Part shown: positions 1 through 59,569 of the stretch, piece by piece
Layout of the letters: each line of letters opens with the position of its first letter
Position numbering within the stretch: the first letter of the stretch is position 1
NCBI GenBank assembly: GCA_017448965.1
Contig: JAFSKK010000034.1
Coordinates: 1 to 59,569, forward strand
DNA from: Bacteroidaceae bacterium
GTDB lineage: Bacteria > Bacteroidota > Bacteroidia > Bacteroidales > Bacteroidaceae
Direction: 5' to 3'
DNA: 59,569 nucleotides
Position numbers and translations under genes: made by a program
Notes under the pieces: model-generated
Database searches by the model: none
What the model saw: the letters and a program-made list of their open reading frames with translations, nothing else
What the model was told of the DNA's origin: nothing

Positions 1-145
1 TTAGAAAAATTGTCTAACTTTTTGTTGGAGAAATCATCCACAAACGGAACAAATGTAAGTTCTGAAAACCGATTTCATCAATAATAGGAACTTTGAAATT
101 GACATTTTGTAAGTGATTTTTTCTAATGACCGATTTGGGATAAAC

Positions 146-190
146 AAAAAAGGGGCCGACTTGCCAGAAACAGCAAGTCGGCCTCTTTTT
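146..190 (-). terminator. Intrinsic terminator downstream of rfbC
   Basis: A 14-bp stem (151-164 with 173-186, one G-T wobble) with an 8-nt loop. On the minus strand it is followed by a run of T. It lies just after the stop codon of the minus-strand rfbC gene. Confidence 0.85.
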
Positions 191-203
191 CAATGCCCCT
201 TCT

Positions 204-776
204 TCAATATAGTGGCACGTTGATGTCGAACACAAGTTCAGCATCTTTCAAACGTGGGTGGTGAGCATCCTTCTCCGACAAGATACGATTCTCCGTGGGA
301 ACCTGCCAGTCGATGCTGAGGTCGGGGTCATCCCATGCGATGGCTCCTTCACTTTGGGGAGCATAGTAGTTGTCGCACTTATATTGGAAAACTGCCTCAT
401 CGCTCAATACAGCAAACCCGTGCGCAAAACCACGTGGCACAAAGAACTGAAGATGATTTTCTGCTGAAAGCACACATGCCACATGTTTGCCGAATGTAGG
501 GCTACCCTTCCGGATATCGACCGCCACATCCAACACGGCACCCTTCACTACACGCACCAACTTGGCCTGTGTGAAAGGGGGCTTCTGAAAGTGCAAACCA
601 CGCACCACTCCAGCCACTGACTGACTTTCGTTGTCCTGCACGAACACGGTCTTGCAAACTTTCTCTTCAAACTCACGCTGCGAGAACGACTCGAAGAAGT
701 AGCCTCGGGCGTCGCCAAAGAGACGAGGTTCAATAATTTTCACACCTTCTATTTCGGTGTCAATCACGTTGATCAT
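204..776 (-). CDS. rfbC: dTDP-4-dehydrorhamnose 3,5-epimerase
   Basis: 190 residues, the usual size for RmlC/RfbC. It epimerises dTDP-4-dehydro-6-deoxyglucose at C3 and C5 in dTDP-L-rhamnose synthesis, which supplies cell-surface glycans. The cupin family hallmarks are visible: the N-terminal VKIIEPRLFGDARGYFFES stretch, the RGLHFQ motif carrying the family's catalytic His (about residue 62), and a C-terminal WDDPDLSIDW segment. The start is the ATG at 776, 25 bp from a TACCTTTG -7 box on the same strand. The gene diverges from aroB, and the other rml genes are not in this window. Confidence 0.96.
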   Translation of the reverse strand: MINVIDTEIEGVKIIEPRLFGDARGYFFESFSQREFEEKVCKTVFVQDNESQSVAGVVRGLHFQKPPFTQAKLVRVVKGAVLDVAVDIRKGSPTFGKHVACVLSAENHLQFFVPRGFAHGFAVLSDEAVFQYKCDNYYAPQSEGAIAWDDPDLSIDWQVPTENRILSEKDAHHPRLKDAELVFDINVPLY

Positions 777-800
777 AACTATTCCTTATTAAATTTGGTG

Positions 801-808
801 CAAAGGTA
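801..808 (-). promoter_or_regulatory. -7 promoter box for rfbC
   Basis: TACCTTTG read on the minus strand matches the Bacteroidetes TAnnTTTG -7 consensus, about 25 bp before the rfbC start codon. Confidence 0.75.
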
Positions 809-815
809 AAAAAAA

Positions 816-836
816 GTTAGGAGTTAGGAGTTAGGA
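816..836 (+). repeat. Three perfect 7-bp tandem repeats (GTTAGGA) between divergent promoters
   Basis: GTTAGGA is repeated three times without interruption, followed by GTTTTT. The run lies between the two facing -7 boxes of rfbC (801-808) and aroB (846-853), where -33 elements would be expected. Confidence 0.9.
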
Positions 837-845
837 GTTTTTCAC

Positions 846-853
846 TACCTTTG
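846..853 (+). promoter_or_regulatory. -7 promoter box for aroB
   Basis: TACCTTTG on the plus strand, 18 bp before the aroB ATG at 872. A TTG at 851 that would lengthen aroB falls inside this box, which argues against that longer start. Confidence 0.75.
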
Positions 854-871
854 CAGAAATTTTTGGTTCTC

Positions 872-1918
872 ATGGCAAACAAAGTAGTTATCTCGACTGA
901 TATTGCACAAACACTGACAACAGCCGTTGCAGAGGTGAAGCACGACAAGCTTTTTCTCTTGACCGACGAAACAACCCACGCATTATGCCTCCCCGTAGTG
1001 AAAGACATCCCATGTCTGAAGGATGCCATCCATATTACTATCGGTGCGACAGACACACACAAGACGTTGGAGACATTGGCTAACGTGTGGACAGCATTGG
1101 GCAATGGTGGCGGTACTCGTCACTCGCTGATGGTGAACCTCGGAGGCGGCATGGTGACCGACCTTGGAGGCTTTGCGGCCAGCACGTTCAAGCGTGGCAT
1201 CAAGTACATCAACATCCCCACCACCCTGCTCTCGATGGTGGATGCAAGTGTGGGCGGCAAGACGGGCATCAACTTCAATGGTTTGAAGAACGAGATCGGT
1301 GTGTTCAATGCACCCGAAACGGTGATTCTGGACACAGAATTCCTGAAGACGCTCGACCACGAGAACATCTGCTCTGGCTATGCAGAAATGCTGAAGCATG
1401 GACTCATCTCGAACGATGAGAACTTTGCCGAACTGCTAAACTTCGACCTGAACAAGGTGGACTATCAGCATCTGGGAGAAATGGTGGGCACCAGCGTTGC
1501 CATCAAGGAACGCATCGTGGAGGAAGACCCTTTGGAACATGGTATCCGCAAGGCTTTGAATCTCGGTCATACGGCTGGTCATGCATTCGAGAGTTGGGCA
1601 CTCACCAGAAAACCATACCTGCATGGCTATGCAGTAGCATGGGGACTTATCTGCGAACTCTACCTCTCATGCATCAAGACTGGTTTTCCCACCGAAAAGA
1701 TGCGTCAGACGGTTCGCTTCATCAAGGAAAACTACGGCACACTGCCTATCACTTGCGACGATTACGAGGAACTCTACACCTATATGACCCACGACAAGAA
1801 GAACACAGCAGGCATCATTATCTTCACCCTGCTTGGCAACGTGGGCGACATCCGCATCAACCAAACAGCCACGAAAGAGGAAATCTTCGAAATGCTGGAT
1901 TTCTTCAGAGAGAGTTGA
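872..1918 (+). CDS. aroB: 3-dehydroquinate synthase
   Basis: 348 residues from ATG 872. AroB converts DAHP to 3-dehydroquinate, the second step of the shikimate pathway, using NAD+ and a divalent metal. Family motifs are clear: the glycine-rich NLGGGMVTDLGGF NAD-binding segment, IPTTLLSMVDASVGGKTGIN, and the metal-binding LNLGHTAGHAFES. A longer frame opens at TTG 851, but that codon overlaps the promoter, so ATG 872 is preferred. It is monocistronic and ends against a long hairpin shared with the convergent nucleoside hydrolase gene. Confidence 0.97.
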   Translation: MANKVVISTDIAQTLTTAVAEVKHDKLFLLTDETTHALCLPVVKDIPCLKDAIHITIGATDTHKTLETLANVWTALGNGGGTRHSLMVNLGGGMVTDLGGFAASTFKRGIKYINIPTTLLSMVDASVGGKTGINFNGLKNEIGVFNAPETVILDTEFLKTLDHENICSGYAEMLKHGLISNDENFAELLNFDLNKVDYQHLGEMVGTSVAIKERIVEEDPLEHGIRKALNLGHTAGHAFESWALTRKPYLHGYAVAWGLICELYLSCIKTGFPTEKMRQTVRFIKENYGTLPITCDDYEELYTYMTHDKKNTAGIIIFTLLGNVGDIRINQTATKEEIFEMLDFFRES

Positions 1919-1942
1919 AAATTGGAAGGTAAAAGAAAGTAA

Positions 1943-2046
1943 AAGTGAAAAATGATAAGTGAAAAATTTGCTACCGCAACAGCATGTCAACAGATGACGT
2001 ACCAGTGCGGTAGCAAATTTTTCACTTTTCACTTTTACTTTTTACC
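1943..2046. repeat. Long inverted repeat between convergent genes (probable bidirectional terminator)
   Basis: Positions 1957-1978 and 2006-2027 form a perfect 22-bp inverted repeat around a 27-nt loop. Imperfect A/G-rich and T/C-rich arms built from AAGTGAAAAAT-like units extend it on both sides. It fills the gap between the aroB stop and the convergent nucleoside hydrolase stop. Confidence 0.85.
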
Positions 2047-3094
2047 TTTTCATACGATTGTGACGACGCATCTCCATCAACTTCTCCATACTCTGGTAAG
2101 TGTCGAAAGGAAGTTGGTAGCGGGCATTGCCATAGGGGTCTTGCTTGAAGAGCATGAGGGATTCCTCACCCTTCTCCACAAAAGTAACATAACCTGGAGC
2201 AGACATGTTGAACTGTCCGTCGCCAAAGATGGCGTTGGTCACACAGTTCACGTCCCACATACGCTGACCCGTATCGCAAGTATAGTTGGTGTAGACAGCC
2301 TTGATGGGGTTCACCTCTGTCCATGAAAGGTCGGCAATCACATCTTCGGGCAGGTAGTTCATGCTCTCACCCACATAACTTGGCGACATGATGAGTTCCA
2401 CGCTTTCAGGGAGTTTCTCGTAGAAGATGGCAGCCTGCTTGGAAGCGGCACGCATGTTGTAACCACAAGTGCTGTCGTTCTCCTCGAAACGACCCGACTG
2501 AATGTAAACAGCCTTCACCTTCTGGGCAAAGAGGTCGATACCGCTGAGTTTAGAATACTCGTCAGCCTTCGACTCCATCAACTGTGCCAATGAAGTGGCG
2601 AAACCAATGGCCACAATGGTGATGGACTTGTCCTCAGCCTTGCTAAGAATTTTGCGGTAGAGTTTCCAACCGTCCATGCACTTGCTGGCATCGAAACTGC
2701 GCTTGAAGAGTGGATTCCCATTGGCATCCTTCAGGTCACAAATGCCATTGTAAGGAATGAAAACGCGAGGATTCTTCACACCATTGCGCTCCAAACCCAC
2801 GGGGATGTAAGGGTGACCATAGTAGGTGTTGAAGATGTCCACCACACCAGCGTTATTCTCGCCTTCGCGGTCAACCACAATACCTTTGAGGTCAACCAGT
2901 CCCTCATCGATGTAGTGATTCAACATCATCAGGGCGATGAGGTCATCCGTAGAACTGCCGAAGTCAGCATCGAGAATCATGTTAACAGGCTGACGCTTCT
3001 GGAAACCTGCTGCACCCATTGGGCACTGAGCATTTGCGTCCACAGCAAAGAAGCACATGAGCGCAACAACAAGCATTGAAAAGTTCTTTCTCAT
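2042..3094 (-). CDS. Secreted inosine-uridine-type nucleoside hydrolase
   Basis: 350 residues. A signal peptide covers about residues 1-22 (hydrophobic LVVALMCFFAVDANA), so the enzyme is exported. The nucleoside hydrolase family motif is near residues 42-51 (LDADFGSSTDD; canonical DxDxxxDD calcium site with D42, D44, D50, D51). The family cleaves the N-glycosidic bond of ribonucleosides, releasing base and ribose, so an extracytoplasmic copy suggests nucleoside scavenging (inference). The Cys-rich start of the mature protein (AQCPMGAAG) could suggest a lipoprotein, but the site is a poor lipobox. Substrate preference cannot be read from sequence. Confidence 0.88.
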   Translation of the reverse strand: MRKNFSMLVVALMCFFAVDANAQCPMGAAGFQKRQPVNMILDADFGSSTDDLIALMMLNHYIDEGLVDLKGIVVDREGENNAGVVDIFNTYYGHPYIPVGLERNGVKNPRVFIPYNGICDLKDANGNPLFKRSFDASKCMDGWKLYRKILSKAEDKSITIVAIGFATSLAQLMESKADEYSKLSGIDLFAQKVKAVYIQSGRFEENDSTCGYNMRAASKQAAIFYEKLPESVELIMSPSYVGESMNYLPEDVIADLSWTEVNPIKAVYTNYTCDTGQRMWDVNCVTNAIFGDGQFNMSAPGYVTFVEKGEESLMLFKQDPYGNARYQLPFDTYQSMEKLMEMRRHNRMKR

Positions 3095-3595
3095 AACAAT
3101 TTGTTTTTAAGTTTTAATTGATTGATCATTTTGCCGCCACAAAGGTACGTGTTTTCTTTGTAACCAACAAGAATCTCTAAAAAAAACGAATAAACATCTA
3201 CTTCTCCATGCCCATTACCCCCTCTCTCCCCCCATAAAGCATCAGCCACAATCATGTTCTTTAACATCTTTTTTATAAAAAGTGTTCAAAACATTTGGAT
3301 AGCAACAGAAAAACACGTTAATTTGCAACTGTATTCTCGGAATACAACCTTTTATTTGTTCAATTTTCCGCTCGAACTACCACCTCGACCCTAGGGAAAT
3401 AAAAGAACAATCTCATAACTCATTGAAGTATGTACCTATATGGTGCAGACTTCTCTGTAAGAGTTATGAGGGCTGTGGTAGGCCTGAGCGGAATTACGAC
3501 GAAGGCTGCACTTTTCTTTTGCCCTTATGTGAAGTTAGTGCTGGCTCTGTGGGAGAGAACTTTTTTATTTATTACTAACTTAATACACTCAAAAC
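3095..3595. other. Intergenic region with divergent promoters and a long leader
   Basis: 500 bp without a convincing gene. It holds a minus-strand TACCTTTG box (3140-3147) for the nucleoside hydrolase and a 7-bp inverted repeat TGTATTC/GAATACA at 3330-3346. About 240 bp of probable 5' leader lies before the lipoprotein gene at 3596. The 85-residue ORF at 3430-3687 runs into the lipoprotein gene in another frame and has no support. Confidence 0.6.
3140..3147 (-). promoter_or_regulatory. -7 promoter box for the nucleoside hydrolase gene
   Basis: TACCTTTG on the minus strand, 46 bp before the start codon at 3094. Confidence 0.7.
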
Positions 3596-4930
3596 ATGGA
3601 AAAAAAGACTTATTTGCAGTGGCTCGCCATGACGATGGTGGCACTGCTGTGTATCGGCTTCGCTTCATGCAGCAAGGACAACGATGAAACACCAGTGAAG
3701 ACAGGCAAAATTATCGGTCTCGTTTCCGATTATGCCAACTCCAACACACCTGTGGCAGGGGCGACTGTCACACTCGTGCAACAGGGAGAGGTGAAAGTGA
3801 CCGGCAGCGACGGACGCTTCGAGTTCGACAACCTGCGTCCTGGCTCCTACACCGTAGCCGTCACTGCCAACAACTTCCAAGCCAACACACAAATGGCATA
3901 CGTCACTGCCGATGAAGCGACACACTGCGACTTTCAGTTACAACGCAGTTCACAAAACGTGGAACTTTCACCCATGTCGCTCACCTTTGGAAAGAATATC
4001 GACCAATTGTCGTTCTATATCATCAACAACACCAACCAGTTGCTCACATACAGTTTCTCAAACGTGCCTAGTTACCTGCAGATTTCTCCATCGTCTGGCT
4101 CGGTTGCAGCCAAGGGACGCCAGGCTATTGTTACCACCATTCCTAACCGTAGCACTGTTACAACTACAGGAACACAAATCGTCCTTGTAAACATCGGCAA
4201 CGATTCATACGCTCTCACTATTACAATGACTAACAGCAACGTAACGCCCCCCACTCCCACACCTGATCCAAATCCTGACCCTACTCCCACTCCCACAACA
4301 GATGACGTAACTCGTGGTTTGCTTGCATACTATAACTTCGATGACGGAACTGCCAATAATGCAGCAGGAACACAGAACAATGGTGTTATAAACGGAACTG
4401 CATCATTTATTACTGATACACCTAAAGGAACAGGCAAGGCTCTCTTCCTTGACCAGAAACAGTATGTCAATGTAGCAAGGAATCCACTTAACGGCAAGAA
4501 TACTTATACCGTCAGCCTGTGGGCAAAGGACTTTGGTGCAGGCTACTTGTTCACAACACTTGGAGACGATTTTAATTGGACTGGACCTGCAACTATGTAT
4601 ATCATTTCGGACGGAAAAATCAGTAATTATACAAATCCTTGGATCAATCAACCTTTTAACTACAACGCTACCAATCTTCAATCGTCTGGCTGGCACATGA
4701 TAACCATTGTTCACCAGGAAATGCTTGTAGAACTCTACATAGATGGGAATCTTACAGATTCAGCAAATGATGAACGAACTATTGGTGGTAACAAGATGCA
4801 AATTGGAGGACGTGGTGATTGGGAACAAATGCCTTGGGCCGACCCCTTCAAGGTTGACAATGTCCGCATTTATGGTGTAGCCCTCACAGAAGAGGAGGTT
4901 GCCCAGCTCTATAACTACGAGAAGAAATAA
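3596..4930 (+). CDS. Surface or periplasmic lipoprotein with carboxypeptidase-regulatory-like and LamG-type domains
   Basis: 444 residues. A lipoprotein signal peptide ends at GFAS-C (Cys25), followed by SKDNDE. Domains in order: a CarboxypepD_reg-like beta domain (about 38-110, GRFEFDNLRPGSYTVAV), an IgG-like BACON-type segment (about 115-205, VELSPMSLTFGKN... then PSSGSV), a Pro/Thr/Asp linker (PTPTPDPNPDPTPTPT), and a C-terminal LamG_3/concanavalin-like domain (about 230-440, GLLAYYNFDDGTANNAAG, then VDNVRIYGVALTEEEV). The architecture suggests binding to glycan or protein at the cell surface. No catalytic module is visible. An intrinsic terminator follows. Confidence 0.82.
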   Translation: MEKKTYLQWLAMTMVALLCIGFASCSKDNDETPVKTGKIIGLVSDYANSNTPVAGATVTLVQQGEVKVTGSDGRFEFDNLRPGSYTVAVTANNFQANTQMAYVTADEATHCDFQLQRSSQNVELSPMSLTFGKNIDQLSFYIINNTNQLLTYSFSNVPSYLQISPSSGSVAAKGRQAIVTTIPNRSTVTTTGTQIVLVNIGNDSYALTITMTNSNVTPPTPTPDPNPDPTPTPTTDDVTRGLLAYYNFDDGTANNAAGTQNNGVINGTASFITDTPKGTGKALFLDQKQYVNVARNPLNGKNTYTVSLWAKDFGAGYLFTTLGDDFNWTGPATMYIISDGKISNYTNPWINQPFNYNATNLQSSGWHMITIVHQEMLVELYIDGNLTDSANDERTIGGNKMQIGGRGDWEQMPWADPFKVDNVRIYGVALTEEEVAQLYNYEKK

Positions 4931-4968
4931 ACTTCCGCACATTATCTATCGGAACAAAAATAAAGAAG

Positions 4969-5010
4969 TCCGGCGAACCCCTGTTACAGCAAGGTTTCGC
5001 CGGATGTTTT
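4969..5010 (+). terminator. Intrinsic terminator after the LamG lipoprotein gene
   Basis: Stem TCCGGCGAA (4969-4977) with TTCGCCGGA (4996-5004), followed by TGTTTTTGTT on the plus strand. Confidence 0.8.
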
Positions 5011-5032
5011 TGTTGAATAGTCTTGTCCGTCT

Positions 5033-5090
5033 CTACTTCACAATCACGAAACCAATTTGGTCGTCCATCAAACTCCATACAATCGATGGT
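5033..5090 (-). pseudogene. Relic of a GH97-type gene 3' end
   Basis: Read on the minus strand, this segment ends in codons for MDDQIGFVIVK and a TAG stop. The intact GH97 gene 1.5 kb away ends in MVDQGGFVIVK and TAG, and the last ~30 bp are nearly identical at the DNA level (CTACTTCACAATCAC shared on the plus strand). Upstream the frame carries no recognisable domain. A decayed duplicate or recombination scar is the simplest reading. Confidence 0.5.
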
Positions 5091-5180
5091 GTTATGAACA
5101 GAAGATAGGGGCAAAAGCGGAAAATCCAATGTACAACCAAGAAAATAAGCTTTTTTCTTGGCAGTTTAGTTCAAGAGTGT

Positions 5181-5188
5181 TACCTTTG
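5181..5188 (+). promoter_or_regulatory. -7 promoter box for the AAA ATPase gene
   Basis: TACCTTTG followed by C, directly before the first of three 22-bp repeats. The transcript would begin inside the repeat array. Confidence 0.75.
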
Positions 5189-5191
5189 CAG

Positions 5192-5248
5192 CGGATTGAA
5201 CATTTTTGTTCAGCAGATTGAACATTTTCTACAAACGGATTGAACATT
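5192..5248 (+). repeat. Three direct repeats with 22-bp period upstream of the ATPase gene
   Basis: CGGATTGAACATT (5192), CAGATTGAACATT (5214) and CGGATTGAACATT (5236) start exactly 22 bp apart, about two helical turns. The array lies between the promoter box and the start codon at 5256, where an operator or RNA-level control site would sit. Confidence 0.85.
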
Positions 5249-5255
5249 ATTTATT

Positions 5256-6446
5256 ATGGAATACAAACGTCCTCAGTTTCAATGGATTCTCGAGCGCATA
5301 AAAGAGCCTCGAGATAAGATACAGGTGATTGTTGGGCCACGTCAAGTGGGAAAATCAACAATTATAGAACAAGTGCTTGAAGAATGTGATGTTCCTTTCG
5401 AGAGTTGTTCCGCTGATGATGTGGTAGGTGTTGGAGCTTCTTGGCTGGCTCAGATATGGGAAGCACAGCGCATGAAGATGATAGCACGTAGTGAACAAAA
5501 AAGACTGTTGGTAGTAGATGAGGTACAAAAAATTCGGAACTGGAGCGAAACCGTGAAAGCGGAATGGGACAGGGACACCCGAGAGCACCGTCCTTTATCG
5601 GTTGTGCTTTTGGGGTCATCTCGCATGCTGATAGAAAAAGGACTGACGGAATCGTTAGCTGGACGTTTTGAACTGATACGCCTGCCACACTGGACTTTCA
5701 CAGAAATGCGGGAATGCTTTGGATGGACATTGCCTCAATACATCTATTATGGCGGTTACCCTGGTGCTGCCACATACATACAGTCTGATGCACGTTGGCG
5801 TAATTATGTGAAGGATGCACTTATAGAACCTTCTATATCGAGAGATGTACTGATGAACACGACAATCATGAAGCCACAATTGCTGCGACAATTGTTCGAA
5901 TTAGGCAGCAGCTATAGTGGAGAGCTGCTTTCATTAACAAAAGTGGCAGCACAATTGCAAGACGTTGGGAATGTAACGACTTTGGCTGGTTATTTGCAGT
6001 TATTGGACGAATGTGGCCTACTGTGTGGACTCCAAAAGTATGCTGCAGATACTGCCAGAAAGTATAATTCGGTACCCAAATTTCAGGTGTACAACAATGC
6101 CTTGAGAAATGTCTATGCCGAAGAGGATTTCATGTCTGCCATTGAGAATCCTCGAGCATGGGGAAGATATGTGGAATCTGCCATTGGGGCTTACTTGGTA
6201 AGCCAAGCCTGCGTGCGTGACTATCAGGTGTATTATTGGCGCGACAAAAACGATGAGGTCGATTTTGTCTTGGTGCGCCGAAAGAAGATTGTGGCCATTG
6301 AAGTGAAAACAGGAAGAAGGACAACAAATGAGGGAATACCAAAATTTTCCTCCTTATTCCATCCTTTCCGTGCATTAATTGTAGGTTCGGGAGGATTGGG
6401 AGTGGAGGATTTTCTTTCAATGGATTTGAATCTGCTTTTCAAATGA
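5256..6446 (+). CDS. AAA_14/DUF4143-family ATPase
   Basis: 396 residues. N-terminal P-loop ATPase domain: Walker A VGPRQVGKST (about 26-35), Walker B LLVVDEVQKI (about 84-93), sensor segment VVLLGSSRML and SLAGRFELIRLPHWTF. The DUF4143 domain occupies the C-terminal half, with a restriction-endonuclease-like tail (YWRDKNDEVDFVLVRRKKIVAIEVKTG, about 335-360) that keeps the D...ExK pattern of nuclease folds. The biological role of this widespread family is unsettled. The start codon follows a promoter plus a three-unit repeat array. It converges on the GH97 gene, sharing a 20-bp-stem terminator. Confidence 0.88.
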   Translation: MEYKRPQFQWILERIKEPRDKIQVIVGPRQVGKSTIIEQVLEECDVPFESCSADDVVGVGASWLAQIWEAQRMKMIARSEQKRLLVVDEVQKIRNWSETVKAEWDRDTREHRPLSVVLLGSSRMLIEKGLTESLAGRFELIRLPHWTFTEMRECFGWTLPQYIYYGGYPGAATYIQSDARWRNYVKDALIEPSISRDVLMNTTIMKPQLLRQLFELGSSYSGELLSLTKVAAQLQDVGNVTTLAGYLQLLDECGLLCGLQKYAADTARKYNSVPKFQVYNNALRNVYAEEDFMSAIENPRAWGRYVESAIGAYLVSQACVRDYQVYYWRDKNDEVDFVLVRRKKIVAIEVKTGRRTTNEGIPKFSSLFHPFRALIVGSGGLGVEDFLSMDLNLLFK

Positions 6447-6450
6447 TATA

Positions 6451-6497
6451 CAAAGAAGAGGGTGAAGCGTAGAGATTACGCTTCACCCTCTTCTTTG
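6451..6497. terminator. Bidirectional terminator between the ATPase and GH97 genes
   Basis: Perfect 20-bp stem (6451-6470 with 6478-6497) with a 7-nt loop AGAGATT, between two convergent stop codons. T-rich flanks are short, so efficiency is uncertain. Confidence 0.8.
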
Positions 6498-6523
6498 TTG
6501 TGTATTCAATTAACTCACGCATC

Positions 6524-8572
6524 CTACTTCACAATCACAAAACCACCTTGGTCCACCATTGTCACCGTGACAGCCTTGGGGTTGCTGACTTTGAGGTCAG
6601 ACTTCTGAGGTTCGCGGTCTTTGAGGTTGTCGCTGTAGAGGGTGGCCTTGTCGCCCTTCTGGAGCATGGGGAGGTTGAGTTTGAGGGTGAGAGGAGCACC
6701 TGTGGCATTGTTGCCAGCGATGTACCATGTGTTGCCGTGACGACGGGCGAGCACACAATACTTGCCTGGATAACCATCGATGAAGACGGTTTCGTCCCAA
6801 GTGGTGGGCACTTGACGCAGGAAGTCCATGCTGATGGCAGGAGCAGGAGCACCATCCTCATTGGGTTTCAAGTCTTTTGTTGCTTCGGTTGGGAGATTCT
6901 CGGGCGTGATGGCAAAGTTTTGGATAGGGTTCTGGAAGAGGATGCAAGTCGCCAGTTCGTGACAGTCGGAAGTCTTGCGAGTGGTTCCACCCTTGTTGCC
7001 CTTGCGGATGTGGCGGTTCATGAAGCAACCACCAAACTCCATGCAGCCAATGGCATTGCGAATGAAGGGGTGAGTGGCGGCATCTTTCGCCTCCTTATCA
7101 GCCGCACCTTGTCCGAAGTAAATGTTTTCAGATGCCAACACAGCCTCGCTACCCACATAGTTGGGATACATACGTTCCCAACCACGAGGGATGGTACAGC
7201 CGTGGAAGATGACCATGATATGGTTGTCGTCAGCATCGGAGAGAATCTCCTCATACAGACGCATCGTTTCCTGCTTGTCGCCTCCGAAGAAATCGACCTT
7301 GATGCCCTTCACGCCAATCAGGTTCATCCAACGCATATATTGCTTACGTTTGATGGGGTCGCTCATGATGTTGATAGGCCCCTGTTCGATGTCGTTCCAC
7401 CAACCGCTGGAACTGTACCACAGGAACACATCCACACCTTGGCTCTGTGCATACTTCACCAACTGCTCCATCTTCTCCACACCGATGTTGGTGTCCCACC
7501 AGTTGTCGATGAGCACATACTTGAAGCCCATCGCTTTTGCCAACTGGATGTACTTCACCTGATCATCGTAGTTGATGGAGTTATCCTGCCACACAATCCA
7601 ACTCCACGTGCCTTTTCCGTATTCATAGTGATGTGGCGTTTCGTAGCGAGGTGTCACATAATCCCAAGGCACCGTCGTCTCCACAATGGGTTTCAGTGAT
7701 GTGCCAACCGTGATGGTGCGCCAAGGAGTTGTGCCAGGCAGAGCGAATGCTGGTTCCACCGTGCCGTTACCATTGTTCTCTTCTGGCATCGGAAACTCTA
7801 AGGTGTAGAGACCTTCACCCTGCATATCTGAAAGGCGAGAGGCACAATAGCGGGAATCGACTCCTGTCTCAGAGATGAGCACCCAGGCAGAGGGAGCGTT
7901 CTGAGTCTTCTGAGCACTCCGATTATTCTGATTATTCTGAGGAATCCTGAACAAACATGGGAACGTGTATCCATGTCCATACCCACTCTTCTTATCCATT
8001 GGCTCATCATAGCCATAGCCCTCTTCATAACTGGGTTTGGTGCCCTTCCAGCCAATCATGGCATGCGATTGAGGGGTGAGGAACGTAGTAGTTCCGTTGG
8101 GCAGGTCGAAGCCTGTCGCCTCCTTCATGATGCGGACGGAGAACTTCTTCTCGTTGGCACGACTGGGATGATTGGGAATGGCATAACGAAACGCAACGTC
8201 GTTATTGCTCACGCGGAAATCCACATCGAAGGGAAGGTCCTTCCCGTTTTTCAGCGTCACCACCAGTTGGTTGGCATCCACGTGTACATGGCTGAACTTC
8301 GAACGGCTCAGGTCGTAGTTGTACTCCAGATGCGCTTCTTTCTTGCTGTCGAAAGTGACATTTTGTGTAAAGTCGCCATTATCGGCCACAAAGCCGAGCG
8401 GACTTTCGTCCAACATCTGCACACCATCGTAAATCACTTCATAGACGGGCTTGCCAGCCTTCACATCTACATTTACCTTCAGCCGTCCGTCAGGACTGGT
8501 CACACTGGCCACCTGAGCGTTCATGCTCAGTGCTGCCAGCAGGGCTGATAAGCATAACAGTTTTCTCTTCAT
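6524..8572 (-). CDS. Secreted GH97 family alpha-glycosidase (SusB/retaining-galactosidase type)
   Basis: About 682 residues from ATG 8572, with signal peptide MKRKLLCLSALLAALSMNAQ. A frame opens 60 bp earlier, but the extra residues would precede the signal peptide, so the later start is chosen. Three-part GH97 layout: an N-terminal beta-sandwich (VTSPDGRLKVNVDVKAGKPVY), a (beta/alpha)8 barrel (TWSWIVWQ, YVLIDNWWD, DVFLWYSSSGWWND, GIKVDFFGGDKQE) and a C-terminal beta domain ending VDQGGFVIVK. The Asp in GIKVDFF matches where retaining GH97 enzymes keep their nucleophile, so an alpha-galactosidase-type retaining enzyme is as likely as a SusB alpha-glucosidase. Periplasmic oligosaccharide cleavage is inferred. 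Four 21-bp repeats lie upstream. Confidence 0.9.
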   Translation of the reverse strand: MKRKLLCLSALLAALSMNAQVASVTSPDGRLKVNVDVKAGKPVYEVIYDGVQMLDESPLGFVADNGDFTQNVTFDSKKEAHLEYNYDLSRSKFSHVHVDANQLVVTLKNGKDLPFDVDFRVSNNDVAFRYAIPNHPSRANEKKFSVRIMKEATGFDLPNGTTTFLTPQSHAMIGWKGTKPSYEEGYGYDEPMDKKSGYGHGYTFPCLFRIPQNNQNNRSAQKTQNAPSAWVLISETGVDSRYCASRLSDMQGEGLYTLEFPMPEENNGNGTVEPAFALPGTTPWRTITVGTSLKPIVETTVPWDYVTPRYETPHHYEYGKGTWSWIVWQDNSINYDDQVKYIQLAKAMGFKYVLIDNWWDTNIGVEKMEQLVKYAQSQGVDVFLWYSSSGWWNDIEQGPINIMSDPIKRKQYMRWMNLIGVKGIKVDFFGGDKQETMRLYEEILSDADDNHIMVIFHGCTIPRGWERMYPNYVGSEAVLASENIYFGQGAADKEAKDAATHPFIRNAIGCMEFGGCFMNRHIRKGNKGGTTRKTSDCHELATCILFQNPIQNFAITPENLPTEATKDLKPNEDGAPAPAISMDFLRQVPTTWDETVFIDGYPGKYCVLARRHGNTWYIAGNNATGAPLTLKLNLPMLQKGDKATLYSDNLKDREPQKSDLKVSNPKAVTVTMVDQGGFVIVK

Positions 8573-8627
8573 ATTCATATAGTTTTTTAGTTTTCTTTCC
8601 ATCTCTATGCCTTCCTCATGTTCGTTG

Positions 8628-8711
8628 TTCATAAGTTACGGATAATTATTCATAACTTACGGATAATTATTCATAAGTTATGAACAAATATTCATAAGTT
8701 ATGAACGACTT
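8628..8711. repeat. Four 21-bp tandem units of an AT-rich palindrome
   Basis: Units start at 8628, 8649, 8670 and 8691, each beginning TTCATAA(G/C)TTA. Units 3 and 4 contain the perfect palindrome TTCATAAGTTATGAA; units 1 and 2 carry CGGATAATTA in its place. The array lies 56-140 bp before the GH97 start and ends at the stop of the DHH gene. Confidence 0.9.
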
Positions 8712-9806
8712 CTATCCTTCCAGTGAGGGGGAGTCGGTTGTGGAGGTAGGGGACTCGAGGCACTGGGGAGGGTCTTCCAGACGATCACGCCAAGCCTCCA
8801 ACGCCTTCATGGTGATGTCGATGGCCTCTTCCATCGTACACTCCAACGTGCCGCCTGCCGCATTCTTGTGACCGCCTCCGTTGAAGAACTGTTCGCAGAA
8901 CTCGTTGCAAGGGAGGTCATCGACCGAGCGGGTCGAGACACGGATGAGCGGTCGCTCGGTGTCCTCACGCAGAGCGATGCTCAGTTTGTGCTTCTTGATT
9001 TGCAGCGGCATGTTCACCACACCCTCCATATCGCCCTTCATGTAGTGGAACTGCGTCAGTTCCTCCTTCTTGATGGCAAAGAGCGAGGCATGCAGGTCGG
9101 GGAATATCTGCAACTTCTCATACAGCACGTAGCCAATGAATTTGAGACGGTCGGCTGAATAGTTGTTCTGAATGTTGCGGTTGATGCGATCCTTGTCGAT
9201 GCCTTTCTTCAGCAATTCGCTGACGATGACGAAGAGGTCGGGGTCGTTGCTGTTGAACGAAAAGAAGCCCGTGTCCGTCGCGATGCCTGCATAGAGGTCT
9301 TCAGCACCCGCAAAAGTCAAGTTCTTGAGTTCGCCCATCGCATACAGAAGGCGGAAGAGCAATTCGCTCGTGCTGCTCAGTTCGGGATGGGAAATGGTGT
9401 GGGTGAATTGCTTCCTGTCGGGGTCGATATGGTGGTCGATGAGCAGACGCTTGCAACGCATCCGCCCCACCGCAATGCCCAGTTCGTCGATGCGGCGCAT
9501 GTCGTTGAAGTCCATGCAGCAAATCAGGTCAGCCATTTTCAAGGCCGTGTAAGAAGCCGTCTTCTGACGGTCGAAACGCACAATCTTGTCCGCATCCTTC
9601 ATCCAATGCAGGAAGTCAGGAAAGTAGTTCGGCACGATGACAGTCACGTTCTTCCCCTTTCTCGTCAGATACTCATACAACCCCAGCGACGAGCCAATCG
9701 CATCGCCGTCGGGCGAGGTGTGACACACCACCACCACGTTCTTACACTCCCCAAAATCCTTCTGTGCTATCGCCACCTCCTGTGGCGTGATAACCCTCTT
9801 CAACAT
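8712..9806 (-). CDS. DHH-family bifunctional oligoribonuclease/PAP phosphatase (NrnA type)
   Basis: 364 residues. DHH domain motifs in order: HTSPDGDAIGSS (about 30-41), CMDFNDMRRIDELG (about 95-108), LLIDHHIDPD (about 120-129), then the C-terminal DHHA1 domain with the GGGHKNAAGGTL nucleotide-binding motif (about 318-329). The family degrades short oligoribonucleotides and dephosphorylates pAp to AMP in the cytoplasm using Mn2+. The last ~20 residues (PPQCLESPTSTTDSPSLEG) are low-complexity and lie outside the domain; they look like read-through into a C-rich repeat. Diverges from the next gene. Confidence 0.93.
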   Translation of the reverse strand: MLKRVITPQEVAIAQKDFGECKNVVVVCHTSPDGDAIGSSLGLYEYLTRKGKNVTVIVPNYFPDFLHWMKDADKIVRFDRQKTASYTALKMADLICCMDFNDMRRIDELGIAVGRMRCKRLLIDHHIDPDRKQFTHTISHPELSSTSELLFRLLYAMGELKNLTFAGAEDLYAGIATDTGFFSFNSNDPDLFVIVSELLKKGIDKDRINRNIQNNYSADRLKFIGYVLYEKLQIFPDLHASLFAIKKEELTQFHYMKGDMEGVVNMPLQIKKHKLSIALREDTERPLIRVSTRSVDDLPCNEFCEQFFNGGGHKNAAGGTLECTMEEAIDITMKALEAWRDRLEDPPQCLESPTSTTDSPSLEG

Positions 9807-9828
9807 AAACCAATTGATTTTACGGCTT

Positions 9829-9836
9829 CAAATATA
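9829..9836 (-). promoter_or_regulatory. -7 promoter box for the DHH gene
   Basis: TATATTTG on the minus strand, 23 bp before the start codon at 9806. Confidence 0.6.
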
Positions 9837-9900
9837 CGACCTTTTTCTGACATAAGTACAAAAAAGAGCCCAAAAAGATGTCTGTTAGAAAATAAATGCG

Positions 9901-9908
9901 TAACTTTG
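9901..9908 (+). promoter_or_regulatory. -7 promoter box for the coiled-coil gene/rpe/comEC operon
   Basis: TAACTTTG followed by C, 22 bp before the ATG at 9931. It is the only clear box before a run of four tightly packed plus-strand genes. Confidence 0.7.
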
Positions 9909-9930
9909 CAATGATAAAACCTCTGTTCTT

Positions 9931-10854
9931 ATGGAAGAAAAAACAAACTTACAAGCAGACAAGCAACCGAAAAAAGGCAGCATCGGCCTCATCATCACCG
10001 GCATTGTCGTGGCACTCATTGCCATCATCGGAGCCGTGCTGGCCTACCACTATCTCTACACAAAACCTCTCCAGCAGGAAAATGAGGAACTGAAGGAATT
10101 GGCTGAGTTGGAGAAGCAGGAGATGGAGAACCAATACCGCGACTTCGACCTGCAATACGAACAATTGCAAAGCACCCTCAAAAACGATAGCCTCATCGCA
10201 CAGATAGAAAACGAGCGTCGCCACACCCAGCAACTGCTCGAGGAGTTGGAACGCACCAAAGCCACCGATGCCCGCGAAATCAAACGACTGAAGGCTGAGA
10301 TTGCCTCTCTGAGAGCCGTCCTGCAAAGCTACATCATGCAGGTCGATTCCCTCAATCGCATCAACCAGTCGCTGAATGAGGAGAACACCCAAATCAAACA
10401 ACAAATCACAGAGGCTCACACCCAGATAAGCAGCCTCTCCACCGAACGTAATCAGCTGAAAGACAAAGTGAACATCGCAGCACAGCTCGATGCTACAGGC
10501 TTCTGGGTCAGCCCCAAAAACAAAAAGAGCAAGGACACCGACAAGGTGAAGGACGTGAAGCGCTTCGCCTTCGGATTCACTATCGTGAAGAACGTGACTG
10601 CACAGAACGGACAGCGCATCATCTATGCCCGCATCCTCAAACCCGACAACTCGGTGATGGGCAAGAAAGGCACCTTCGCCTACGAGAACACCAACCTCGA
10701 ATACACCGAAAAGAAATACATTGACTACACAGGCGAAGAAGAGAAAGTCACGATGTACAGCGACGTGACCGAGTTCCTCGAAGCAGGCACCTACAAACTC
10801 TTCATCTTCTGCGACAAACAAATGATTGGACAAACAAGTTTCACATTAAAATAA
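9931..10854 (+). CDS. Single-pass membrane protein with periplasmic coiled coil, unknown function
   Basis: 307 residues, not assigned to a named family. A short Lys-rich cytoplasmic N-terminus is followed by one membrane helix (about 17-40, IGLIITGIVVALIAIIGAVLAYHYLY). A long heptad-rich, Glu/Gln-rich coiled coil spans about 48-185. A compact C-terminal domain (about 190-307) has FAFGFTIVKNVTAQNGQRIIYARILKPD and ends in a beta-rich FLEAGTYKLFIFCDKQMIGQTSFTLK. The layout suggests an envelope spacer or sensor protein. The stop codon overlaps the rpe start (TAATG), so the two are probably co-translated. Confidence 0.75.
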   Translation: MEEKTNLQADKQPKKGSIGLIITGIVVALIAIIGAVLAYHYLYTKPLQQENEELKELAELEKQEMENQYRDFDLQYEQLQSTLKNDSLIAQIENERRHTQQLLEELERTKATDAREIKRLKAEIASLRAVLQSYIMQVDSLNRINQSLNEENTQIKQQITEAHTQISSLSTERNQLKDKVNIAAQLDATGFWVSPKNKKSKDTDKVKDVKRFAFGFTIVKNVTAQNGQRIIYARILKPDNSVMGKKGTFAYENTNLEYTEKKYIDYTGEEEKVTMYSDVTEFLEAGTYKLFIFCDKQMIGQTSFTLK

Positions 10855-11501
10855 TGACCAAAGTTTCCCCTTCCCTCCTCGCTGCCGACTTTGCCAACCT
10901 GACAAAGGACATCGACATGCTCAACCGAAGCGAAGCCGACTGGCTCCACCTCGACGTGATGGATGGCGTCTTCGTGCCCAACATCAGTTTCGGATTTCCC
11001 GTGCTTCAAGCCGTTGCCAAGATATGCCAGAAACCGCTCGACGTACACCTGATGATTGTCGACCCAGGCAAGTTCACCCAGCAGGTGAAAGCCCTCGGAG
11101 CCTACATGATGAATGTGCACTACGAAGCCTGTCCCCATCTGCATCGCACCATCCAGCAGATACACGACGCAGGCATGAAAGCAGGTGTGACGCTCAATCC
11201 TCACACCCCCGTCAGCGTGCTTGACGACATCATCCAAGATGTGGATATGGTGCTCCTCATGACTGTCAATCCAGGCTTCGGTGGACAGAAGTTCATCGAA
11301 CACTCCATCGAGAAAGTGAAGAAACTCAAGGCACTCATCCAGCAGACAGGTAGCCACGCCCTCATCGAAGTGGATGGCGGTGTGAATGGCGACACAGGCC
11401 GTCGCCTCGTCGAAGCAGGAGTCGATGTGCTCGTGGCTGGCAGTTATGTGTTTGGAGCAGAAAAACCAGAAGAAAGGATTCATGAGTTGAAATCATTGTA
11501 G
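10854..11501 (+). CDS. rpe: Ribulose-phosphate 3-epimerase
   Basis: 215 residues, full length. It interconverts ribulose-5-phosphate and xylulose-5-phosphate in the pentose phosphate pathway. TIM-barrel family motifs: SPSLLAADFANL at the N-terminus, WLHLDVMDGVFVPNISFG with metal ligands, VDVHLMI, MTVNPGFGGQKFI (phosphate/metal loop) and EVDGGVN near the C-terminus. The start overlaps the upstream stop by one base, and comEC begins 9 bp after the rpe stop. Confidence 0.97.
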   Translation: MTKVSPSLLAADFANLTKDIDMLNRSEADWLHLDVMDGVFVPNISFGFPVLQAVAKICQKPLDVHLMIVDPGKFTQQVKALGAYMMNVHYEACPHLHRTIQQIHDAGMKAGVTLNPHTPVSVLDDIIQDVDMVLLMTVNPGFGGQKFIEHSIEKVKKLKALIQQTGSHALIEVDGGVNGDTGRRLVEAGVDVLVAGSYVFGAEKPEERIHELKSL

Positions 11502-11509
11502 AATTCCTA

Positions 11510-13105
11510 ATGAACTGGCAGCACTACCCTCTCATTCGCCTCATCATCCCCTTTACGCTGGGCATGATTGGGGCGAATCTGTTAATAGCCCACATGAACA
11601 TGATGGCGTTGTTCATCCTGTGCTGCATCGTGCTGGCCATCTCCTTCTTTCTGCTCAACACCTCCAGCACATTCCACGACAGCACATTTGGTGTGGTCGC
11701 CATACTGCTCTTCTTCCTCATCGGCATGACGATCTACACAGGCAAGCATCGAAGCATCGAACGAACCATTCCGCAAGACACCACTTTCTGCCAGGGCATC
11801 CTCACAGAGTCACCTACAGAGAAAGCCCATTCGTGGGCACTCCACCTTCAACAAGACGACGCACACATTATATTATATATAGGGAAAGACCCTCTCTGTC
11901 CTTCGGACATCTCCCCCATAATGGGGAGAACCATCCGGGATGTTAGGAACAAGCCGCAAGGTCTCTCCCTCCCCATTACGGGGGAGGGATGGGGAGAGGG
12001 TCTCTCTATCGGTGACACCATCCTCGCTTCACTTACCCATTTCAATCCCACCAACACCTGTTCTGATGACACCTTCAGAACCTATTACACTTACCTGTTC
12101 AACAACGGCATCAGCGCCACAGCATACACCCCACACAACCGTTGGACAGTCAAACCGTGCCACACATCTCCGAACATACTCACCTCTCTCAAAAGTCTAC
12201 AAGGAAAGCTCCACAGCATCTACGACGAACGCGGCATCAACGGTGAAGCTGGCAGCATCGTCGAAGCCATGACCATCGGAAGGAAAGCCAATCTCTCCGG
12301 AGAGACACGCACCGCATACGCCCATGCAGGTGTCAGCCATGTGCTTGCTCTCTCGGGCTTCCATGTCGGCATCATTGTCCTGATGATACAGTTTTTCTTC
12401 TTCAAGCCCCTGCTGTCCATTCGTTGGCAGTGGGTCAGCAACCTCCTCATCATCGCCGTCCTTTGGCTCTATGCACTCATCACAGGCATGTCGCCCTCCC
12501 TCGTCCGTGCCACACTCATGTTCACCATTCTTATGCTCTGCCAGACATTCTCTCGCGATGCCCTATCTCCCAACTCCTGTGCCCTCGCCTTCTTCATCAT
12601 GCTGTGCATCAACCCCTTCTATCTCTACGACATCGGCTTCCAACTCTCCTTCATCGCCGTTGCCGCCATCGGCATCTTGGGAAAGCGACTCATTGCCCTA
12701 TGCACCACATCCAATCGGTTCATCCACTTCATGTGGCTCATCACCATCATCGCCGTCTCCCTCATCAGTTCCGTTTTCACAGCCCCCTTGGTGGCACACT
12801 ACTTCGGGCAGTTCACCTTCGTCTCCCTCCTCAGTAATCTCGCCCTCTTCGCCTTTGTCTATCTCCTCATGGGCGTAAGCATTCTCTGGTGGGCCTTCCT
12901 CTGGTGCGACCCCATCAATGCCTTGCTGACCGACCTTCTCATCTGGACAGCCACCACCATGAACCGCATCGTGGAAACCATCTCTTCCCTCCCTTTCGCC
13001 ACCATCGAATGGCAGCCCAACACCCTCACCACCTTGCTCTGCTATGCAGTTCTCCTCGCACTGTCCTTCTATCTCCTTCATCCACAAAAACACCACCTTC
13101 GATGA
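11510..13105 (+). CDS. comEC: ComEC/Rec2-type competence membrane channel, carrying an in-frame palindromic insertion
   Basis: 531 residues. ComEC is the inner-membrane channel for single-stranded DNA entry during transformation. It shows N-terminal membrane helices (about 9-65), a DUF4131/OB-like region, then the polytopic competence domain with the conserved HVLALSGFHVGII motif (about 280-292) and roughly ten further helices. The C-terminal metallo-beta-lactamase domain of some homologues is absent. About 39 codons (11887-12003) inside the OB-like region encode a Gly/Pro-rich stretch (ISPIMGRTIRDV... then SLPITGEGWGEGLS) that matches a palindromic DNA element rather than protein fold. The stop overlaps the next ATG by 4 bp. 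Confidence 0.88.
   Translation: MNWQHYPLIRLIIPFTLGMIGANLLIAHMNMMALFILCCIVLAISFFLLNTSSTFHDSTFGVVAILLFFLIGMTIYTGKHRSIERTIPQDTTFCQGILTESPTEKAHSWALHLQQDDAHIILYIGKDPLCPSDISPIMGRTIRDVRNKPQGLSLPITGEGWGEGLSIGDTILASLTHFNPTNTCSDDTFRTYYTYLFNNGISATAYTPHNRWTVKPCHTSPNILTSLKSLQGKLHSIYDERGINGEAGSIVEAMTIGRKANLSGETRTAYAHAGVSHVLALSGFHVGIIVLMIQFFFFKPLLSIRWQWVSNLLIIAVLWLYALITGMSPSLVRATLMFTILMLCQTFSRDALSPNSCALAFFIMLCINPFYLYDIGFQLSFIAVAAIGILGKRLIALCTTSNRFIHFMWLITIIAVSLISSVFTAPLVAHYFGQFTFVSLLSNLALFAFVYLLMGVSILWWAFLWCDPINALLTDLLIWTATTMNRIVETISSLPFATIEWQPNTLTTLLCYAVLLALSFYLLHPQKHHLR
11887..12003. repeat. Palindromic element inserted in frame within comEC
   Basis: 117 bp (39 codons). The two ends are imperfect inverted copies: each half begins AGACCCTCTC at its outer end and contains TCCCCC-xTAATGGGGAG. 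The half is shared with a second copy inside mfd at 43141-43182. The reading frame stays open through it. Confidence 0.75.
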
Positions 13106-13437
13106 CACAAGATGAACTTTGGGAAAAGAACTATCGTCTCATCCTCGACTTCATGAACGAACAAAAAAAACGCCCCTCCAAGCATCACTTAGAGGAGCGT
13201 CAAATGCTCAACTGGCTCAAATATCAGAAGAAACGTCTTGCACAAGGCAAACTCAAGCCCGACCGCATTGACAAGTTACAATACCTGTTCAAAATTGCCA
13301 ACATCGTTCTCCGCAAGAACCAATACGCCTACACTTATCATTCCGTCGACGGTTTCTGTGGCGATTTCTTCAATGGTCCCACTTTCCGACCCAGCCAGAA
13401 GACAGCCGCCAACAAGCACAAAACCACCAACGCATAG
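13102..13437 (+). CDS. Small helicase-associated-domain-like protein
   Basis: 111 residues from ATG 13102, which overlaps the comEC stop (ATGA), so coupling to comEC is likely. The N-terminal ~60 residues (WEKNYRLILDFMNEQ, PSKHHLEERQMLNWLKYQKK and LKPDRIDKLQYLF) have the spacing of the helicase-associated (HA, PF03457) domain, a helical nucleic-acid-binding module. The C-terminus is basic and unstructured (TFRPSQKTAANKHKTTNA). Its last 100 bp lie antisense to the 3' end of the sensor gene. A role in DNA uptake or processing is a guess from context. Confidence 0.65.
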   Translation: MTQDELWEKNYRLILDFMNEQKKRPSKHHLEERQMLNWLKYQKKRLAQGKLKPDRIDKLQYLFKIANIVLRKNQYAYTYHSVDGFCGDFFNGPTFRPSQKTAANKHKTTNA

Positions 13438-15068
13438 CCTATATAAGCCCAGATGGTTTCCCACCAGTAGGCTTCACAATGAATCGTCAGGGTGAACGTG
13501 TGTTCACTCCACTGTCCATCCGAATTGGTGAACTTCACCTCGACTGTCTGGTCACCCTTGGAGAGTTTGGCGAGACGGGCATCATTCTGCCCCATTTCCA
13601 GATATTGCCACTCCGACTCCCCTTCGCGACGGAAAGCATAACGCACATGCTGTCTGTTCATGTGGTCAAACGTAGTGAAATAGAGGTGCACCACACGTTC
13701 ATCGGCAGCCAGATTCAGCTCACGGGTGTCCATGCCAGGGCAATGCATGCCATGAGTGGTCTGATAAGCAGACAGCGCTATTCTCTCCTGCACCTTCTTC
13801 TGTCCCGAATCCTGTTTCATGTGTACCTCGAAGCACTTCTTCTCGCACTCCAGAAAGATGCGGTTTTCACCATCCGTGTAAAGTCCTCTGAAGAATACGG
13901 GTTGAGGGTCAAAGTCAGAAGGAAGAATGTAGCGCAACTTATTCCTTTCGGGCGAATAGATGACGATGCGCCGATTGAAAAGCAACCACACATCACCATT
14001 GAGCACCACGAGCCCCAAAGGAGAATCACCACGCAGACAGCAGTCAGCCGACTTGTCCACCATCGTCTTATCCACCACATCGTAGAGCAGCAGCCTACCA
14101 TCTGCCGTGCATATCCAAAGGTCATTCTTATCCAAGAACAACTCAAAAGCATTGCGGATGGTGGAGTCGAGCCTCTCAATCCGTTCATCCTTGTATCTGA
14201 TAAGTCCCTGCCACTCCGTGTTCATATAGACCGTCTTATCCTCTGCCAGTGTCACCGCATTCACCACACCAAAGTTAGGTCCCACCTGCTCACACCCCTC
14301 ACTGTCGGGATGCACCATCCACAACCCCAGACTCGTACCCGTCCATCTCGCTCCATCCTTGGTCTTCCAAACAGCATGCACCTTGTGCTCCTCAGGCAGC
14401 CCCGACTGGGTGGGTGGCAACATGCAACGCAGCGGCAACGAAGCCAAGTCCACCTCCTCCAGATACACCGACGGGCGCATCGTCACCGAAGGGATGCCAT
14501 CGTCATCAATCTTCCACACATTGCCCCTCTGGTCAGTAATCTCCTTGCGGTCGGGAGTCACCAGCGGGTTCTTATCCATCGGTGTCCTCTTGATGCAGTT
14601 TCCATTGCGGTCATACACCAGCAAATGCTTGTTGGCATACGCCCACACCGAATCGCCCGCACTAGCCTTCAGCGCATCAAACGTCCATATCTGCAACGTC
14701 TGGTCACCCGTGGGATGGATGCTGTAGTCGCGCTTGTCAAGAATGTAGAGACCACGTTTCGTTCCAATCCACAGACGATGATAACTATCTTCGCAAATGG
14801 CCGTGATGTTGTTGTTCATCTGCACATCGGGATGCAAGTAGTCAGCACGAAACGAAGTGAGGCTATAGCCATCGTCTCGATAGAGACCGTCAGACTTCAT
14901 GCCATACCACATATAACCCTCCTTATCCTGAAACAGCACTCTGACATGTGCCGACTGCAACTGATGCAGATTTGGCATCAGCATCACACGTTCCTGACCC
15001 GTCGCTACACTTAGCACAAGAGCGAACAAAAACAAAATAAGAGAACAAGTTAGTAGTTTTCTTTTCAT
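13338..15068 (-). CDS. Two-component-type propeller sensor lacking its kinase
   Basis: 576 residues. Signal peptide (about 1-24), then repeated Reg_prop propeller blades (GYMWYGMKSDGLYRDDG, HRLWIGTKRGLYILD) through about residue 410, a Y_Y_Y domain (about 440-520) ending HTFTLTIHCEAYWWETIWAYIGYALVVLCLLAAVFWLGR, which contains the single membrane helix. In hybrid two-component or HTCS sensors this helix is followed by a kinase or DNA-binding domain. Here the protein ends ~15 residues later (VGPLKKSPQKPSTE). The tail is encoded antisense to the helicase-associated gene. It may be a truncated sensor or a ligand receptor that signals through a partner. Confidence 0.8.
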   Translation of the reverse strand: MKRKLLTCSLILFLFALVLSVATGQERVMLMPNLHQLQSAHVRVLFQDKEGYMWYGMKSDGLYRDDGYSLTSFRADYLHPDVQMNNNITAICEDSYHRLWIGTKRGLYILDKRDYSIHPTGDQTLQIWTFDALKASAGDSVWAYANKHLLVYDRNGNCIKRTPMDKNPLVTPDRKEITDQRGNVWKIDDDGIPSVTMRPSVYLEEVDLASLPLRCMLPPTQSGLPEEHKVHAVWKTKDGARWTGTSLGLWMVHPDSEGCEQVGPNFGVVNAVTLAEDKTVYMNTEWQGLIRYKDERIERLDSTIRNAFELFLDKNDLWICTADGRLLLYDVVDKTMVDKSADCCLRGDSPLGLVVLNGDVWLLFNRRIVIYSPERNKLRYILPSDFDPQPVFFRGLYTDGENRIFLECEKKCFEVHMKQDSGQKKVQERIALSAYQTTHGMHCPGMDTRELNLAADERVVHLYFTTFDHMNRQHVRYAFRREGESEWQYLEMGQNDARLAKLSKGDQTVEVKFTNSDGQWSEHTFTLTIHCEAYWWETIWAYIGYALVVLCLLAAVFWLGRKVGPLKKSPQKPSTE

Positions 15069-15175
15069 GACAATTAGTTAGTAATCGTCCACAAAAGTAC
15101 AACATTTTCTCTTACTCCAAACAATTTCATGAAAAAATTTACACAAAAACACCATTTTTGTGAAAAACAGGCATC

Positions 15176-16237
15176 TCACTCCAGCAGTTCTGCAAGTTTT
15201 GCATGCAAATCTTCATCTCTAAGGTCACGTGCCACAATCTTGCCCTGCGGGTCGATAAGCAGGTTGTCGGGGATGGCGTTAATCTTATAGACCTTGGTGA
15301 CCAATGACTCCCATGCTTTCAACTCGGAGAGATGCGTCCACGGCATGTTCAGGCTGGCGATGGCTTTCACCCAAGGTTCTTTCTGCCCGTCCAACGAGAT
15401 GCCGACGATTTCAAGACCTTTTGTGTGAAACTTCTCGTATGCCGCCACCACATTGGGCATCTCTCTGCGACAAGGACCACACCACGATGCCTAGAAGTCA
15501 ACCAACAGCCAATGCCCGCCACCGACGTATTCACTCAGTTTGTGGGCATTTCCCAACGTGTCCACCATCTCGAAGTCGGTGAACTGCTGACCGATGAAGG
15601 CATCCTTTGTTTCCTTGTCAGCGGCTTTCTGTTCTTCAGTTCTGCCCGTTGTCACAACAACTGTTGCCGTAGCCATCCGCTTCAGCCCCTTCTCATATTG
15701 CTTGGCGTATGGATGCCCAGCATAAACGGGCTTCTCTTCCAGCATGCTGAGAAGTCCTTTGCCTCCAAATGCCCACTGACCTTCTATGATGAGTGCAGCA
15801 GGAAGCAACGTTCCTCTTTCTTCCTCAAACATCTGCTTCGTCATCTTATACTTATAATCCGGATAATAGTGGCTCGGCAGGCCCGTGATTTCTTTGTTGT
15901 AGTAAGCCAGCCGCTCGTTCAGCGGAGAACCTTTCAGTGTGCTGTCGTTCATGTTGACGCTGATGGTCTTGCCGTCGTTGAAGAACAGCGTTCGCCAACT
16001 TTGCCAGTTGTCCTTGTCGAACGTGATGCCAAAGATGGCATCCTTATCGGCCTGACCTTTGAAGGCGAACTTGCCTTTGGCTACGATGGTACTGTCCACC
16101 GCTGTCGATGTCAGGCGGTCTTCCAGATACACCATCTTACCGTTTTCCTTACTCACACCTTTGACGGTGTACTTCACTTGTTGTGCCTGTGCCGACACAA
16201 CCAGCAGCAAGGCAAACATAAATAAAATCTTTTTCAT
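15176..16237 (-). pseudogene. TlpA/AhpC-type thioredoxin-fold protein interrupted by an amber codon
   Basis: One continuous frame of 353 codons is broken by a single TAG at 15491-15493. The first part has a signal peptide (MKKILFMFALLLVVSAQAQ) and a DUF4369-like N-terminal domain, ending HWLLVDF. After the stop the same frame continues ASWCGPCRREMPNVVAAYEKF, the thioredoxin CxxC active site and fold. The family consensus VDFWASWCGPC has Trp at the stop position, so a TGG to TAG change explains it. The rest is intact. It has its own promoter (16280-16287). Without read-through the product would lack the redox domain. A sequencing error is possible. Confidence 0.85.
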
Positions 16238-16279
16238 GACTTGTTTATTATTTAAAATTCAGTTTTAGGTTTACGTCGG

Positions 16280-16287
16280 CAAAGTTA
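16280..16287 (-). promoter_or_regulatory. -7 promoter box for the amber-interrupted TlpA gene
   Basis: TAACTTTG on the minus strand, with a TTTGG -33 element 20 bp further upstream. The layout matches the promoter at 37491-37498. Confidence 0.75.
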
Positions 16288-16318
16288 CATCTTTTCGTGC
16301 TTTTCTTCCAAAAAATGG

Positions 16319-16379
16319 AGTTTGCAAATAGTTGACATTTACAAAACGACACAAGAAGTCGAATTTGCAAAAAGTTTGC
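16319..16379 (-). promoter_or_regulatory. Putative operator: two pairs of 11-bp-spaced direct repeats
   Basis: AGTTTGC/AGTTGAC at 16319 and 16330, and AATTTGC/AGTTTGC at 16362 and 16373. Members of each pair are 11 bp apart and the pairs 43 bp apart. The first repeat begins 32 bp beyond the -7 box, exactly as at 37530. The pattern resembles sites of LytTR-type regulators (inference). Confidence 0.6.
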
Positions 16380-16417
16380 AAAATTATCGTAAGAGTTTCA
16401 AAATGAGAAACATCCTC

Positions 16418-19273
16418 TCACTTTGTACAATCTTTCTTTTTCGGTTGTTTGTTGAACTTATACGATACACTCAGCATGGCATACCTTCCGAGGACGTTCT
16501 GCCAGGTCTCGGTGCGGCCGTAGGCGTTGACGGTGCGGGTGACGGCATCGAGCTGTTTCAGCAGGTCGTAGGCGGAGAGGCGCAGCAGCAGACGGTCGTT
16601 CATCAGTCCGCGAGAGAGCGAGGCGCCCACCACGAAGCGGTCGGTGTTCATCGACGTGTCGTTGTAGCCGCGACGGGTATAGACCTTGGCATCGGCGGCC
16701 AGCTCTATCTTCAGCGGCAGCAGGGTGTGGCCTTCCACTCCGTAGGTGATGTTGAAGAAGTGGAAGGGCTGGAAGCCCGCTTCGTCCGACGTGATGTGAG
16801 CATATTCGGTATTGGCTCCCACTTCGATGCGCGTATGCTTCTGCTCGTATGACACGTGGAGCGATGCCGACGGCATGAACGTGTTGACCGTGCGCTTGTG
16901 GTTGACGAACTCCGTGGAGGTGGAGTAAGTGGCCTGAGCCGTGGCGTTGGCGTAGAAGCGGCGTTTCTTCGTGAACGGCGTACGGTAGTTGACCATTCCG
17001 CTCACGGCATTGCGTCCGTGAATGTTCATCAGGCTCACGGTCTGGATGCCCGTCGCCGCGTCATACTCGATGGCACGGGCTATCTGGCGCGGTTGTACAG
17101 TAGCGGCGAGGGAGGCCTGGAACATCTTGCGAGAGCGGAAATCCATGTTGCGGTAGTAGAGCGAGACGTCGTGTGTCAGCATGCCCCGGATGTCGGCATT
17201 GCCGCCCAGACTGACGATGAGCGGGTTGGTGCTATCACTGTAGGGGATGAAGTCGGTCATGGCCGGGGCTTGCTGCTTCATGTCATACTCAAACTGGAAC
17301 AGCCACACGTTAGGCTTCTCATATCCGATGCGCAACTGTGGCTCGACAAAGGCAAACCGCTTGGTCAGGCAGGTGTCGATGACATCGCGCTCGTAGTCGA
17401 GCTGGTGGCGCTCCATCCGCAGCAAGGCATTGGCAGAGAGATTGAGCCTACGGCCAGACTTCAACTGGCGGAACAGGCTGAGCTTCAAGTTCGGTGTGCC
17501 TGTCAGGGTGCGCTGGGTGGAATGGTAGGAGTTGATGATATCGAGCGTCTGCAGCGTCTGGCTCACCGAGTCGCTCACCAAATAGAGCAAGCGGGGCGCA
17601 CGGTTGTACTTCATGTCGAGCGTGAACAACGGCGTGAGCGTGAGCATCCAGCCCGCCACATCGTTCCACGTCACGGGGCAATCGACGGCGAAAGTCCCGT
17701 TGGCTGTCCGCAGCGTCGTGGTTCCCTCTGTGTGGCGGCGGGCGTCGGGCGTCTGGTCTGACTGGTAGAAGCGCACGGTGTTGAGTTCGCCAGTCCGCGT
17801 GCGTCCGTCGGCGAAGTTCCCGCCGAGGCTGAAGTGGAGCACATCGCCTAACTCGGAAAGCTTGAACGAGGCGCTGGCATCCATGCCGCCCGTCCACAGA
17901 TGGCCGTTGAGATGCCGCTGGATGGCTTGCGTGGAAATGAGGTACGGCTGCTGTGAGAAGGGACGGTCGGACATGAAGAAAATACTGTCGATGACCGTGC
18001 CAAAGCGTTCGTCTATGGGATTGGAAAGCTCTGCCAGCCACGAGGCGGCATCCGAACGGTTATCGGTATATTCCACCTTCGGTTTCAGTGTCGCATGGAA
18101 ACCGCTGCCCGGTCGTTTCAGCTCCAGCGTGTGGCGCGTGACAACGTGCGTGGACTTCTTCTCGTCCCGTGAACGCAGTCGCGAGTAGGTGTCGCCAGTG
18201 GTCAGGAAGCGTTCAGACGACTGCCGCGTCTGTATGTCCTGACTGTTGTAGTCCACCGACAGCTCGCCCTCGTAGGTGAAACGGCGTTGGCGGTCGTCGA
18301 TGGTGTGCATCAGTCCTGCCGAGGTGTAGTCCGACGGCACGGTGAGGTTGTACTGGCTGCTCCACTGCCCCGACGTGCCGGGCGTGGAGGCATCGTTGGT
18401 GTTGTTGGAGTTGAGATAGGCCACCGAGCGCGTGTAGTTCGAGAAGCGCAGACCGAACAACTTGGCACGGTAGCGGCTGTCGGTGCCCATGCCCACGTCA
18501 GCATTCACCGACCAGCCAAACGAATAGATGCGCTTCAGACCCACGTCCATCACCAGCTCCTTCTCGCGGTTGTTCAGTCGCTGTATGCCCAGGGCCACGT
18601 CGCTGTCCGACTCGCGCCGATAGACCTTCACCTCATCAACCATATAGGCGGGCAGGTTGTCGAGCGCAATCTTGGGATTGCCACGGAAGAAGTTCCTGCC
18701 GTTGACGAGCAGGTTATCCACGAACTCGCCGTTCACATAGATGCGTCCGCCCTTCTGTTCGACACCCGGCAACTGGCGCACAAGGGCATCGAGCATCGAG
18801 CCGTTGGCCAGTTCAAAGGCATCGGCGTTATAGACAACGGTGTCGCCACGCATCACCATCTGAATCTTGGAGGCCGTCACCACCACCTCGCCCAGGTTTC
18901 TGCCCTCTATATAATCATCGGCAGTCGTCTTGGCGCACTTTCGTAGCTTCATAGGGTCGAGGGTGATACGTGGGCGGCGATGACGGCTGAAATTCAGTTT
19001 GGCACGACGCGACTGGGGCTGATAGCGCACGTGGGAGTAGCTGACGATGTAGTCGCCTCCTGCCGACAGGTCGATACGCCAGCCCCAGCCAGCGTTGTAG
19101 GTGCTCCCCACGACGCTGGTGCTGTCAGCATTCCAAACTTCCACCAAGCAGCTGTCAACAGCCTCGCCAGTGAAGCTGTCAACCACCGAGCCTGACAAAC
19201 GGAACATCTGCTGCTGTGCCGATGCCGTCAGTGTGGCAACGAGGGCAAGGATGAGGGTGATAAAGGTTTTCAT
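16418..19273 (-). CDS. Outer-membrane plug/beta-barrel protein (TonB-dependent-receptor-like)
   Basis: 951 residues. Signal peptide MKTFITLILALVATLTASAQ, a CarboxypepD_reg-like domain (about 25-115), then a plug-like segment (GEVVVTASKIQMVMRGDTVVYNADAF, SMLDALVRQLPGVEQKGGRIYVNGEFVDNLLVNG, about 128-200), then a beta barrel of the OMP_b-brl_3 type. The unusual RGDTVVYNA linker is shared with the 1009-residue protein at 26543-29572. No canonical TonB box is obvious. Last but one gene of the GLPGLI cluster, 4 bp downstream of the 868-residue barrel gene. A role in transport or surface signalling is inferred; the substrate is unknown. Confidence 0.85.
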   Translation of the reverse strand: MKTFITLILALVATLTASAQQQMFRLSGSVVDSFTGEAVDSCLVEVWNADSTSVVGSTYNAGWGWRIDLSAGGDYIVSYSHVRYQPQSRRAKLNFSRHRRPRITLDPMKLRKCAKTTADDYIEGRNLGEVVVTASKIQMVMRGDTVVYNADAFELANGSMLDALVRQLPGVEQKGGRIYVNGEFVDNLLVNGRNFFRGNPKIALDNLPAYMVDEVKVYRRESDSDVALGIQRLNNREKELVMDVGLKRIYSFGWSVNADVGMGTDSRYRAKLFGLRFSNYTRSVAYLNSNNTNDASTPGTSGQWSSQYNLTVPSDYTSAGLMHTIDDRQRRFTYEGELSVDYNSQDIQTRQSSERFLTTGDTYSRLRSRDEKKSTHVVTRHTLELKRPGSGFHATLKPKVEYTDNRSDAASWLAELSNPIDERFGTVIDSIFFMSDRPFSQQPYLISTQAIQRHLNGHLWTGGMDASASFKLSELGDVLHFSLGGNFADGRTRTGELNTVRFYQSDQTPDARRHTEGTTTLRTANGTFAVDCPVTWNDVAGWMLTLTPLFTLDMKYNRAPRLLYLVSDSVSQTLQTLDIINSYHSTQRTLTGTPNLKLSLFRQLKSGRRLNLSANALLRMERHQLDYERDVIDTCLTKRFAFVEPQLRIGYEKPNVWLFQFEYDMKQQAPAMTDFIPYSDSTNPLIVSLGGNADIRGMLTHDVSLYYRNMDFRSRKMFQASLAATVQPRQIARAIEYDAATGIQTVSLMNIHGRNAVSGMVNYRTPFTKKRRFYANATAQATYSTSTEFVNHKRTVNTFMPSASLHVSYEQKHTRIEVGANTEYAHITSDEAGFQPFHFFNITYGVEGHTLLPLKIELAADAKVYTRRGYNDTSMNTDRFVVGASLSRGLMNDRLLLRLSAYDLLKQLDAVTRTVNAYGRTETWQNVLGRYAMLSVSYKFNKQPKKKDCTK

Positions 19274-19277
19274 TTTC

Positions 19278-21884
19278 TTACAATTTGAATGTCATTCTGA
19301 ACATACTGGTGCGACCGCAGAGACCATAGTCGTAGGTGTAGGTGTTGATGCCGTCGAAGAGGGTGTAAGCATAGTGGCGCTGATTCAGGAGGTTGGTGAG
19401 TTCAAGGCGGAAGACGCACTGCTTCCACTTGTACTGCGCGGAGGCGTTGAAGAGAGACATGTTCTTGTATTGGTTGGTGGTGATTTGGCGGCGCACATGG
19501 TCATAGTCCAAGGAGAGGTCGAGAGTGGCGATGGGGAACACATGGATGGCTCCGCTGTGGGTGAGGGAGGTCACGGTGTTTTTGCTGTCGGCGTAGCGCG
19601 ACTGCGACCCCCCGTAGTTGATGTCATATCTCAGTTCGAGCCAGGTGATGGGGGTGACGGCGGCATTGCCGTGGAGGTTGTAGTTGTTGGAGCGAATCTT
19701 GATGACGTCGGCAGCCCCTTCCGAAGAGGAAATCGCCTGCTCACTGTCGCCGAAACCATAACTGGCTTCCGCACCGAGTTTGGCGAAGAGCGAGGGGAAG
19801 CTTTTCGTACTATTGATAGTAAAGTTGGTGGAGCGGCTACGGGTGTCGCGAAGCAGAGCCGAGCTGCTGATGTCAACACCGTTGACACTCTGCGAGTAGA
19901 GTGTGTTGCGCTTGCCCTCCGAATGAGCGGCGGCAAGACTCAACGTGAAATACTGCATGGGCAGCTGCCACTTCCAGTCGCCTGACGTATGCCACGTGTT
20001 CGACTCACCAATGATGCCCGACGAGGTGCGCACCGTACGATAGCCCACCTGCATCGGTTCCGTCAGCAGCGTCATCATGTCACCAATCTGCGTCGTGTAG
20101 CCCGTCGAGAACTGCAGTTTGCTGTTGGCAGAGAAGGTGTAGTTGATGCCCATCGATGGATTGAGCACGGGCTTGGTATAATTCAGCTTATTATAATACA
20201 GTCCCTTTAAAGCGGCACCGAGGCCAGCACTCAGATAGAAGCGGCGGTTGCGCGAATGAATCTCGAAGCCAGGATTGGCACTGGGCGTGAATGACCAGCC
20301 TTGGATATGGTTAAAGTCCCCCGTTGCCACGCGCTCTGTCTCTAAATCGTCGTACATCGCATTGACTCTGACAGGCAAACTGAGGCGGAACGTCTTGCCA
20401 ATGGGGATATTGAACGAAGAACCAACGTTCACCGTGAGCGTTGATGACTGTGCCGTCTGGCCATAAGTCTGGCCGTCGTTGACGAACGACAGCCTTAACG
20501 TCGGCGTCCGCTTGAACGACACCGACGCATTGACATGTCGGTGAGTGCCCTTCTCCGTCTTGTCCATCCAGAACAGATCGTTGCCCACCTCAAACGATGA
20601 CGTCTTCCGTCGTTGCTCCACCAACGAACCGTTAGTGTTAACATCCCCTTCGTTCTGCTCAAACTTCCCTTTTAGAAAGAACGTTTCGCTGAGGTACACA
20701 CGGTCAGCGTTCTTCAGATAATTCATCGACAGTTTGGGCAGATGCACCTTCGAGAGCGGCGAGGTCTGTTCGCTCACGGTCACGTAATCGCCCGTGCCCG
20801 ACAGGTATGTGCTGCTCTGGCTGATGTCGTGCGTGGCACGGTGATAACTGTAGTCAGCATTCACCTTAAAAGTGGTGTTTGAGTCCAGTTTGCAGATGCC
20901 ATTGAGCGTTGCCATGCCATTGCGCTGGTAGAAGCACTCACCCTGCGGCGGTGCACCGCCATCGAAGCCTCCGAACAGGCTGGTGGCGGGTGTCGTCACG
21001 TCCGAGCCGCCAAAGTGGTCTATCATGTCAGTCCGTGCGAAGCTCTTGTAGTTGCTGCCCTTGAGCGAGCAGATGGTCTGGAAGTTGTCGGTGAACATCA
21101 TGCCGGTCACGCCCAGCAAGGCCTGCAACTCATCATTTCCTTCTTCCATATAGCCAGCACCCACTTCTTCCTGTCCGAACGGCTTGAACTTCGCCTTCTT
21201 CGACAGCTTGATGTTCATCGACACCTCGTTGCTCGGCACGTCGCGCTCCACCCGTCGGCTGTGGTGGTTACGCACTATCTCCACGTTCGTCACGTAGTCC
21301 GCCGGAATGTTCCTCGTGGCGAGGTTGTACTTGCCACCCAGCAGATCCAACCCCTCAATGTTGAACTGCGAGATGGGCGTACCCATGTAACTGATAGCAC
21401 CGCTCTTCGCCACGTCCACACCCGGCAACCGCTTCAGTCCATCCTCCAGCGTCACGTCTCCCTTGCCGAGGAACGAAGCGAGTTGGTGACTCAACGTGTC
21501 ACCTTTCTGCCACAACGGCTTCGCCTTCACCCTCACCTCCTTCAGCGAGATACTCTTCGGCGTGAGAATCATGTCCACCTTTCGTTGGAGGGGATTTGTA
21601 ATCCCCGACTGCTTTAGCGTCAACCTTTCCGACTCCTTCTCATAGCTGATATGGGTGAACTGTAGCGTCACCTCTCCGCTGGGCGCACTCTTCAGCTCCA
21701 GACTGTACTCGCCCTTTGCATTGCTGCTGGTGAACGCCAGCGTCTTCGTGCCGCTCACCAACTTCACAATCACATCACTCACGGGCTTGTTCTGCAGGTC
21801 AATTACCCGCCCCGTCACCTTCACCTGAGCCGATGCATGGACGGCCAGCGCTATATATAATATAATGTATAGGAGTCGTTTCAT
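19278..21884 (-). CDS. Outer-membrane plug/beta-barrel protein with carboxypeptidase-regulatory domain
   Basis: 868 residues. Signal peptide (about 1-19), CarboxypepD_reg-like domain (about 20-115, VTGRVIDLQNKPVSDVIVKLVSG), plug-like region (LKEVRVKAKPLWQKGDTLSHQLASF, then DGLKRLPGVDVAKSGAISYMG and NIEGLDLLGGKYN), followed by a beta barrel to a terminal GLCGRTSMFRMTFKL whose final residues suit outer-membrane insertion. It lies 6 bp downstream of the last GLPGLI gene and 4 bp upstream of the next barrel gene, so it is almost certainly co-transcribed with them. Confidence 0.85.
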   Translation of the reverse strand: MKRLLYIILYIALAVHASAQVKVTGRVIDLQNKPVSDVIVKLVSGTKTLAFTSSNAKGEYSLELKSAPSGEVTLQFTHISYEKESERLTLKQSGITNPLQRKVDMILTPKSISLKEVRVKAKPLWQKGDTLSHQLASFLGKGDVTLEDGLKRLPGVDVAKSGAISYMGTPISQFNIEGLDLLGGKYNLATRNIPADYVTNVEIVRNHHSRRVERDVPSNEVSMNIKLSKKAKFKPFGQEEVGAGYMEEGNDELQALLGVTGMMFTDNFQTICSLKGSNYKSFARTDMIDHFGGSDVTTPATSLFGGFDGGAPPQGECFYQRNGMATLNGICKLDSNTTFKVNADYSYHRATHDISQSSTYLSGTGDYVTVSEQTSPLSKVHLPKLSMNYLKNADRVYLSETFFLKGKFEQNEGDVNTNGSLVEQRRKTSSFEVGNDLFWMDKTEKGTHRHVNASVSFKRTPTLRLSFVNDGQTYGQTAQSSTLTVNVGSSFNIPIGKTFRLSLPVRVNAMYDDLETERVATGDFNHIQGWSFTPSANPGFEIHSRNRRFYLSAGLGAALKGLYYNKLNYTKPVLNPSMGINYTFSANSKLQFSTGYTTQIGDMMTLLTEPMQVGYRTVRTSSGIIGESNTWHTSGDWKWQLPMQYFTLSLAAAHSEGKRNTLYSQSVNGVDISSSALLRDTRSRSTNFTINSTKSFPSLFAKLGAEASYGFGDSEQAISSSEGAADVIKIRSNNYNLHGNAAVTPITWLELRYDINYGGSQSRYADSKNTVTSLTHSGAIHVFPIATLDLSLDYDHVRRQITTNQYKNMSLFNASAQYKWKQCVFRLELTNLLNQRHYAYTLFDGINTYTYDYGLCGRTSMFRMTFKL

Positions 21885-21890
21885 GGTTTT

Positions 21891-22775
21891 TTACTTCAGT
21901 TCCAGAGGTTGATACTGTCGCGGATTAGATACTAAGACTACACCAGCGACGCTACTTATGTTATCGCCAGCTGAGTTGAAACTATTCTCCACATAGCCGA
22001 AGGCCGTCTTAGGGTCTGGGGTATAGTAAGTGGGATTCTTCATATAGCGACTATTGCCCAGAACCTTCTTCTTGTATGCCAGAAATGCCGAGGCCTTCAT
22101 CTTCTGATAGTCCACTCGCTGGCTGGCGAACTTGCCATGACCGTCGGGGACAATCCAAGTGACGTATTGGGTAAAGATGATCGGCGTGTCCTCCTGATGA
22201 AAGCCATAAAGCGTAAAGGTGTGTATGCCTTTAGCGTCGGTAGCCTTCGTGATGAGACCCGGCAAGCCTCCCAACTTCCACGGCCCAATGCTGGCTGGCA
22301 CTTCCTCTGTATATAAGACATTCCAAGTCAGGCCATGATACTTTGCATAGGCCGACTGGCAAGCATAGTCGCAGATGCTGTCCTGCCCCTCCATCAGCTC
22401 CCACTCCTGCTTTTCCAATGGCTCGTCCGTCATGTAACGATACGGATAAAGCATCTCTTGCGTTGTGATTCTTCCTTCAGGGTAGTTCGTGAAGACCGTA
22501 CCTATATGCATCTGGGCAGCCAGATAGCCGTCCGCTATACGAGAGCCACCTTTCTTCTGCCTGTCATACTCTTCGTAAGGGAAACTCTTTGTGATGCCGC
22601 CCGATGTCTGCACTGCAATGTACATCGAGTCGGTTACCGGCTGACCGTCTGCATCTGTGGTTTTACATTCATAGCGATAAATCGCCGTAAACTTTGACAC
22701 ACCAATCGTGTCTCTCTGCGCCTGCGCTGCTATCGTCAGCACGAAGGCCATCATCATCACTAAAATCTTCTGCAT
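21891..22775 (-). CDS. GLPGLI family protein (fifth in the cluster)
   Basis: 294 residues. Signal peptide MQKILVMMMAFVLTIAAQAQ. The family motif is present as GPWKLGGLPGLITKA (about residue 165), followed by a beta-rich C-terminal part ending YQPLELK. GLPGLI (Porph_ging) proteins are exported proteins of unknown function found in Bacteroidetes. It begins 6 bp after the preceding gene and is followed 6 bp later by a barrel gene. The protein is co-transcribed with four paralogues. Confidence 0.88.
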   Translation of the reverse strand: MQKILVMMMAFVLTIAAQAQRDTIGVSKFTAIYRYECKTTDADGQPVTDSMYIAVQTSGGITKSFPYEEYDRQKKGGSRIADGYLAAQMHIGTVFTNYPEGRITTQEMLYPYRYMTDEPLEKQEWELMEGQDSICDYACQSAYAKYHGLTWNVLYTEEVPASIGPWKLGGLPGLITKATDAKGIHTFTLYGFHQEDTPIIFTQYVTWIVPDGHGKFASQRVDYQKMKASAFLAYKKKVLGNSRYMKNPTYYTPDPKTAFGYVENSFNSAGDNISSVAGVVLVSNPRQYQPLELK

Positions 22776-22781
22776 ATTGCT

Positions 22782-23651
22782 TTACTTCAACTCTAATGGT
22801 TGATACTTATTCACTTTCTTCGGGATAATCATGTCGGTGGCTACGACCGAGAGTTTTTCGTCAGCAGGAGGCTCTGGCCCGCCCGGCCACATTTCGATGA
22901 TGTTCAGGTGGTCGTAGGTTCCCTGCGGAATGTAGTAGTTCGGCTTCTGCACATACTGCTTGCTGCAATAGAGTTTGTTGCGGTGGGTAATAAACTTGTC
23001 GCGCTTGAGGGTCGTATAGCCGTTCTTGGAGAAGGGCTTGATGGGAGCCGTCCTTTGCATCAGTCCCGCACAGACGAACGAGAAGATTCTGTCCTTGTCT
23101 TCCGCTTTCAGAATCATGCCCGGCAATCCGCGCAGTTTCCATGGGCCGAAACTTGCCGCCACATCTTCCGAGTACCACGCTGTCCACGTCCTGCCCGCAT
23201 ACTTTCCGACGGCTTTCTGGCAGAGGTAGCCGCTCACGGTCAGCGTGTCGTCCGTCAACTGCCAACCGAAGTCGGGCAACGGTTCCGTATAGAAGTATCG
23301 GTTGGGCACCACCTTGTCAAACGAACTCACCTCGCCCTCGGGAGAGCCGATGAACAACACGGGCAAATTGTACTTCCGCGCATCCCACTCGCCGTACTGA
23401 TAGTCTCGGTTGCGCCACTCGCCGAAGTCCTCCATCATGGTGCGGTTATACTCCATGCACTTTGCCGCATGACTTCCTACCATTACAGCCAGTTGCACGG
23501 AATCCTTCACGGCATTCCCGTCCTTGTCTGTCGTGTTTGTCACAAAATCATAGACCACCACAAACTGGCATTGGTCTATACTGTCATTCGTCTGAGCCTG
23601 CGCTCCTATCGTCAGCGCCAAGGCCATCATTATCACTAAAATCTTCTGCAT
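22782..23651 (-). CDS. GLPGLI family protein (fourth in the cluster)
   Basis: 289 residues. Signal peptide MQKILVIMMALALTIGAQAQ. The motif is the variant GPWKLRGLPGMILKAEDKD (GLPGMI), preceded by the conserved TWTAWYSEDVAASFGPW block and a DDTLTVSGYLCQKA block that recurs in its neighbours. Ends KYQPLELK. The function is unknown. It differs from its neighbours in a Met at the fifth motif position and in a Pro/Gly-rich stretch (EMWPGGPEPPADEK) near the C-terminus. Confidence 0.88.
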   Translation of the reverse strand: MQKILVIMMALALTIGAQAQTNDSIDQCQFVVVYDFVTNTTDKDGNAVKDSVQLAVMVGSHAAKCMEYNRTMMEDFGEWRNRDYQYGEWDARKYNLPVLFIGSPEGEVSSFDKVVPNRYFYTEPLPDFGWQLTDDTLTVSGYLCQKAVGKYAGRTWTAWYSEDVAASFGPWKLRGLPGMILKAEDKDRIFSFVCAGLMQRTAPIKPFSKNGYTTLKRDKFITHRNKLYCSKQYVQKPNYYIPQGTYDHLNIIEMWPGGPEPPADEKLSVVATDMIIPKKVNKYQPLELK

Positions 23652-23675
23652 TGCTGTTAATGGTTTATGGGGTTA

Positions 23676-24533
23676 TTACTTTTCCAGTGGTTGATACATA
23701 TATGCCTTCATCAGCAGCGGGTGGCCATCGGCAAAGACAAGGTCTTGGCCGTTCATCTGGAATACGTACATGTGACGGATGCTTCCGCCCAGTGAGAGTT
23801 GGCCACCATTGAGGTCGGGCACGTGGAAGAAGGGATTCTTGGCATACTGGCGGTTGCCGTACACATCGTTACGGTGCTTCAGCAGTTTGGCGTATGCCAT
23901 GCGCTGCACGTCGGGATTCTTCTCCGGTGCAGTGATGGGCGATGCCTCCATCCGCAACTCCGCAAGACAGAACGTGTGCGCCTCACTCTCTGCCTTTACT
24001 ATCAAGCCCGGCAGACCGCGCAGTCGCCACGGCCCTGCCGACGATGGAATCTCATCGGTGTACCACACGCGCCACTTTACGCCTCGATGCGTCGCCGTGG
24101 CCTGTTGGCAGAGATAGCCGCTTACAGTCAGCGTGTCGTCGGTCAGTGTCCATGCGATGTCGGGGGTCGCCTCACTGCCTTCAAACTCATGTGGGAAAAT
24201 CCATTCGCGCACGGTCGTCTTGCCTAAAGGAAAGCCTGTCCACACTGTCGGCATGTGCATCACCGCCTCCTGGTGTTCTATCATTATCAAATCTTCCTCT
24301 TCTGCCGACTCGTTTGTCTTTTTGTAGGCCGAGCGAGGCATTGATTTCGTCACCGTCCGTCCCACCTGCACCACAACCTGCATGCTGTCCGTGACGGATG
24401 TTCCCTCGTCATCCTGCGTCCTGCATTCATAGTCATACACCGCTACAAACTGTGCGGTGTCTATTACTTCCGTTTGTCCCTGCGCTCCTATCGTCAGCAC
24501 CAAGGCCATTATTGTCATTAAAACCTTTTTCAT
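23676..24533 (-). CDS. GLPGLI family protein (third in the cluster)
   Basis: 285 residues from ATG 24533. The frame opens at a TTG 12 bp earlier, but the signal peptide begins MKKVLMTIMALVLTIGAQGQ, so the ATG is used, leaving 4 bp after the preceding stop. Motif GPWRLRGLPGLIVKAESEA. Ends MYQPLEK. The first ~35 codons are almost identical in DNA and protein to the next paralogue (both read TEVIDTAQFVA), pointing to recent duplication or gene conversion. Function unknown. Confidence 0.88.
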   Translation of the reverse strand: MKKVLMTIMALVLTIGAQGQTEVIDTAQFVAVYDYECRTQDDEGTSVTDSMQVVVQVGRTVTKSMPRSAYKKTNESAEEEDLIMIEHQEAVMHMPTVWTGFPLGKTTVREWIFPHEFEGSEATPDIAWTLTDDTLTVSGYLCQQATATHRGVKWRVWYTDEIPSSAGPWRLRGLPGLIVKAESEAHTFCLAELRMEASPITAPEKNPDVQRMAYAKLLKHRNDVYGNRQYAKNPFFHVPDLNGGQLSLGGSIRHMYVFQMNGQDLVFADGHPLLMKAYMYQPLEK

Positions 24534-24537
24534 CCTT

Positions 24538-25359
24538 CTATTCAAGTTCTAAAGGTTGATATACATGGCTCTTCTGTGGAATCATCATGTGGGAGTTCAT
24601 GCCCACATAGTAGAGGGTGCCATTGAGGTTGACTTCGGCCAACATATCCGCCTCTTTGGGCACATAGTAGTTCGGCTCTTTCGGGTAGCGAGGATTACCA
24701 AGTGTCTTTTGCTTGAACTTCATCAGTTTCTGGCGGCTCAGTTTCTGATAGTCAGGACGTTCTGTGTAGTCAATGCTTTTCACCTCGTTCTTCGTTTCGT
24801 AGAGCGTGAAGCAGTGGATTCCTTCAGCATCTTCGACCTTCACGATCAGCCCCGGCAGTCCGCGCAACTTCCAAGGACCAGCCGACGAGGGCACCTCCTC
24901 TGTGTACCAAACCTCCCACCGCTTGCCATACAAGTTGCCCATGGCACGATGGCAAAGCAGTCCGCTAATGGTCAACGTGTCGTCGCCGAGTGTCCAGTCC
25001 ACCTTCGCCAGCGGCTCATGCGTCTCATAGCGGTAGGGATAGATGGGTTCGACGGTCACAACCTCCGCCTTCTCCACATTGGTCAGCACGTTTTGGTGGT
25101 GCATGATGAATGCGTTTCTCATCTCTTCACTTGCCCGACCGTCCTTGTTGTAGGATAGTACGGTGGTGCAATACGTGGCACGGGTGCCCACCAGCAGAGC
25201 CAGCCGTATCGAGTCCGTGACGTTCTGTCCTTCTTCATCCTGCGTCCGAATGGAATAATTGTAGAAAGCCACAAACTGCGCGGTGTCAATTACTTCCGTT
25301 TGCCCCTGTGTTGCTATCGTCAGCACCAAGGCCATCATTGTCATTAAAACCTTTTTCAT
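24538..25359 (-). CDS. GLPGLI family protein (second in the cluster)
   Basis: 273 residues, the shortest of the five. Signal peptide MKKVLMTMMALVLTIATQGQ. Motif GPWKLRGLPGLIVKVEDAEG with the preceding WEVWYTEEVPSSAGPW block. Ends VYQPLELE. It starts 5 bp after its upstream neighbour. Function unknown. Confidence 0.88.
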   Translation of the reverse strand: MKKVLMTMMALVLTIATQGQTEVIDTAQFVAFYNYSIRTQDEEGQNVTDSIRLALLVGTRATYCTTVLSYNKDGRASEEMRNAFIMHHQNVLTNVEKAEVVTVEPIYPYRYETHEPLAKVDWTLGDDTLTISGLLCHRAMGNLYGKRWEVWYTEEVPSSAGPWKLRGLPGLIVKVEDAEGIHCFTLYETKNEVKSIDYTERPDYQKLSRQKLMKFKQKTLGNPRYPKEPNYYVPKEADMLAEVNLNGTLYYVGMNSHMMIPQKSHVYQPLELE

Positions 25360-25364
25360 TTGTC

Positions 25365-26267
25365 TTACTTCAGTTCCAACGGTTGATACACGTGCGCCTC
25401 ATTCATCTTCAATACGCCATTAACAATACAGAAAACCTCATCGCCAATCTGGCAGAAAATCTCATCAACACTCAGGGCATCATGGTTTGGCATATAATAT
25501 GTCGGTTGCTTAGGATAGAGCCTGTTGCCAAAGGTCTTGATACGGTTCCTGATGAGTTTCTCTTCTGGAATCTTCTTCGTGATGGCATTGTGCTCATAAT
25601 AGATGGGGGTAACGATGGGGTTGAGCTGCCCAAGTGTGAAACGGTGGATGCCGCCGTCGCTCACGGCATCGAGAATCAGCCCAGGCAATCCACAGAGTTT
25701 CCAAGGCCCAGCCGACGTGGGGATGTCTTCAGCGTAGCGCACCGTCCACGTCCGTCCGTGCAATTCGCCAGTAGCCGTTTTGCACAGATAGCCGCAGACG
25801 GTCATCGTGTCCTCGCAAAGTGTCCAACCGATGGACTTTCGTTCTTCACGTGTCTCGTAGATGGTGGGAATAATGGCATCGCGCACGGTCACTTGACCCT
25901 CGGGATAACCTGTCCACACCTCGGGCATAAAGCAGTACGATTCTCCTTTAAAATTGGGAAGCTCTTCGCCCGTCATATAGTCGTAGCCTTCCGTGTCCTC
26001 ACGAAACTTGCGATAGGGAAAGCAGCGCGTGCAATGTTGCCCCACTTGCACGCACAGCTTCATTCTGTCCGTCACCGCCTTGCCGTCCGCATCCTGCGTC
26101 TGACATTCATAGTCATACACAGCCACCAGGCTTGACACGTCAATGCTGTCCTGATGAATCTTGGCTGCAATCATTGCTGCCATCATAGCATCCAAGCCAT
26201 CATCTTGCGCCTGTGCCGCCCCTGCCAACACAAGCGAAAAGATCAGTAAAAGAATTTTCTTGTTCAT
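25365..26267 (-). CDS. GLPGLI family protein (first in the cluster)
   Basis: 300 residues and the most divergent copy. Signal peptide MNKKILLLIFSLVLAGAAQAQ followed by an extra ~20-residue spacer (DDGLDAMMAAMIAAKIHQDS). Motif GPWKLCGLPGLILDAVSDG. Ends VYQPLELK. As the promoter-proximal gene, with a TAACTTTG box 30 bp upstream, it should begin the transcript for the five GLPGLI genes and the two barrels. Function unknown. Confidence 0.88.
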   Translation of the reverse strand: MNKKILLLIFSLVLAGAAQAQDDGLDAMMAAMIAAKIHQDSIDVSSLVAVYDYECQTQDADGKAVTDRMKLCVQVGQHCTRCFPYRKFREDTEGYDYMTGEELPNFKGESYCFMPEVWTGYPEGQVTVRDAIIPTIYETREERKSIGWTLCEDTMTVCGYLCKTATGELHGRTWTVRYAEDIPTSAGPWKLCGLPGLILDAVSDGGIHRFTLGQLNPIVTPIYYEHNAITKKIPEEKLIRNRIKTFGNRLYPKQPTYYMPNHDALSVDEIFCQIGDEVFCIVNGVLKMNEAHVYQPLELK

Positions 26268-26296
26268 AGTTATTTAACATTTTAGATTTTATATCG

Positions 26297-26304
26297 CAAA
26301 GTTA
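26297..26304 (-). promoter_or_regulatory. -7 promoter box for the GLPGLI operon
   Basis: TAACTTTG followed by C on the minus strand, 30 bp before the start codon at 26267. Next to it on the upstream side is the inverted repeat ATCTAA-agtc-TTAGAT (26305-26320), and further upstream TTAGATATT occurs twice with 21-bp spacing (26378 and 26399), all candidate regulator sites. Confidence 0.7.
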
Positions 26305-26451
26305 ATCTAAAGTCTTAGATAGAACTAAACGGAACATCAAGAAAATGAACCTGCCGCGAAAAGTTTAACTTCTTTTGTTAGATATTCTGAAAGATTTATT
26401 AGATATTAAGTTTTGCCGGATGAGTGTTCTTACACCTGCTAAGTTTTGAAG

Positions 26452-26487
26452 ATGCTCCCCACTCGCATCCCTGCGGATGGGGAGCAT
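26452..26487. repeat. Hairpin in the gap between the STN barrel gene and the GLPGLI operon
   Basis: ATGCTCCCCA (26452-26461) pairs with TGGGGAGCAT (26478-26487), with an inner CGCA/TGCG stem. No T tract follows on the minus strand, so it is not a clear intrinsic terminator. It may mark an RNA end or be a dispersed palindrome. Confidence 0.6.
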
Positions 26488-26542
26488 GTGTACACATTTG
26501 TTTAACTGATCTAAAATTACCATCATTCTTGTTTCTTTCGCG

Positions 26543-29500
26543 TTAGTGACCTGCGGTCTTCTTCGGGTTCCTGTTGAAGTGATACACCATGTGCAGCATG
26601 ACGTAGTGTGGCAAGGAGCGGTACCAAGTGACGGTGCGGCCCTGGGCATTCACGGAATACTGGGTGGATGAAAGCTGGTGGAGGAGATCAAAGGCTTCGA
26701 TGCGGGCGATGAGCTTGCCCTTGAAGAAGGGCTGGCTGACGGATGCGTTCAGCACGAAGTCGTCGGTGTTCAATTCGCTGCTGCCATAGCCGCGACGGGA
26801 GTACATGTTGCCGTCAGCTGAGAGCGTGGTGTTCAGGCGTGGCAGGGTATAGCGGGCGGAGAGTCCGTATTGGAAGTCGGTGGCGTTGAGCGTTTCGAAG
26901 TCGTACATCTTTCCCTCGGAGTGCCGCCAGCGGATGTCGCCCGTGGCGCGGATGTTCAGCGTACCTTTATTATATTGTATGTAGGCCCCGTCGTGCAGGG
27001 TCAGAGTGTTGACCACGTTCTCCTCGCTCGCCGTCATACCCGTGAGCATGGCGTGGTCGATGGAGTGATGATAGCCTGCATCGGCATTGGTCTGCCACGA
27101 CCAGTAGCGGTTCTTGTCGATGGTGCGGCTGAAGTCGAACTTGGCATTCAGGCGGTATGCCCCGCTGACGTTCATGGGCTTGTAGGTATAGACGCCGCTT
27201 GCAGGGTCGTAGGTCGCCGACTGCGCCGTCTGCCGGTGGTAAAGGTCTGCCGAGGTGCCTACATGCCATTGCTGCTGGTTCTTTCCAGCCTTGTTCGAAT
27301 AGTCTATGCCGAAGTTGGAGGTGACGAAACTCTTCAGGTCGGGGTTGCCCAGCTTGACGACGAGCGGCTGGCTGTCGTCGCGATAGGTGATGCGGTCGGA
27401 AAGATTGGCAGCACTGCGCTTGTGGCTGGCATGTACCCGGAAATCATGCTTGCCGCTTTCCGAGGCATGTCTGAACGATGCCGAGGTATTCACAAACAGC
27501 GTGTTCTGTCGTGCCAGCGTATCGAGGCGACCGCGCTGATAGTCGAGCGACTCGTGGCGCATGGGGACACTGATGCCCACGCTCCAGCGCTGGTAGTTGA
27601 TGGTGAACGGACTGTTGGGACCCATCTTGTACTTCCCCTTGCCCGAGAACGAGATGCCGACGGTATTCTCCACCACGTTCGTCCGGCTGTCGTATGAGTT
27701 GATGAAGTCCGTAATGGCCGTCAGCGCGTCTATCTGAGAGGCCAGCAGCAACGTGTCGGGATGGTATAGATAATCGTGGGCATCGATGCGAAAGAAGTAC
27801 ACGCTTTCGCCCAAGCGCATGTCCACGCCCTTGAACAGCTGCATGCCGTAGCCCAACGATGCGATGCCCCAAGTCGTGCGGTTGCTGATGTCGTCCACGT
27901 TGTGCTGGGTGGTCTGCTGCGGGGTCATGTATTGCCGTGTGCTGTATCTCATGGCCGATTCCGATTCGTTCTCGTTGTGTTCCGCCTTGACATAGAAGTC
28001 GATATGCTTCTGGTTCTTGCCCACGTTGAACGCGCCCTGCGCCTCCACGTTTCCGCTCCATGCCTTTCCCTCGTTGAAGCCACGGTTGCGCTGCGAAGCC
28101 GTCAGGCTGTCAGTCCATTGGTCGAACATGGAACTGAACGAGCCGTGATTCTTGGAGTATCTGAAATCAGATTCCACAAGGAGCCAAAGGGGCTTGGTCA
28201 GCGTGAACGCATCGTGCGCATGCCATGTCCTGCTGCCCGTGCGGTTGCTGCTTTCGGTCAGCGACGTGGGCGTTAGCCCTTGCAGAAACTGTTCATAGCG
28301 GCTCCGGCTCTCGCTAATGTCTGTGGTCGAGGTGTACGAGGCCGTCAGGTTGTTCTTCACCCTGTCCTCTTTGGCATGATAGTCCATTTCTCCAGCAATG
28401 CTTCTGGTCGTGAGCAGGTTCTTGGGCATCGTGGCAGGTGTCCAGTGACCTGATTCTCCGATGTGGCGCGTCTCGTTCACATTGTTCACGTTGCCCAGCA
28501 GCGTGAAGCGGTAATGGTCGCTGAAGCCGAGCAGGAAGCCACGACCAAGCCATCTGTCCTCCGTGCCCACGGCTCCCTCCACATTGGCGATGTAGCCGCG
28601 CTGGTACTCCTGCTTCAGGTTCACGTCCATCACAAACTTCTTCGGATCCACGTCATAACCCAGCGCCCTGCTCTTGTCCGACTGCTTTTCATAGACCTTG
28701 ATGTTCTGCACGGTATAGTAAGGCAGATTCTCCAGCAGCACCTGCTTGTTTCCCCTCATGAACGACCGCGAACCGAGCAGCAACTCGTCCACCTTGCGGC
28801 CGTTGACGAAAATCTCGCCCGCCTCGTTCATCGTCACGCCCGGCATCTGGCGGATGAGGTCATCGAGCATGGAGCCTTCAGGCAGTTTGAACGCGGTGGC
28901 ATCGTAGATGAGCGTGTCGCCATGATAGAACATCTTGATTTTCGTGGCGGTCACCACCACTTCCTTCAACTGCACGGAGGCTACTTTCCGCATCAGCAGG
29001 GTGGGCACGTCCACAGGACTCTCGGCGGTGCTCACTCGTTGCCACACGTCGGCATAGCCCTCCAACTGCGCCCGCACCAGCAGGGTCTTGGCATCGGTCT
29101 GAATCGATACGGGGAAATAGGCATACTTGAGCGCATCGCCCTGAAGCACTGGCATCACCTCGACCGAGTCAATGAGCACGGTGCTGTCGGCACGGCAGAC
29201 GGTCACCCTGGCATCGAGCAGGGGCTTCTTCAGGAAAGCATCCTTCACGTCCATTCTCAACTCGATGGTCCGCACTTTGGGAATCCGCTTCTTCATCTGC
29301 ACACTGATGAGGCGGTCGGTTTGCTTCACCTTCACGGGTAGCCCTTTACAAACGCGGCGCACGGCATCGGGCACGGAGAGGTTCTTCACCTTGGCAGACG
29401 TGCGCAGGTGGGCAAGGCTGTCGGAGAGGATGTCAATGGTGTAGTCGGACTGCTCACGGCTGAGGGTTTGCAAGGCATCCAGCAGAGGCGTGTCGTGGAA

Positions 29501-29572
29501 GTCGTGGGAGACGGTTTGGGCGTGGAGGCTCACCGACACGATGAGCAGCAGCAATATCAGCGGTCTCCTCAT
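26543..29572 (-). CDS. Outer-membrane receptor with N-terminal STN signalling domain
   Basis: 1009 residues. Signal peptide (about 1-18). An STN (secretin/TonB N-terminal) domain follows at about 20-92 (HDFHDTPLLDALQTLSREQ, VPDAVRRVCKGLPVKV), then a linker, a plug-like segment (KEVVVTATKIKMFYHGDTLIYDATAF, GSMLDDLIRQMPGVTMNEAGEIFVNG, about 203-275) and a large barrel. STN domains of receptors such as FecA contact a periplasmic anti-sigma factor. Here the gene follows the ECF sigma and anti-sigma genes with a 4-bp ATGA overlap, so it probably provides the input to that sigma factor. The ligand is unknown. Confidence 0.87.
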   Translation of the reverse strand: MRRPLILLLLIVSVSLHAQTVSHDFHDTPLLDALQTLSREQSDYTIDILSDSLAHLRTSAKVKNLSVPDAVRRVCKGLPVKVKQTDRLISVQMKKRIPKVRTIELRMDVKDAFLKKPLLDARVTVCRADSTVLIDSVEVMPVLQGDALKYAYFPVSIQTDAKTLLVRAQLEGYADVWQRVSTAESPVDVPTLLMRKVASVQLKEVVVTATKIKMFYHGDTLIYDATAFKLPEGSMLDDLIRQMPGVTMNEAGEIFVNGRKVDELLLGSRSFMRGNKQVLLENLPYYTVQNIKVYEKQSDKSRALGYDVDPKKFVMDVNLKQEYQRGYIANVEGAVGTEDRWLGRGFLLGFSDHYRFTLLGNVNNVNETRHIGESGHWTPATMPKNLLTTRSIAGEMDYHAKEDRVKNNLTASYTSTTDISESRSRYEQFLQGLTPTSLTESSNRTGSRTWHAHDAFTLTKPLWLLVESDFRYSKNHGSFSSMFDQWTDSLTASQRNRGFNEGKAWSGNVEAQGAFNVGKNQKHIDFYVKAEHNENESESAMRYSTRQYMTPQQTTQHNVDDISNRTTWGIASLGYGMQLFKGVDMRLGESVYFFRIDAHDYLYHPDTLLLASQIDALTAITDFINSYDSRTNVVENTVGISFSGKGKYKMGPNSPFTINYQRWSVGISVPMRHESLDYQRGRLDTLARQNTLFVNTSASFRHASESGKHDFRVHASHKRSAANLSDRITYRDDSQPLVVKLGNPDLKSFVTSNFGIDYSNKAGKNQQQWHVGTSADLYHRQTAQSATYDPASGVYTYKPMNVSGAYRLNAKFDFSRTIDKNRYWSWQTNADAGYHHSIDHAMLTGMTASEENVVNTLTLHDGAYIQYNKGTLNIRATGDIRWRHSEGKMYDFETLNATDFQYGLSARYTLPRLNTTLSADGNMYSRRGYGSSELNTDDFVLNASVSQPFFKGKLIARIEAFDLLHQLSSTQYSVNAQGRTVTWYRSLPHYVMLHMVYHFNRNPKKTAGH

Positions 29573-30126
29573 GGCTGGTCCTCCTCTTCGTTAGTCTGTA
29601 TCACAAAGATGGTGTCGTTCTGCAAGAAGAGGCTCAGCCCATCAAAAGCGTTAAGGCGGTCAAGCAAGTCGGCAAGAGGCGCGTCGGGCTGCCACGTCAT
29701 GATGAGCGTCATGCGGCGCGGTGCCTCGTCGCGGAAGGTGACAGTCTTTTGGTAGTGGGCAGCAACCACGGTGAGGATGCTGTCAAGCGTCACGTTGTCG
29801 AAACAGACAGGAGAGGTTGGTTCTGTTGTGAGCGACTGCACCTCTGTCGAGCCGGGGGCTTGCCGCTTCATGCTGACAAGACGGATGGCGGCAAAGATGA
29901 TGCCTGCCATGAGCATGACTCCTGCAAACATGGCGGCTATCCTGAGCCATCGATGTGCGGATGTTTTGCCACTGCTGTGGGTGGCTTCAAAGCGTTGCCA
30001 CGCCGCCTGGGTGTCTGGCTCGCGGTCGAGGTCGGCCATCATGGCTTCTAACTGCCCGTCCGCATAGTTCTCCGGGTGTTCCTGCATGTCGAGGAACAAC
30101 CGCTTGGTGTCGTCTAAGTGCATCAT
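29569..30126 (-). CDS. Compact FecR-like anti-sigma factor with DUF4974 domain
   Basis: 185 residues. A short N-terminal cytoplasmic region (about 1-58) could bind sigma, followed by one membrane helix (about 60-82, IAAMFAGVMLMAGIIFAAIRLV). The periplasmic C-terminal domain (about 105-180, FDNVTLDSILTVVAAHYQKTVTFRDE, PLADLLDRLNAFDGLSLFLQNDTIFVI) matches DUF4974. The FecR beta-domain normally between helix and DUF4974 is missing; FecR-type proteins are usually ~300 residues or more. It overlaps the sigma gene upstream and the STN receptor gene downstream by 4 bp each, which implies coupled translation. Start could be either of two adjacent ATGs (30126 or 30123). Confidence 0.82.
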   Translation of the reverse strand: MMHLDDTKRLFLDMQEHPENYADGQLEAMMADLDREPDTQAAWQRFEATHSSGKTSAHRWLRIAAMFAGVMLMAGIIFAAIRLVSMKRQAPGSTEVQSLTTEPTSPVCFDNVTLDSILTVVAAHYQKTVTFRDEAPRRMTLIMTWQPDAPLADLLDRLNAFDGLSLFLQNDTIFVIQTNEEEDQP

Positions 30127-30611
30127 AACTTCTGTGGGTTAAATTGTTTTTTAATCGCCCGGATGGTGTGCGACAGATGTTTCCAGACAGCCACACGGCT
30201 GATGCCTTCGGCTGCAGCAATCTCTTCGTAACTGCACCCCTGGGTGAAGCGCAGGTGGAAGATGCGCTGTTCTTGCTCGGACAGATGACTCACCACAAAC
30301 TCCACGATGTCGGTCATGCGTTCGTCCTGTGTGTCGGCATCGCCCGACAGCACATCGGCTGTGTGGACCTCGCGGGCATCTCTTTTCACCTGTTCATGCC
30401 GCAACCGTTTCAGACACTGGTTGCGGACACTGGTCAGCAAGTAGCCCTCTTCCGTGCCTGGCAGCAGCACCGTCCGCCCACGGAGCAGGTGGGCAAAGAT
30501 GTCGCTGACCACATCTTCGCTCTCCTGCTCGTCGCAGAGGAGGGTGCGTGCCACCCTCAACATCTTGGCGTAGTGCTGCATGAACAGCCGCTGAATTTCC
30601 ATCTTTTCCAT
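30123..30611 (-). CDS. ECF-family RNA polymerase sigma factor
   Basis: 162 residues from ATG 30611; the frame extends 18 bp upstream only to a TTG. Region sigma-2 (about 5-70: HYAKMLRVARTLLCDEQESEDVVSDIFAHLLRG) and region sigma-4 (about 105-160: LSEQEQRIFHLRFTQGCSYEEIAAAEGISRVAVWKHLSHTIRAIKK) are both present, the minimal ECF layout. Followed with a 4-bp overlap by its likely anti-sigma factor and then by an STN receptor, the FecI-FecR-FecA order. Three 23-bp-period repeats lie 70-130 bp upstream. No clear TAnnTTTG box is seen, which would suit autoregulation (inference). Confidence 0.93.
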   Translation of the reverse strand: MEKMEIQRLFMQHYAKMLRVARTLLCDEQESEDVVSDIFAHLLRGRTVLLPGTEEGYLLTSVRNQCLKRLRHEQVKRDAREVHTADVLSGDADTQDERMTDIVEFVVSHLSEQEQRIFHLRFTQGCSYEEIAAAEGISRVAVWKHLSHTIRAIKKQFNPQKL

Positions 30612-30681
30612 CACGTTGTTTTCTTTCAATACCCTTCAGACAAGGAAAACGCTAACCTCTAAGGAAAAAAAGTGGGGAAAT

Positions 30682-30744
30682 CGTACCCCTCGGCTACACC
30701 ATACCGTACCCCTCGGCTACGATGTGCCGTACCCCTCGGCTACG
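30682..30744. repeat. Three 23-bp-period repeats of an imperfect palindrome
   Basis: CGTACCCCTCGGCTAC occurs identically at 30682, 30705 and 30728. With the following base the unit reads CGTAcCCctcGGcTACG, a 17-bp imperfect palindrome. The array lies between the start of the ECF sigma gene and the stop of the small lipoprotein gene. Confidence 0.9.
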
Positions 30745-31057
30745 GCATGGTGGATTCGAGAGGTATGGCAGATTGGGGAACAACCTTCAGCAGTTTCATC
30801 CGTGCCGAATGGGGAGCGTCGTCGGCATAGACCGTCAGATAGAACACTCCCGTCTCCGCACTGGGTGAGAGAGCCTGTATCCAACGGTCGAAGCATCTCT
30901 CTGTGCTGTCCACCACCAGCATCGTCGCACTATCCAAAACTGCCTGTTCAATGATGGTGGTCTCAAACCCATCGGACGAAGCCTTACCGGCACACGAAAT
31001 GACCGCACCCGAAACCAACACAGCCATGATTATCAACACGTTCTTTTTTGTTTCCAT
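30740..31057 (-). CDS. Small putative lipoprotein, unknown function
   Basis: 105 residues. The N-terminus METKKNVLIIMAVLVSGAVISCAGKASSD has a lipobox-like VISC with Cys22. The mature part is ~80 residues (VLDSATMLVVDSTERCFDRWIQAL, GVFYLTVYADDAPHSARMKLLKVVP). I do not recognise a family. It lies between the TlpA gene at 31222 and the ECF sigma gene on the same strand, and its stop sits on the last unit of the 23-bp repeat array. Confidence 0.65.
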   Translation of the reverse strand: METKKNVLIIMAVLVSGAVISCAGKASSDGFETTIIEQAVLDSATMLVVDSTERCFDRWIQALSPSAETGVFYLTVYADDAPHSARMKLLKVVPQSAIPLESTMP

Positions 31058-31096
31058 GCATCCTATTTAACGTCATTTCGACAAAAATTATCTACA

Positions 31097-31193
31097 TAAA
31101 ATTCATGATAATTCATGGGTCATTCATGGGAATTATATGTTAAAAAAAGAACACGAATTTCCATGAATTATCCATGAATTATTCATAAATTAT
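31097..31193. repeat. Inverted repeat whose arms are 10-11 bp tandem units
   Basis: The right arm contains three 11-bp units (31161-31171, 31172-31182, 31183-31193), the first two being CCATGAATTAT. The left arm has ATTCATG at 31101, 31111 and 31122. The two arms are mutually inverted with a ~20-nt A-rich loop. It lies between two minus-strand genes. Confidence 0.8.
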
Positions 31194-31221
31194 ATTTGTG
31201 TTCAATCTCATCGGATTCACG

Positions 31222-33111
31222 TTATTTCTGCTCCAAAGCCTTGTCAATTTCTGCCTTGATGGCTTCCAGCACCCTGTCGCTGAAACCCACCTGATGCCAC
31301 ACCTGCCGACCTGTGCGGTCGAAGAGCAAGTATTGCGGGATGCCGCCCTCGACGGTGAAGCAGGGAAGCTGGCGCCAGAGGGACGTGGGAAGACGATAGT
31401 GGAGACCGGGGATGCTGAGCACGTGCTCATTCCATTGGTTCATCGGACTCGACTCGTCGGTGAGATAGACGAAGACGATGTCCTGCCCCTTCAGCTGTTC
31501 CTTCAGCGGCTCCATCTTCTTGATGCCATTGAGGCAAGGTCCGCACCATGTCGCCCAAAGGTCGATGAAGACTGCCTTGCCAGGATGTTGGGCGACAATC
31601 GTCGGCAGGAACTGGTCGGCGGGCACGTCGGGCGTGGGCATCATGCGGTCTTTCGCTTCACGTTCCAACCGCCCGACAAGGACACGGGTGCTGTCGTTGA
31701 AGGCTCGGAGCACAGGCTGAAAGTAAGGATGGGAGGCGAGAATCACGCTGTCGGGCTGCACCTTGCCAAGTTTCATCTTCTTGCCAATCTCATACGCCTC
31801 GGCAAAACCTTTCAGCCGCTCATACACCTCGCCGTGGTTGAGTCCGTTGGCTTCGAGATAAGGGAAAGGCAAACGGTCGGGTTCTGTGGGCAGATAGTAG
31901 GTGCGACCGTCGCGATAGAGCTGCAGGTCTTTGGCATGAGGGTCGATGAGAGTGTAGGTCTCTTTCAGCGTGGCGAAAGTGCTGTCAGCGTTGGCAGGTT
32001 TCATCTTCCAAGAGAGGAACTTGACATAGTTGTGGCGGAGTTTCAAGTAGCAGTTATCAACCAGCAACGAGAGGAAGTCTTTCTGCCGACGGGTGTAGTC
32101 AGCGCGCCGCATCAAGCCTTGCCGCAAGGTGTCGAGGCTTTGCCACAACTGCTCACTCCATTCTGCGAAGGTTTGTCCGTCAGTGCAGGGTGGAAGTTCG
32201 GGCAGATAGCCATAAACCAGCATCTGATTCTCCAGCAGGGCTTGGTTGAGGTCGCCAAGTGTGCCGCTGATGCGGTAATAGTCGTGCTCCGATGGTTTGC
32301 CCGCGGCAAAGTCATGGTCGCGAGCATAACAAGCGTTTATATCCACTTCGAGCGTTAAGGTTTCGCCCGGGATGAGAATCAGGGGGAACTGGTTTCTGAA
32401 GCCGCTGGTGTCAATCCATCCATCAGCCACGAAAAGCGGAGAGGTCGTCATATAGGCAGGATGGCAATACTCCGTGATGGAGTCAAGGAACTGCGTCCGA
32501 CTATCAAAATTGCCAGTAATGGGGTCACGACTCATATCACCCACATAACTAATGACTCCGCCACCGTGTACAATGAGGGTTGCCCTTGCCTCGCCATACG
32601 TCGGTGTCAGCGGCTTCAACGGCTCGCCATTGTCCGTAAAGGGCTGATAAGGAGGGAGGGCAGAGGGATAGAGTCGGTTGTCGAGCCGAATGCCGTAGGT
32701 TCGCCACGATCTATCGGTATCGCCCTCGATGTAGTCGAATATCTTTGCCTCTTTGGGCAACGGCTCGAAGGTCAGGATGAGGGAGTCTTGCTGTTCGTTC
32801 TTCTCATACGTCCTGCCGATTTCAAACGCCTCGTCCGCCAGCACCTTCGTCCCCTCATGCGTGAGGATGCGACCGCCCTTGTAGGCATACACCTTTCCGT
32901 CGCACTCCAGTCGCGCCCCCATCATGCTCCACTGCCGCCAATGAGCACAACGAGCATGGAAATGCACGATGGTCTCTTTCTTGCCCACTTCCACCTTCAC
33001 GGGATCCATATCCCCACTGGTGGACCTGAATGCAGGGCGTTCATACACCTTGTTCTTTGCCTGTGCCGACATCGTCAGCAACAGGGCAAACAGAAATAGA
33101 AACTTTTTCAT
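31222..33111 (-). CDS. TlpA-like exported thioredoxin-fold protein
   Basis: 629 residues. Signal peptide MKKFLFLFALLLTMSAQAK, a long N-terminal region of unknown fold (about 20-490), and a C-terminal TlpA/AhpC-type thioredoxin domain (about 495-629) with VFIDLWATWCGPCLNG, the WCGPC redox motif, and the GGIPQYLLFD cis-Pro region. Family members reduce disulfides on periplasmic proteins. It is a close paralogue of the protein at 34384-36180 (same N-terminal block, shared LADEAFEIG, LPYLEANGL-type and GKVQPDSVILA segments), so the locus arose by tandem duplication. Confidence 0.85.
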   Translation of the reverse strand: MKKFLFLFALLLTMSAQAKNKVYERPAFRSTSGDMDPVKVEVGKKETIVHFHARCAHWRQWSMMGARLECDGKVYAYKGGRILTHEGTKVLADEAFEIGRTYEKNEQQDSLILTFEPLPKEAKIFDYIEGDTDRSWRTYGIRLDNRLYPSALPPYQPFTDNGEPLKPLTPTYGEARATLIVHGGGVISYVGDMSRDPITGNFDSRTQFLDSITEYCHPAYMTTSPLFVADGWIDTSGFRNQFPLILIPGETLTLEVDINACYARDHDFAAGKPSEHDYYRISGTLGDLNQALLENQMLVYGYLPELPPCTDGQTFAEWSEQLWQSLDTLRQGLMRRADYTRRQKDFLSLLVDNCYLKLRHNYVKFLSWKMKPANADSTFATLKETYTLIDPHAKDLQLYRDGRTYYLPTEPDRLPFPYLEANGLNHGEVYERLKGFAEAYEIGKKMKLGKVQPDSVILASHPYFQPVLRAFNDSTRVLVGRLEREAKDRMMPTPDVPADQFLPTIVAQHPGKAVFIDLWATWCGPCLNGIKKMEPLKEQLKGQDIVFVYLTDESSPMNQWNEHVLSIPGLHYRLPTSLWRQLPCFTVEGGIPQYLLFDRTGRQVWHQVGFSDRVLEAIKAEIDKALEQK

Positions 33112-33367
33112 GTTGGTTTTATGGTTGAATGTTTAGTATTTCGTTGACAAAGTCGTGTCCTTTTCACCGTTTCCTCCATATCCTGCTCTGACGAAACGCC
33201 AATGCCTCGTGTTCCCCTCTTTCACTGCCTCAAAACCGACGTCGGGGACATCGGTCGACCGACATCGGGGACATCGGTTCACCGACATCGGGGACGTCGG
33301 TTTAGAGGCTGTGGAAGCATCGTTTTGGAGGATGTGGCAGGATGGACTTGGAGGTGCTTTAACTGCC
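33112..33367. other. Intergenic region with a triple-palindrome array
   Basis: 255 bp. No good TAnnTTTG box was seen before the gene at 33111. The region holds the triple 19-bp palindrome array and its AGAGGCTGTGGAA border (33236-33316); nothing else recognisable. Confidence 0.6.
33236..33316. repeat. Triple 19-bp palindrome array with AGAGGCTGTGGAA border
   Basis: Three units (33236-33254, 33259-33277, 33282-33300) of the form CCGAyGTCGGGGACrTCGG, with 4-bp spacers and 23-bp period. GACGTCGG-type arms flank a GGG centre. Immediately after comes TTTAGAGGCTGTGGAA (33301-33316). The same border occurs at two other arrays in this window. Confidence 0.9.
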
Positions 33368-34375
33368 TTATTGCAGGTGCTTCTCTATTTCATCCTTGAA
33401 GTGCAGTTCTGCCCCGTCGGCAAAACCGATTTGATGGAGGACCTGCTTACCCTGACGGTCATAGAGGAAATACTGAGGGATGCCGCTAAAAGCAACGATG
33501 CAGGGCAGTTGGTCCCAATACTCGTTAGGCAGCATCAGATGGTAACCCTTGGTGTTGGCCACGCTCTTTTTCCAGAGTTCTTTATCACTCGTTTCGTTCG
33601 TCAGATAGACAAACACCACGTCCTTGCCCTTCAGTTCCTCCTTCATGGGTGCCATCTTTGCTATACCATCCTTGCAGGGGCCACACCACGTTGCCCACAG
33701 GTCGATGAAGACCACTTTTCCTGGGAACATGCCAGCGATGGCTTCGATGCAATGGTCGGGCGTAGCATCGGGCATTGGCAGGATATTCAGGTCGGTGGGA
33801 GTCTGCACCGTCTTGATGAGGCTGATGTTGTGGATGTCATTGGAGAAGTCGAACACGGTTGCATCGGCAGGCAAGGGGTCGAACCACAGCACCAACGAAT
33901 CGGCCAAACTGGTGTGCTCGTATTTCTTGTTCTCCACAAAAGGCTCTTCTTTAGGCACAAGGGACGTGAAGACAGTATCGCCTTTGCTATTGTAGAATGG
34001 TATCGTCTCATCCTTCTCGTAGGCAGGCTTTCCTTGCCCCCATGTGCTGATACGTCGTCCCCCTCGTAATGCATACTTTTTGTTATTGGCTTTCAGCCAA
34101 ATGTTGTACATCTCAAACGATGAAAAGTTGGTGTTCGCACTCAGGTGTACTATCGTGGCCGTATCGGTCAGTTCCACACGTTTAGGCTCCAAATGAGCCA
34201 CTCCCTCCGGCTTGTCATAGTCGGGGTTTACAATCACTCTCGTTTGTGCCTGTGCCGACACCATCAGCAACAGGGCACTTAAAGTCGAAAAAATCTTTTT
34301 GCCTTTCAGGCGAAAATTCTCACGTTCGGCAGAGCAAACGAGTTTTCTCTGCTCTCTCTTAATCGAATCTTTCAT
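33368..34375 (-). CDS. TlpA-like exported thioredoxin-fold protein
   Basis: 335 residues. The thioredoxin domain (about 195-335) contains VFIDLWATWCGPCKDG and FSGIPQYFLYDRQGK. The N-terminal domain (about 45-190) carries HLEPKRVELTDTATIVHLSAN and resembles the first part of its larger neighbours. The signal peptide follows an unusually long charged stretch (MKDSIKREQRKLVCSAERENFRLKGKK), and no better in-frame ATG precedes the hydrophobic core. The gene starts 8 bp after the stop of the 598-residue TlpA-like gene and is probably co-transcribed with it. Confidence 0.83.
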   Translation of the reverse strand: MKDSIKREQRKLVCSAERENFRLKGKKIFSTLSALLLMVSAQAQTRVIVNPDYDKPEGVAHLEPKRVELTDTATIVHLSANTNFSSFEMYNIWLKANNKKYALRGGRRISTWGQGKPAYEKDETIPFYNSKGDTVFTSLVPKEEPFVENKKYEHTSLADSLVLWFDPLPADATVFDFSNDIHNISLIKTVQTPTDLNILPMPDATPDHCIEAIAGMFPGKVVFIDLWATWCGPCKDGIAKMAPMKEELKGKDVVFVYLTNETSDKELWKKSVANTKGYHLMLPNEYWDQLPCIVAFSGIPQYFLYDRQGKQVLHQIGFADGAELHFKDEIEKHLQ

Positions 34376-34383
34376 GTGTTTTC

Positions 34384-36180
34384 TTATTTTAATGCTTTTT
34401 CTATTTCTTTTCCAATCTCCTCCAACACCTCATTGCTGAAACCTGTCTGTTCCCACACCCGTTTGCCCGTGCGGTCGTAGAAATAATATTGAGGAATGGC
34501 ACCAAGGCCAGGAATCTGCTGCCAGAGGGAGGAAGGGATGCGGTAGTGCAGCCCTGGGATGCTGAGCACGTGCTTGTTCCATTCGTCCATGGGGCTGGAT
34601 TCGTTGGTCAGATAGATGAAGACGATGTCCTGTCCCTTCAGTTGTTCCTTCATCGGCTCCATCGCCTCGATGCCTTTCTTGCAGGGGCCGCACCAAGTGG
34701 CCCAGAAGTCGAAGAAGACTGCCTTGCCGGGGTGTTGTGCAACGATGGTCTCCAGCAGTTTGTCACCCGTCACATCGGGCGTGGGCATCATGCGGTCTTT
34801 CGCCTCACGTTGCAACCGCTCCACGATGACACGGGTGCTGTCGTTGAAGGCATGAAGCACGGGCTGAAAGTAGGGATGGGCAGCAAGAATCACGCTGTCG
34901 GGCTGCACCTTGCCTTGCCGCATCTTCTCACCTATCTTTTGTGCCTCGGCAAAGCCCTTCAACAACTCGTACACCTCACCGTGGTCAAGCCCGTTGGCTT
35001 CGAGATAGGGCAAGCGGCTTGCTTGTGGCGGCAGGTAGTAGGAACGGCCATCGCGGAAGAGAATCAGGTCACGGGCATGAGCATCAACGAGCGTGTGTTC
35101 CTGCACGGTGCGCACATAGTAGTCCTCTAAGAGTAATCGCAGGAAGTCTTGCTGGCGGCGCGTGTAGCCACAACGTTCTATCACGCCCCGACGCAGGGTG
35201 TCGAGGCTTTGCCACAGCGCATCACACCATGCCGACACATCCTCACCTTCCGTGTAGGTGGGTGTTCCGTTGATGTAGCGGTAATGCAGGAACTCGTTCT
35301 CCAAGAGCACCTGTTCGAGGTCGCCCAAGGTGCCCCCCACCCGATAGCAGTCGCGCAAGGCGGGTTTGCCTGCCGCAAAGTCGCTTCCGATGGCAATGCA
35401 GGCTGCGCCATCGACATCGAGCATGAGGGTCTCGCCGGGAATGAGTATCATGGGAAACTGGTTGAACGGGCCGTATACGGTCTGGAAGCGGACGAAGACA
35501 GGGCGTGTCGCCACATCAGCGGGATGGCAATAGATGAGCGTGGAGTCGCCCTCGTAGCGGCTTCTTGAATCATAGTCGCCCGTGATGGGATGACGGCTGG
35601 GGTCGCCGAAATAATCGAAGTCGTCGCCTCCGTGCAAGGTGAGGGTTGCGGTTGCCTCGCCATGCTTCAAAGTCAACGGTTTCAGCGGTTCTCCGTTGTC
35701 AACAGGTTTCTGATAGGGAGGGAGGACGAGGGGATAGAGTTGGTTGTCAAGCCGGATGCCGTAAATCTTCCATGAACTCTCATTATCACTTTCCAGGTAG
35801 TCGAAGGTCTTTGCTTCCTTGGGCAGTGGCTCGAAGGTCAGAATGAGGGAGTCCTGCTGTGCGTTCTTCGGGTACTTCCTCCCTATCTCAAACGCTTCAT
35901 CAGCCAACACCGTGGTGCCATCGTGGGTGATAATCCGTCCATGCTGATAGGCACAGGTCTTTCCGCTACTCTCCAACCGTGCCCCGACCATGCTCCAGTC
36001 GCGCCAATGGGCGCAGTCCACACGGAAATGCACGATGGTCGCTTTCTTCGTCAGTTCCACTTTCACAGGGATGATACTGCCCGTATTTGTTGACTTGAAG
36101 GCAGGGCGGTCTATCACCCTGTCTTTTGCCTGTGCCGACACCGCCAGCAACAAGGCAAATAGCAATAGCATCTTTTTCAT
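34384..36180 (-). CDS. TlpA-like exported thioredoxin-fold protein
   Basis: 598 residues. Signal peptide MKKMLLLFALLLAVSAQAK. Extended N-terminal region of unknown fold (about 20-460) and C-terminal thioredoxin domain with VFFDFWATWCGPCKKG and GAIPQYYFYDRTGK. It is highly similar along its length to the 629-residue protein at 31222-33111, minus ~30 internal residues. The thiol-disulfide role in the periplasm is inferred from the intact WCGPC site. Confidence 0.85.
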   Translation of the reverse strand: MKKMLLLFALLLAVSAQAKDRVIDRPAFKSTNTGSIIPVKVELTKKATIVHFRVDCAHWRDWSMVGARLESSGKTCAYQHGRIITHDGTTVLADEAFEIGRKYPKNAQQDSLILTFEPLPKEAKTFDYLESDNESSWKIYGIRLDNQLYPLVLPPYQKPVDNGEPLKPLTLKHGEATATLTLHGGDDFDYFGDPSRHPITGDYDSRSRYEGDSTLIYCHPADVATRPVFVRFQTVYGPFNQFPMILIPGETLMLDVDGAACIAIGSDFAAGKPALRDCYRVGGTLGDLEQVLLENEFLHYRYINGTPTYTEGEDVSAWCDALWQSLDTLRRGVIERCGYTRRQQDFLRLLLEDYYVRTVQEHTLVDAHARDLILFRDGRSYYLPPQASRLPYLEANGLDHGEVYELLKGFAEAQKIGEKMRQGKVQPDSVILAAHPYFQPVLHAFNDSTRVIVERLQREAKDRMMPTPDVTGDKLLETIVAQHPGKAVFFDFWATWCGPCKKGIEAMEPMKEQLKGQDIVFIYLTNESSPMDEWNKHVLSIPGLHYRIPSSLWQQIPGLGAIPQYYFYDRTGKRVWEQTGFSNEVLEEIGKEIEKALK

Positions 36181-36245
36181 ATTGGTTAGTTTTAGGTTTT
36201 TTACTATAAGATTTTTCTGCTCCTTCGCCTCCGTTGGAGGCTTGG

Positions 36246-36344
36246 AAAAACGATAATTACCAATAATTGACGATAATTTGTTCCAATAATAAAAAATGAA
36301 TTTTCGGATAGAATTATCGTCAATTATTGGTAATTATCGTTTTT
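36246..36344. repeat. Perfect 33-bp inverted repeat made of 10-bp units
   Basis: Positions 36246-36278 and 36312-36344 are exact inverted copies with a 33-nt loop. Each arm contains three ~10-bp units (AATTATCGTC, AATTATTGGT, AATTATCGTT in one orientation). The right arm encodes the last residues of the 360-residue TlpA gene, whose stop is at 36320. T runs flank it on both strands, so it may terminate transcription. Confidence 0.9.
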
Positions 36345-37402
36345 TGAGACACCTTGGTGTCGAGAGCCAACAACTCGTTGAGTCGCCGCTTTGCATCGTT
36401 CAAAGGACTTCCATCTTTCTGTTCCAGCGAACTGTAAACAGTATTTCCGTCTCTATCGAGGATGTAGAAGAAGGGGACAAAGCCGTTGTTAAAGAGGATT
36501 GGGCGTGGTCGTCCTTCCGTAGTGCCATCGAATTTGCAGGACAGGTTTGCCCACTCGTATTGGGGAGCCTCGTTCACCGCTTTCAGCCATGCGGAACGGT
36601 CGTCATCGATGGTCACGCTGACGAAAGCCACACGGTCGCCACATTCCTTATAATAGGCTATCAAGTCGGGAATCTCCGCACGGCAAGGACCGCACCAACT
36701 TGCCCATAGGTTCAAGAGCATATACTCCTTTCCGCCCAAGCATTCCTCAAAGGAATGGGCTTTCCCTGCCGTGTCCCATAATGGGAAGAGTCTTGCCACC
36801 CCACCTTTCTCTTTCCGAGACGAGATGAGCTGCTGCAATTCCTGACCTCGATCTGAAGCGCGCAAGGATTCGGAGAAACAATCCAGTGCCCTCTGCAAGG
36901 TGTCGGCATTCCACGAGTTCGACAAGAGATACAATGCCTGCAGGCTTTGCGAATGAGCTTTCAGGAAGTCCTCACTCCGAAAGCGTTGAGGATCATTGAA
37001 GAATACATCATTGGCCTCAAAATCGCCATACTCGTCAGCGATGGCTCCGACGGATACAGGGGATGGAAGAGAATCGAACGTAATCACCGTGCGACCATGC
37101 CCCAGGGGGATGCTTCCCCATCGGGCATGCTCTCCTTGCACCGCCAGCCACACCGTGCTGTCGGCATCCAGTGCTTTCAGATACCTCAGCGTGAGCGTAG
37201 TTGGCAGATTCGTCTTTTTCATCACCAACTTTCCGTCCACAATCGGGAACGTATCACACGGGGTTTCTTCCGTGCCAGATGCAACCCTCACAAAGCCTTC
37301 CGTGCCCGTGGGGAAGATGACCTCCAGCACATCTTCAGTCGGTGTCGTGTACTGACACGACAACAGGCTAAAACACAAAGCCGCCATCAAAACCTTTTTC
37401 AT
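36320..37402 (-). CDS. TlpA-like lipoprotein with DUF4369-type N-terminal domain
   Basis: 360 residues. Lipoprotein signal MKKVLMAALCFSLLSC (Cys16). An N-terminal beta domain (about 25-115) of DUF4369 type, a helical linker, and a C-terminal thioredoxin domain (about 215-345) with LLNLWASWCGPCRAE and VPFFYILDRDGN. Such proteins are membrane-anchored thiol reductases. Its upstream region shares operator-like repeats and exact spacing with the amber-interrupted TlpA gene at 15176-16237, suggesting common control. Its 3' end runs into a 33-bp inverted repeat. Confidence 0.87.
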   Translation of the reverse strand: MKKVLMAALCFSLLSCQYTTPTEDVLEVIFPTGTEGFVRVASGTEETPCDTFPIVDGKLVMKKTNLPTTLTLRYLKALDADSTVWLAVQGEHARWGSIPLGHGRTVITFDSLPSPVSVGAIADEYGDFEANDVFFNDPQRFRSEDFLKAHSQSLQALYLLSNSWNADTLQRALDCFSESLRASDRGQELQQLISSRKEKGGVARLFPLWDTAGKAHSFEECLGGKEYMLLNLWASWCGPCRAEIPDLIAYYKECGDRVAFVSVTIDDDRSAWLKAVNEAPQYEWANLSCKFDGTTEGRPRPILFNNGFVPFFYILDRDGNTVYSSLEQKDGSPLNDAKRRLNELLALDTKVSQKTIITNN

Positions 37403-37490
37403 GTTTATTTATTCATTTGAATTTGTACCTACATCATTGTATCGTTCATGAAAGTGAAGAGGGTCTGAACCTTCAGCATCAAAATCGCCA

Positions 37491-37498
37491 CAAAGGTA
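37491..37498 (-). promoter_or_regulatory. -7 promoter box for the TlpA-like lipoprotein gene
   Basis: TACCTTTG on the minus strand with a TTTGG -33 element 20 bp upstream, the same layout as at 16280-16287. Confidence 0.75.
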
Positions 37499-37529
37499 GA
37501 GCAATCTTCTTCACCTTTCCAAATATCGG

Positions 37530-37589
37530 AGTTGACAAATAGTTGACTTTTACGGGATGAAACAAAAAAGGAGTTTGCAAATAGTTTGC
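37530..37589 (-). promoter_or_regulatory. Putative operator: two pairs of 11-bp-spaced direct repeats
   Basis: AGTTGAC at 37530 and 37541, AGTTTGC at 37572 and 37583. Repeats within a pair are 11 bp apart and the pairs 42 bp apart. The first repeat is 32 bp beyond the -7 box. The second pair also forms the terminator hairpin of the upstream gene. Confidence 0.6.
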
Positions 37590-37598
37590 AAACTCCTT
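37568..37598 (-). terminator. Intrinsic terminator of the membrane HTH regulator gene
   Basis: Perfect 14-bp stem AAGGAGTTTGCAAA/TTTGCAAACTCCTT with a 3-nt loop, followed by TTTTTT on the minus strand, 32 bp after the stop codon. Confidence 0.85.
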
Positions 37599-37629
37599 GT
37601 AATCGTCTTATAATAAGAAAGATATGTTA

Positions 37630-38625
37630 TTACAGCGACAAGATGAATTCGTCCCAATCTTTTCCGCTACCATCCTTGCCAAAAACCTTCTTGTAGAGGC
37701 GGCGACGAGTGGTACTGATGGTGCTCTTATCTTTGTTCAACACTGTAGCTATCTCTACAGGTGCCGTGCGTATCTTGAGCAACATGCACACTTGCCACTC
37801 AATGGGCGAGAGGTTGTAAAGGCTGTAAAGGCTGCTGCTGAAATGAGGATAGACAACCTTCAGTTGCCGCTCCAGTTCCTTCCACTCGGTGGGCTTGATA
37901 TTCTCCCCTGCCTCGATGCGACGACGCAACGCCATATAGTAGTCCGACTGATAGAACTCGGTCTCCACCTGTTTCATGGCATCGGCCACCACCACAGGAC
38001 GCAAGGCGCGTTCCTCTTCAATCTCTGCCAGTTTCTTCTCTATCTCACGTTTCCGTTTCCGCAGACGATAGACATAGACCGCCACACCGACTGCCACCAC
38101 ACTCATACACATTATTATATATAGAAACAGGGCGCGCTCGTTCTTCAACTTACGTTCGGTGGTGGAGAGCACATAGTGCTTGACGGGCGCTTCGCTCTCG
38201 TCGGGATATTTGCGCACCAACTGCCGTATCTCTTCCTTGCGCTCTTCGGTCATGGTGTTGGAACGCACCATGAGTTCTTGATAGCCATTGAACTCGGTGA
38301 TGAAGGTGGTGTCGTCGATGACGTGGAAGGGCATTACTCTGTCACGTTCCATATAGACGGAGTCGTTCAGCCGATACTTGCCCATCTCGTGGGCGATGAT
38401 GAGCATGTCGTCACCCACGGCATGGAGTTGCACGGTGTAGTAGGTGCTGTCGGAGTCGTAGATTTTGCACCGCGTGTATTGGGTGTAGATGGAGGGTGTC
38501 ATCCTCCCGTCGGGCGCTGTCTCGCTCTTCAGCATCCACACACCCACAATGGAGAAGTCTTTTCGGCCTGCCCAGCAGCACAGCGGCAGCAGGCACAGCA
38601 TCCATGTTGCAAACAGGGTTCTCAT
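37630..38625 (-). CDS. Membrane-anchored protein with cytoplasmic HTH domain
   Basis: 331 residues. Signal peptide (about 1-20), an exported domain of lipocalin-like size (about 22-150, VGVWMLKSETAPDGRMTPS, TQYTRCKIYDSD), one membrane helix (about 166-188, ALFLYIIMCMSVVAVGVAVYVY), a basic coiled coil (about 190-215), and a C-terminal HTH region with LSPIEWQVCMLLKIRTAPVEIATVLNKDKSTISTTRRRLYKKVFG (about 268-312), similar to LuxR-type winged or four-helix DNA-binding domains. The layout is that of a one-component transmembrane regulator. It overlaps the preceding glycosyltransferase gene by 4 bp. Confidence 0.78.
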   Translation of the reverse strand: MRTLFATWMLCLLPLCCWAGRKDFSIVGVWMLKSETAPDGRMTPSIYTQYTRCKIYDSDSTYYTVQLHAVGDDMLIIAHEMGKYRLNDSVYMERDRVMPFHVIDDTTFITEFNGYQELMVRSNTMTEERKEEIRQLVRKYPDESEAPVKHYVLSTTERKLKNERALFLYIIMCMSVVAVGVAVYVYRLRKRKREIEKKLAEIEEERALRPVVVADAMKQVETEFYQSDYYMALRRRIEAGENIKPTEWKELERQLKVVYPHFSSSLYSLYNLSPIEWQVCMLLKIRTAPVEIATVLNKDKSTISTTRRRLYKKVFGKDGSGKDWDEFILSL

Positions 38626-39668
38626 GGTTTCATTCCTTTCATGAGTGCATCGAAGGTCTTTCGTCCTTTCACGTAATATTGCCAGAGGAGGGAGAACTCG
38701 ACACGTTCGGGCACTCGTTCGTTGGTGCGGAGTTGCTGGATGTGGCGACGGTCTTTGTCGAAGTCGGGGCGCATCTTGTGGAAGGCACGACGTGCCTTGA
38801 AGACGGCGGAGCAGTTCTTCGCATCGCCCTTGAGCAGGAACTGGAGGGCAGCGAGATAGTCGAGCAGGCGACGCACCCGCATGACGGGCTTCAACTCTTT
38901 GTCGGGCAGATTCTTGTAGAGCATGAGCAGGTTGTTGCGGAAGTTGAGGAAGGTCTTGCGCGGATTGCCCTGATTGAGCGTGGCTCCACCCAAATGGTAG
39001 GCTTGGCTCTCCACTATGCAGACGATGCTCTTGCCCATGGTGCGGAGTCGCCAGCAGAGGTCAATCTCCTCCATGTGGGCAAAGAAACGGCTGTCCAGCC
39101 CTCCACTTGCCTTCCAATCGGATGCACGCACCATCAATGCGGCTCCCGTGCCCCAAAGCAATGGCACAATCTCATCGTATTGCCCTTTGTCCTGCTCCAC
39201 CGTGTCCATCACACGACCACGACAGAAGGGATAGCCGTATTTGTCGAGATAGCCTCCTGCAGCACCAGCATACTCGAACCAGCCCACGCGCTGGGCGTTC
39301 TTTTCTCTCAATGCAAGCAGTTTGGGTTGGCAGACTGCACATTCGGGGTGCCCATCCATATACTGAATCATGGGTGCATTCCAATCCTTCTGCCTGATCT
39401 CCACATCGGAGTTAAGCAGCAGGTAATATTCATAGTCGGGCAACTGTGCCAAAGCACGGTTGTAACCCTCGGCAAATCCGAAGTTCTGTTCGAGGACAAT
39501 GACGGGGACATCGGGAAACTCCTTGAGAAGCATCTGCACGCTCCCATCGGTGGAGGCATTGTCTGCCACAATGACATCGCCCACGCTGTTCTCAATGACA
39601 GAGGGCAAATACTGGCGCATCATCTCAGCACCGTTCCAATTCAATATGACTATCGCAAGTTTATTCAT
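38622..39668 (-). CDS. Family 2 glycosyltransferase
   Basis: 348 residues from ATG 39668. The frame extends upstream, but into the promoter box at 39690-39697, so the inner ATG is used. GT-A fold motifs: LAIVILNWNGAEMM at the N-terminus, VIVADNASTDGSVQ (nucleotide-binding Asp), YYLLLNSDVEI (DxD-like), and a C-terminal helical region without membrane spans. The enzyme transfers a sugar to a surface glycan or lipid acceptor in the cytoplasm; specificity is not readable, though rhamnosyl-type GT2 enzymes have the same N-terminus (VILNWNG). Confidence 0.9.
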   Translation of the reverse strand: MNKLAIVILNWNGAEMMRQYLPSVIENSVGDVIVADNASTDGSVQMLLKEFPDVPVIVLEQNFGFAEGYNRALAQLPDYEYYLLLNSDVEIRQKDWNAPMIQYMDGHPECAVCQPKLLALREKNAQRVGWFEYAGAAGGYLDKYGYPFCRGRVMDTVEQDKGQYDEIVPLLWGTGAALMVRASDWKASGGLDSRFFAHMEEIDLCWRLRTMGKSIVCIVESQAYHLGGATLNQGNPRKTFLNFRNNLLMLYKNLPDKELKPVMRVRRLLDYLAALQFLLKGDAKNCSAVFKARRAFHKMRPDFDKDRRHIQQLRTNERVPERVEFSLLWQYYVKGRKTFDALMKGMKP

Positions 39669-39689
39669 GAATTCTGCAACAACTTGTTG

Positions 39690-39697
39690 CAAAGTTA
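39690..39697 (-). promoter_or_regulatory. -7 promoter box for the glycosyltransferase gene
   Basis: TAACTTTG followed by C on the minus strand, 22 bp before ATG 39668. Confidence 0.7.
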
Positions 39698-39730
39698 CGG
39701 TTTTCGTCCGATTTATACAACTTTTATAAT

Positions 39731-39810
39731 AAATCTGTTCAATCCGTCCAATCGTTCCGAAGGAACTTGTCTTATTAAAACATACCGCTTCGCGATGATT
39801 GAACAGATTT
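39731..39810. repeat. 14-bp inverted repeat enclosing smaller hairpins
   Basis: AAATCTGTTCAATC (39731-39744) pairs with GATTGAACAGATTT (39797-39810). Inside is GTTCC-GAA-GGAAC (39754-39766). The right arm reaches the mtaB stop. The left arm contains TGTTCAATCCG, the complement of the CGGATTGAACA unit repeated at 5192-5248. Confidence 0.8.
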
Positions 39811-41134
39811 AGCGGATTGTTAGGAATAAATTTTGTTCTCCCTTCAACGCATCGCCATCCTTGTTGAATGCTCCGAGTTTAACCTGCACGATTTGGTTGT
39901 CCTTGTCAGGCATATTCGGCACTTCCACACGGATGTAGTTGTCGGTGAATCCGTTCATGACGGGTTTGCGCGGGGAGGCGTGTTCGAGGAGCATGGGACG
40001 TGTGGTGCCGATGAAGCGGCTGTAGAAGTCGTGGGTCTTCTGCGCAGAAAGGGCAAGGACACGTTGGCTGCGTTCATGCTTCTCCTGTGGTGTGACCACA
40101 TGAGGTATTTCGAGGGCTTTGGTGCCTGGACGTTCGGAGTAGGAGAACACGTGATACTGAGAGACATCGACACGCTGCATGAAGTCGTAGGCTTTGTCAA
40201 AATACTCCTGTGTTTCGCCACGAGTGCCCACAATGACATCGACACCAATGAAGGCATCGGGCATGACGGAGCGAATCTTTTCTATCTTATGGGCGAAAAG
40301 GGCTGTGTCGTACTTGCGATGCATGAGTTTCAGCACCTCGTCGCAACCACTCTGAAGGGGGATATGGAAGTGGGGCATAAACCGTTTGGAGTCGGCACAG
40401 AACTCAATGATGTCGTCGGTGAGCAGGTTCGGCTCGATACTGGAGATGCGGTATCGCTCGATGCCCTCCACCTGGTCGAGTGCCTTCACGAGGTCGAAGA
40501 AAGTCTCACCCGTGGAATGTCCGAAGTCGCCGATGTTCACACCTGTGATGACAATCTCCTTGCCACCCTCCTGCACCACCTGCTGTGCCTGTGCCACCAT
40601 CGAGGCAATGCTACCGTTGCGACTCCGACCACGAGCGATGGGAATGGTGCAGTAGGTGCAGTAGTAGTTGCATCCATCCTGCACTTTGAGGAAGTAGCGG
40701 GTGCGGTCACCTCTGGAGCAACTTTCCGCAAACGTCCTGATGTCCGCAGTCTGCACGGTGTGTGCCCCAGTCATTCCGTTGAGGATGGCAGGAATAATGT
40801 TCGCTTTCTGTTCGCTGCCCAACACGAGATCAACGCCAGGAGTCTCGATGATTTCCTGCGGCTTCAACTGCGCATAGCAGCCCGTCACCACCACGAATGC
40901 TCCAGGGTGCTGCTTCACCAACCGATGGATTGCCTGACGACATTTGTGGTCAGCCACCTCAGTCACGCTACACGTGTTGACAATGCAGATGTCAGCCACC
41001 TCGCCCTTCTGTGCCTTCTTCACTCCATAACGCATCAGTTCCTGCGCCACACTACTCGTCTCGGCGAAGTTCAATTTGCATCCTAATGTGAAAAATGCCG
41101 CTTTCTTGCCCTGCAATATGCTCGAATCTATCAT
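39809..41134 (-). CDS. mtaB: tRNA t(6)A37 methylthiotransferase (MiaB-like, MtaB)
   Basis: 441 residues. A radical-SAM enzyme that converts t6A37 to ms2t6A37 in tRNA. An N-terminal UPF0004 domain carries cysteines in FTLGCKLNFAE, VNTCSV and VVTGCYAQ for one Fe-S cluster. The radical SAM core has DGCNYYCTYCTIPIARGRSRN (CxxxCxxC, about 150-170), and a C-terminal TRAM-like region includes FTDNYIRVEVP. The TLGCKLN start and length distinguish MtaB from MiaB and RimO. It diverges from the PrsW gene, the two -7 boxes being 13 bp apart. Confidence 0.94.
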   Translation of the reverse strand: MIDSSILQGKKAAFFTLGCKLNFAETSSVAQELMRYGVKKAQKGEVADICIVNTCSVTEVADHKCRQAIHRLVKQHPGAFVVVTGCYAQLKPQEIIETPGVDLVLGSEQKANIIPAILNGMTGAHTVQTADIRTFAESCSRGDRTRYFLKVQDGCNYYCTYCTIPIARGRSRNGSIASMVAQAQQVVQEGGKEIVITGVNIGDFGHSTGETFFDLVKALDQVEGIERYRISSIEPNLLTDDIIEFCADSKRFMPHFHIPLQSGCDEVLKLMHRKYDTALFAHKIEKIRSVMPDAFIGVDVIVGTRGETQEYFDKAYDFMQRVDVSQYHVFSYSERPGTKALEIPHVVTPQEKHERSQRVLALSAQKTHDFYSRFIGTTRPMLLEHASPRKPVMNGFTDNYIRVEVPNMPDKDNQIVQVKLGAFNKDGDALKGEQNLFLTIR

Positions 41135-41153
41135 TTATTTCATGCTTTGTGTG

Positions 41154-41161
41154 CAAAGGTA
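41154..41161 (-). promoter_or_regulatory. -7 promoter box for mtaB
   Basis: TACCTTTG followed by C on the minus strand, 20 bp before the mtaB start. Confidence 0.7.
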
Positions 41162-41174
41162 AGAAAAACAATCG

Positions 41175-41182
41175 TATCTTTG
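41175..41182 (+). promoter_or_regulatory. -7 promoter box for the PrsW-family gene
   Basis: TATCTTTG followed by C, 40 bp before ATG 41222, closely back-to-back with the mtaB box. The two polymerases could not bind at once. Confidence 0.7.
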
Positions 41183-41221
41183 CAACATCAAAACAAACTA
41201 TTTCATCATTTATCAACAGAA

Positions 41222-41929
41222 ATGGCAGCAATTCCGTTTATTTGGGCAGCGGCACTTTTACCAGCCGTACTACTTTTGGTTTACATTTTGAAGAAAGATA
41301 AAAACCCTGAACCGACAGGACAATTGGTGAAGGCGATGCTGTTGGGTGTGGCCACCTGCATTCCTGCGGCACTGATTGAAATGGCCATCAGCTGGATCTT
41401 CTTTGGCGATAGCGAAGGAGGCTCCTCATTGATAGGAAACATCTTCGACGCATTCTTTGTGGCAGCCATCCCCGAAGAGTGTCTCAAGTTGTTGGCACTG
41501 TGGTTGGTGTTGCGGAAGAATCCTTATTTTAACGAGCATTTCGACGGCATCGTGTATTCGGTATGTGTGGGACTGGGATTCGCCACCGCAGAAAATGTTC
41601 TCTATTTGTTTGACAACATGAGCGATTGGGCATCGGTCGCCATCGGAAGAGCCATCTTCTCTGTGCCCGGACACTATGCCTTCGCTGTGCTGATGGGCTA
41701 TTATTATGCAAGGTACAGTTTCGTGGAAAGCTCCACCAAGAATCTCATCTGCATCCTCGCTGTGCCAGTCCTCGCTCATGGCATCTACGACGCCATTGTG
41801 ATGAACATCGGCATCAACGAATACCTCATACTGCCCATCTTTGCCTTGCTCATCTTCTTCTGTGTGATGATGCACAAGAAATGCAAGAAGAAGATTCTGG
41901 CACAACTGCAGATGGATGGAACAGCATGA
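41222..41929 (+). CDS. PrsW-family intramembrane metalloprotease
   Basis: 235 residues from ATG 41222. The longer frame from 41147 would start upstream of the promoter box, so it is not used. About seven to eight membrane helices. PrsW/CPBP-type motifs are present: AAIPEECLKLLALW (double Glu), GFATAENVLYLF, SVPGHYAFAVLMGYYYA and VLAHGIYDAIVM, giving the conserved Glu/His metal ligands. PrsW in Bacillus cleaves an anti-sigma factor, so a target in envelope signalling is conceivable but not shown. Confidence 0.85.
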   Translation: MAAIPFIWAAALLPAVLLLVYILKKDKNPEPTGQLVKAMLLGVATCIPAALIEMAISWIFFGDSEGGSSLIGNIFDAFFVAAIPEECLKLLALWLVLRKNPYFNEHFDGIVYSVCVGLGFATAENVLYLFDNMSDWASVAIGRAIFSVPGHYAFAVLMGYYYARYSFVESSTKNLICILAVPVLAHGIYDAIVMNIGINEYLILPIFALLIFFCVMMHKKCKKKILAQLQMDGTA

Positions 41930-41998
41930 GAAGATGGATGAAAGAAAAAAATGACTGTTTGAAAATAAAAAGTGGGCATTTGCATAATAATCTCGTTT

Positions 41999-42006
41999 TA
42001 GGTTCG
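41999..42006 (+). promoter_or_regulatory. Possible -7 box (TAGGTTCG) before the small ORF and mfd
   Basis: One mismatch to TAnnTTTG, with TTTG at 41979-41982 as a possible -33 element. It is 48 bp before the small ORF. Confidence 0.4.
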
Positions 42007-42053
42007 TTATAATAAAATAGAAAGACGAAAAAAACAGTAAAAGCAGATTGCCT

Positions 42054-42200
42054 ATGAATGATTCTACTCCATCCGACAACAAGACATCAAAGATTCTCGA
42101 ACTGAAGGAAAGGCTCGTTCGTCCATCGAAGGACACGCTGTTTTTCTTGCAATTATTTGCCAGAGTTTATGAACCACGAATGGTCATGAGCGTAGCATAA
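42054..42200 (+). CDS. 48-residue putative small protein
   Basis: ATG 42054 to TAA 42200. Sequence begins MNDSTPSDNKTSKILELKE and continues RLVRPSKDTLFFLQLFARVY, ending PRMVMSVA. The LxPSxDTLxFLxxFARxY pattern resembles a class of ~50-residue proteins common in Prevotella and Bacteroides (from memory, unverified). It is amphipathic and has no signal peptide. It lies 15 bp before the proposed mfd start, so the two may be co-transcribed. Function unknown. Confidence 0.5.
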   Translation: MNDSTPSDNKTSKILELKERLVRPSKDTLFFLQLFARVYEPRMVMSVA

Positions 42201-42215
42201 TTCATTTGATGATTT

Positions 42216-45707
<3,492 letters not shown>

Positions 45708-45809
45708 AAATTTCCATAATCAAATAATTATAACTACTATAATTAGAATTATAGGTATTGGTGGATAAAATTCTTCAGATTATTCATAATTGGTTTCTAC
45801 AAAAACATG

Positions 45810-45817
45810 TATCTTTG
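45810..45817 (+). promoter_or_regulatory. -7 promoter box for the toxin-antitoxin operon
   Basis: TATCTTTG followed by C, 30 bp before ATG 45848. Confidence 0.7.
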
Positions 45818-45847
45818 CAGCGAAAACAATATAAAAAGGAAATAGCT

Positions 45848-46168
45848 ATGGCAACAACAACGTCAAGAAAACAACACACAAACCACCCCATCAGCCACTA
45901 CTGGGGACTGGTGAAGGACATGGACGACAGCCAGAAGCTGCAACTGATCACCATGTTGGCACAAAGCGTGAAGCCTGCCGTGGACAAGAAGCAGGACTCC
46001 GAAGAGTATTCCCTCAAGCCTTACACAATGGAGGAAATCAATGCACGGATTGACCAGTCAGAGCGTGACATCGCTGAGGGTCGTGTGTATGAATTCGATG
46101 AGGTGATGCACGAACTGGAAAAAGAATTTGCTCAAGAAGAGGAACTTGAAATGGTGAAAGCGGTATGA
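45848..46168 (+). CDS. Putative antitoxin of a type II toxin-antitoxin pair
   Basis: 106 residues from ATG 45848. The frame opens at 45758, but the promoter box lies at 45810-45817. The N-terminal half (SHYWGLVKDMDDSQKLQLITMLAQSVKPA) and the acidic C-terminal half (YTMEEINARIDQSERDIAEGRVYEFDEVMHELEKEFAQ) have the layout of antitoxins paired with RelE/ParE toxins: a DNA-binding or dimerisation part and an acidic helix that wraps the toxin. The ATGA overlap with the next gene supports co-translation. Confidence 0.75.
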   Translation: MATTTSRKQHTNHPISHYWGLVKDMDDSQKLQLITMLAQSVKPAVDKKQDSEEYSLKPYTMEEINARIDQSERDIAEGRVYEFDEVMHELEKEFAQEEELEMVKAV

Positions 46169-46482
46169 GAGTATTAATGACTGGCTTTGCCAGACAAAAG
46201 ATTCGCGAAACAGCCAGATATATCCAGAGTGAGTTTAGCAAGAGATATCGGGATGATTTTCTGTATAAGGTACAAGAGACGCGTCAATATCTCGCAACCA
46301 ACCCTAATCTCGGATCCATGGAACCACTTCTCTCCAATCGTCCTACGGCCTATCGTAGCGTGGTCATCACCAAACTCAACAAGATGGTCCATTATATCAA
46401 TGACACCGAAGACATCATTTACATTGTTGACTTCTGGGACACTCGCCGCGAACCAAATGCACAGGCTGCAGAAGTGAAATGA
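46165..46482 (+). CDS. RelE/ParE-family toxin
   Basis: 105 residues. Short fold typical of the superfamily: FARQKIRETARYIQSEFSKRY, FLYKVQETRQYLATNPNLGS and a C-terminal beta hairpin YRSVVITKLNKMVHYINDTEDIIYIVDFWDTRR. RelE-type toxins cleave mRNA on the ribosome; ParE types poison gyrase. The sequence alone does not decide between them. Coupled to the antitoxin by a 4-bp overlap and followed by a strong terminator. Confidence 0.82.
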   Translation: MRVLMTGFARQKIRETARYIQSEFSKRYRDDFLYKVQETRQYLATNPNLGSMEPLLSNRPTAYRSVVITKLNKMVHYINDTEDIIYIVDFWDTRREPNAQAAEVK

Positions 46483-46510
46483 ACGGGCTATAATATAGAA
46501 ATGTAAGAAT

Positions 46511-46550
46511 AAAAAGCGGATAGACCACGAACGGGCTATCCGCTTTTTTT
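46511..46550 (+). terminator. Intrinsic terminator of the toxin-antitoxin operon
   Basis: Stem AAAAAGCGGATAG (46511-46523) with CTATCCGCTTTTT (46536-46548) and a continuing T run. Confidence 0.9.
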
Positions 46551-46643
46551 TACAAACATTGGAAAAGAAGATTTATTTCTACATTTTTTGCACATCAAGA
46601 GAAAAAGGTTCTCATTTTTTGAGAGAGATTCAAAATGTTTCCG

Positions 46644-46651
46644 TATCTTTG
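46644..46651 (+). promoter_or_regulatory. -7 promoter box upstream of the structured leader
   Basis: TATCTTTG followed by C. Transcription from here would yield a leader of about 370 nt before the lipoprotein start at 47033, or a separate small RNA. Confidence 0.7.
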
Positions 46652-46740
46652 CGACGTGAAACAACAAAACCGTATAAGTATAACCTCTAAAACCAACAAG
46701 CAAAAAACAGACAGTACAAAAAAACGAAGAGGAAGCCTGT

Positions 46741-46983
46741 GGCACGGGTGCCGCCCTTCCAAGGGAAACGCAACATTTTTTAATTTAATGAAACTGTGCG
46801 TCTTCCTGTTCGTACTTAACGATATAACTTGAGCTTTCTGCTCTTGTTCTCTCGACTTCGAAGACCGCCAATTTTCGCGTATGAGAGCAAGCAGTTCAGA
46901 AGGTTCACGTCCCGAGGGGGCGTGAACTGTTCTTGCTTGTTTATACGCATGGTCACTTGGCGGTCACCGAGAAGTTGAGAATA
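46741..46983 (+). ncRNA. Candidate structured RNA or long structured 5' leader
   Basis: No gene is seen between the TA operon and 47033. Two small perfect hairpins (GGCACGGGTGCC, 46741-46752; CCCTTCCAAGGG, 46754-46765) are followed by a ~136-nt extended hairpin. Nested pairs: GACCGCCAA 46863-46871 with 46957-46965; GCGTAT 46877 with ATACGC 46943; AGCAAG 46886 with CTTGCT 46932; CAGTTCA 46892 with TGAACTG 46923, the last competing with GTTCACG 46903-46909/CGTGAAC 46921-46927. The outermost TTCTC...GAGAA arms also pair. It could be a riboregulator, a small RNA with a long-hairpin shape, or a remnant of a mobile inverted-repeat element. Confidence 0.5.
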
Positions 46984-47032
46984 AGCATCGAATGGTTGGC
47001 GCCTTTTTCTTATTCTCAAAAAAGACAAAACA

Positions 47033-47989
47033 ATGAAAAACAAAAACTATCTTTTGAGTCTGCTGACCATATTGGTTACAGCAGCAATGAGTCTTTCTCT
47101 CATGTCGTGCAGCAACGACGATGACTCCAATAATGACATCAAAAAGGTAAACGACTATCTTAACATCCAAGGAGCCACTTACACGGAAGGGAGCTTTCCT
47201 GCTTCAACGGAAGACGCGGAGATTAAGGGCATCAGCGCAAGCGTGGACGAAAACAGCAATACCGCCACCATCCGCATCGCTAAGGACAACGAATATGGCT
47301 GTTATTATATCGGAATCGAAGGACTTTCTGGCTATTGGATGTACACTCCGAATGACACACGTGCGAATGAAAGCGCCACTTATTGGGAGGTTGTCGTCTC
47401 CTACAAAAACATCAAGCCCGGCAATGCCATCAAAGTGTGGGTGACTGGCCAAGGTGAAGATGCCCAAAACATGGCACTCATCAAGATTCCCAAGCCATAC
47501 ACGTTCACCATTACTGGCGCAGAAAACACTTCAACCCTTGGGATTGTCGGTACTTGGTACACGGCCTACTATATCTATGACGGTGTACAACACTCTATAA
47601 GCAAGTACGAAGACGCATTTCCCGAGACCGAAGTATGGGATAACAACAGTCTGTATCGGGAGTGGGTGTTCAGTGCTAATGGTCGTGCCGAATATTGGAC
47701 ATGGACGGGAGATGACGACTTCATGTCTTTGCCTTTTTTCGAATATAAGATAAACGGAAATAAAGTCACCATTACAGCAACAGAAACATTCGACGTGGTG
47801 GATGAAGAGACAGGAGAAACATTTGAAATAATACCAGAAGATGGTGAAGAAGGCTTAAGTGTCTTTAACACCGAATTCACTTACGACAATGTCCAACGAT
47901 TATTGATTGAGCACATGCCAATCAGAGATGACGAAAACGGTGTGGACTTCATTGTCGGATACATGGATGTTTATTGGAAGAAGAGATGA
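47033..47989 (+). CDS. Lipoprotein of unknown function
   Basis: 318 residues. Lipoprotein signal peptide ending SLMSC (Cys26), then SNDDDSNND. Two beta-rich segments: about 45-160 (DAEIKGISASVDENSNTATIRIAKD, YWMYTPNDT) and about 170-315 (GIVGTWYTAYYIYDG, then REWVFSANGRAEYWTWTG and KVTITATETFDVVD), the second being reminiscent of lipocalin-like domains. No named family recognised. Followed 7 bp later by an outer-membrane protein gene, so the two are likely co-transcribed. Confidence 0.75.
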   Translation: MKNKNYLLSLLTILVTAAMSLSLMSCSNDDDSNNDIKKVNDYLNIQGATYTEGSFPASTEDAEIKGISASVDENSNTATIRIAKDNEYGCYYIGIEGLSGYWMYTPNDTRANESATYWEVVVSYKNIKPGNAIKVWVTGQGEDAQNMALIKIPKPYTFTITGAENTSTLGIVGTWYTAYYIYDGVQHSISKYEDAFPETEVWDNNSLYREWVFSANGRAEYWTWTGDDDFMSLPFFEYKINGNKVTITATETFDVVDEETGETFEIIPEDGEEGLSVFNTEFTYDNVQRLLIEHMPIRDDENGVDFIVGYMDVYWKKR

Positions 47990-47996
47990 TTATGCC

Positions 47997-48836
47997 ATGA
48001 GAAAATTATTGTTTACATGCATTGCGGTGAGTGTCCTGTGCCTTGCCGCACATGCCCAAGATGCGACCATAGACAGTCTCAACCAACGCATTCAGGATTT
48101 GGAGGTGCGGACGAGGGCTCTCGAGCAGGCGGACAGCCTACGCGAGCTCAGGGAGCATCTTGCCAAAATATGGAAGCAGAAAAAATATTGGACGGTAGGG
48201 TACACGTTCCAAAACCTGAAGAACGCGGACGACGCGGAAGCAGAAACATTGAAAAGCAGTTTTGCGATGTCCCTACAATGGGGCAAGACCTTCAGCCTCC
48301 ACAGAAAACCTATCGCCAACATGGTGAAGATTGGGATTGACTGGAACTGGGTGGATTGGCACTATGCCAAGTACAAAAAACTGGATATGGACGAGGTTGA
48401 TTGGAATGATGATGGCGAGGTTTACTGGAATGATAATGGCGAAAACCTTAAATTGCCCAATTTGACCTATCATCAGATAGACCTAGGCATGGCAATCGGA
48501 CCTTCCGTTCAAGTGACACCATTCTACACCATAGGACAAGGGCTGGAGTATCTAAAGGTATACAGTTTCTTCCATGTGACGCCATCGTTTTCAGGCATCA
48601 TCCTCCACGGCGACAAGAGTGAAATCGCAGGTGCCTACAACACATTCTTCAGTTGGGGCATCGGCATCGCCTACAAGGCTTTTGCAATAGGCTTCGAACA
48701 TCGATGGGGCAAGGCGAAGTACAACACAACCAACTTCGGCGATGCCATTGAGACGAACGACATGGAGATTGAGGCAGACAGGCAGACAAAGTACAAAACC
48801 ACTGCATCAAAGCTTACCGTCAGCCTCCGTTTCTGA
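47997..48836 (+). CDS. Outer-membrane beta-barrel protein with N-terminal coiled coil
   Basis: 279 residues from ATG 47997; the longer frame from 47907 has no signal peptide at its start. Signal peptide MRKLLFTCIAVSVLCLAAHAQ, a short coiled coil (about 25-62, IDSLNQRIQDLEVRTRALEQAD), then alternating beta strands (SFAMSLQWGKTFSLH, MVKIGIDWNWVDWHYAKY, GIAYKAFAIGFEHRWG) to a C-terminal LTVSLRF with terminal Phe, as in outer-membrane barrels. The substrate or role is unknown. Confidence 0.75.
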   Translation: MRKLLFTCIAVSVLCLAAHAQDATIDSLNQRIQDLEVRTRALEQADSLRELREHLAKIWKQKKYWTVGYTFQNLKNADDAEAETLKSSFAMSLQWGKTFSLHRKPIANMVKIGIDWNWVDWHYAKYKKLDMDEVDWNDDGEVYWNDNGENLKLPNLTYHQIDLGMAIGPSVQVTPFYTIGQGLEYLKVYSFFHVTPSFSGIILHGDKSEIAGAYNTFFSWGIGIAYKAFAIGFEHRWGKAKYNTTNFGDAIETNDMEIEADRQTKYKTTASKLTVSLRF

Positions 48837-48856
48837 CATTTGTTTCTATGGATTCA

Positions 48857-48938
48857 CGGTCTGAGTCACACCGATGGTGGCGGTCTGACTCAGACCGAGG
48901 TGGTCGGTGTGAGTCACACCGTTAAAGAGGCTGTGGAA
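48857..48938. repeat. Triple 17-bp palindrome array with AGAGGCTGTGGAA border
   Basis: Units CGGTCTGAGTCACACCG (48857-48873), CGGTCTGACTCAGACCG (48881-48897) and CGGTGTGAGTCACACCG (48905-48921), 24-bp period, the last a perfect palindrome about its central base. Then TTAAAGAGGCTGTGGAA (48922-48938). It shares layout and border with 33236-33316 but not the palindrome sequence. Confidence 0.9.
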
Positions 48939-48990
48939 GACCCCATTTTGTGTTCATTGAAGGAATGATTCTATACGAAGCCAACAACAA

Positions 48991-49033
48991 ACGGCCACGA
49001 AGCATCGTCGTATGCTTCGTGGCCGTTTTTTTG
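48991..49033 (+). terminator. Intrinsic terminator between convergent genes
   Basis: Perfect 15-bp stem (48991-49005 with 49012-49026) followed by TTTTTTT on the plus strand. It ends the outer-membrane-protein transcript and may also serve the minus-strand inositol-phosphate synthase gene. Confidence 0.88.
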
Positions 49034-49047
49034 TTAGTTTGTACAAA

Positions 49048-50376
49048 TCAATCTATCTCCTCGTCAGCCTCATAGCCTCCCATCTCACGGATGGCGTTCT
49101 TCAGCATGGTGTATTGCTGGAAGAGGTGGTTGACGGGTTCTTCGCCCTGCGTGTAGTCGTGCATAGGTGCTTACAAAAAGAAGGAGAGGAAACGCTGGAT
49201 GCCACTCTTGCCAGCACGTGCAGCAAGGTCGCTGAGCAAGCAGAGGTCGAGCAACAGCGGTGCGGCGAGGATGGAGTCACGGCAGAGGAAGTTGATTTTG
49301 ATCTGCATCGGATAGTTCATCCAACCGAAGATGTCAATGTTGTCCCAACCTTCCTTGTTATCATTACGTGGTGGATAGTAGTTGATGCGCACCTTATGAT
49401 AATATTGGTTGTCCTCATCGTTGCCATGCCCGTAGAGATCGGGCTGTGCTTCAGGCTTGAGAATTGTTTCGAGGGTGGAAAGTTTTGACACCTCCTTCGT
49501 ACGGAAGTTGGCTGGCTCGTCGAGCACCAAACCATCACGATTGCCAAGAATGTTGGTGGAGAACCAACCATTCAATCCGAGGCAACGGGTGCCGATGATA
49601 GGAGCAAAACCTGACTTCACGAGTGTCTGACCGGTCTTGAAGTCCTTGCCAGCAATGGGGAGACCCAATTTCTCCGACATTTCCCACATGGCAGGAATGT
49701 CAACGGTAGTGTTGGGCGCACCCATGATGAAAGGAGCACCTTCCGCCAATGCAGCATAAGCATAACACATGGAAGGAGCGATATTCTTGGTGTCGTTGGC
49801 CTTCATGGCAGCCTCAAGGTGTTCGAGCGTATCGTGCACTTGCATGTTTGGCTCCACATAGATTTCTGTAGATGCCGCCCAAGCCACCACAATGCGTGAA
49901 CAATTAGTCTCTGCCTTAAACTGGCGGATGTCCTCACGAAGTGCCTCCACCATCTCCCAACGAGTAGCACATTGCTTCACGTTGTCACCATCAAGACGCT
50001 TCGCAAAATTCTTATCGAAAGCCGCTTTCAAAGGAACAATCTTTTCCAATTCGTCTTTAACGGGCAGAATGTCCTTCTCCCTCAGCACCTCGGCATACAT
50101 GGCACTCTGGAAGGCATTGGCAGGATACACATCCCATGCACCAAACACAATATCATCCAACTTTGCCATTGGAACAATCTCACCATAGGAAAGATACTTC
50201 TTGTCAGTGCCCTTACCGACACGAATCTTATCGTACTGAGTCATAGAACCCACAGGCTTCGCAAGTCCTTTGCGAGCCATCAGCACACCTGTCATAAAGG
50301 TAGAAGTCACAGCACCCAGTCCCACAACCATGATGCCCAATTTACCCTCTGCAGGCTTCACATTTTGATTTTTCAT
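49048..50376 (-). pseudogene. Inositol-3-phosphate synthase (Ino1-like) gene with a premature ochre codon
   Basis: The frame runs from ATG 50376 to TAA 49171-49173 (401 residues), then continues in the same frame for 40 more codons (APMHDYTQGEEPVNHLFQQYTM and on, ending EEID) to TGA 49048-49050. N-terminal NAD-binding motif GIMVVGLGAVTSTFMTGV. Also DNVKQCATRWEMVEAL, INFLCRDSILAAPLLLDL and GIQRFLSFF. The family normally continues FFxK-(S/A)PM at this point, so an AAA to TAA change explains the stop. Myo-inositol phosphate synthase makes the precursor of inositol lipids known in Bacteroidales. The truncated protein lacks its conserved C-terminal segment. Confidence 0.85.
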
Positions 50377-50416
50377 TTCTATTTTGTTCTTGTGATATAC
50401 TTTAGCAAAAACTTTG

Positions 50417-50424
50417 CAAAGGTA
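50417..50424 (-). promoter_or_regulatory. -7 promoter box for the inositol-phosphate synthase gene
   Basis: TACCTTTG followed by C on the minus strand, 41 bp before ATG 50376; the ORF extends upstream of the box, which rules out the longer start. Confidence 0.75.
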
Positions 50425-50532
50425 CAGAAAACCGCCCAAACGAATGGTAGAAAAACGGTTGCTTTTACAGGATACACGCTTGTTTTAACATTGTTTAACC
50501 CGCATTGTTCTTTGTAGTGAAGAAGTTTACAC

Positions 50533-50540
50533 TATCTTTG
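50533..50540 (+). promoter_or_regulatory. -7 promoter box for the GT2/pyrC operon
   Basis: TATCTTTG followed by C, 27 bp before ATG 50567. Confidence 0.75.
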
Positions 50541-50566
50541 CAAGAGGAAAAAGAAAGAAGTTGGAC

Positions 50567-51352
50567 ATGACCCAAAGCGACAGCATTGTTATCATACCTA
50601 CCTACAACGAGAAGGAAAACATCGAGAAGATTATCCGTGCCGTTTTTGCCCTGGAAAAATGTTTCCACATCCTCGTGATTGACGATGGTTCTCCCGATGG
50701 CACAGCCAGCATTGTAAAAGGTCTGATGCAGGAAGAGTTTGCCGACCGTCTGTTCTTGATGGAACGAGAAGGTAAACTCGGACTTGGCACGGCCTATATT
50801 GCAGGCTTCAAATGGGGGTTGGCACATGGCTACGACTACATCTTCGAGATGGATGCAGACTTTTCACATGCACCCAGCGACTTGCCAAGACTCTATTCGG
50901 CCTGTGCTGACGAGGGCTACGACCTCGCCATCGGTAGCCGTTACATCTCTGGAGTCAACGTGGTCAACTGGCCGATTGGCCGTGTGCTCATGTCCTACTT
51001 TGCCTCGAAATATGTGCGGTTCATTACAGGCTTCAAGGTGCATGACACCACTGCTGGCTTCAAATGCTACAAACGCCGTGTACTTGAGACCATCAATCTT
51101 GACGACATCCGCTTCAAGGGCTATGCTTTCCAGATAGAGATGAAGTTCACCACTTACAAATGTGGGTTCAAAATCAAAGAGGTGCCTGTCATTTTCGTCA
51201 ACCGCGTGGAAGGAGTATCGAAAATGAACGGCAGCATCTTTGGCGAGGCCTTCTTTGGCGTGATGAGACTGAGATGGGACGGTTGGTTCAAGAAGTACCC
51301 AAAACCTGTTGATGAAAAGCCTGTTCAAAAGACTATTGATGACCAAATCTAA
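50567..51352 (+). CDS. Polyprenol-phosphate mannosyltransferase-like family 2 glycosyltransferase
   Basis: 261 residues from ATG 50567; a TTG lies 6 bp upstream. Dpm1-type GT2 with IVIIPTYNEKENIEKII, HILVIDDGSPDGTASIV and YDYIFEMDADFSH (DxD), a central VVNWPIGRVLMSYFASKYVRFITGF stretch, and a C-terminus without membrane helices, as in short bacterial polyprenol-phosphate mannose synthases. It transfers a hexose from a nucleotide sugar to undecaprenyl phosphate at the cytoplasmic face. The gene ends 3 bp before pyrC. Confidence 0.9.
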   Translation: MTQSDSIVIIPTYNEKENIEKIIRAVFALEKCFHILVIDDGSPDGTASIVKGLMQEEFADRLFLMEREGKLGLGTAYIAGFKWGLAHGYDYIFEMDADFSHAPSDLPRLYSACADEGYDLAIGSRYISGVNVVNWPIGRVLMSYFASKYVRFITGFKVHDTTAGFKCYKRRVLETINLDDIRFKGYAFQIEMKFTTYKCGFKIKEVPVIFVNRVEGVSKMNGSIFGEAFFGVMRLRWDGWFKKYPKPVDEKPVQKTIDDQI

Positions 51353-51355
51353 CAG

Positions 51356-52693
51356 ATGAAGACAATCATACGAAATGCAATCATCGTAAACGAAGGACGA
51401 CAGTTCATCGGTTCTGTAGTGATAGAGGACGAAATGATTCAGCAAGTGCTGGAGGGTGACGACTCTTCACAACACTATGACATAGAGATTGACGCGACGG
51501 GACTATACCTGTTCCCCGGCGTGATAGATGATCATGTGCATTTTCGTGAGCCAGGCTTAACCCACAAGGCAGACATTGCCAGCGAAAGCCGCACTGCTGC
51601 TGCAGGAGGAGTGACATCCTACATGGAGATGCCTAACACTAATCCTCCCACCACTACCCTCGACCTGCTGGAAGAAAAGTTCCATTTGGCAGCCGCACAC
51701 AGCCGTGTGAACTATTCCTTCTATTTCGGAGCCACCAACGACAATGCAGACACGCTGCAACGCCTTGATCCACACCGTATCCCGGGTATCAAAGTCTTCA
51801 TGGGCAGCAGTACAGGCAACATGTTGGTGGATCGCGAAGAGGCATTGCGCCGCATCTTCGCCACATCGCCGCTATTGCTCATGGCGCATTGTGAAGACAC
51901 CAACATCATCAACGCCAACATCAGAGCATTCAAAAAGAGATATAAAGGACAGAATGACTTCCCAGTTCGCTACCATTCCCGCATACGGAGCGTGGAAGCC
52001 TGCTACGAGTCATCCGCATTTGCCGTTCAACTGGCCAAAGAGACGGGAGCGCGACTTCATATCGCCCACGTGTCAACAGCTAAAGAGTTGGAGTTATTCG
52101 AGCAGAAGCCTATCGAAGAAAAGAAAATCACGGCAGAAGCTGTCATCGCTCACCTGATGTTCACCACCGAAGATTATGACACCCTGGGCACACATATCAA
52201 GTGTAACCCTGCGGTCAAAACCCCCGAAGACAGAGCGGCTCTCCGTGAAGCACTCACCAACGGGCTTATCGACGTGGTGGCTACCGACCACGCTCCGCAC
52301 CTGGAAAGCGAGAAGGTGGGTGGAGCACTGAAGGCAGCCTCAGGCATGCCCATGATTCAGTTCTCACTCGTTTCCATGTTGGAAATGAGCGATCAAGGCA
52401 TACTGCCTATTGAACGAATACCTGACCTCATGGCACACAACCCTGCCAAACTCTTCCATATAGAGAAACGCGGATTCATCCGTCCTGGCTACTACGCCGA
52501 CCTCACGCTGGTTGACCCCAATGGCAACTGGCAAGTGAAAGAAGGACGCTACTACACAAAGTGCGGTTGGACACCTATGGATGAGCGCACCTTCAAGTGG
52601 CGAGTGCGTCGAACCATCGTCAATGGTCTCACGGCTTACAGCGATGGTGTCGTGGTAGATGGAATCAGAGGCAAAGAACTGAGGTTCAATTAA
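51356..52693 (+). CDS. pyrC: Dihydroorotase
   Basis: 445 residues. It catalyses ring closure of N-carbamoyl-aspartate to dihydroorotate in pyrimidine synthesis. Amidohydrolase motifs: GVIDDHVHFREPGL (metal-binding HxH), IKVFMGSSTGNML (carboxylated Lys position), HIAHVSTA, and VATDHAPHLESEK. Length and motifs fit class I dihydroorotases. Co-transcribed with the mannosyltransferase and, after 25 bp, with the MetH-activation-domain gene. Confidence 0.96.
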   Translation: MKTIIRNAIIVNEGRQFIGSVVIEDEMIQQVLEGDDSSQHYDIEIDATGLYLFPGVIDDHVHFREPGLTHKADIASESRTAAAGGVTSYMEMPNTNPPTTTLDLLEEKFHLAAAHSRVNYSFYFGATNDNADTLQRLDPHRIPGIKVFMGSSTGNMLVDREEALRRIFATSPLLLMAHCEDTNIINANIRAFKKRYKGQNDFPVRYHSRIRSVEACYESSAFAVQLAKETGARLHIAHVSTAKELELFEQKPIEEKKITAEAVIAHLMFTTEDYDTLGTHIKCNPAVKTPEDRAALREALTNGLIDVVATDHAPHLESEKVGGALKAASGMPMIQFSLVSMLEMSDQGILPIERIPDLMAHNPAKLFHIEKRGFIRPGYYADLTLVDPNGNWQVKEGRYYTKCGWTPMDERTFKWRVRRTIVNGLTAYSDGVVVDGIRGKELRFN

Positions 52694-52718
52694 AACGGCT
52701 ATAACCAGCAGCAAGGCA

Positions 52719-53558
52719 TTGAGAAGGAACTACCGCATCAGCGACTTGAAAGCCTACATCAATTGGGTGTACTTCTTCCACGCATGGTCTCTACCACAGC
52801 AATCAGAAGAGGGGAAGCACCTGTATGACGAAGCACAAAACATGCTGAGGATGTTGCAGCCTTATCTGGTGGTGAAAACCGTGGTGGAAATACTGCCAGC
52901 ATGGAGTGAAGGAGATGACATTGTGGTACAACCCATGCAACCTTGCGAATGTGGACAAAGCCACCCGTGTGGCGACCCCATACGTCTGCCCATGCTGCGG
53001 CAACAGACACCCGACAAAAACGGCTACTGCCTCTGCTTGAGCGACTTTCTACGTCCGAAGCAGGCACTGAAACAAGATAAGATGGGCGTTTTCGCCACCT
53101 CCACCAGCATCGATGTGGCAAAGACGTTTCCCAATGATGACTACAACAAGATGCTCCTCCAAACGCTGGCCGACCGACTGGCTGAAGCTGGTGCAGAACG
53201 ATTGCACGAAGAAGTCAGGAAAACCATTTGGGGATATGCTCCTGATGAGCAACTGACCATCGAGGAACTGCACCGCGAAGCATTTCAGGGCATCCGTCCT
53301 GCCGTGGGTTACCCTTGCTTGCCCGACATCTCCATCAACTTCATCCTTGACAAGATTGTCGATTTTCAGAGCATCGGTGTCACCCTCACCACCTCGGCCA
53401 TGATGCAGCCTCACGCCTCCGTGAGCGGCCTCATGTTTAGCCTGCCCGAAGCACGATACTTCTCTGTGGGAAAGATAGACCAATCGCAAGCCAGCGATTA
53501 TGCCCACCGACGCCATACGACTGTCGAAGAACTCAAAAAATACGTACAATGCTGTTAA
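52719..53558 (+). CDS. Stand-alone MetH activation domain (B12-dependent methionine synthase reactivation)
   Basis: 279 residues if it starts at TTG 52719; no ATG is well placed and the frame is open back into pyrC. N-terminal WVYFFHAWSLP, the helical segment LADRLAEAGAERLHEEVRKTIWGYAPDE, then the SAM-binding core QGIRPAVGYPCLPD, IGVTLTTSAMMQPHASVSGL and PEARYFSVGKI. These are the hallmarks of the PF02965 domain, which in MetH carries SAM for reductive methylation of the cobalamin. MetH itself is not in this window, so this copy acts in trans or has another role. Confidence 0.88.
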   Translation: MRRNYRISDLKAYINWVYFFHAWSLPQQSEEGKHLYDEAQNMLRMLQPYLVVKTVVEILPAWSEGDDIVVQPMQPCECGQSHPCGDPIRLPMLRQQTPDKNGYCLCLSDFLRPKQALKQDKMGVFATSTSIDVAKTFPNDDYNKMLLQTLADRLAEAGAERLHEEVRKTIWGYAPDEQLTIEELHREAFQGIRPAVGYPCLPDISINFILDKIVDFQSIGVTLTTSAMMQPHASVSGLMFSLPEARYFSVGKIDQSQASDYAHRRHTTVEELKKYVQCC

Positions 53559-54775
53559 GAATCCTCATACTCATCATCCTGTTGCTGACGTTGCCCGACG
53601 TGTACATTCACTTCATGTACACACGTCATTGGACAAAGCAGCCGTGGTTGCGTGCGCTTTGGTTCCTCCCATCTATCACCCTCGCCATTGCCGACATCAT
53701 CATCATGAGCAGCAATGACATGAAACCAGAACACCAACCATGGGTGAGCATCTTTATGTTTGCCTTTTTGGCCATCTGCGCACCCAAGGCTTTATTTATG
53801 GTGTTCGATGCTCTGGGACACGGCATCAACTGGATTGTCACCAATGGAGCCAAGAATCAGGAGGAATACGACTGTATCTTCGTGCGCATCTTCCGCATCA
53901 TCGGCATGTCTCTTGCTCTCTTCGCAATCGTGCTCCTTTGCTTTGGATATTTCGAGGGACGTCACCACTATGTCGTGCATCGTCAGACCTTCTACTTTCC
54001 CGACCTGCCCAAGCAGTTTGAGGGCTACAGAATTGTCCAGTTCTCCGACCTACACATTGGAACCTTGCGAGACGGCAACGAGAAAGATGCACGTACTATC
54101 GTGAATCTCATCAACGACCAACGAGCAGATGCCATCCTCTTCACAGGCGACCTCGTCAACCATCAAAGTGCGGAACTGGATGGATTTCGCCGTGACCTGA
54201 ACAAACTGCACGCGCCAGATGGTGTCTATGCCGTGATGGGCAACCACGACTATAGCATCTACCTCAAATATGCCGATGAGGCAGACCGCACGGCTGACGT
54301 GAAAGAACTGCAACGACGCATTCAAAGTTATGGATGGACACTACTGCTCAACGACCACCGCATCATCCGCCGTGGCAATGACTCGCTCATCATTGCTGGT
54401 GTTGAGAATGACGGACGTCCTCCCTTCCCTGCTCTTGGCGATTTGCCCAAGACCATGAAGGGATTGAAGCGCAACTGCTTCACCGTGCTCATGAGCCACG
54501 ACCCCACTCATTGGCGACGCAACATCCTTCCCCAGACAAATATCCAACTCACCCTGTCGGGTCACACCCATGCAGGTCAACTCAAGGTGTTTGGCTGGTC
54601 GCCCGTTAAGCATGTCTATCGTGAATGGTCGGGAGCCTACACCGAAGGAAACCAGATACTCAATGTAAGCGATGGCGTCGGAGCCGTCATGTTCCCCTTC
54701 CGTTTCGGTGCATGGCCCGAAATCAATGTCATCACGTTGCGGCGAGGCACCCCAAAAACTCTTCAGAACCCATAA
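53549..54775 (+). CDS. Membrane-anchored metallophosphoesterase
   Basis: 408 residues. Four N-terminal membrane helices (about 1-145), then a calcineurin-like phosphoesterase domain with VQFSDLHIGTL, LFTGDLVNH, VMGNHDYS, VLMSHDPTHW and LSGHTHAGQLKVFG, the complete five-block dinuclear metal motif. YkuE/UDP-diacylglucosamine-hydrolase-like enzymes have this fold; the exact substrate is open. Overlaps the preceding gene by 10 bp. Confidence 0.92.
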   Translation: MLLRILILIILLLTLPDVYIHFMYTRHWTKQPWLRALWFLPSITLAIADIIIMSSNDMKPEHQPWVSIFMFAFLAICAPKALFMVFDALGHGINWIVTNGAKNQEEYDCIFVRIFRIIGMSLALFAIVLLCFGYFEGRHHYVVHRQTFYFPDLPKQFEGYRIVQFSDLHIGTLRDGNEKDARTIVNLINDQRADAILFTGDLVNHQSAELDGFRRDLNKLHAPDGVYAVMGNHDYSIYLKYADEADRTADVKELQRRIQSYGWTLLLNDHRIIRRGNDSLIIAGVENDGRPPFPALGDLPKTMKGLKRNCFTVLMSHDPTHWRRNILPQTNIQLTLSGHTHAGQLKVFGWSPVKHVYREWSGAYTEGNQILNVSDGVGAVMFPFRFGAWPEINVITLRRGTPKTLQNP

Positions 54776-54827
54776 GTCTGACAAGACACTTTTCACAAGT
54801 CTCATCAGGCTCTAAAAACAAGACATA

Positions 54828-55565
54828 ATGATTATTCTAAAGATTCTTTACAAGATTTACTCATTTACCATTGCGCTGCCCCTCTTTGTGATTCTCACCA
54901 TCTTCGTGGCCAGCAGCGTCATCATTGCCGGATTCCTCGGCGACACCAACGTGGTGGCCTACTACCTGCCCAAGTTTTGGTCGAAAGCAGCCTTCTGGCT
55001 CTTCCTGCTCCCCGTGAAGGTGGAAGGCCGAGAGAACATCAAGAAAGAAGAGAGTTATGTCTTTCTGGCCAACCATCAGGGCTACTTCGACATCTTCCTC
55101 GTCTATGGCTATCTTGGCCACAACTTCAAATGGATGATGAAGGAATATCTCCGCAAGATTCCCTTTGTCGGCTATGCTTGTGCCAAATCCAAGCAAATCT
55201 ATCTGGCCGATGGCATCTCTGGCATCTCAAAAGCCGTACAGCAGTCGCGCGAGACCCTTCAAGGCGGCATGTCGATGGTCATTTTTCCCGAAGGAACACG
55301 AACAAAAACGGGCATGATGTCACCCTTCAAACGTGGTTCCTTCATGCTCGCCAATGAGATTGGACTCCCTATTGTTCCGCTCACCATCAATGGTTCCTTC
55401 GACGTGTTCAGCCGCAATGCCAAGTCTGTCAGTCAAGGCAGCGTCAAACTGACCATCCACAAACCCATCACTGCCGAAGAGCGACAGGGAAAAGCCTCGA
55501 AGGTCATCATGCAGAATGTCTACGACATCATCAACGGAGGGTTGGAAGACAAATACCGCTCTTGA
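54828..55565 (+). CDS. plsC: 1-acyl-sn-glycerol-3-phosphate acyltransferase
   Basis: 245 residues. One or two N-terminal membrane helices (about 5-30, 45-62). Acyltransferase blocks: FLANHQGYFDIF (an NHxxxxD motif), YACAKSKQIYLA, and VIFPEGTRTKTGMM (block III). It makes phosphatidic acid from lysophosphatidic acid at the inner membrane. It begins 52 bp after the phosphoesterase gene; a -7 box is not obvious, so it may be the last gene of the pyrC operon. Confidence 0.93.
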   Translation: MIILKILYKIYSFTIALPLFVILTIFVASSVIIAGFLGDTNVVAYYLPKFWSKAAFWLFLLPVKVEGRENIKKEESYVFLANHQGYFDIFLVYGYLGHNFKWMMKEYLRKIPFVGYACAKSKQIYLADGISGISKAVQQSRETLQGGMSMVIFPEGTRTKTGMMSPFKRGSFMLANEIGLPIVPLTINGSFDVFSRNAKSVSQGSVKLTIHKPITAEERQGKASKVIMQNVYDIINGGLEDKYRS

Positions 55566-55566
55566 C

Positions 55567-56250
55567 CTATTTCAAGAAATACTCCGTCCACACTTTCAGC
55601 ATGGAACTCCTGTTCGACGAAATGATTTCTTCCGAACGGGTGAAGACACGATACTCCTTCTTGCGCTTCGGATCGATATGCGACAAGATGTTTTTCAGCG
55701 TGGCAGGGAATATCTCTCCACGCACCTGGAAATAATACGAAGTCTGCAGGGGCAACGGCTCTTCCTCCATGATTTTTCCACCTTCAGAGTCAGCCAGTGC
55801 TGACAGCATGGTGGAGCCTTGCAACACGTTCTGCGTCTTGTTCAGATAATCCAAATACTTCTGATCCAGCGCCTGCTGATTGAGTGTCCTCACCTCTATC
55901 ACTCGAGCCACCTTACCGCCGATGCTGTCTTCCCGAACAATCAGTCCGAACTGATGTTCGCTGCCCACAGGCATATAGGTGTCACCATTAGGGAACTCCA
56001 CACGAATGATAGAGCCAGGAATCGCCTCCATCAGCGTGTCATTCTGACTATACCAGAGCGTTTGCTTGCCCACATGGATATTGCAAGGCACAACGGTCTT
56101 GGAATGGGTGAACACACCTGTATATACCGTGGCAGTACGGAACTGTCTGTTGATGAATGGCCACACACCGATGGGTTCCCATTCCTTGTTTTCTTGAGCC
56201 ATGACTGGCAACGAAAGCAGCATGGCCAATAGGATTACTAAGTGTTTCAT
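55567..56250 (-). CDS. Exported protein of unknown function
   Basis: 227 residues. Signal peptide MKHLVILLAMLLSLPVMAQ, then a beta-rich mature part (RTATVYTGVFTHSKTVVPCNIHVGKQTLWYSQNDTLMEAIPG) with one Cys and a C-terminal helical or strand mix (KKEYRVFTRSEEIISSNRSSMLKVWTEYFLK). I do not recognise a family. It lies 54 bp downstream of the coiled-coil lipoprotein gene on the same strand. Confidence 0.75.
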   Translation of the reverse strand: MKHLVILLAMLLSLPVMAQENKEWEPIGVWPFINRQFRTATVYTGVFTHSKTVVPCNIHVGKQTLWYSQNDTLMEAIPGSIIRVEFPNGDTYMPVGSEHQFGLIVREDSIGGKVARVIEVRTLNQQALDQKYLDYLNKTQNVLQGSTMLSALADSEGGKIMEEEPLPLQTSYYFQVRGEIFPATLKNILSHIDPKRKKEYRVFTRSEEIISSNRSSMLKVWTEYFLK

Positions 56251-56304
56251 TGTCGTGTCTGTTTTATATGATAATGGTATGTATGAATGGTGGTGGCAAA
56301 GAAG

Positions 56305-57153
56305 TTACTTCACTCTCACCACCAGATACTTGCTAATACTCCAGAACTTGGAAGGATCAGTGATGCGCAACGTATATTCGCCCTTGCTATCCTTGAGCAG
56401 TGTGTAAGTGCCTGCAGGATGGGTGGTGAGGATTTGCGCGGACTTCGACTCCAAAGGAATGACACTGACCTTGCGGATATCTATCTGCGTGAAGTAATTC
56501 TTGTTGTAGTCGCCCTCCAACACATCTCCCTTCTTGAGGATGCCCTGCTCCTTCAGTTCCTTGTTGGTGCCGAAAGCATACCACGCTGTGTTGAGTTGTG
56601 CGTCCTGATTGCGGGCAATCTCTTCCGTCTGCTGCTTCTCCTGCTTCACCTGCGTGTTCTCGTCAGTCAGAGCCGTCACCGTACCAGAAAGTTCTGCTAT
56701 CTGCACATCTTTCTGTGCCAATTGTGCACGCAGACGCTCCACCTCGGCATTCTTCTCATTCAGTTGCTGTGTCAATGCATTGATGGCCTCACGCAGTTTC
56801 GATGAGTTGATGGTGCTCGACTTCAACTTGCTCTGCAGTTCCTCCAGTTTCTGTCTGTTCGATTCAAGTGTCTCCTGAATGAACTGCATATTTTCACGGA
56901 TATTCTCAGCCGTAGCAACCGTTTCAACCCCGTTGCTCATCGTGTTCACACGTCCTTCAGCAGCATTGATGAGGTCAAAACCCTGCTGAATCTCATTGAA
57001 CGTGCCCATCAAGTCATTGATTTCGTTATCTTTCTGGTCAATGATATTGCGCAAAGAATCTACTTCGCGGTCATTCTTTGTATCATCTTGGAAACCTCCA
57101 AAGCAACTGGCAAGCATCGTTGCCACCGCTGCCATCAATAAAATCTTTTTCAT
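56305..57153 (-). CDS. Lipoprotein with long coiled coil and C-terminal beta domain
   Basis: 282 residues from ATG 57153 (a longer frame begins 15 bp upstream but precedes the signal peptide). Lipoprotein signal MKKILLMAAVATMLASC (Cys17). A heptad-rich coiled coil spans about 25-175 (IDQKDNEINDLMGTF, LQQLNEKNAEVERLRAQLAQKD-like repeats). A C-terminal domain follows with WYAFGTNKELKEQGILKKGD and IRKVSVIPLESKSAQI, ending LVVRVK. The architecture resembles the membrane coiled-coil protein at 9931-10854. An envelope structural or sensory role is a guess. Confidence 0.8.
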   Translation of the reverse strand: MKKILLMAAVATMLASCFGGFQDDTKNDREVDSLRNIIDQKDNEINDLMGTFNEIQQGFDLINAAEGRVNTMSNGVETVATAENIRENMQFIQETLESNRQKLEELQSKLKSSTINSSKLREAINALTQQLNEKNAEVERLRAQLAQKDVQIAELSGTVTALTDENTQVKQEKQQTEEIARNQDAQLNTAWYAFGTNKELKEQGILKKGDVLEGDYNKNYFTQIDIRKVSVIPLESKSAQILTTHPAGTYTLLKDSKGEYTLRITDPSKFWSISKYLVVRVK

Positions 57154-57160
57154 ATCGTCA

Positions 57161-57192
57161 TTTATCAATTATGAATTATCAATTATTTATAC
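57161..57192. repeat. AT-rich TTATCAATTATGAATTATCAATT-type unit pair between two minus-strand genes
   Basis: TTATCAATTA occurs twice about 13 bp apart in the gap between the lipoprotein start (57153) and the rsmI stop (57183). It resembles the AATTATC-type units at 36246-36344, but with no long inverted arm. Confidence 0.5.
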
Positions 57193-57944
57193 TTATTCTT
57201 CTTTTTCCCCGTTCCCATCAGCATCTGCATCGGGTCAAGGGGTTTGTCTTCCTTTCCCTCCTGTTCTTCGGCATCGCCTTTTCCTGCAAGGATGATAACG
57301 ATTTCACCCAGAGGTTCCGTCTGTTCAAAGTGACTCACCACCTCCTTCAACGTGCCCCTTACATGTTCCTCGTGCAGTTTCGAGATTTCTCTCGCCACAC
57401 TCACCTGTCGCGCCTCGCCAAACACCTCAGCCAATTGCTGCAAAGTCTTCAGTAAGCGTCGAGGTGATTCGTAGAACACTATGCTACGTGTCTCGTCCTT
57501 CAAAGCCTCTAAACGCGACTGCCGTCCTTTCTTCTGAGGCAGAAACCCCTCGAAACAGAACTTGTCGCAAGGAAGACCGCTGCTCACCAGTGCTGGCACA
57601 AATGCTGTCGCGCCTGGCAAAGTCTGCACCTCCACACCACGCTTCACACACTCCCTCACCAACAGGAACCCTGGGTCGCTGATGCCAGGTGTACCCGCAT
57701 CGCTGATGAGCGCCACCGTCAACCCACCTTCAATCCGCCTCACCACTTGCTGCACCGTCTCATGTTCATTAAACTTATGGTGCGACATCAACTCGCCCCG
57801 AATGTCGTAGTGCTGCAACAACACGCTCGACGTGCGAGTGTCCTCAGCCAATATCAAATCAGCCTCTTTCAACACCCGCACAGCCCTGAAGGTCATATCT
57901 TCCATATTCCCAACAGGAGTTGGCACAACATAGAGTCTTCCCAT
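57183..57944 (-). CDS. rsmI: 16S rRNA (cytidine1402-2'-O)-methyltransferase
   Basis: 253 residues from ATG 57944; the frame extends 63 bp further but through the promoter box. RsmI methylates the ribose of C1402 in the ribosomal P site using SAM. Tetrapyrrole-methylase fold motifs: LYVVPTPVGNMEDMTFRAV, ILAEDTRTSSVLLQHY, VALISDAGTPGISDPGF, LPGATAFVPALVSSGLPCD, FLPQKKGRQSRLE and FYESPRRLLKTL. It diverges from the AI-2E/PerM gene. Confidence 0.95.
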   Translation of the reverse strand: MGRLYVVPTPVGNMEDMTFRAVRVLKEADLILAEDTRTSSVLLQHYDIRGELMSHHKFNEHETVQQVVRRIEGGLTVALISDAGTPGISDPGFLLVRECVKRGVEVQTLPGATAFVPALVSSGLPCDKFCFEGFLPQKKGRQSRLEALKDETRSIVFYESPRRLLKTLQQLAEVFGEARQVSVAREISKLHEEHVRGTLKEVVSHFEQTEPLGEIVIILAGKGDAEEQEGKEDKPLDPMQMLMGTGKKKNKYK

Positions 57945-57956
57945 TGTTTGAGGTTG

Positions 57957-57964
57957 CAAAAATA
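57957..57964 (-). promoter_or_regulatory. -7 promoter box for rsmI
   Basis: TATTTTTG followed by C on the minus strand, 12 bp before the rsmI ATG. Confidence 0.6.
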
Positions 57965-58085
57965 GGAAGAAAAACACATCCATACAGCATTTTTGCCTCA
58001 AAAACAACTTTTTTTCACATGCACAGCATCGAAAACAACATTTTTTTACGTATCTTCGTCTTCAAATTGCAACAAACACCTCATT

Positions 58086-59195
58086 ATGATCACAAAAAAA
58101 TTCACCTTCGACCGCGTGGTGCGCATCCTCATCAGCATCATCGTGCTGGTAGCCGCATATTACCTCATCAAGCGTCTCAGCAATGTGCTCATTCCCTTTC
58201 TGGTGGCATGGCTCATCGCCTACCTCCTCTACCCTATCGTCACCTTCATCCAATATCGCTGCCGTATCAAGTCGCGTGTGCTCAGCATCCTCATCACCCT
58301 CCTGCTCATCGTTGGCATTATCACAGGAGGCTGCTACCTCATCATTCCCCCCATTATTGCGGAGATGGGGCATCTGAAGCACATCGTGGTCGAATACGCC
58401 ACCACCGACTCCACCGTCACCACCGTCTCGTCCGAAGTGGAAAACTACATCAAGCACAACATCGACCTCAACGAAATCACCAGTGCCCTCACCGTGCAGG
58501 ACGTGTCGCAACTGCTCGAAGAAAAAGTGCCGCAACTCTTCTCCCTTCTCAGCAGCAGCGTCAGCGCCATCGTCGGCTTCATCGCCTCGCTCATCAGCAT
58601 CATCTATCTCTTCTTCATCCTCAACGACTACGAAGCCATGTCCGAAGGGCTTTTCCGTCTGGTGCCCAAAGCCCACAGAAACACTGTCAGAGCCGTGATG
58701 CTTGACCTGCAGAAAGGCATGAACGGTTACTTTCGTGGACAAACCATCATCGCCATGTGTGTAGGTGTGCTCTTCTGCATCGGATTCCTCATCATCGACC
58801 TCCCGCTCGCCATTCCCCTTGGCCTCTTCATCGGAGTGCTCAACCTCGTTCCCTACCTGCAAATCGTCGGCGTCGTGCCCACCATCCTGCTCGCCCTGCT
58901 CAAGGCCTACGACACAGGGCAGAGTTTTTGGGGCATCCTGTTCGCCGTCACCATTGTCTTCTGCGCCGTTCAGGCCATCCAAGACTGGGTGCTCACCCCA
59001 CGCATCATGCACAAAGTCACAGGACTCAATGCCGCCGTCATCCTCCTCTCCCTCTCCATCTGGGGCAGTTTGCTCGGCATCGTGGGACTCATCATCGCTC
59101 TTCCCCTCACCACCTTGATACTCTCCTACTATAAACGATACGTGTTGGAAGAGGCCTCTCTTGCCGAGAAACTGGACGAAAAACAACCCGAATAG
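58086..59195 (+). CDS. AI-2E family (PerM-type) transporter-like membrane protein
   Basis: 369 residues from ATG 58086; the longer frame from 57993 reads through the leader. About eight membrane helices in two groups: the first helices LISIIVLVAAYYLI and VLIPFLVAWLIAYLLYPIVTF, then a helical loop, then FSLLSSSVSAIVGFIASLISIIYLFFILNDYE. The second group includes MNGYFRGQTIIAMCVGVLFCIGFLII, LGLFIGVLNLVPYLQIVG and the conserved ILTPRIMHKVTGLNAAVIL. The family exports small molecules or is a permease of unknown substrate; AI-2 export is known only for TqsA. Confidence 0.88.
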   Translation: MITKKFTFDRVVRILISIIVLVAAYYLIKRLSNVLIPFLVAWLIAYLLYPIVTFIQYRCRIKSRVLSILITLLLIVGIITGGCYLIIPPIIAEMGHLKHIVVEYATTDSTVTTVSSEVENYIKHNIDLNEITSALTVQDVSQLLEEKVPQLFSLLSSSVSAIVGFIASLISIIYLFFILNDYEAMSEGLFRLVPKAHRNTVRAVMLDLQKGMNGYFRGQTIIAMCVGVLFCIGFLIIDLPLAIPLGLFIGVLNLVPYLQIVGVVPTILLALLKAYDTGQSFWGILFAVTIVFCAVQAIQDWVLTPRIMHKVTGLNAAVILLSLSIWGSLLGIVGLIIALPLTTLILSYYKRYVLEEASLAEKLDEKQPE

Positions 59196-59238
59196 AAAAA
59201 AACTCCTCAATTTATTTTGCCAGCACAAAAAAATGCGC

Positions 59239-59246
59239 TACCTTTG
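59239..59246 (+). promoter_or_regulatory. -7 promoter box for tRNA-Lys
   Basis: TACCTTTG followed by C, 42 bp before the first tRNA base. Confidence 0.7.
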
Positions 59247-59288
59247 CACCCGCTTACGGCAAAACACTGCCACAAGCTATATCAGGTA

Positions 59289-59364
59289 GATCCGCTAGCT
59301 CAGTCGGTAGAGCACAACACTTTTAATGTTGGGGTCTTGGGTTCGAGCCCCAAGCGGATCACCA
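59289..59364 (+). tRNA. tRNA-Lys (anticodon TTT), CCA encoded
   Basis: Cloverleaf: acceptor GATCCGC (59289-59295) with GCGGATC (59354-59360); D arm GCTCAGTCGGTAGAGC; anticodon stem CAACA/TGTTG with loop CTTTTAA, anticodon TTT at 59322-59324; T arm with GTTCGAGCC; discriminator A at 59361 and CCA at 59362-59364. Confidence 0.97.
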
Positions 59365-59400
59365 CGAAAAAAAGCCACTGACACCAGTGGCTTTTTTTCG
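59365..59400 (+). terminator. Intrinsic terminator of tRNA-Lys
   Basis: Perfect 16-bp stem (59365-59380 with 59385-59400), 4-nt loop, closing T run on the plus strand; starts at the base after the encoded CCA. Confidence 0.9.
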
Positions 59401-59504
59401 TTTATATATTCATCGAAATACACAATTACACAAATGCACACCATCACGAGCCGTTTTGCCTCAAACAAAGACTGTTTTAGCCATACGCCTCGTCACCCCC
59501 TTTT

Positions 59505-59569
59505 CCACAGCCTCTAAACCGACGTCCCCGACGTCGGCAAGTCGATGTCCCCGATGTCGGTCGAGCGAC
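59505..59569. repeat. Triple-palindrome array (third copy), cut by the window end
   Basis: TTCCACAGCCTCTAAA (the complement of the AGAGGCTGTGGAA border) at 59503-59518, then CCGACGTCCCCGACGTCGG (59519-59537), a variant TCGATGTCCCCGATGTCGG (59542-59560), and the start of a third unit (59565 on). Spacing is 23 bp. Orientation is opposite to the copies at 33236 and 48857. Confidence 0.85.

Follow-up and report, generated by a model that had tools for sequence, protein, structure and literature searches.

In the stretch of 59,569 nucleotides analysed here (the window), five tandem GLPGLI genes are followed by the gene for an 868-residue outer-membrane barrel, B868, and comparison of loci supports and sharpens the idea that GLPGLI proteins are partners of barrels: their recurring partner appears to be the B868 family. 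We consider it fairly likely that the two make up a transporter module with ligand-handling bowls, its core being 1 to 9 signal-peptide-bearing GLPGLI proteins and one B868-family barrel, and that in the window an exchangeable surface-signalling front end, consisting of an ECF sigma factor, an anti-sigma factor and an STN-type receptor, lies before it. Every gene named in the locus lies on the minus strand, as read from the sequence and an open reading frame (ORF) check (Table 1).

Table 1. Features of the GLPGLI locus, in window coordinates.
Feature	Position	Strand	Remarks
ECF sigma factor	30123..30611	-	ORF 30123-30629, ATG at 30611 as initially annotated
Compact anti-sigma factor	29569..30126	-	FecR_C/DUF4974-like domain, aa 108-173
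1009-aa TonB-receptor-like barrel, presumed transducer	26543..29572	-	putative extra N-terminal STN-like domain, ~aa 20-95
Inverted repeat ATCTAA-GACT-TTAGAT	26305..26320	-	just upstream of the -7-like box
-7-like box of the GLPGLI genes, TAACTTTG	26297..26304	-	read from the sequence
GLPGLI paralogue 1 (GLP1)	25365..26267	-	TIGR01200 108.2 bits
GLPGLI paralogue 2 (GLP2)	24538..25359	-	TIGR01200 114 bits; structure predicted
GLPGLI paralogue 3 (GLP3)	23676..24533	-	TIGR01200 123.1 bits
GLPGLI paralogue 4 (GLP4)	22782..23651	-	TIGR01200 138 bits
GLPGLI paralogue 5 (GLP5)	21891..22775	-	TIGR01200 115.4 bits; PF09697 20.5 bits
B868, 868-aa TonB-transporter-fold barrel	19278..21884	-	CarbopepD_reg_2 domain, plug, barrel
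951-aa OMP_b-brl_3 barrel	16418..19273	-	Pfam
DUF4369-TlpA-type thiol-redox gene, interrupted	15176..16237	-	Pfam; in-frame TAG

The coordinates confirm the locus of the initial annotation. The sigma and anti-sigma genes overlap by 4 bp, as do the anti-sigma and receptor genes, and the five GLPGLI genes are tightly spaced: with GLP3 starting at the ATG at 24533, the gaps are 5, 4, 24 and 6 bp. All five GLPGLI proteins exceed the TIGR01200 cut-off of 50 bits, at 108–138 bits, and four pass that of Pfam PF09697, GLP5 falling short of the required 25 bits. Other points had to be revised. The barrels that follow the GLPGLI genes are those of 868 and 951 residues, while the 1009-residue one precedes them; the GDT linker, noted as shared by the 951- and 1009-residue barrels, is also present in the 868-residue family; and the TlpA-type gene is not supported as a working part here, being split by a TAG at 15493–15491, with an intact copy in the nearest relative. 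Nor is the 951-residue barrel supported as a member of the unit: in L058 and L040, the two closest relatives, B868 is not followed by it, and it is probably an accessory or an insertion. A search of positions 13000–36500 against Rfam at gathering scores gave no match.

Within the genus, a GLPGLI gene adjoins 32 of the 36 full-length B868-family barrels (counted by eye, and including G013:C88 and C94, which have equal scores and are apparent copies), and the remaining four have a contig end within 1 kb. Seen from the GLPGLI side, and counting clusters whose flanks each reach 3.5 kb or more, a B868-family barrel lay nearby in 15/17, 28/30, 9/11 and 25/31 cases in four sets; such a barrel was not nearby in 12 of the 89 well-flanked clusters. 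In a phylum sample of 296 Bacteroidota genomes, 94 of which carry GLPGLI, 79 of the 81 genomes with a barrel match at E ≤ 1e-30 also carry GLPGLI. Because this threshold is not clean, and admits some general receptors in GLPGLI-free genomes of the genus (e.g. G028, G034, G035 and G036), we also give the stricter count at ≥164 bits, where GLPGLI was present in 41/41 Bacteroidota genomes with a barrel match, the window genome being left out. Fifteen of the 94 GLPGLI genomes had no barrel match at E ≤ 1e-30 among the at most three candidates scored per genome. The suggestion that GLPGLI proteins are barrel partners is supported for the 868-residue family. Distances between barrels correlate with those between their nearest GLPGLI proteins (r = 0.80 for 114 pairs, and r = 0.68 for 16 within-genome pairs). 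The agreement between the barrel and GLPGLI trees owes part to shared ancestry. Prediction of GLP5 and B868 as one chain gave a pTM of 0.60 with a low-confidence junction, and no confident complex.

In Pfam, solely CarbopepD_reg-type domains of B868 pass a cut-off, Plug and TonB_dep_Rec being absent from its matches. Its model is predicted to have the plug and large barrel of TonB-dependent transporters, and the best 50 Foldseek matches, FpvA, Cir and FecA among them, have E-values of 1e-15 to 4e-14 at a probability of 1.00 (TM-scores 0.34–0.50 by target). The segment LKEVxVKA, conserved ahead of the plug in the B868 family, is a candidate TonB box.

The sigma factor passes the cut-offs of Pfam Sigma70_r2, r4_2 and r4 and of TIGR02937 (64 bits vs. 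42.9), and scores 100 bits against TIGR02985, under its cut-off of 126.4. Its anti-sigma factor has a short N-terminal part followed, by eye, by one hydrophobic stretch, and matches FecR_C just below the cut-off (22 bits vs. 24.4; E = 1.6e-4). Pfam STN was not matched by the whole 1009-residue receptor (E up to 0.001) or by its first 116 residues (E up to 0.5), for which the best Pfam match was FecR_C (E = 0.035). We compared 29 members of the receptor family scoring >350 bits and longer than 850 residues, which leaves out lower scorers such as L114. The linker motif lies at residue 217–232 in 10/10 anti-sigma-linked receptors; among the 19 unlinked ones it lies at 137–153 in 14, at 181 and 245 in two, and is missing in three. 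Of the 16 unlinked relatives with a motif, 14 thus carry it some 78 residues closer to the N-terminus, and its later position in the linked receptors supports an extra N-terminal domain. Of the proposed STN-domain receptor, then, the additional domain is borne out and the Pfam STN match is not. Between species, the periplasmic domain of the anti-sigma factor and the receptor diverge as one block, which supports signalling of the FecA/FecR type and, with the linker position, upholds the reading of these genes as a surface-signalling set. GLP1–5 stay alike where both differ strongly from the nearest relative.

There is a somewhat less than even chance that the GLPGLI-barrel module has the sigma set as a mere neighbour: the sigma factor would control its own receptor alone, and the GLPGLI genes would be read from a housekeeping promoter, the inverted repeat perhaps serving as a repressor site. 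Such an arrangement would be compatible with the module proposed above. The -7-like box, which reads TATCTTTG in L040, resembles the ordinary Bacteroidota -7 box, of consensus TAnnTTTG. An ECF/anti-sigma pair is found at 12/161 GLPGLI clusters, and BlaI and M56 genes are found at 34/161, instead of or besides the sigma set; in other relatives no regulator was detected. Of the co-occurrence expected from the initial annotation, that of GLPGLI with a barrel is strong and that with a sigma/anti-sigma pair is a minority feature. Against mere proximity, 13 of the 19 unlinked receptor relatives have a GLPGLI gene no more than 400 bp away, and thus the receptor family shares this neighbourhood; anti-sigma-linked receptors also occur in nine loci that had been retrieved through their GLPGLI genes. 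From gene neighbourhoods, the sigma set and the 951-residue barrel are not constant parts of the GLPGLI module. TonB_C domains occur on 38 of the 43 M56 proteins near module relatives. BlaI and M56 were not found in the window between 13 and 40 kb, and the portions of the M56/BlaI/TonB literature consulted contain nothing about this GLPGLI-barrel module.

L037 and L040, both with the same sigma set, retain the core of the inverted repeat, TCTAA-N4-TTAGA. With the window, these account for the 3/21 GLPGLI genes following an STN/951-type barrel that have it; it was seen at 0/35 GLPGLI genes after M56, 0/334 other GLPGLI genes, 2/43 sites before BlaI and 2/1382 genes of other kinds, and was rejected as a general GLPGLI element. 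A BlaI-like palindrome, TACA-n-TGTA, gave no clear pattern (1/43 before BlaI, 3/33 before GLPGLI after M56, and 24/1809 elsewhere).

GLP2 is predicted as a half-barrel (pLDDT 92.9, pTM 0.88) resembling the bowl domain of PNGF-II (Foldseek E = 1.1e-9) and, more weakly, LolA (E = 4.8e-5 and weaker; TM-scores 0.26–0.37 by query). Across the LolA, LolB, VioE and MucB matches, E-values run from 4.8e-5 to 4.8e-2, with probabilities of 0.99–1.00 for the best LolA entries and lower ones for VioE, MucB and LolB. Homology to LolA was not recovered by profile, since hhalign against 22 same-genus LolA_2 proteins aligned the signal peptide only. It is possible, if doubtful, that GLPGLI proteins are phylum-wide LolA-like periplasmic carriers that serve one distinct class of TonB-type barrels in a ligand relay across the envelope of Bacteroidota, with several paralogous bowls per barrel and interchangeable sensors coupled to the outer membrane, either STN receptor, anti-sigma and sigma factor or a TonB_C-bearing M56 protease with a BlaI repressor.

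The five paralogues of the window are 34–43% identical in pairs and, by computation, are old orthologue classes of separate ancestry, each class being the best match of 18–35 distinct proteins elsewhere at ≥55% identity. The GLPGLI genes had no close counterpart in phage records. Literature naming GLPGLI, in the parts consulted, assigns the family no function, and nothing was found under its Pfam and TIGR names. Signal peptides with few lipobox-like sites (3/356) and a copy number of 1 to 9 per cluster would suit cargo or secreted effectors exported via the barrel, the paralogues being versions of a product that is displayed or released and the conserved C-terminal tail a possible sorting signal. 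We hold this to be improbable: dN/dS values of 0.07–0.37 and long-lived orthologue classes are not what displayed proteins under diversification would show, the GLP2 model has an ordered tail, and TonB-type barrels are known as importers.

The tail, [YF]xPLE[LK][EK], is present in 303/446 GLPGLI ORFs vs. 3/1664 other ORFs (repeat fetches included); with repeats removed, the counts by group are 74/90, 51/88, 115/135 and 1/48. The three other ORFs are a barrel-GLPGLI read-through, an apparent GLPGLI fragment and an apparent chance match. A role as barrel-docking tag was rejected, the tail being ordered in the GLP2 model and missing in nearly all GLPGLI proteins retrieved from outside the family; it does not have to serve docking and may be seen as a feature rather than a mechanism. 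Single-chain fusions of GLP3 and GLP4 type, without a second signal peptide, occur in four contigs (L153, L162, L163 and L164, the last identical to L078) and may trace to a single event. Two other candidate fusions were rejected, a barrel-GLPGLI ORF in L076, in which the barrel is truncated and a signal peptide lies inside the reading frame, and a double GLPGLI in L077 that retains its internal signal peptide.

That GLPGLI proteins are instead signalling adaptors like RseB/MucB, which have a LolA-like fold, binding barrel or lipid and tuning the anti-sigma factor or M56 protease without moving cargo, is quite improbable: MucB does appear as a weak fold match, at rank 44 with a probability of 0.66, and BlaI+M56 or ECF+anti-sigma lie near 42/161 clusters, but a regulator was detected in 0/34 phylum-set clusters, using single-sequence models of low sensitivity, and GLP1–5 do not change with the receptor and anti-sigma periplasmic domain.

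In the transporter module that we favour, the GLPGLI bowl would hold a hydrophobic or elongated ligand in the periplasm and pass it to the B868 barrel, or receive it from the barrel, and distinct bowls would be retained through differing ligands or joint action in one complex. The STN-type receptor would sense a surface ligand and act through the anti-sigma factor to free the sigma factor; the GLPGLI genes may or may not be among the targets of the latter. With a transporter-type partner that recurs and a half-barrel fold that is predicted, this widespread family becomes testable by pull-down and ligand binding. The co-divergence of receptor and anti-sigma periplasmic domain beside constant GLP1–5 offers a case of input change in surface signalling, and the TonB_C-bearing M56/BlaI pairs suggest a second type of envelope sensor able to do the same job.

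In SusCD/RagAB systems, a barrel of TonB-transporter fold has an N-terminal domain of CarboxypepD type and an accessory gene next to its own. B868 is similar in all three respects, but its accessory is a GLPGLI protein without a lipobox, and no SusD-type protein was found among the 10 locus proteins scanned. Module relatives carry BlaI and M56 genes as in BlaR1/BlaI systems, although here the M56 proteins mostly bear TonB_C and lie near a transporter. The signalling set differs from FecI-FecR-FecA in its compact anti-sigma factor, the absent Pfam STN match and the GLPGLI genes that follow, and resembles it, as the Fox system is described in the part of PMC11637429 consulted, in gene order, overlaps, an extra receptor N-terminal domain and an anti-sigma C-terminal domain that diverges with the receptor. 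The LolA/LolB/VioE/MucB half-barrel is matched by GLP2 in Foldseek, with low TM-scores and profile homology to LolA_2 not detected; in an excerpt of PMC11885536, LolA2/LolB2 of the flexirubin locus are suggested to serve a single outer-membrane pathway. Closest in fold, and with weak sequence likeness, is the N-terminal bowl-like domain of PNGF-II and a Bacteroides PNGase (4r4z, 4r4x, 7zgn), described in the consulted part of PMC9522356 as a unique structure of unknown function. In PNGF-II the bowl is a single domain within an enzyme that removes glycans, whereas GLPGLI proteins are free-standing and are encoded in several copies next to a barrel.

GLPGLI genes recur beside one family of barrel proteins, that of B868, the 868-aa TonB-transporter-fold barrel encoded next to the window's five tandem paralogues (GLP1-5). 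In a genus search with a B868 alignment, among the matches listed, at least 36 full-length copies scored 811–1156 bits, broken copies and fragments 147–647 bits, and general TonB-type receptors at most 122 bits. Among these matches, 32/36 full-length copies had a GLPGLI gene within ~1.1 kb; the exceptions (G013:C58, G002:C40, G023:C114 and G023:C36) all lie <1 kb from a contig end. When fetched GLPGLI neighbourhoods were annotated with profiles built in this analysis, a B868-type barrel stood near 15/17 clusters in the genus, 28/30 in the family, 9/11 on named contigs and 25/31 in the phylum (same strand, ≤2.5 kb; clusters with 3.5 kb of fetched sequence on either flank; repeats removed), these loci being a non-random sample hand-picked from GLPGLI matches (the stronger ones in family and phylum).

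Searching the phylum sample for the barrel is less biased than starting from such clusters. At E ≤ 1e-30, a threshold fixed after the genus results were seen and passed by a few general receptors as well, GLPGLI was present in 79 of 81 barrel genomes, 15 genomes had GLPGLI alone and 200 had neither, with at most three barrel and nine GLPGLI candidates scored per genome (Fisher p ~1e-53, overstated because the genomes are related). At a stricter ≥164 bits, leaving out the window's genome, GLPGLI was found in 41/41 barrel genomes (p ~1e-24), and at least 46 of 57 barrel matches had a listed GLPGLI match within 3.5 kb. Barrel distances correlated with those of the nearest GLPGLI (r = 0.80 for 114 pairs and r = 0.80 for 29 genus pairs, neither reached in 2000 permutations; r = 0.68 for 16 within-genome pairs). 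GLPGLI itself (E ≤ 0.001) matched 20/45 genus genomes, being absent at that threshold from the other 25, 52/121 genomes of the family sample and 94/296 of the phylum sample.

The initial annotation described the locus correctly: every gene was found, all on the minus strand, and the intergenic distances agree with those it gave. All five GLPGLI genes pass TIGR01200, and the genome (3.0 Mb, 74 contigs, 85.6% complete) holds eight. The closest named contig among the matches listed, where the window's own records may be omitted, is a 'Bacteroidaceae bacterium' MAG (L116). The initial annotation's reading, a surface-signalling-controlled envelope module with GLPGLI proteins as possible barrel partners or cargo, was half right. 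Gene neighbourhoods support partnership well for the B868 family; structure prediction gives it no support. The 951-aa barrel and the TlpA-type gene drop out of the core: in L058 and L040, the two nearest relatives, B868 is not followed by the former, and the latter is split by an in-frame TAG, either a real lesion or a MAG error, and is uninterrupted in the nearest relative. Three other TlpA-type thiol-redox genes, in tandem and oriented like the sigma gene, lie upstream of it, and L040 has two related genes upstream of its sigma gene. Two different 23-bp tandem repeats, ~three copies each, occur in this region.

Positions of features in the window and in related loci (L037/L058, nearest relative)
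Feature	Locus	Position	Strand	Remark
−7-like box TAACTTTG	window	26304-26297	minus	recurs in L037
Inverted repeat ATCTAA-GACT-TTAGAT	window	26320-26305	minus	recurs in L037
In-frame TAG, DUF4369-TlpA gene	window	15493-15491	minus	just ahead of thioredoxin active-site stretch
Mosaic block	window	29850-26735		relative to L037 and L040
TlpA-type trio	window	31222-36180
23-bp repeat	window	30682-30748		upstream of sigma gene
23-bp repeat	window	33235-33302		between two TlpA-type genes
~270-aa family	L139	8312-9121
~270-aa family	L053	7956-8771
~270-aa family	L142	5443-6279
~270-aa family	L175	8236-9099
~270-aa family	L179	37-846
~270-aa family	L185	9151-9957
~270-aa family	L223	10451-11257
Small protein	L046	8736-9197
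Small protein	L049	3714-4193
Small protein	L050	from 11037
Apparent sixth GLPGLI gene	L037	8173-9290		cut by contig end
Apparent sixth GLPGLI gene	L058	from 3		cut by contig end

The GLP2 prediction (pLDDT 92.9, pTM 0.88) matched PNGF-II best in Foldseek (E 1.1e-9, TM-score 0.46 by query), followed by a LolA3 (E 4.8e-5) and, with declining confidence, by the bowls of other LolA, VioE, MucB, LolB and ependymin-type proteins. The GLPGLI sequence profile also matches PNGF-II, at E 2.4e-6, and, at E 1.8e-3, entry 7zgn, which bears the title 'Glpgli family protein'. Against LolA_2 of the same genus, the profile comparison aligned the signal peptide alone, so the predicted LolA-likeness is one of fold only. 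By simple patterns, 332 of 356 distinct GLPGLI proteins have a type-I-like cleavage site and three a lipobox-like site. A fused GLP5-B868 prediction, mostly barrel (pLDDT 83.7, pTM 0.60, junction low-confidence), resembles TonB-dependent transporters and is counted as evidence neither for nor against a complex.

GLP1-5 share 34–43% pairwise identity, and distinct outside proteins whose best match is one of them at ≥55% identity number 19, 32, 35, 18 and 35, respectively (classes by best BLAST match, not a tree; near-identical twin excluded). With dN/dS at 0.07–0.37, they are old classes kept separately under purifying selection, not recent duplicates. Single-ORF GLP3+GLP4-type fusions lacking a second signal peptide (L153, L162, L163 and L164, the same as L078) point to an ability of these two classes to act next to each other. 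The nearest relative has an apparent sixth gene between GLP5 and the barrel.

Clusters hold one to nine GLPGLI genes, and their regulators vary. Using single-sequence models, which distant regulators escape, a sigma/anti-sigma pair was found near 8/38 clusters in the genus, 1/39 in the family, 3/50 on named contigs and 0/34 in the phylum, including pairs of a second type without an STN receptor (L056, L057, L060 and L068). BlaI + M56 accompany 6, 7, 21 and 0 clusters, respectively, and four clusters have both kinds. The M56 domain is present in all 43 BlaR1-type M56 proteins from 42 GLPGLI neighbourhoods; 38 of them also carry a TonB_C domain. Within or beside clusters there is also a presumed second family of ~270 aa with a signal peptide, grouped by eye; a Pfam scan of one member (L139) returned nothing better than E 0.17. 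Small proteins of 136–159 aa within clusters match the single-sequence anti-sigma model weakly (58–68 bits).

We compared 29 distinct relatives of the 1009-aa receptor (>350 bits, >850 aa). The GDT linker motif lies at residues 217–232 in 10/10 receptors placed after an anti-sigma gene. Of the remaining 19, 14 carry it at 137–153, one each at 181 and 245, and three have none. The extra domain of ~78 residues therefore goes with the anti-sigma. A GLPGLI gene lies within 400 bp of 13 of the 19, so the receptor family itself belongs to the GLPGLI neighbourhood. The GLPGLI genes may or may not be under sigma control. Their −7-like box resembles the ordinary Bacteroidota consensus, a mild argument against direct ECF control; box and inverted repeat also recur in L040, the other near relative, with the box as TATCTTTG and one half-site end of the repeat changed.

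Against the nearest relative, dS was 0.36–0.47 for three flanking genes, 0.87 for the TlpA gene, 0.30 for sigma, 0.23 for B868 and 0.04–0.10 for GLP1-5, which are thus closer than the flanks. The anti-sigma is identical over residues 1–60, 87% over 61–105 and 74% over 106–185; the receptor is 42–81% identical along its length and 98% again over its last 64 residues. Against L040 the pattern is opposite: anti-sigma 80% over 1–105 and 95% over 106–185, receptor 88–99%, and four shared GLPGLI genes at dS 0.50–1.16. The step within the anti-sigma departs from an even spread in both directions (p 3.6e-6 and 0.007, boundaries picked after the data were seen). The likeliest explanation of this mosaic is that the periplasmic anti-sigma domain and receptor were exchanged by recombination as a matched pair. 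An assembly chimaera is conceivable, as both genomes are MAGs, yet neither the reading frames nor the 4-bp overlaps are disrupted. Surface signalling is supported, the extra receptor domain accompanying the anti-sigma and the periplasmic part diverging with the receptor. Such joint change agrees with the Fox system, in which the receptor signalling domain is bound by the anti-sigma C-terminal domain (PMC11637429).
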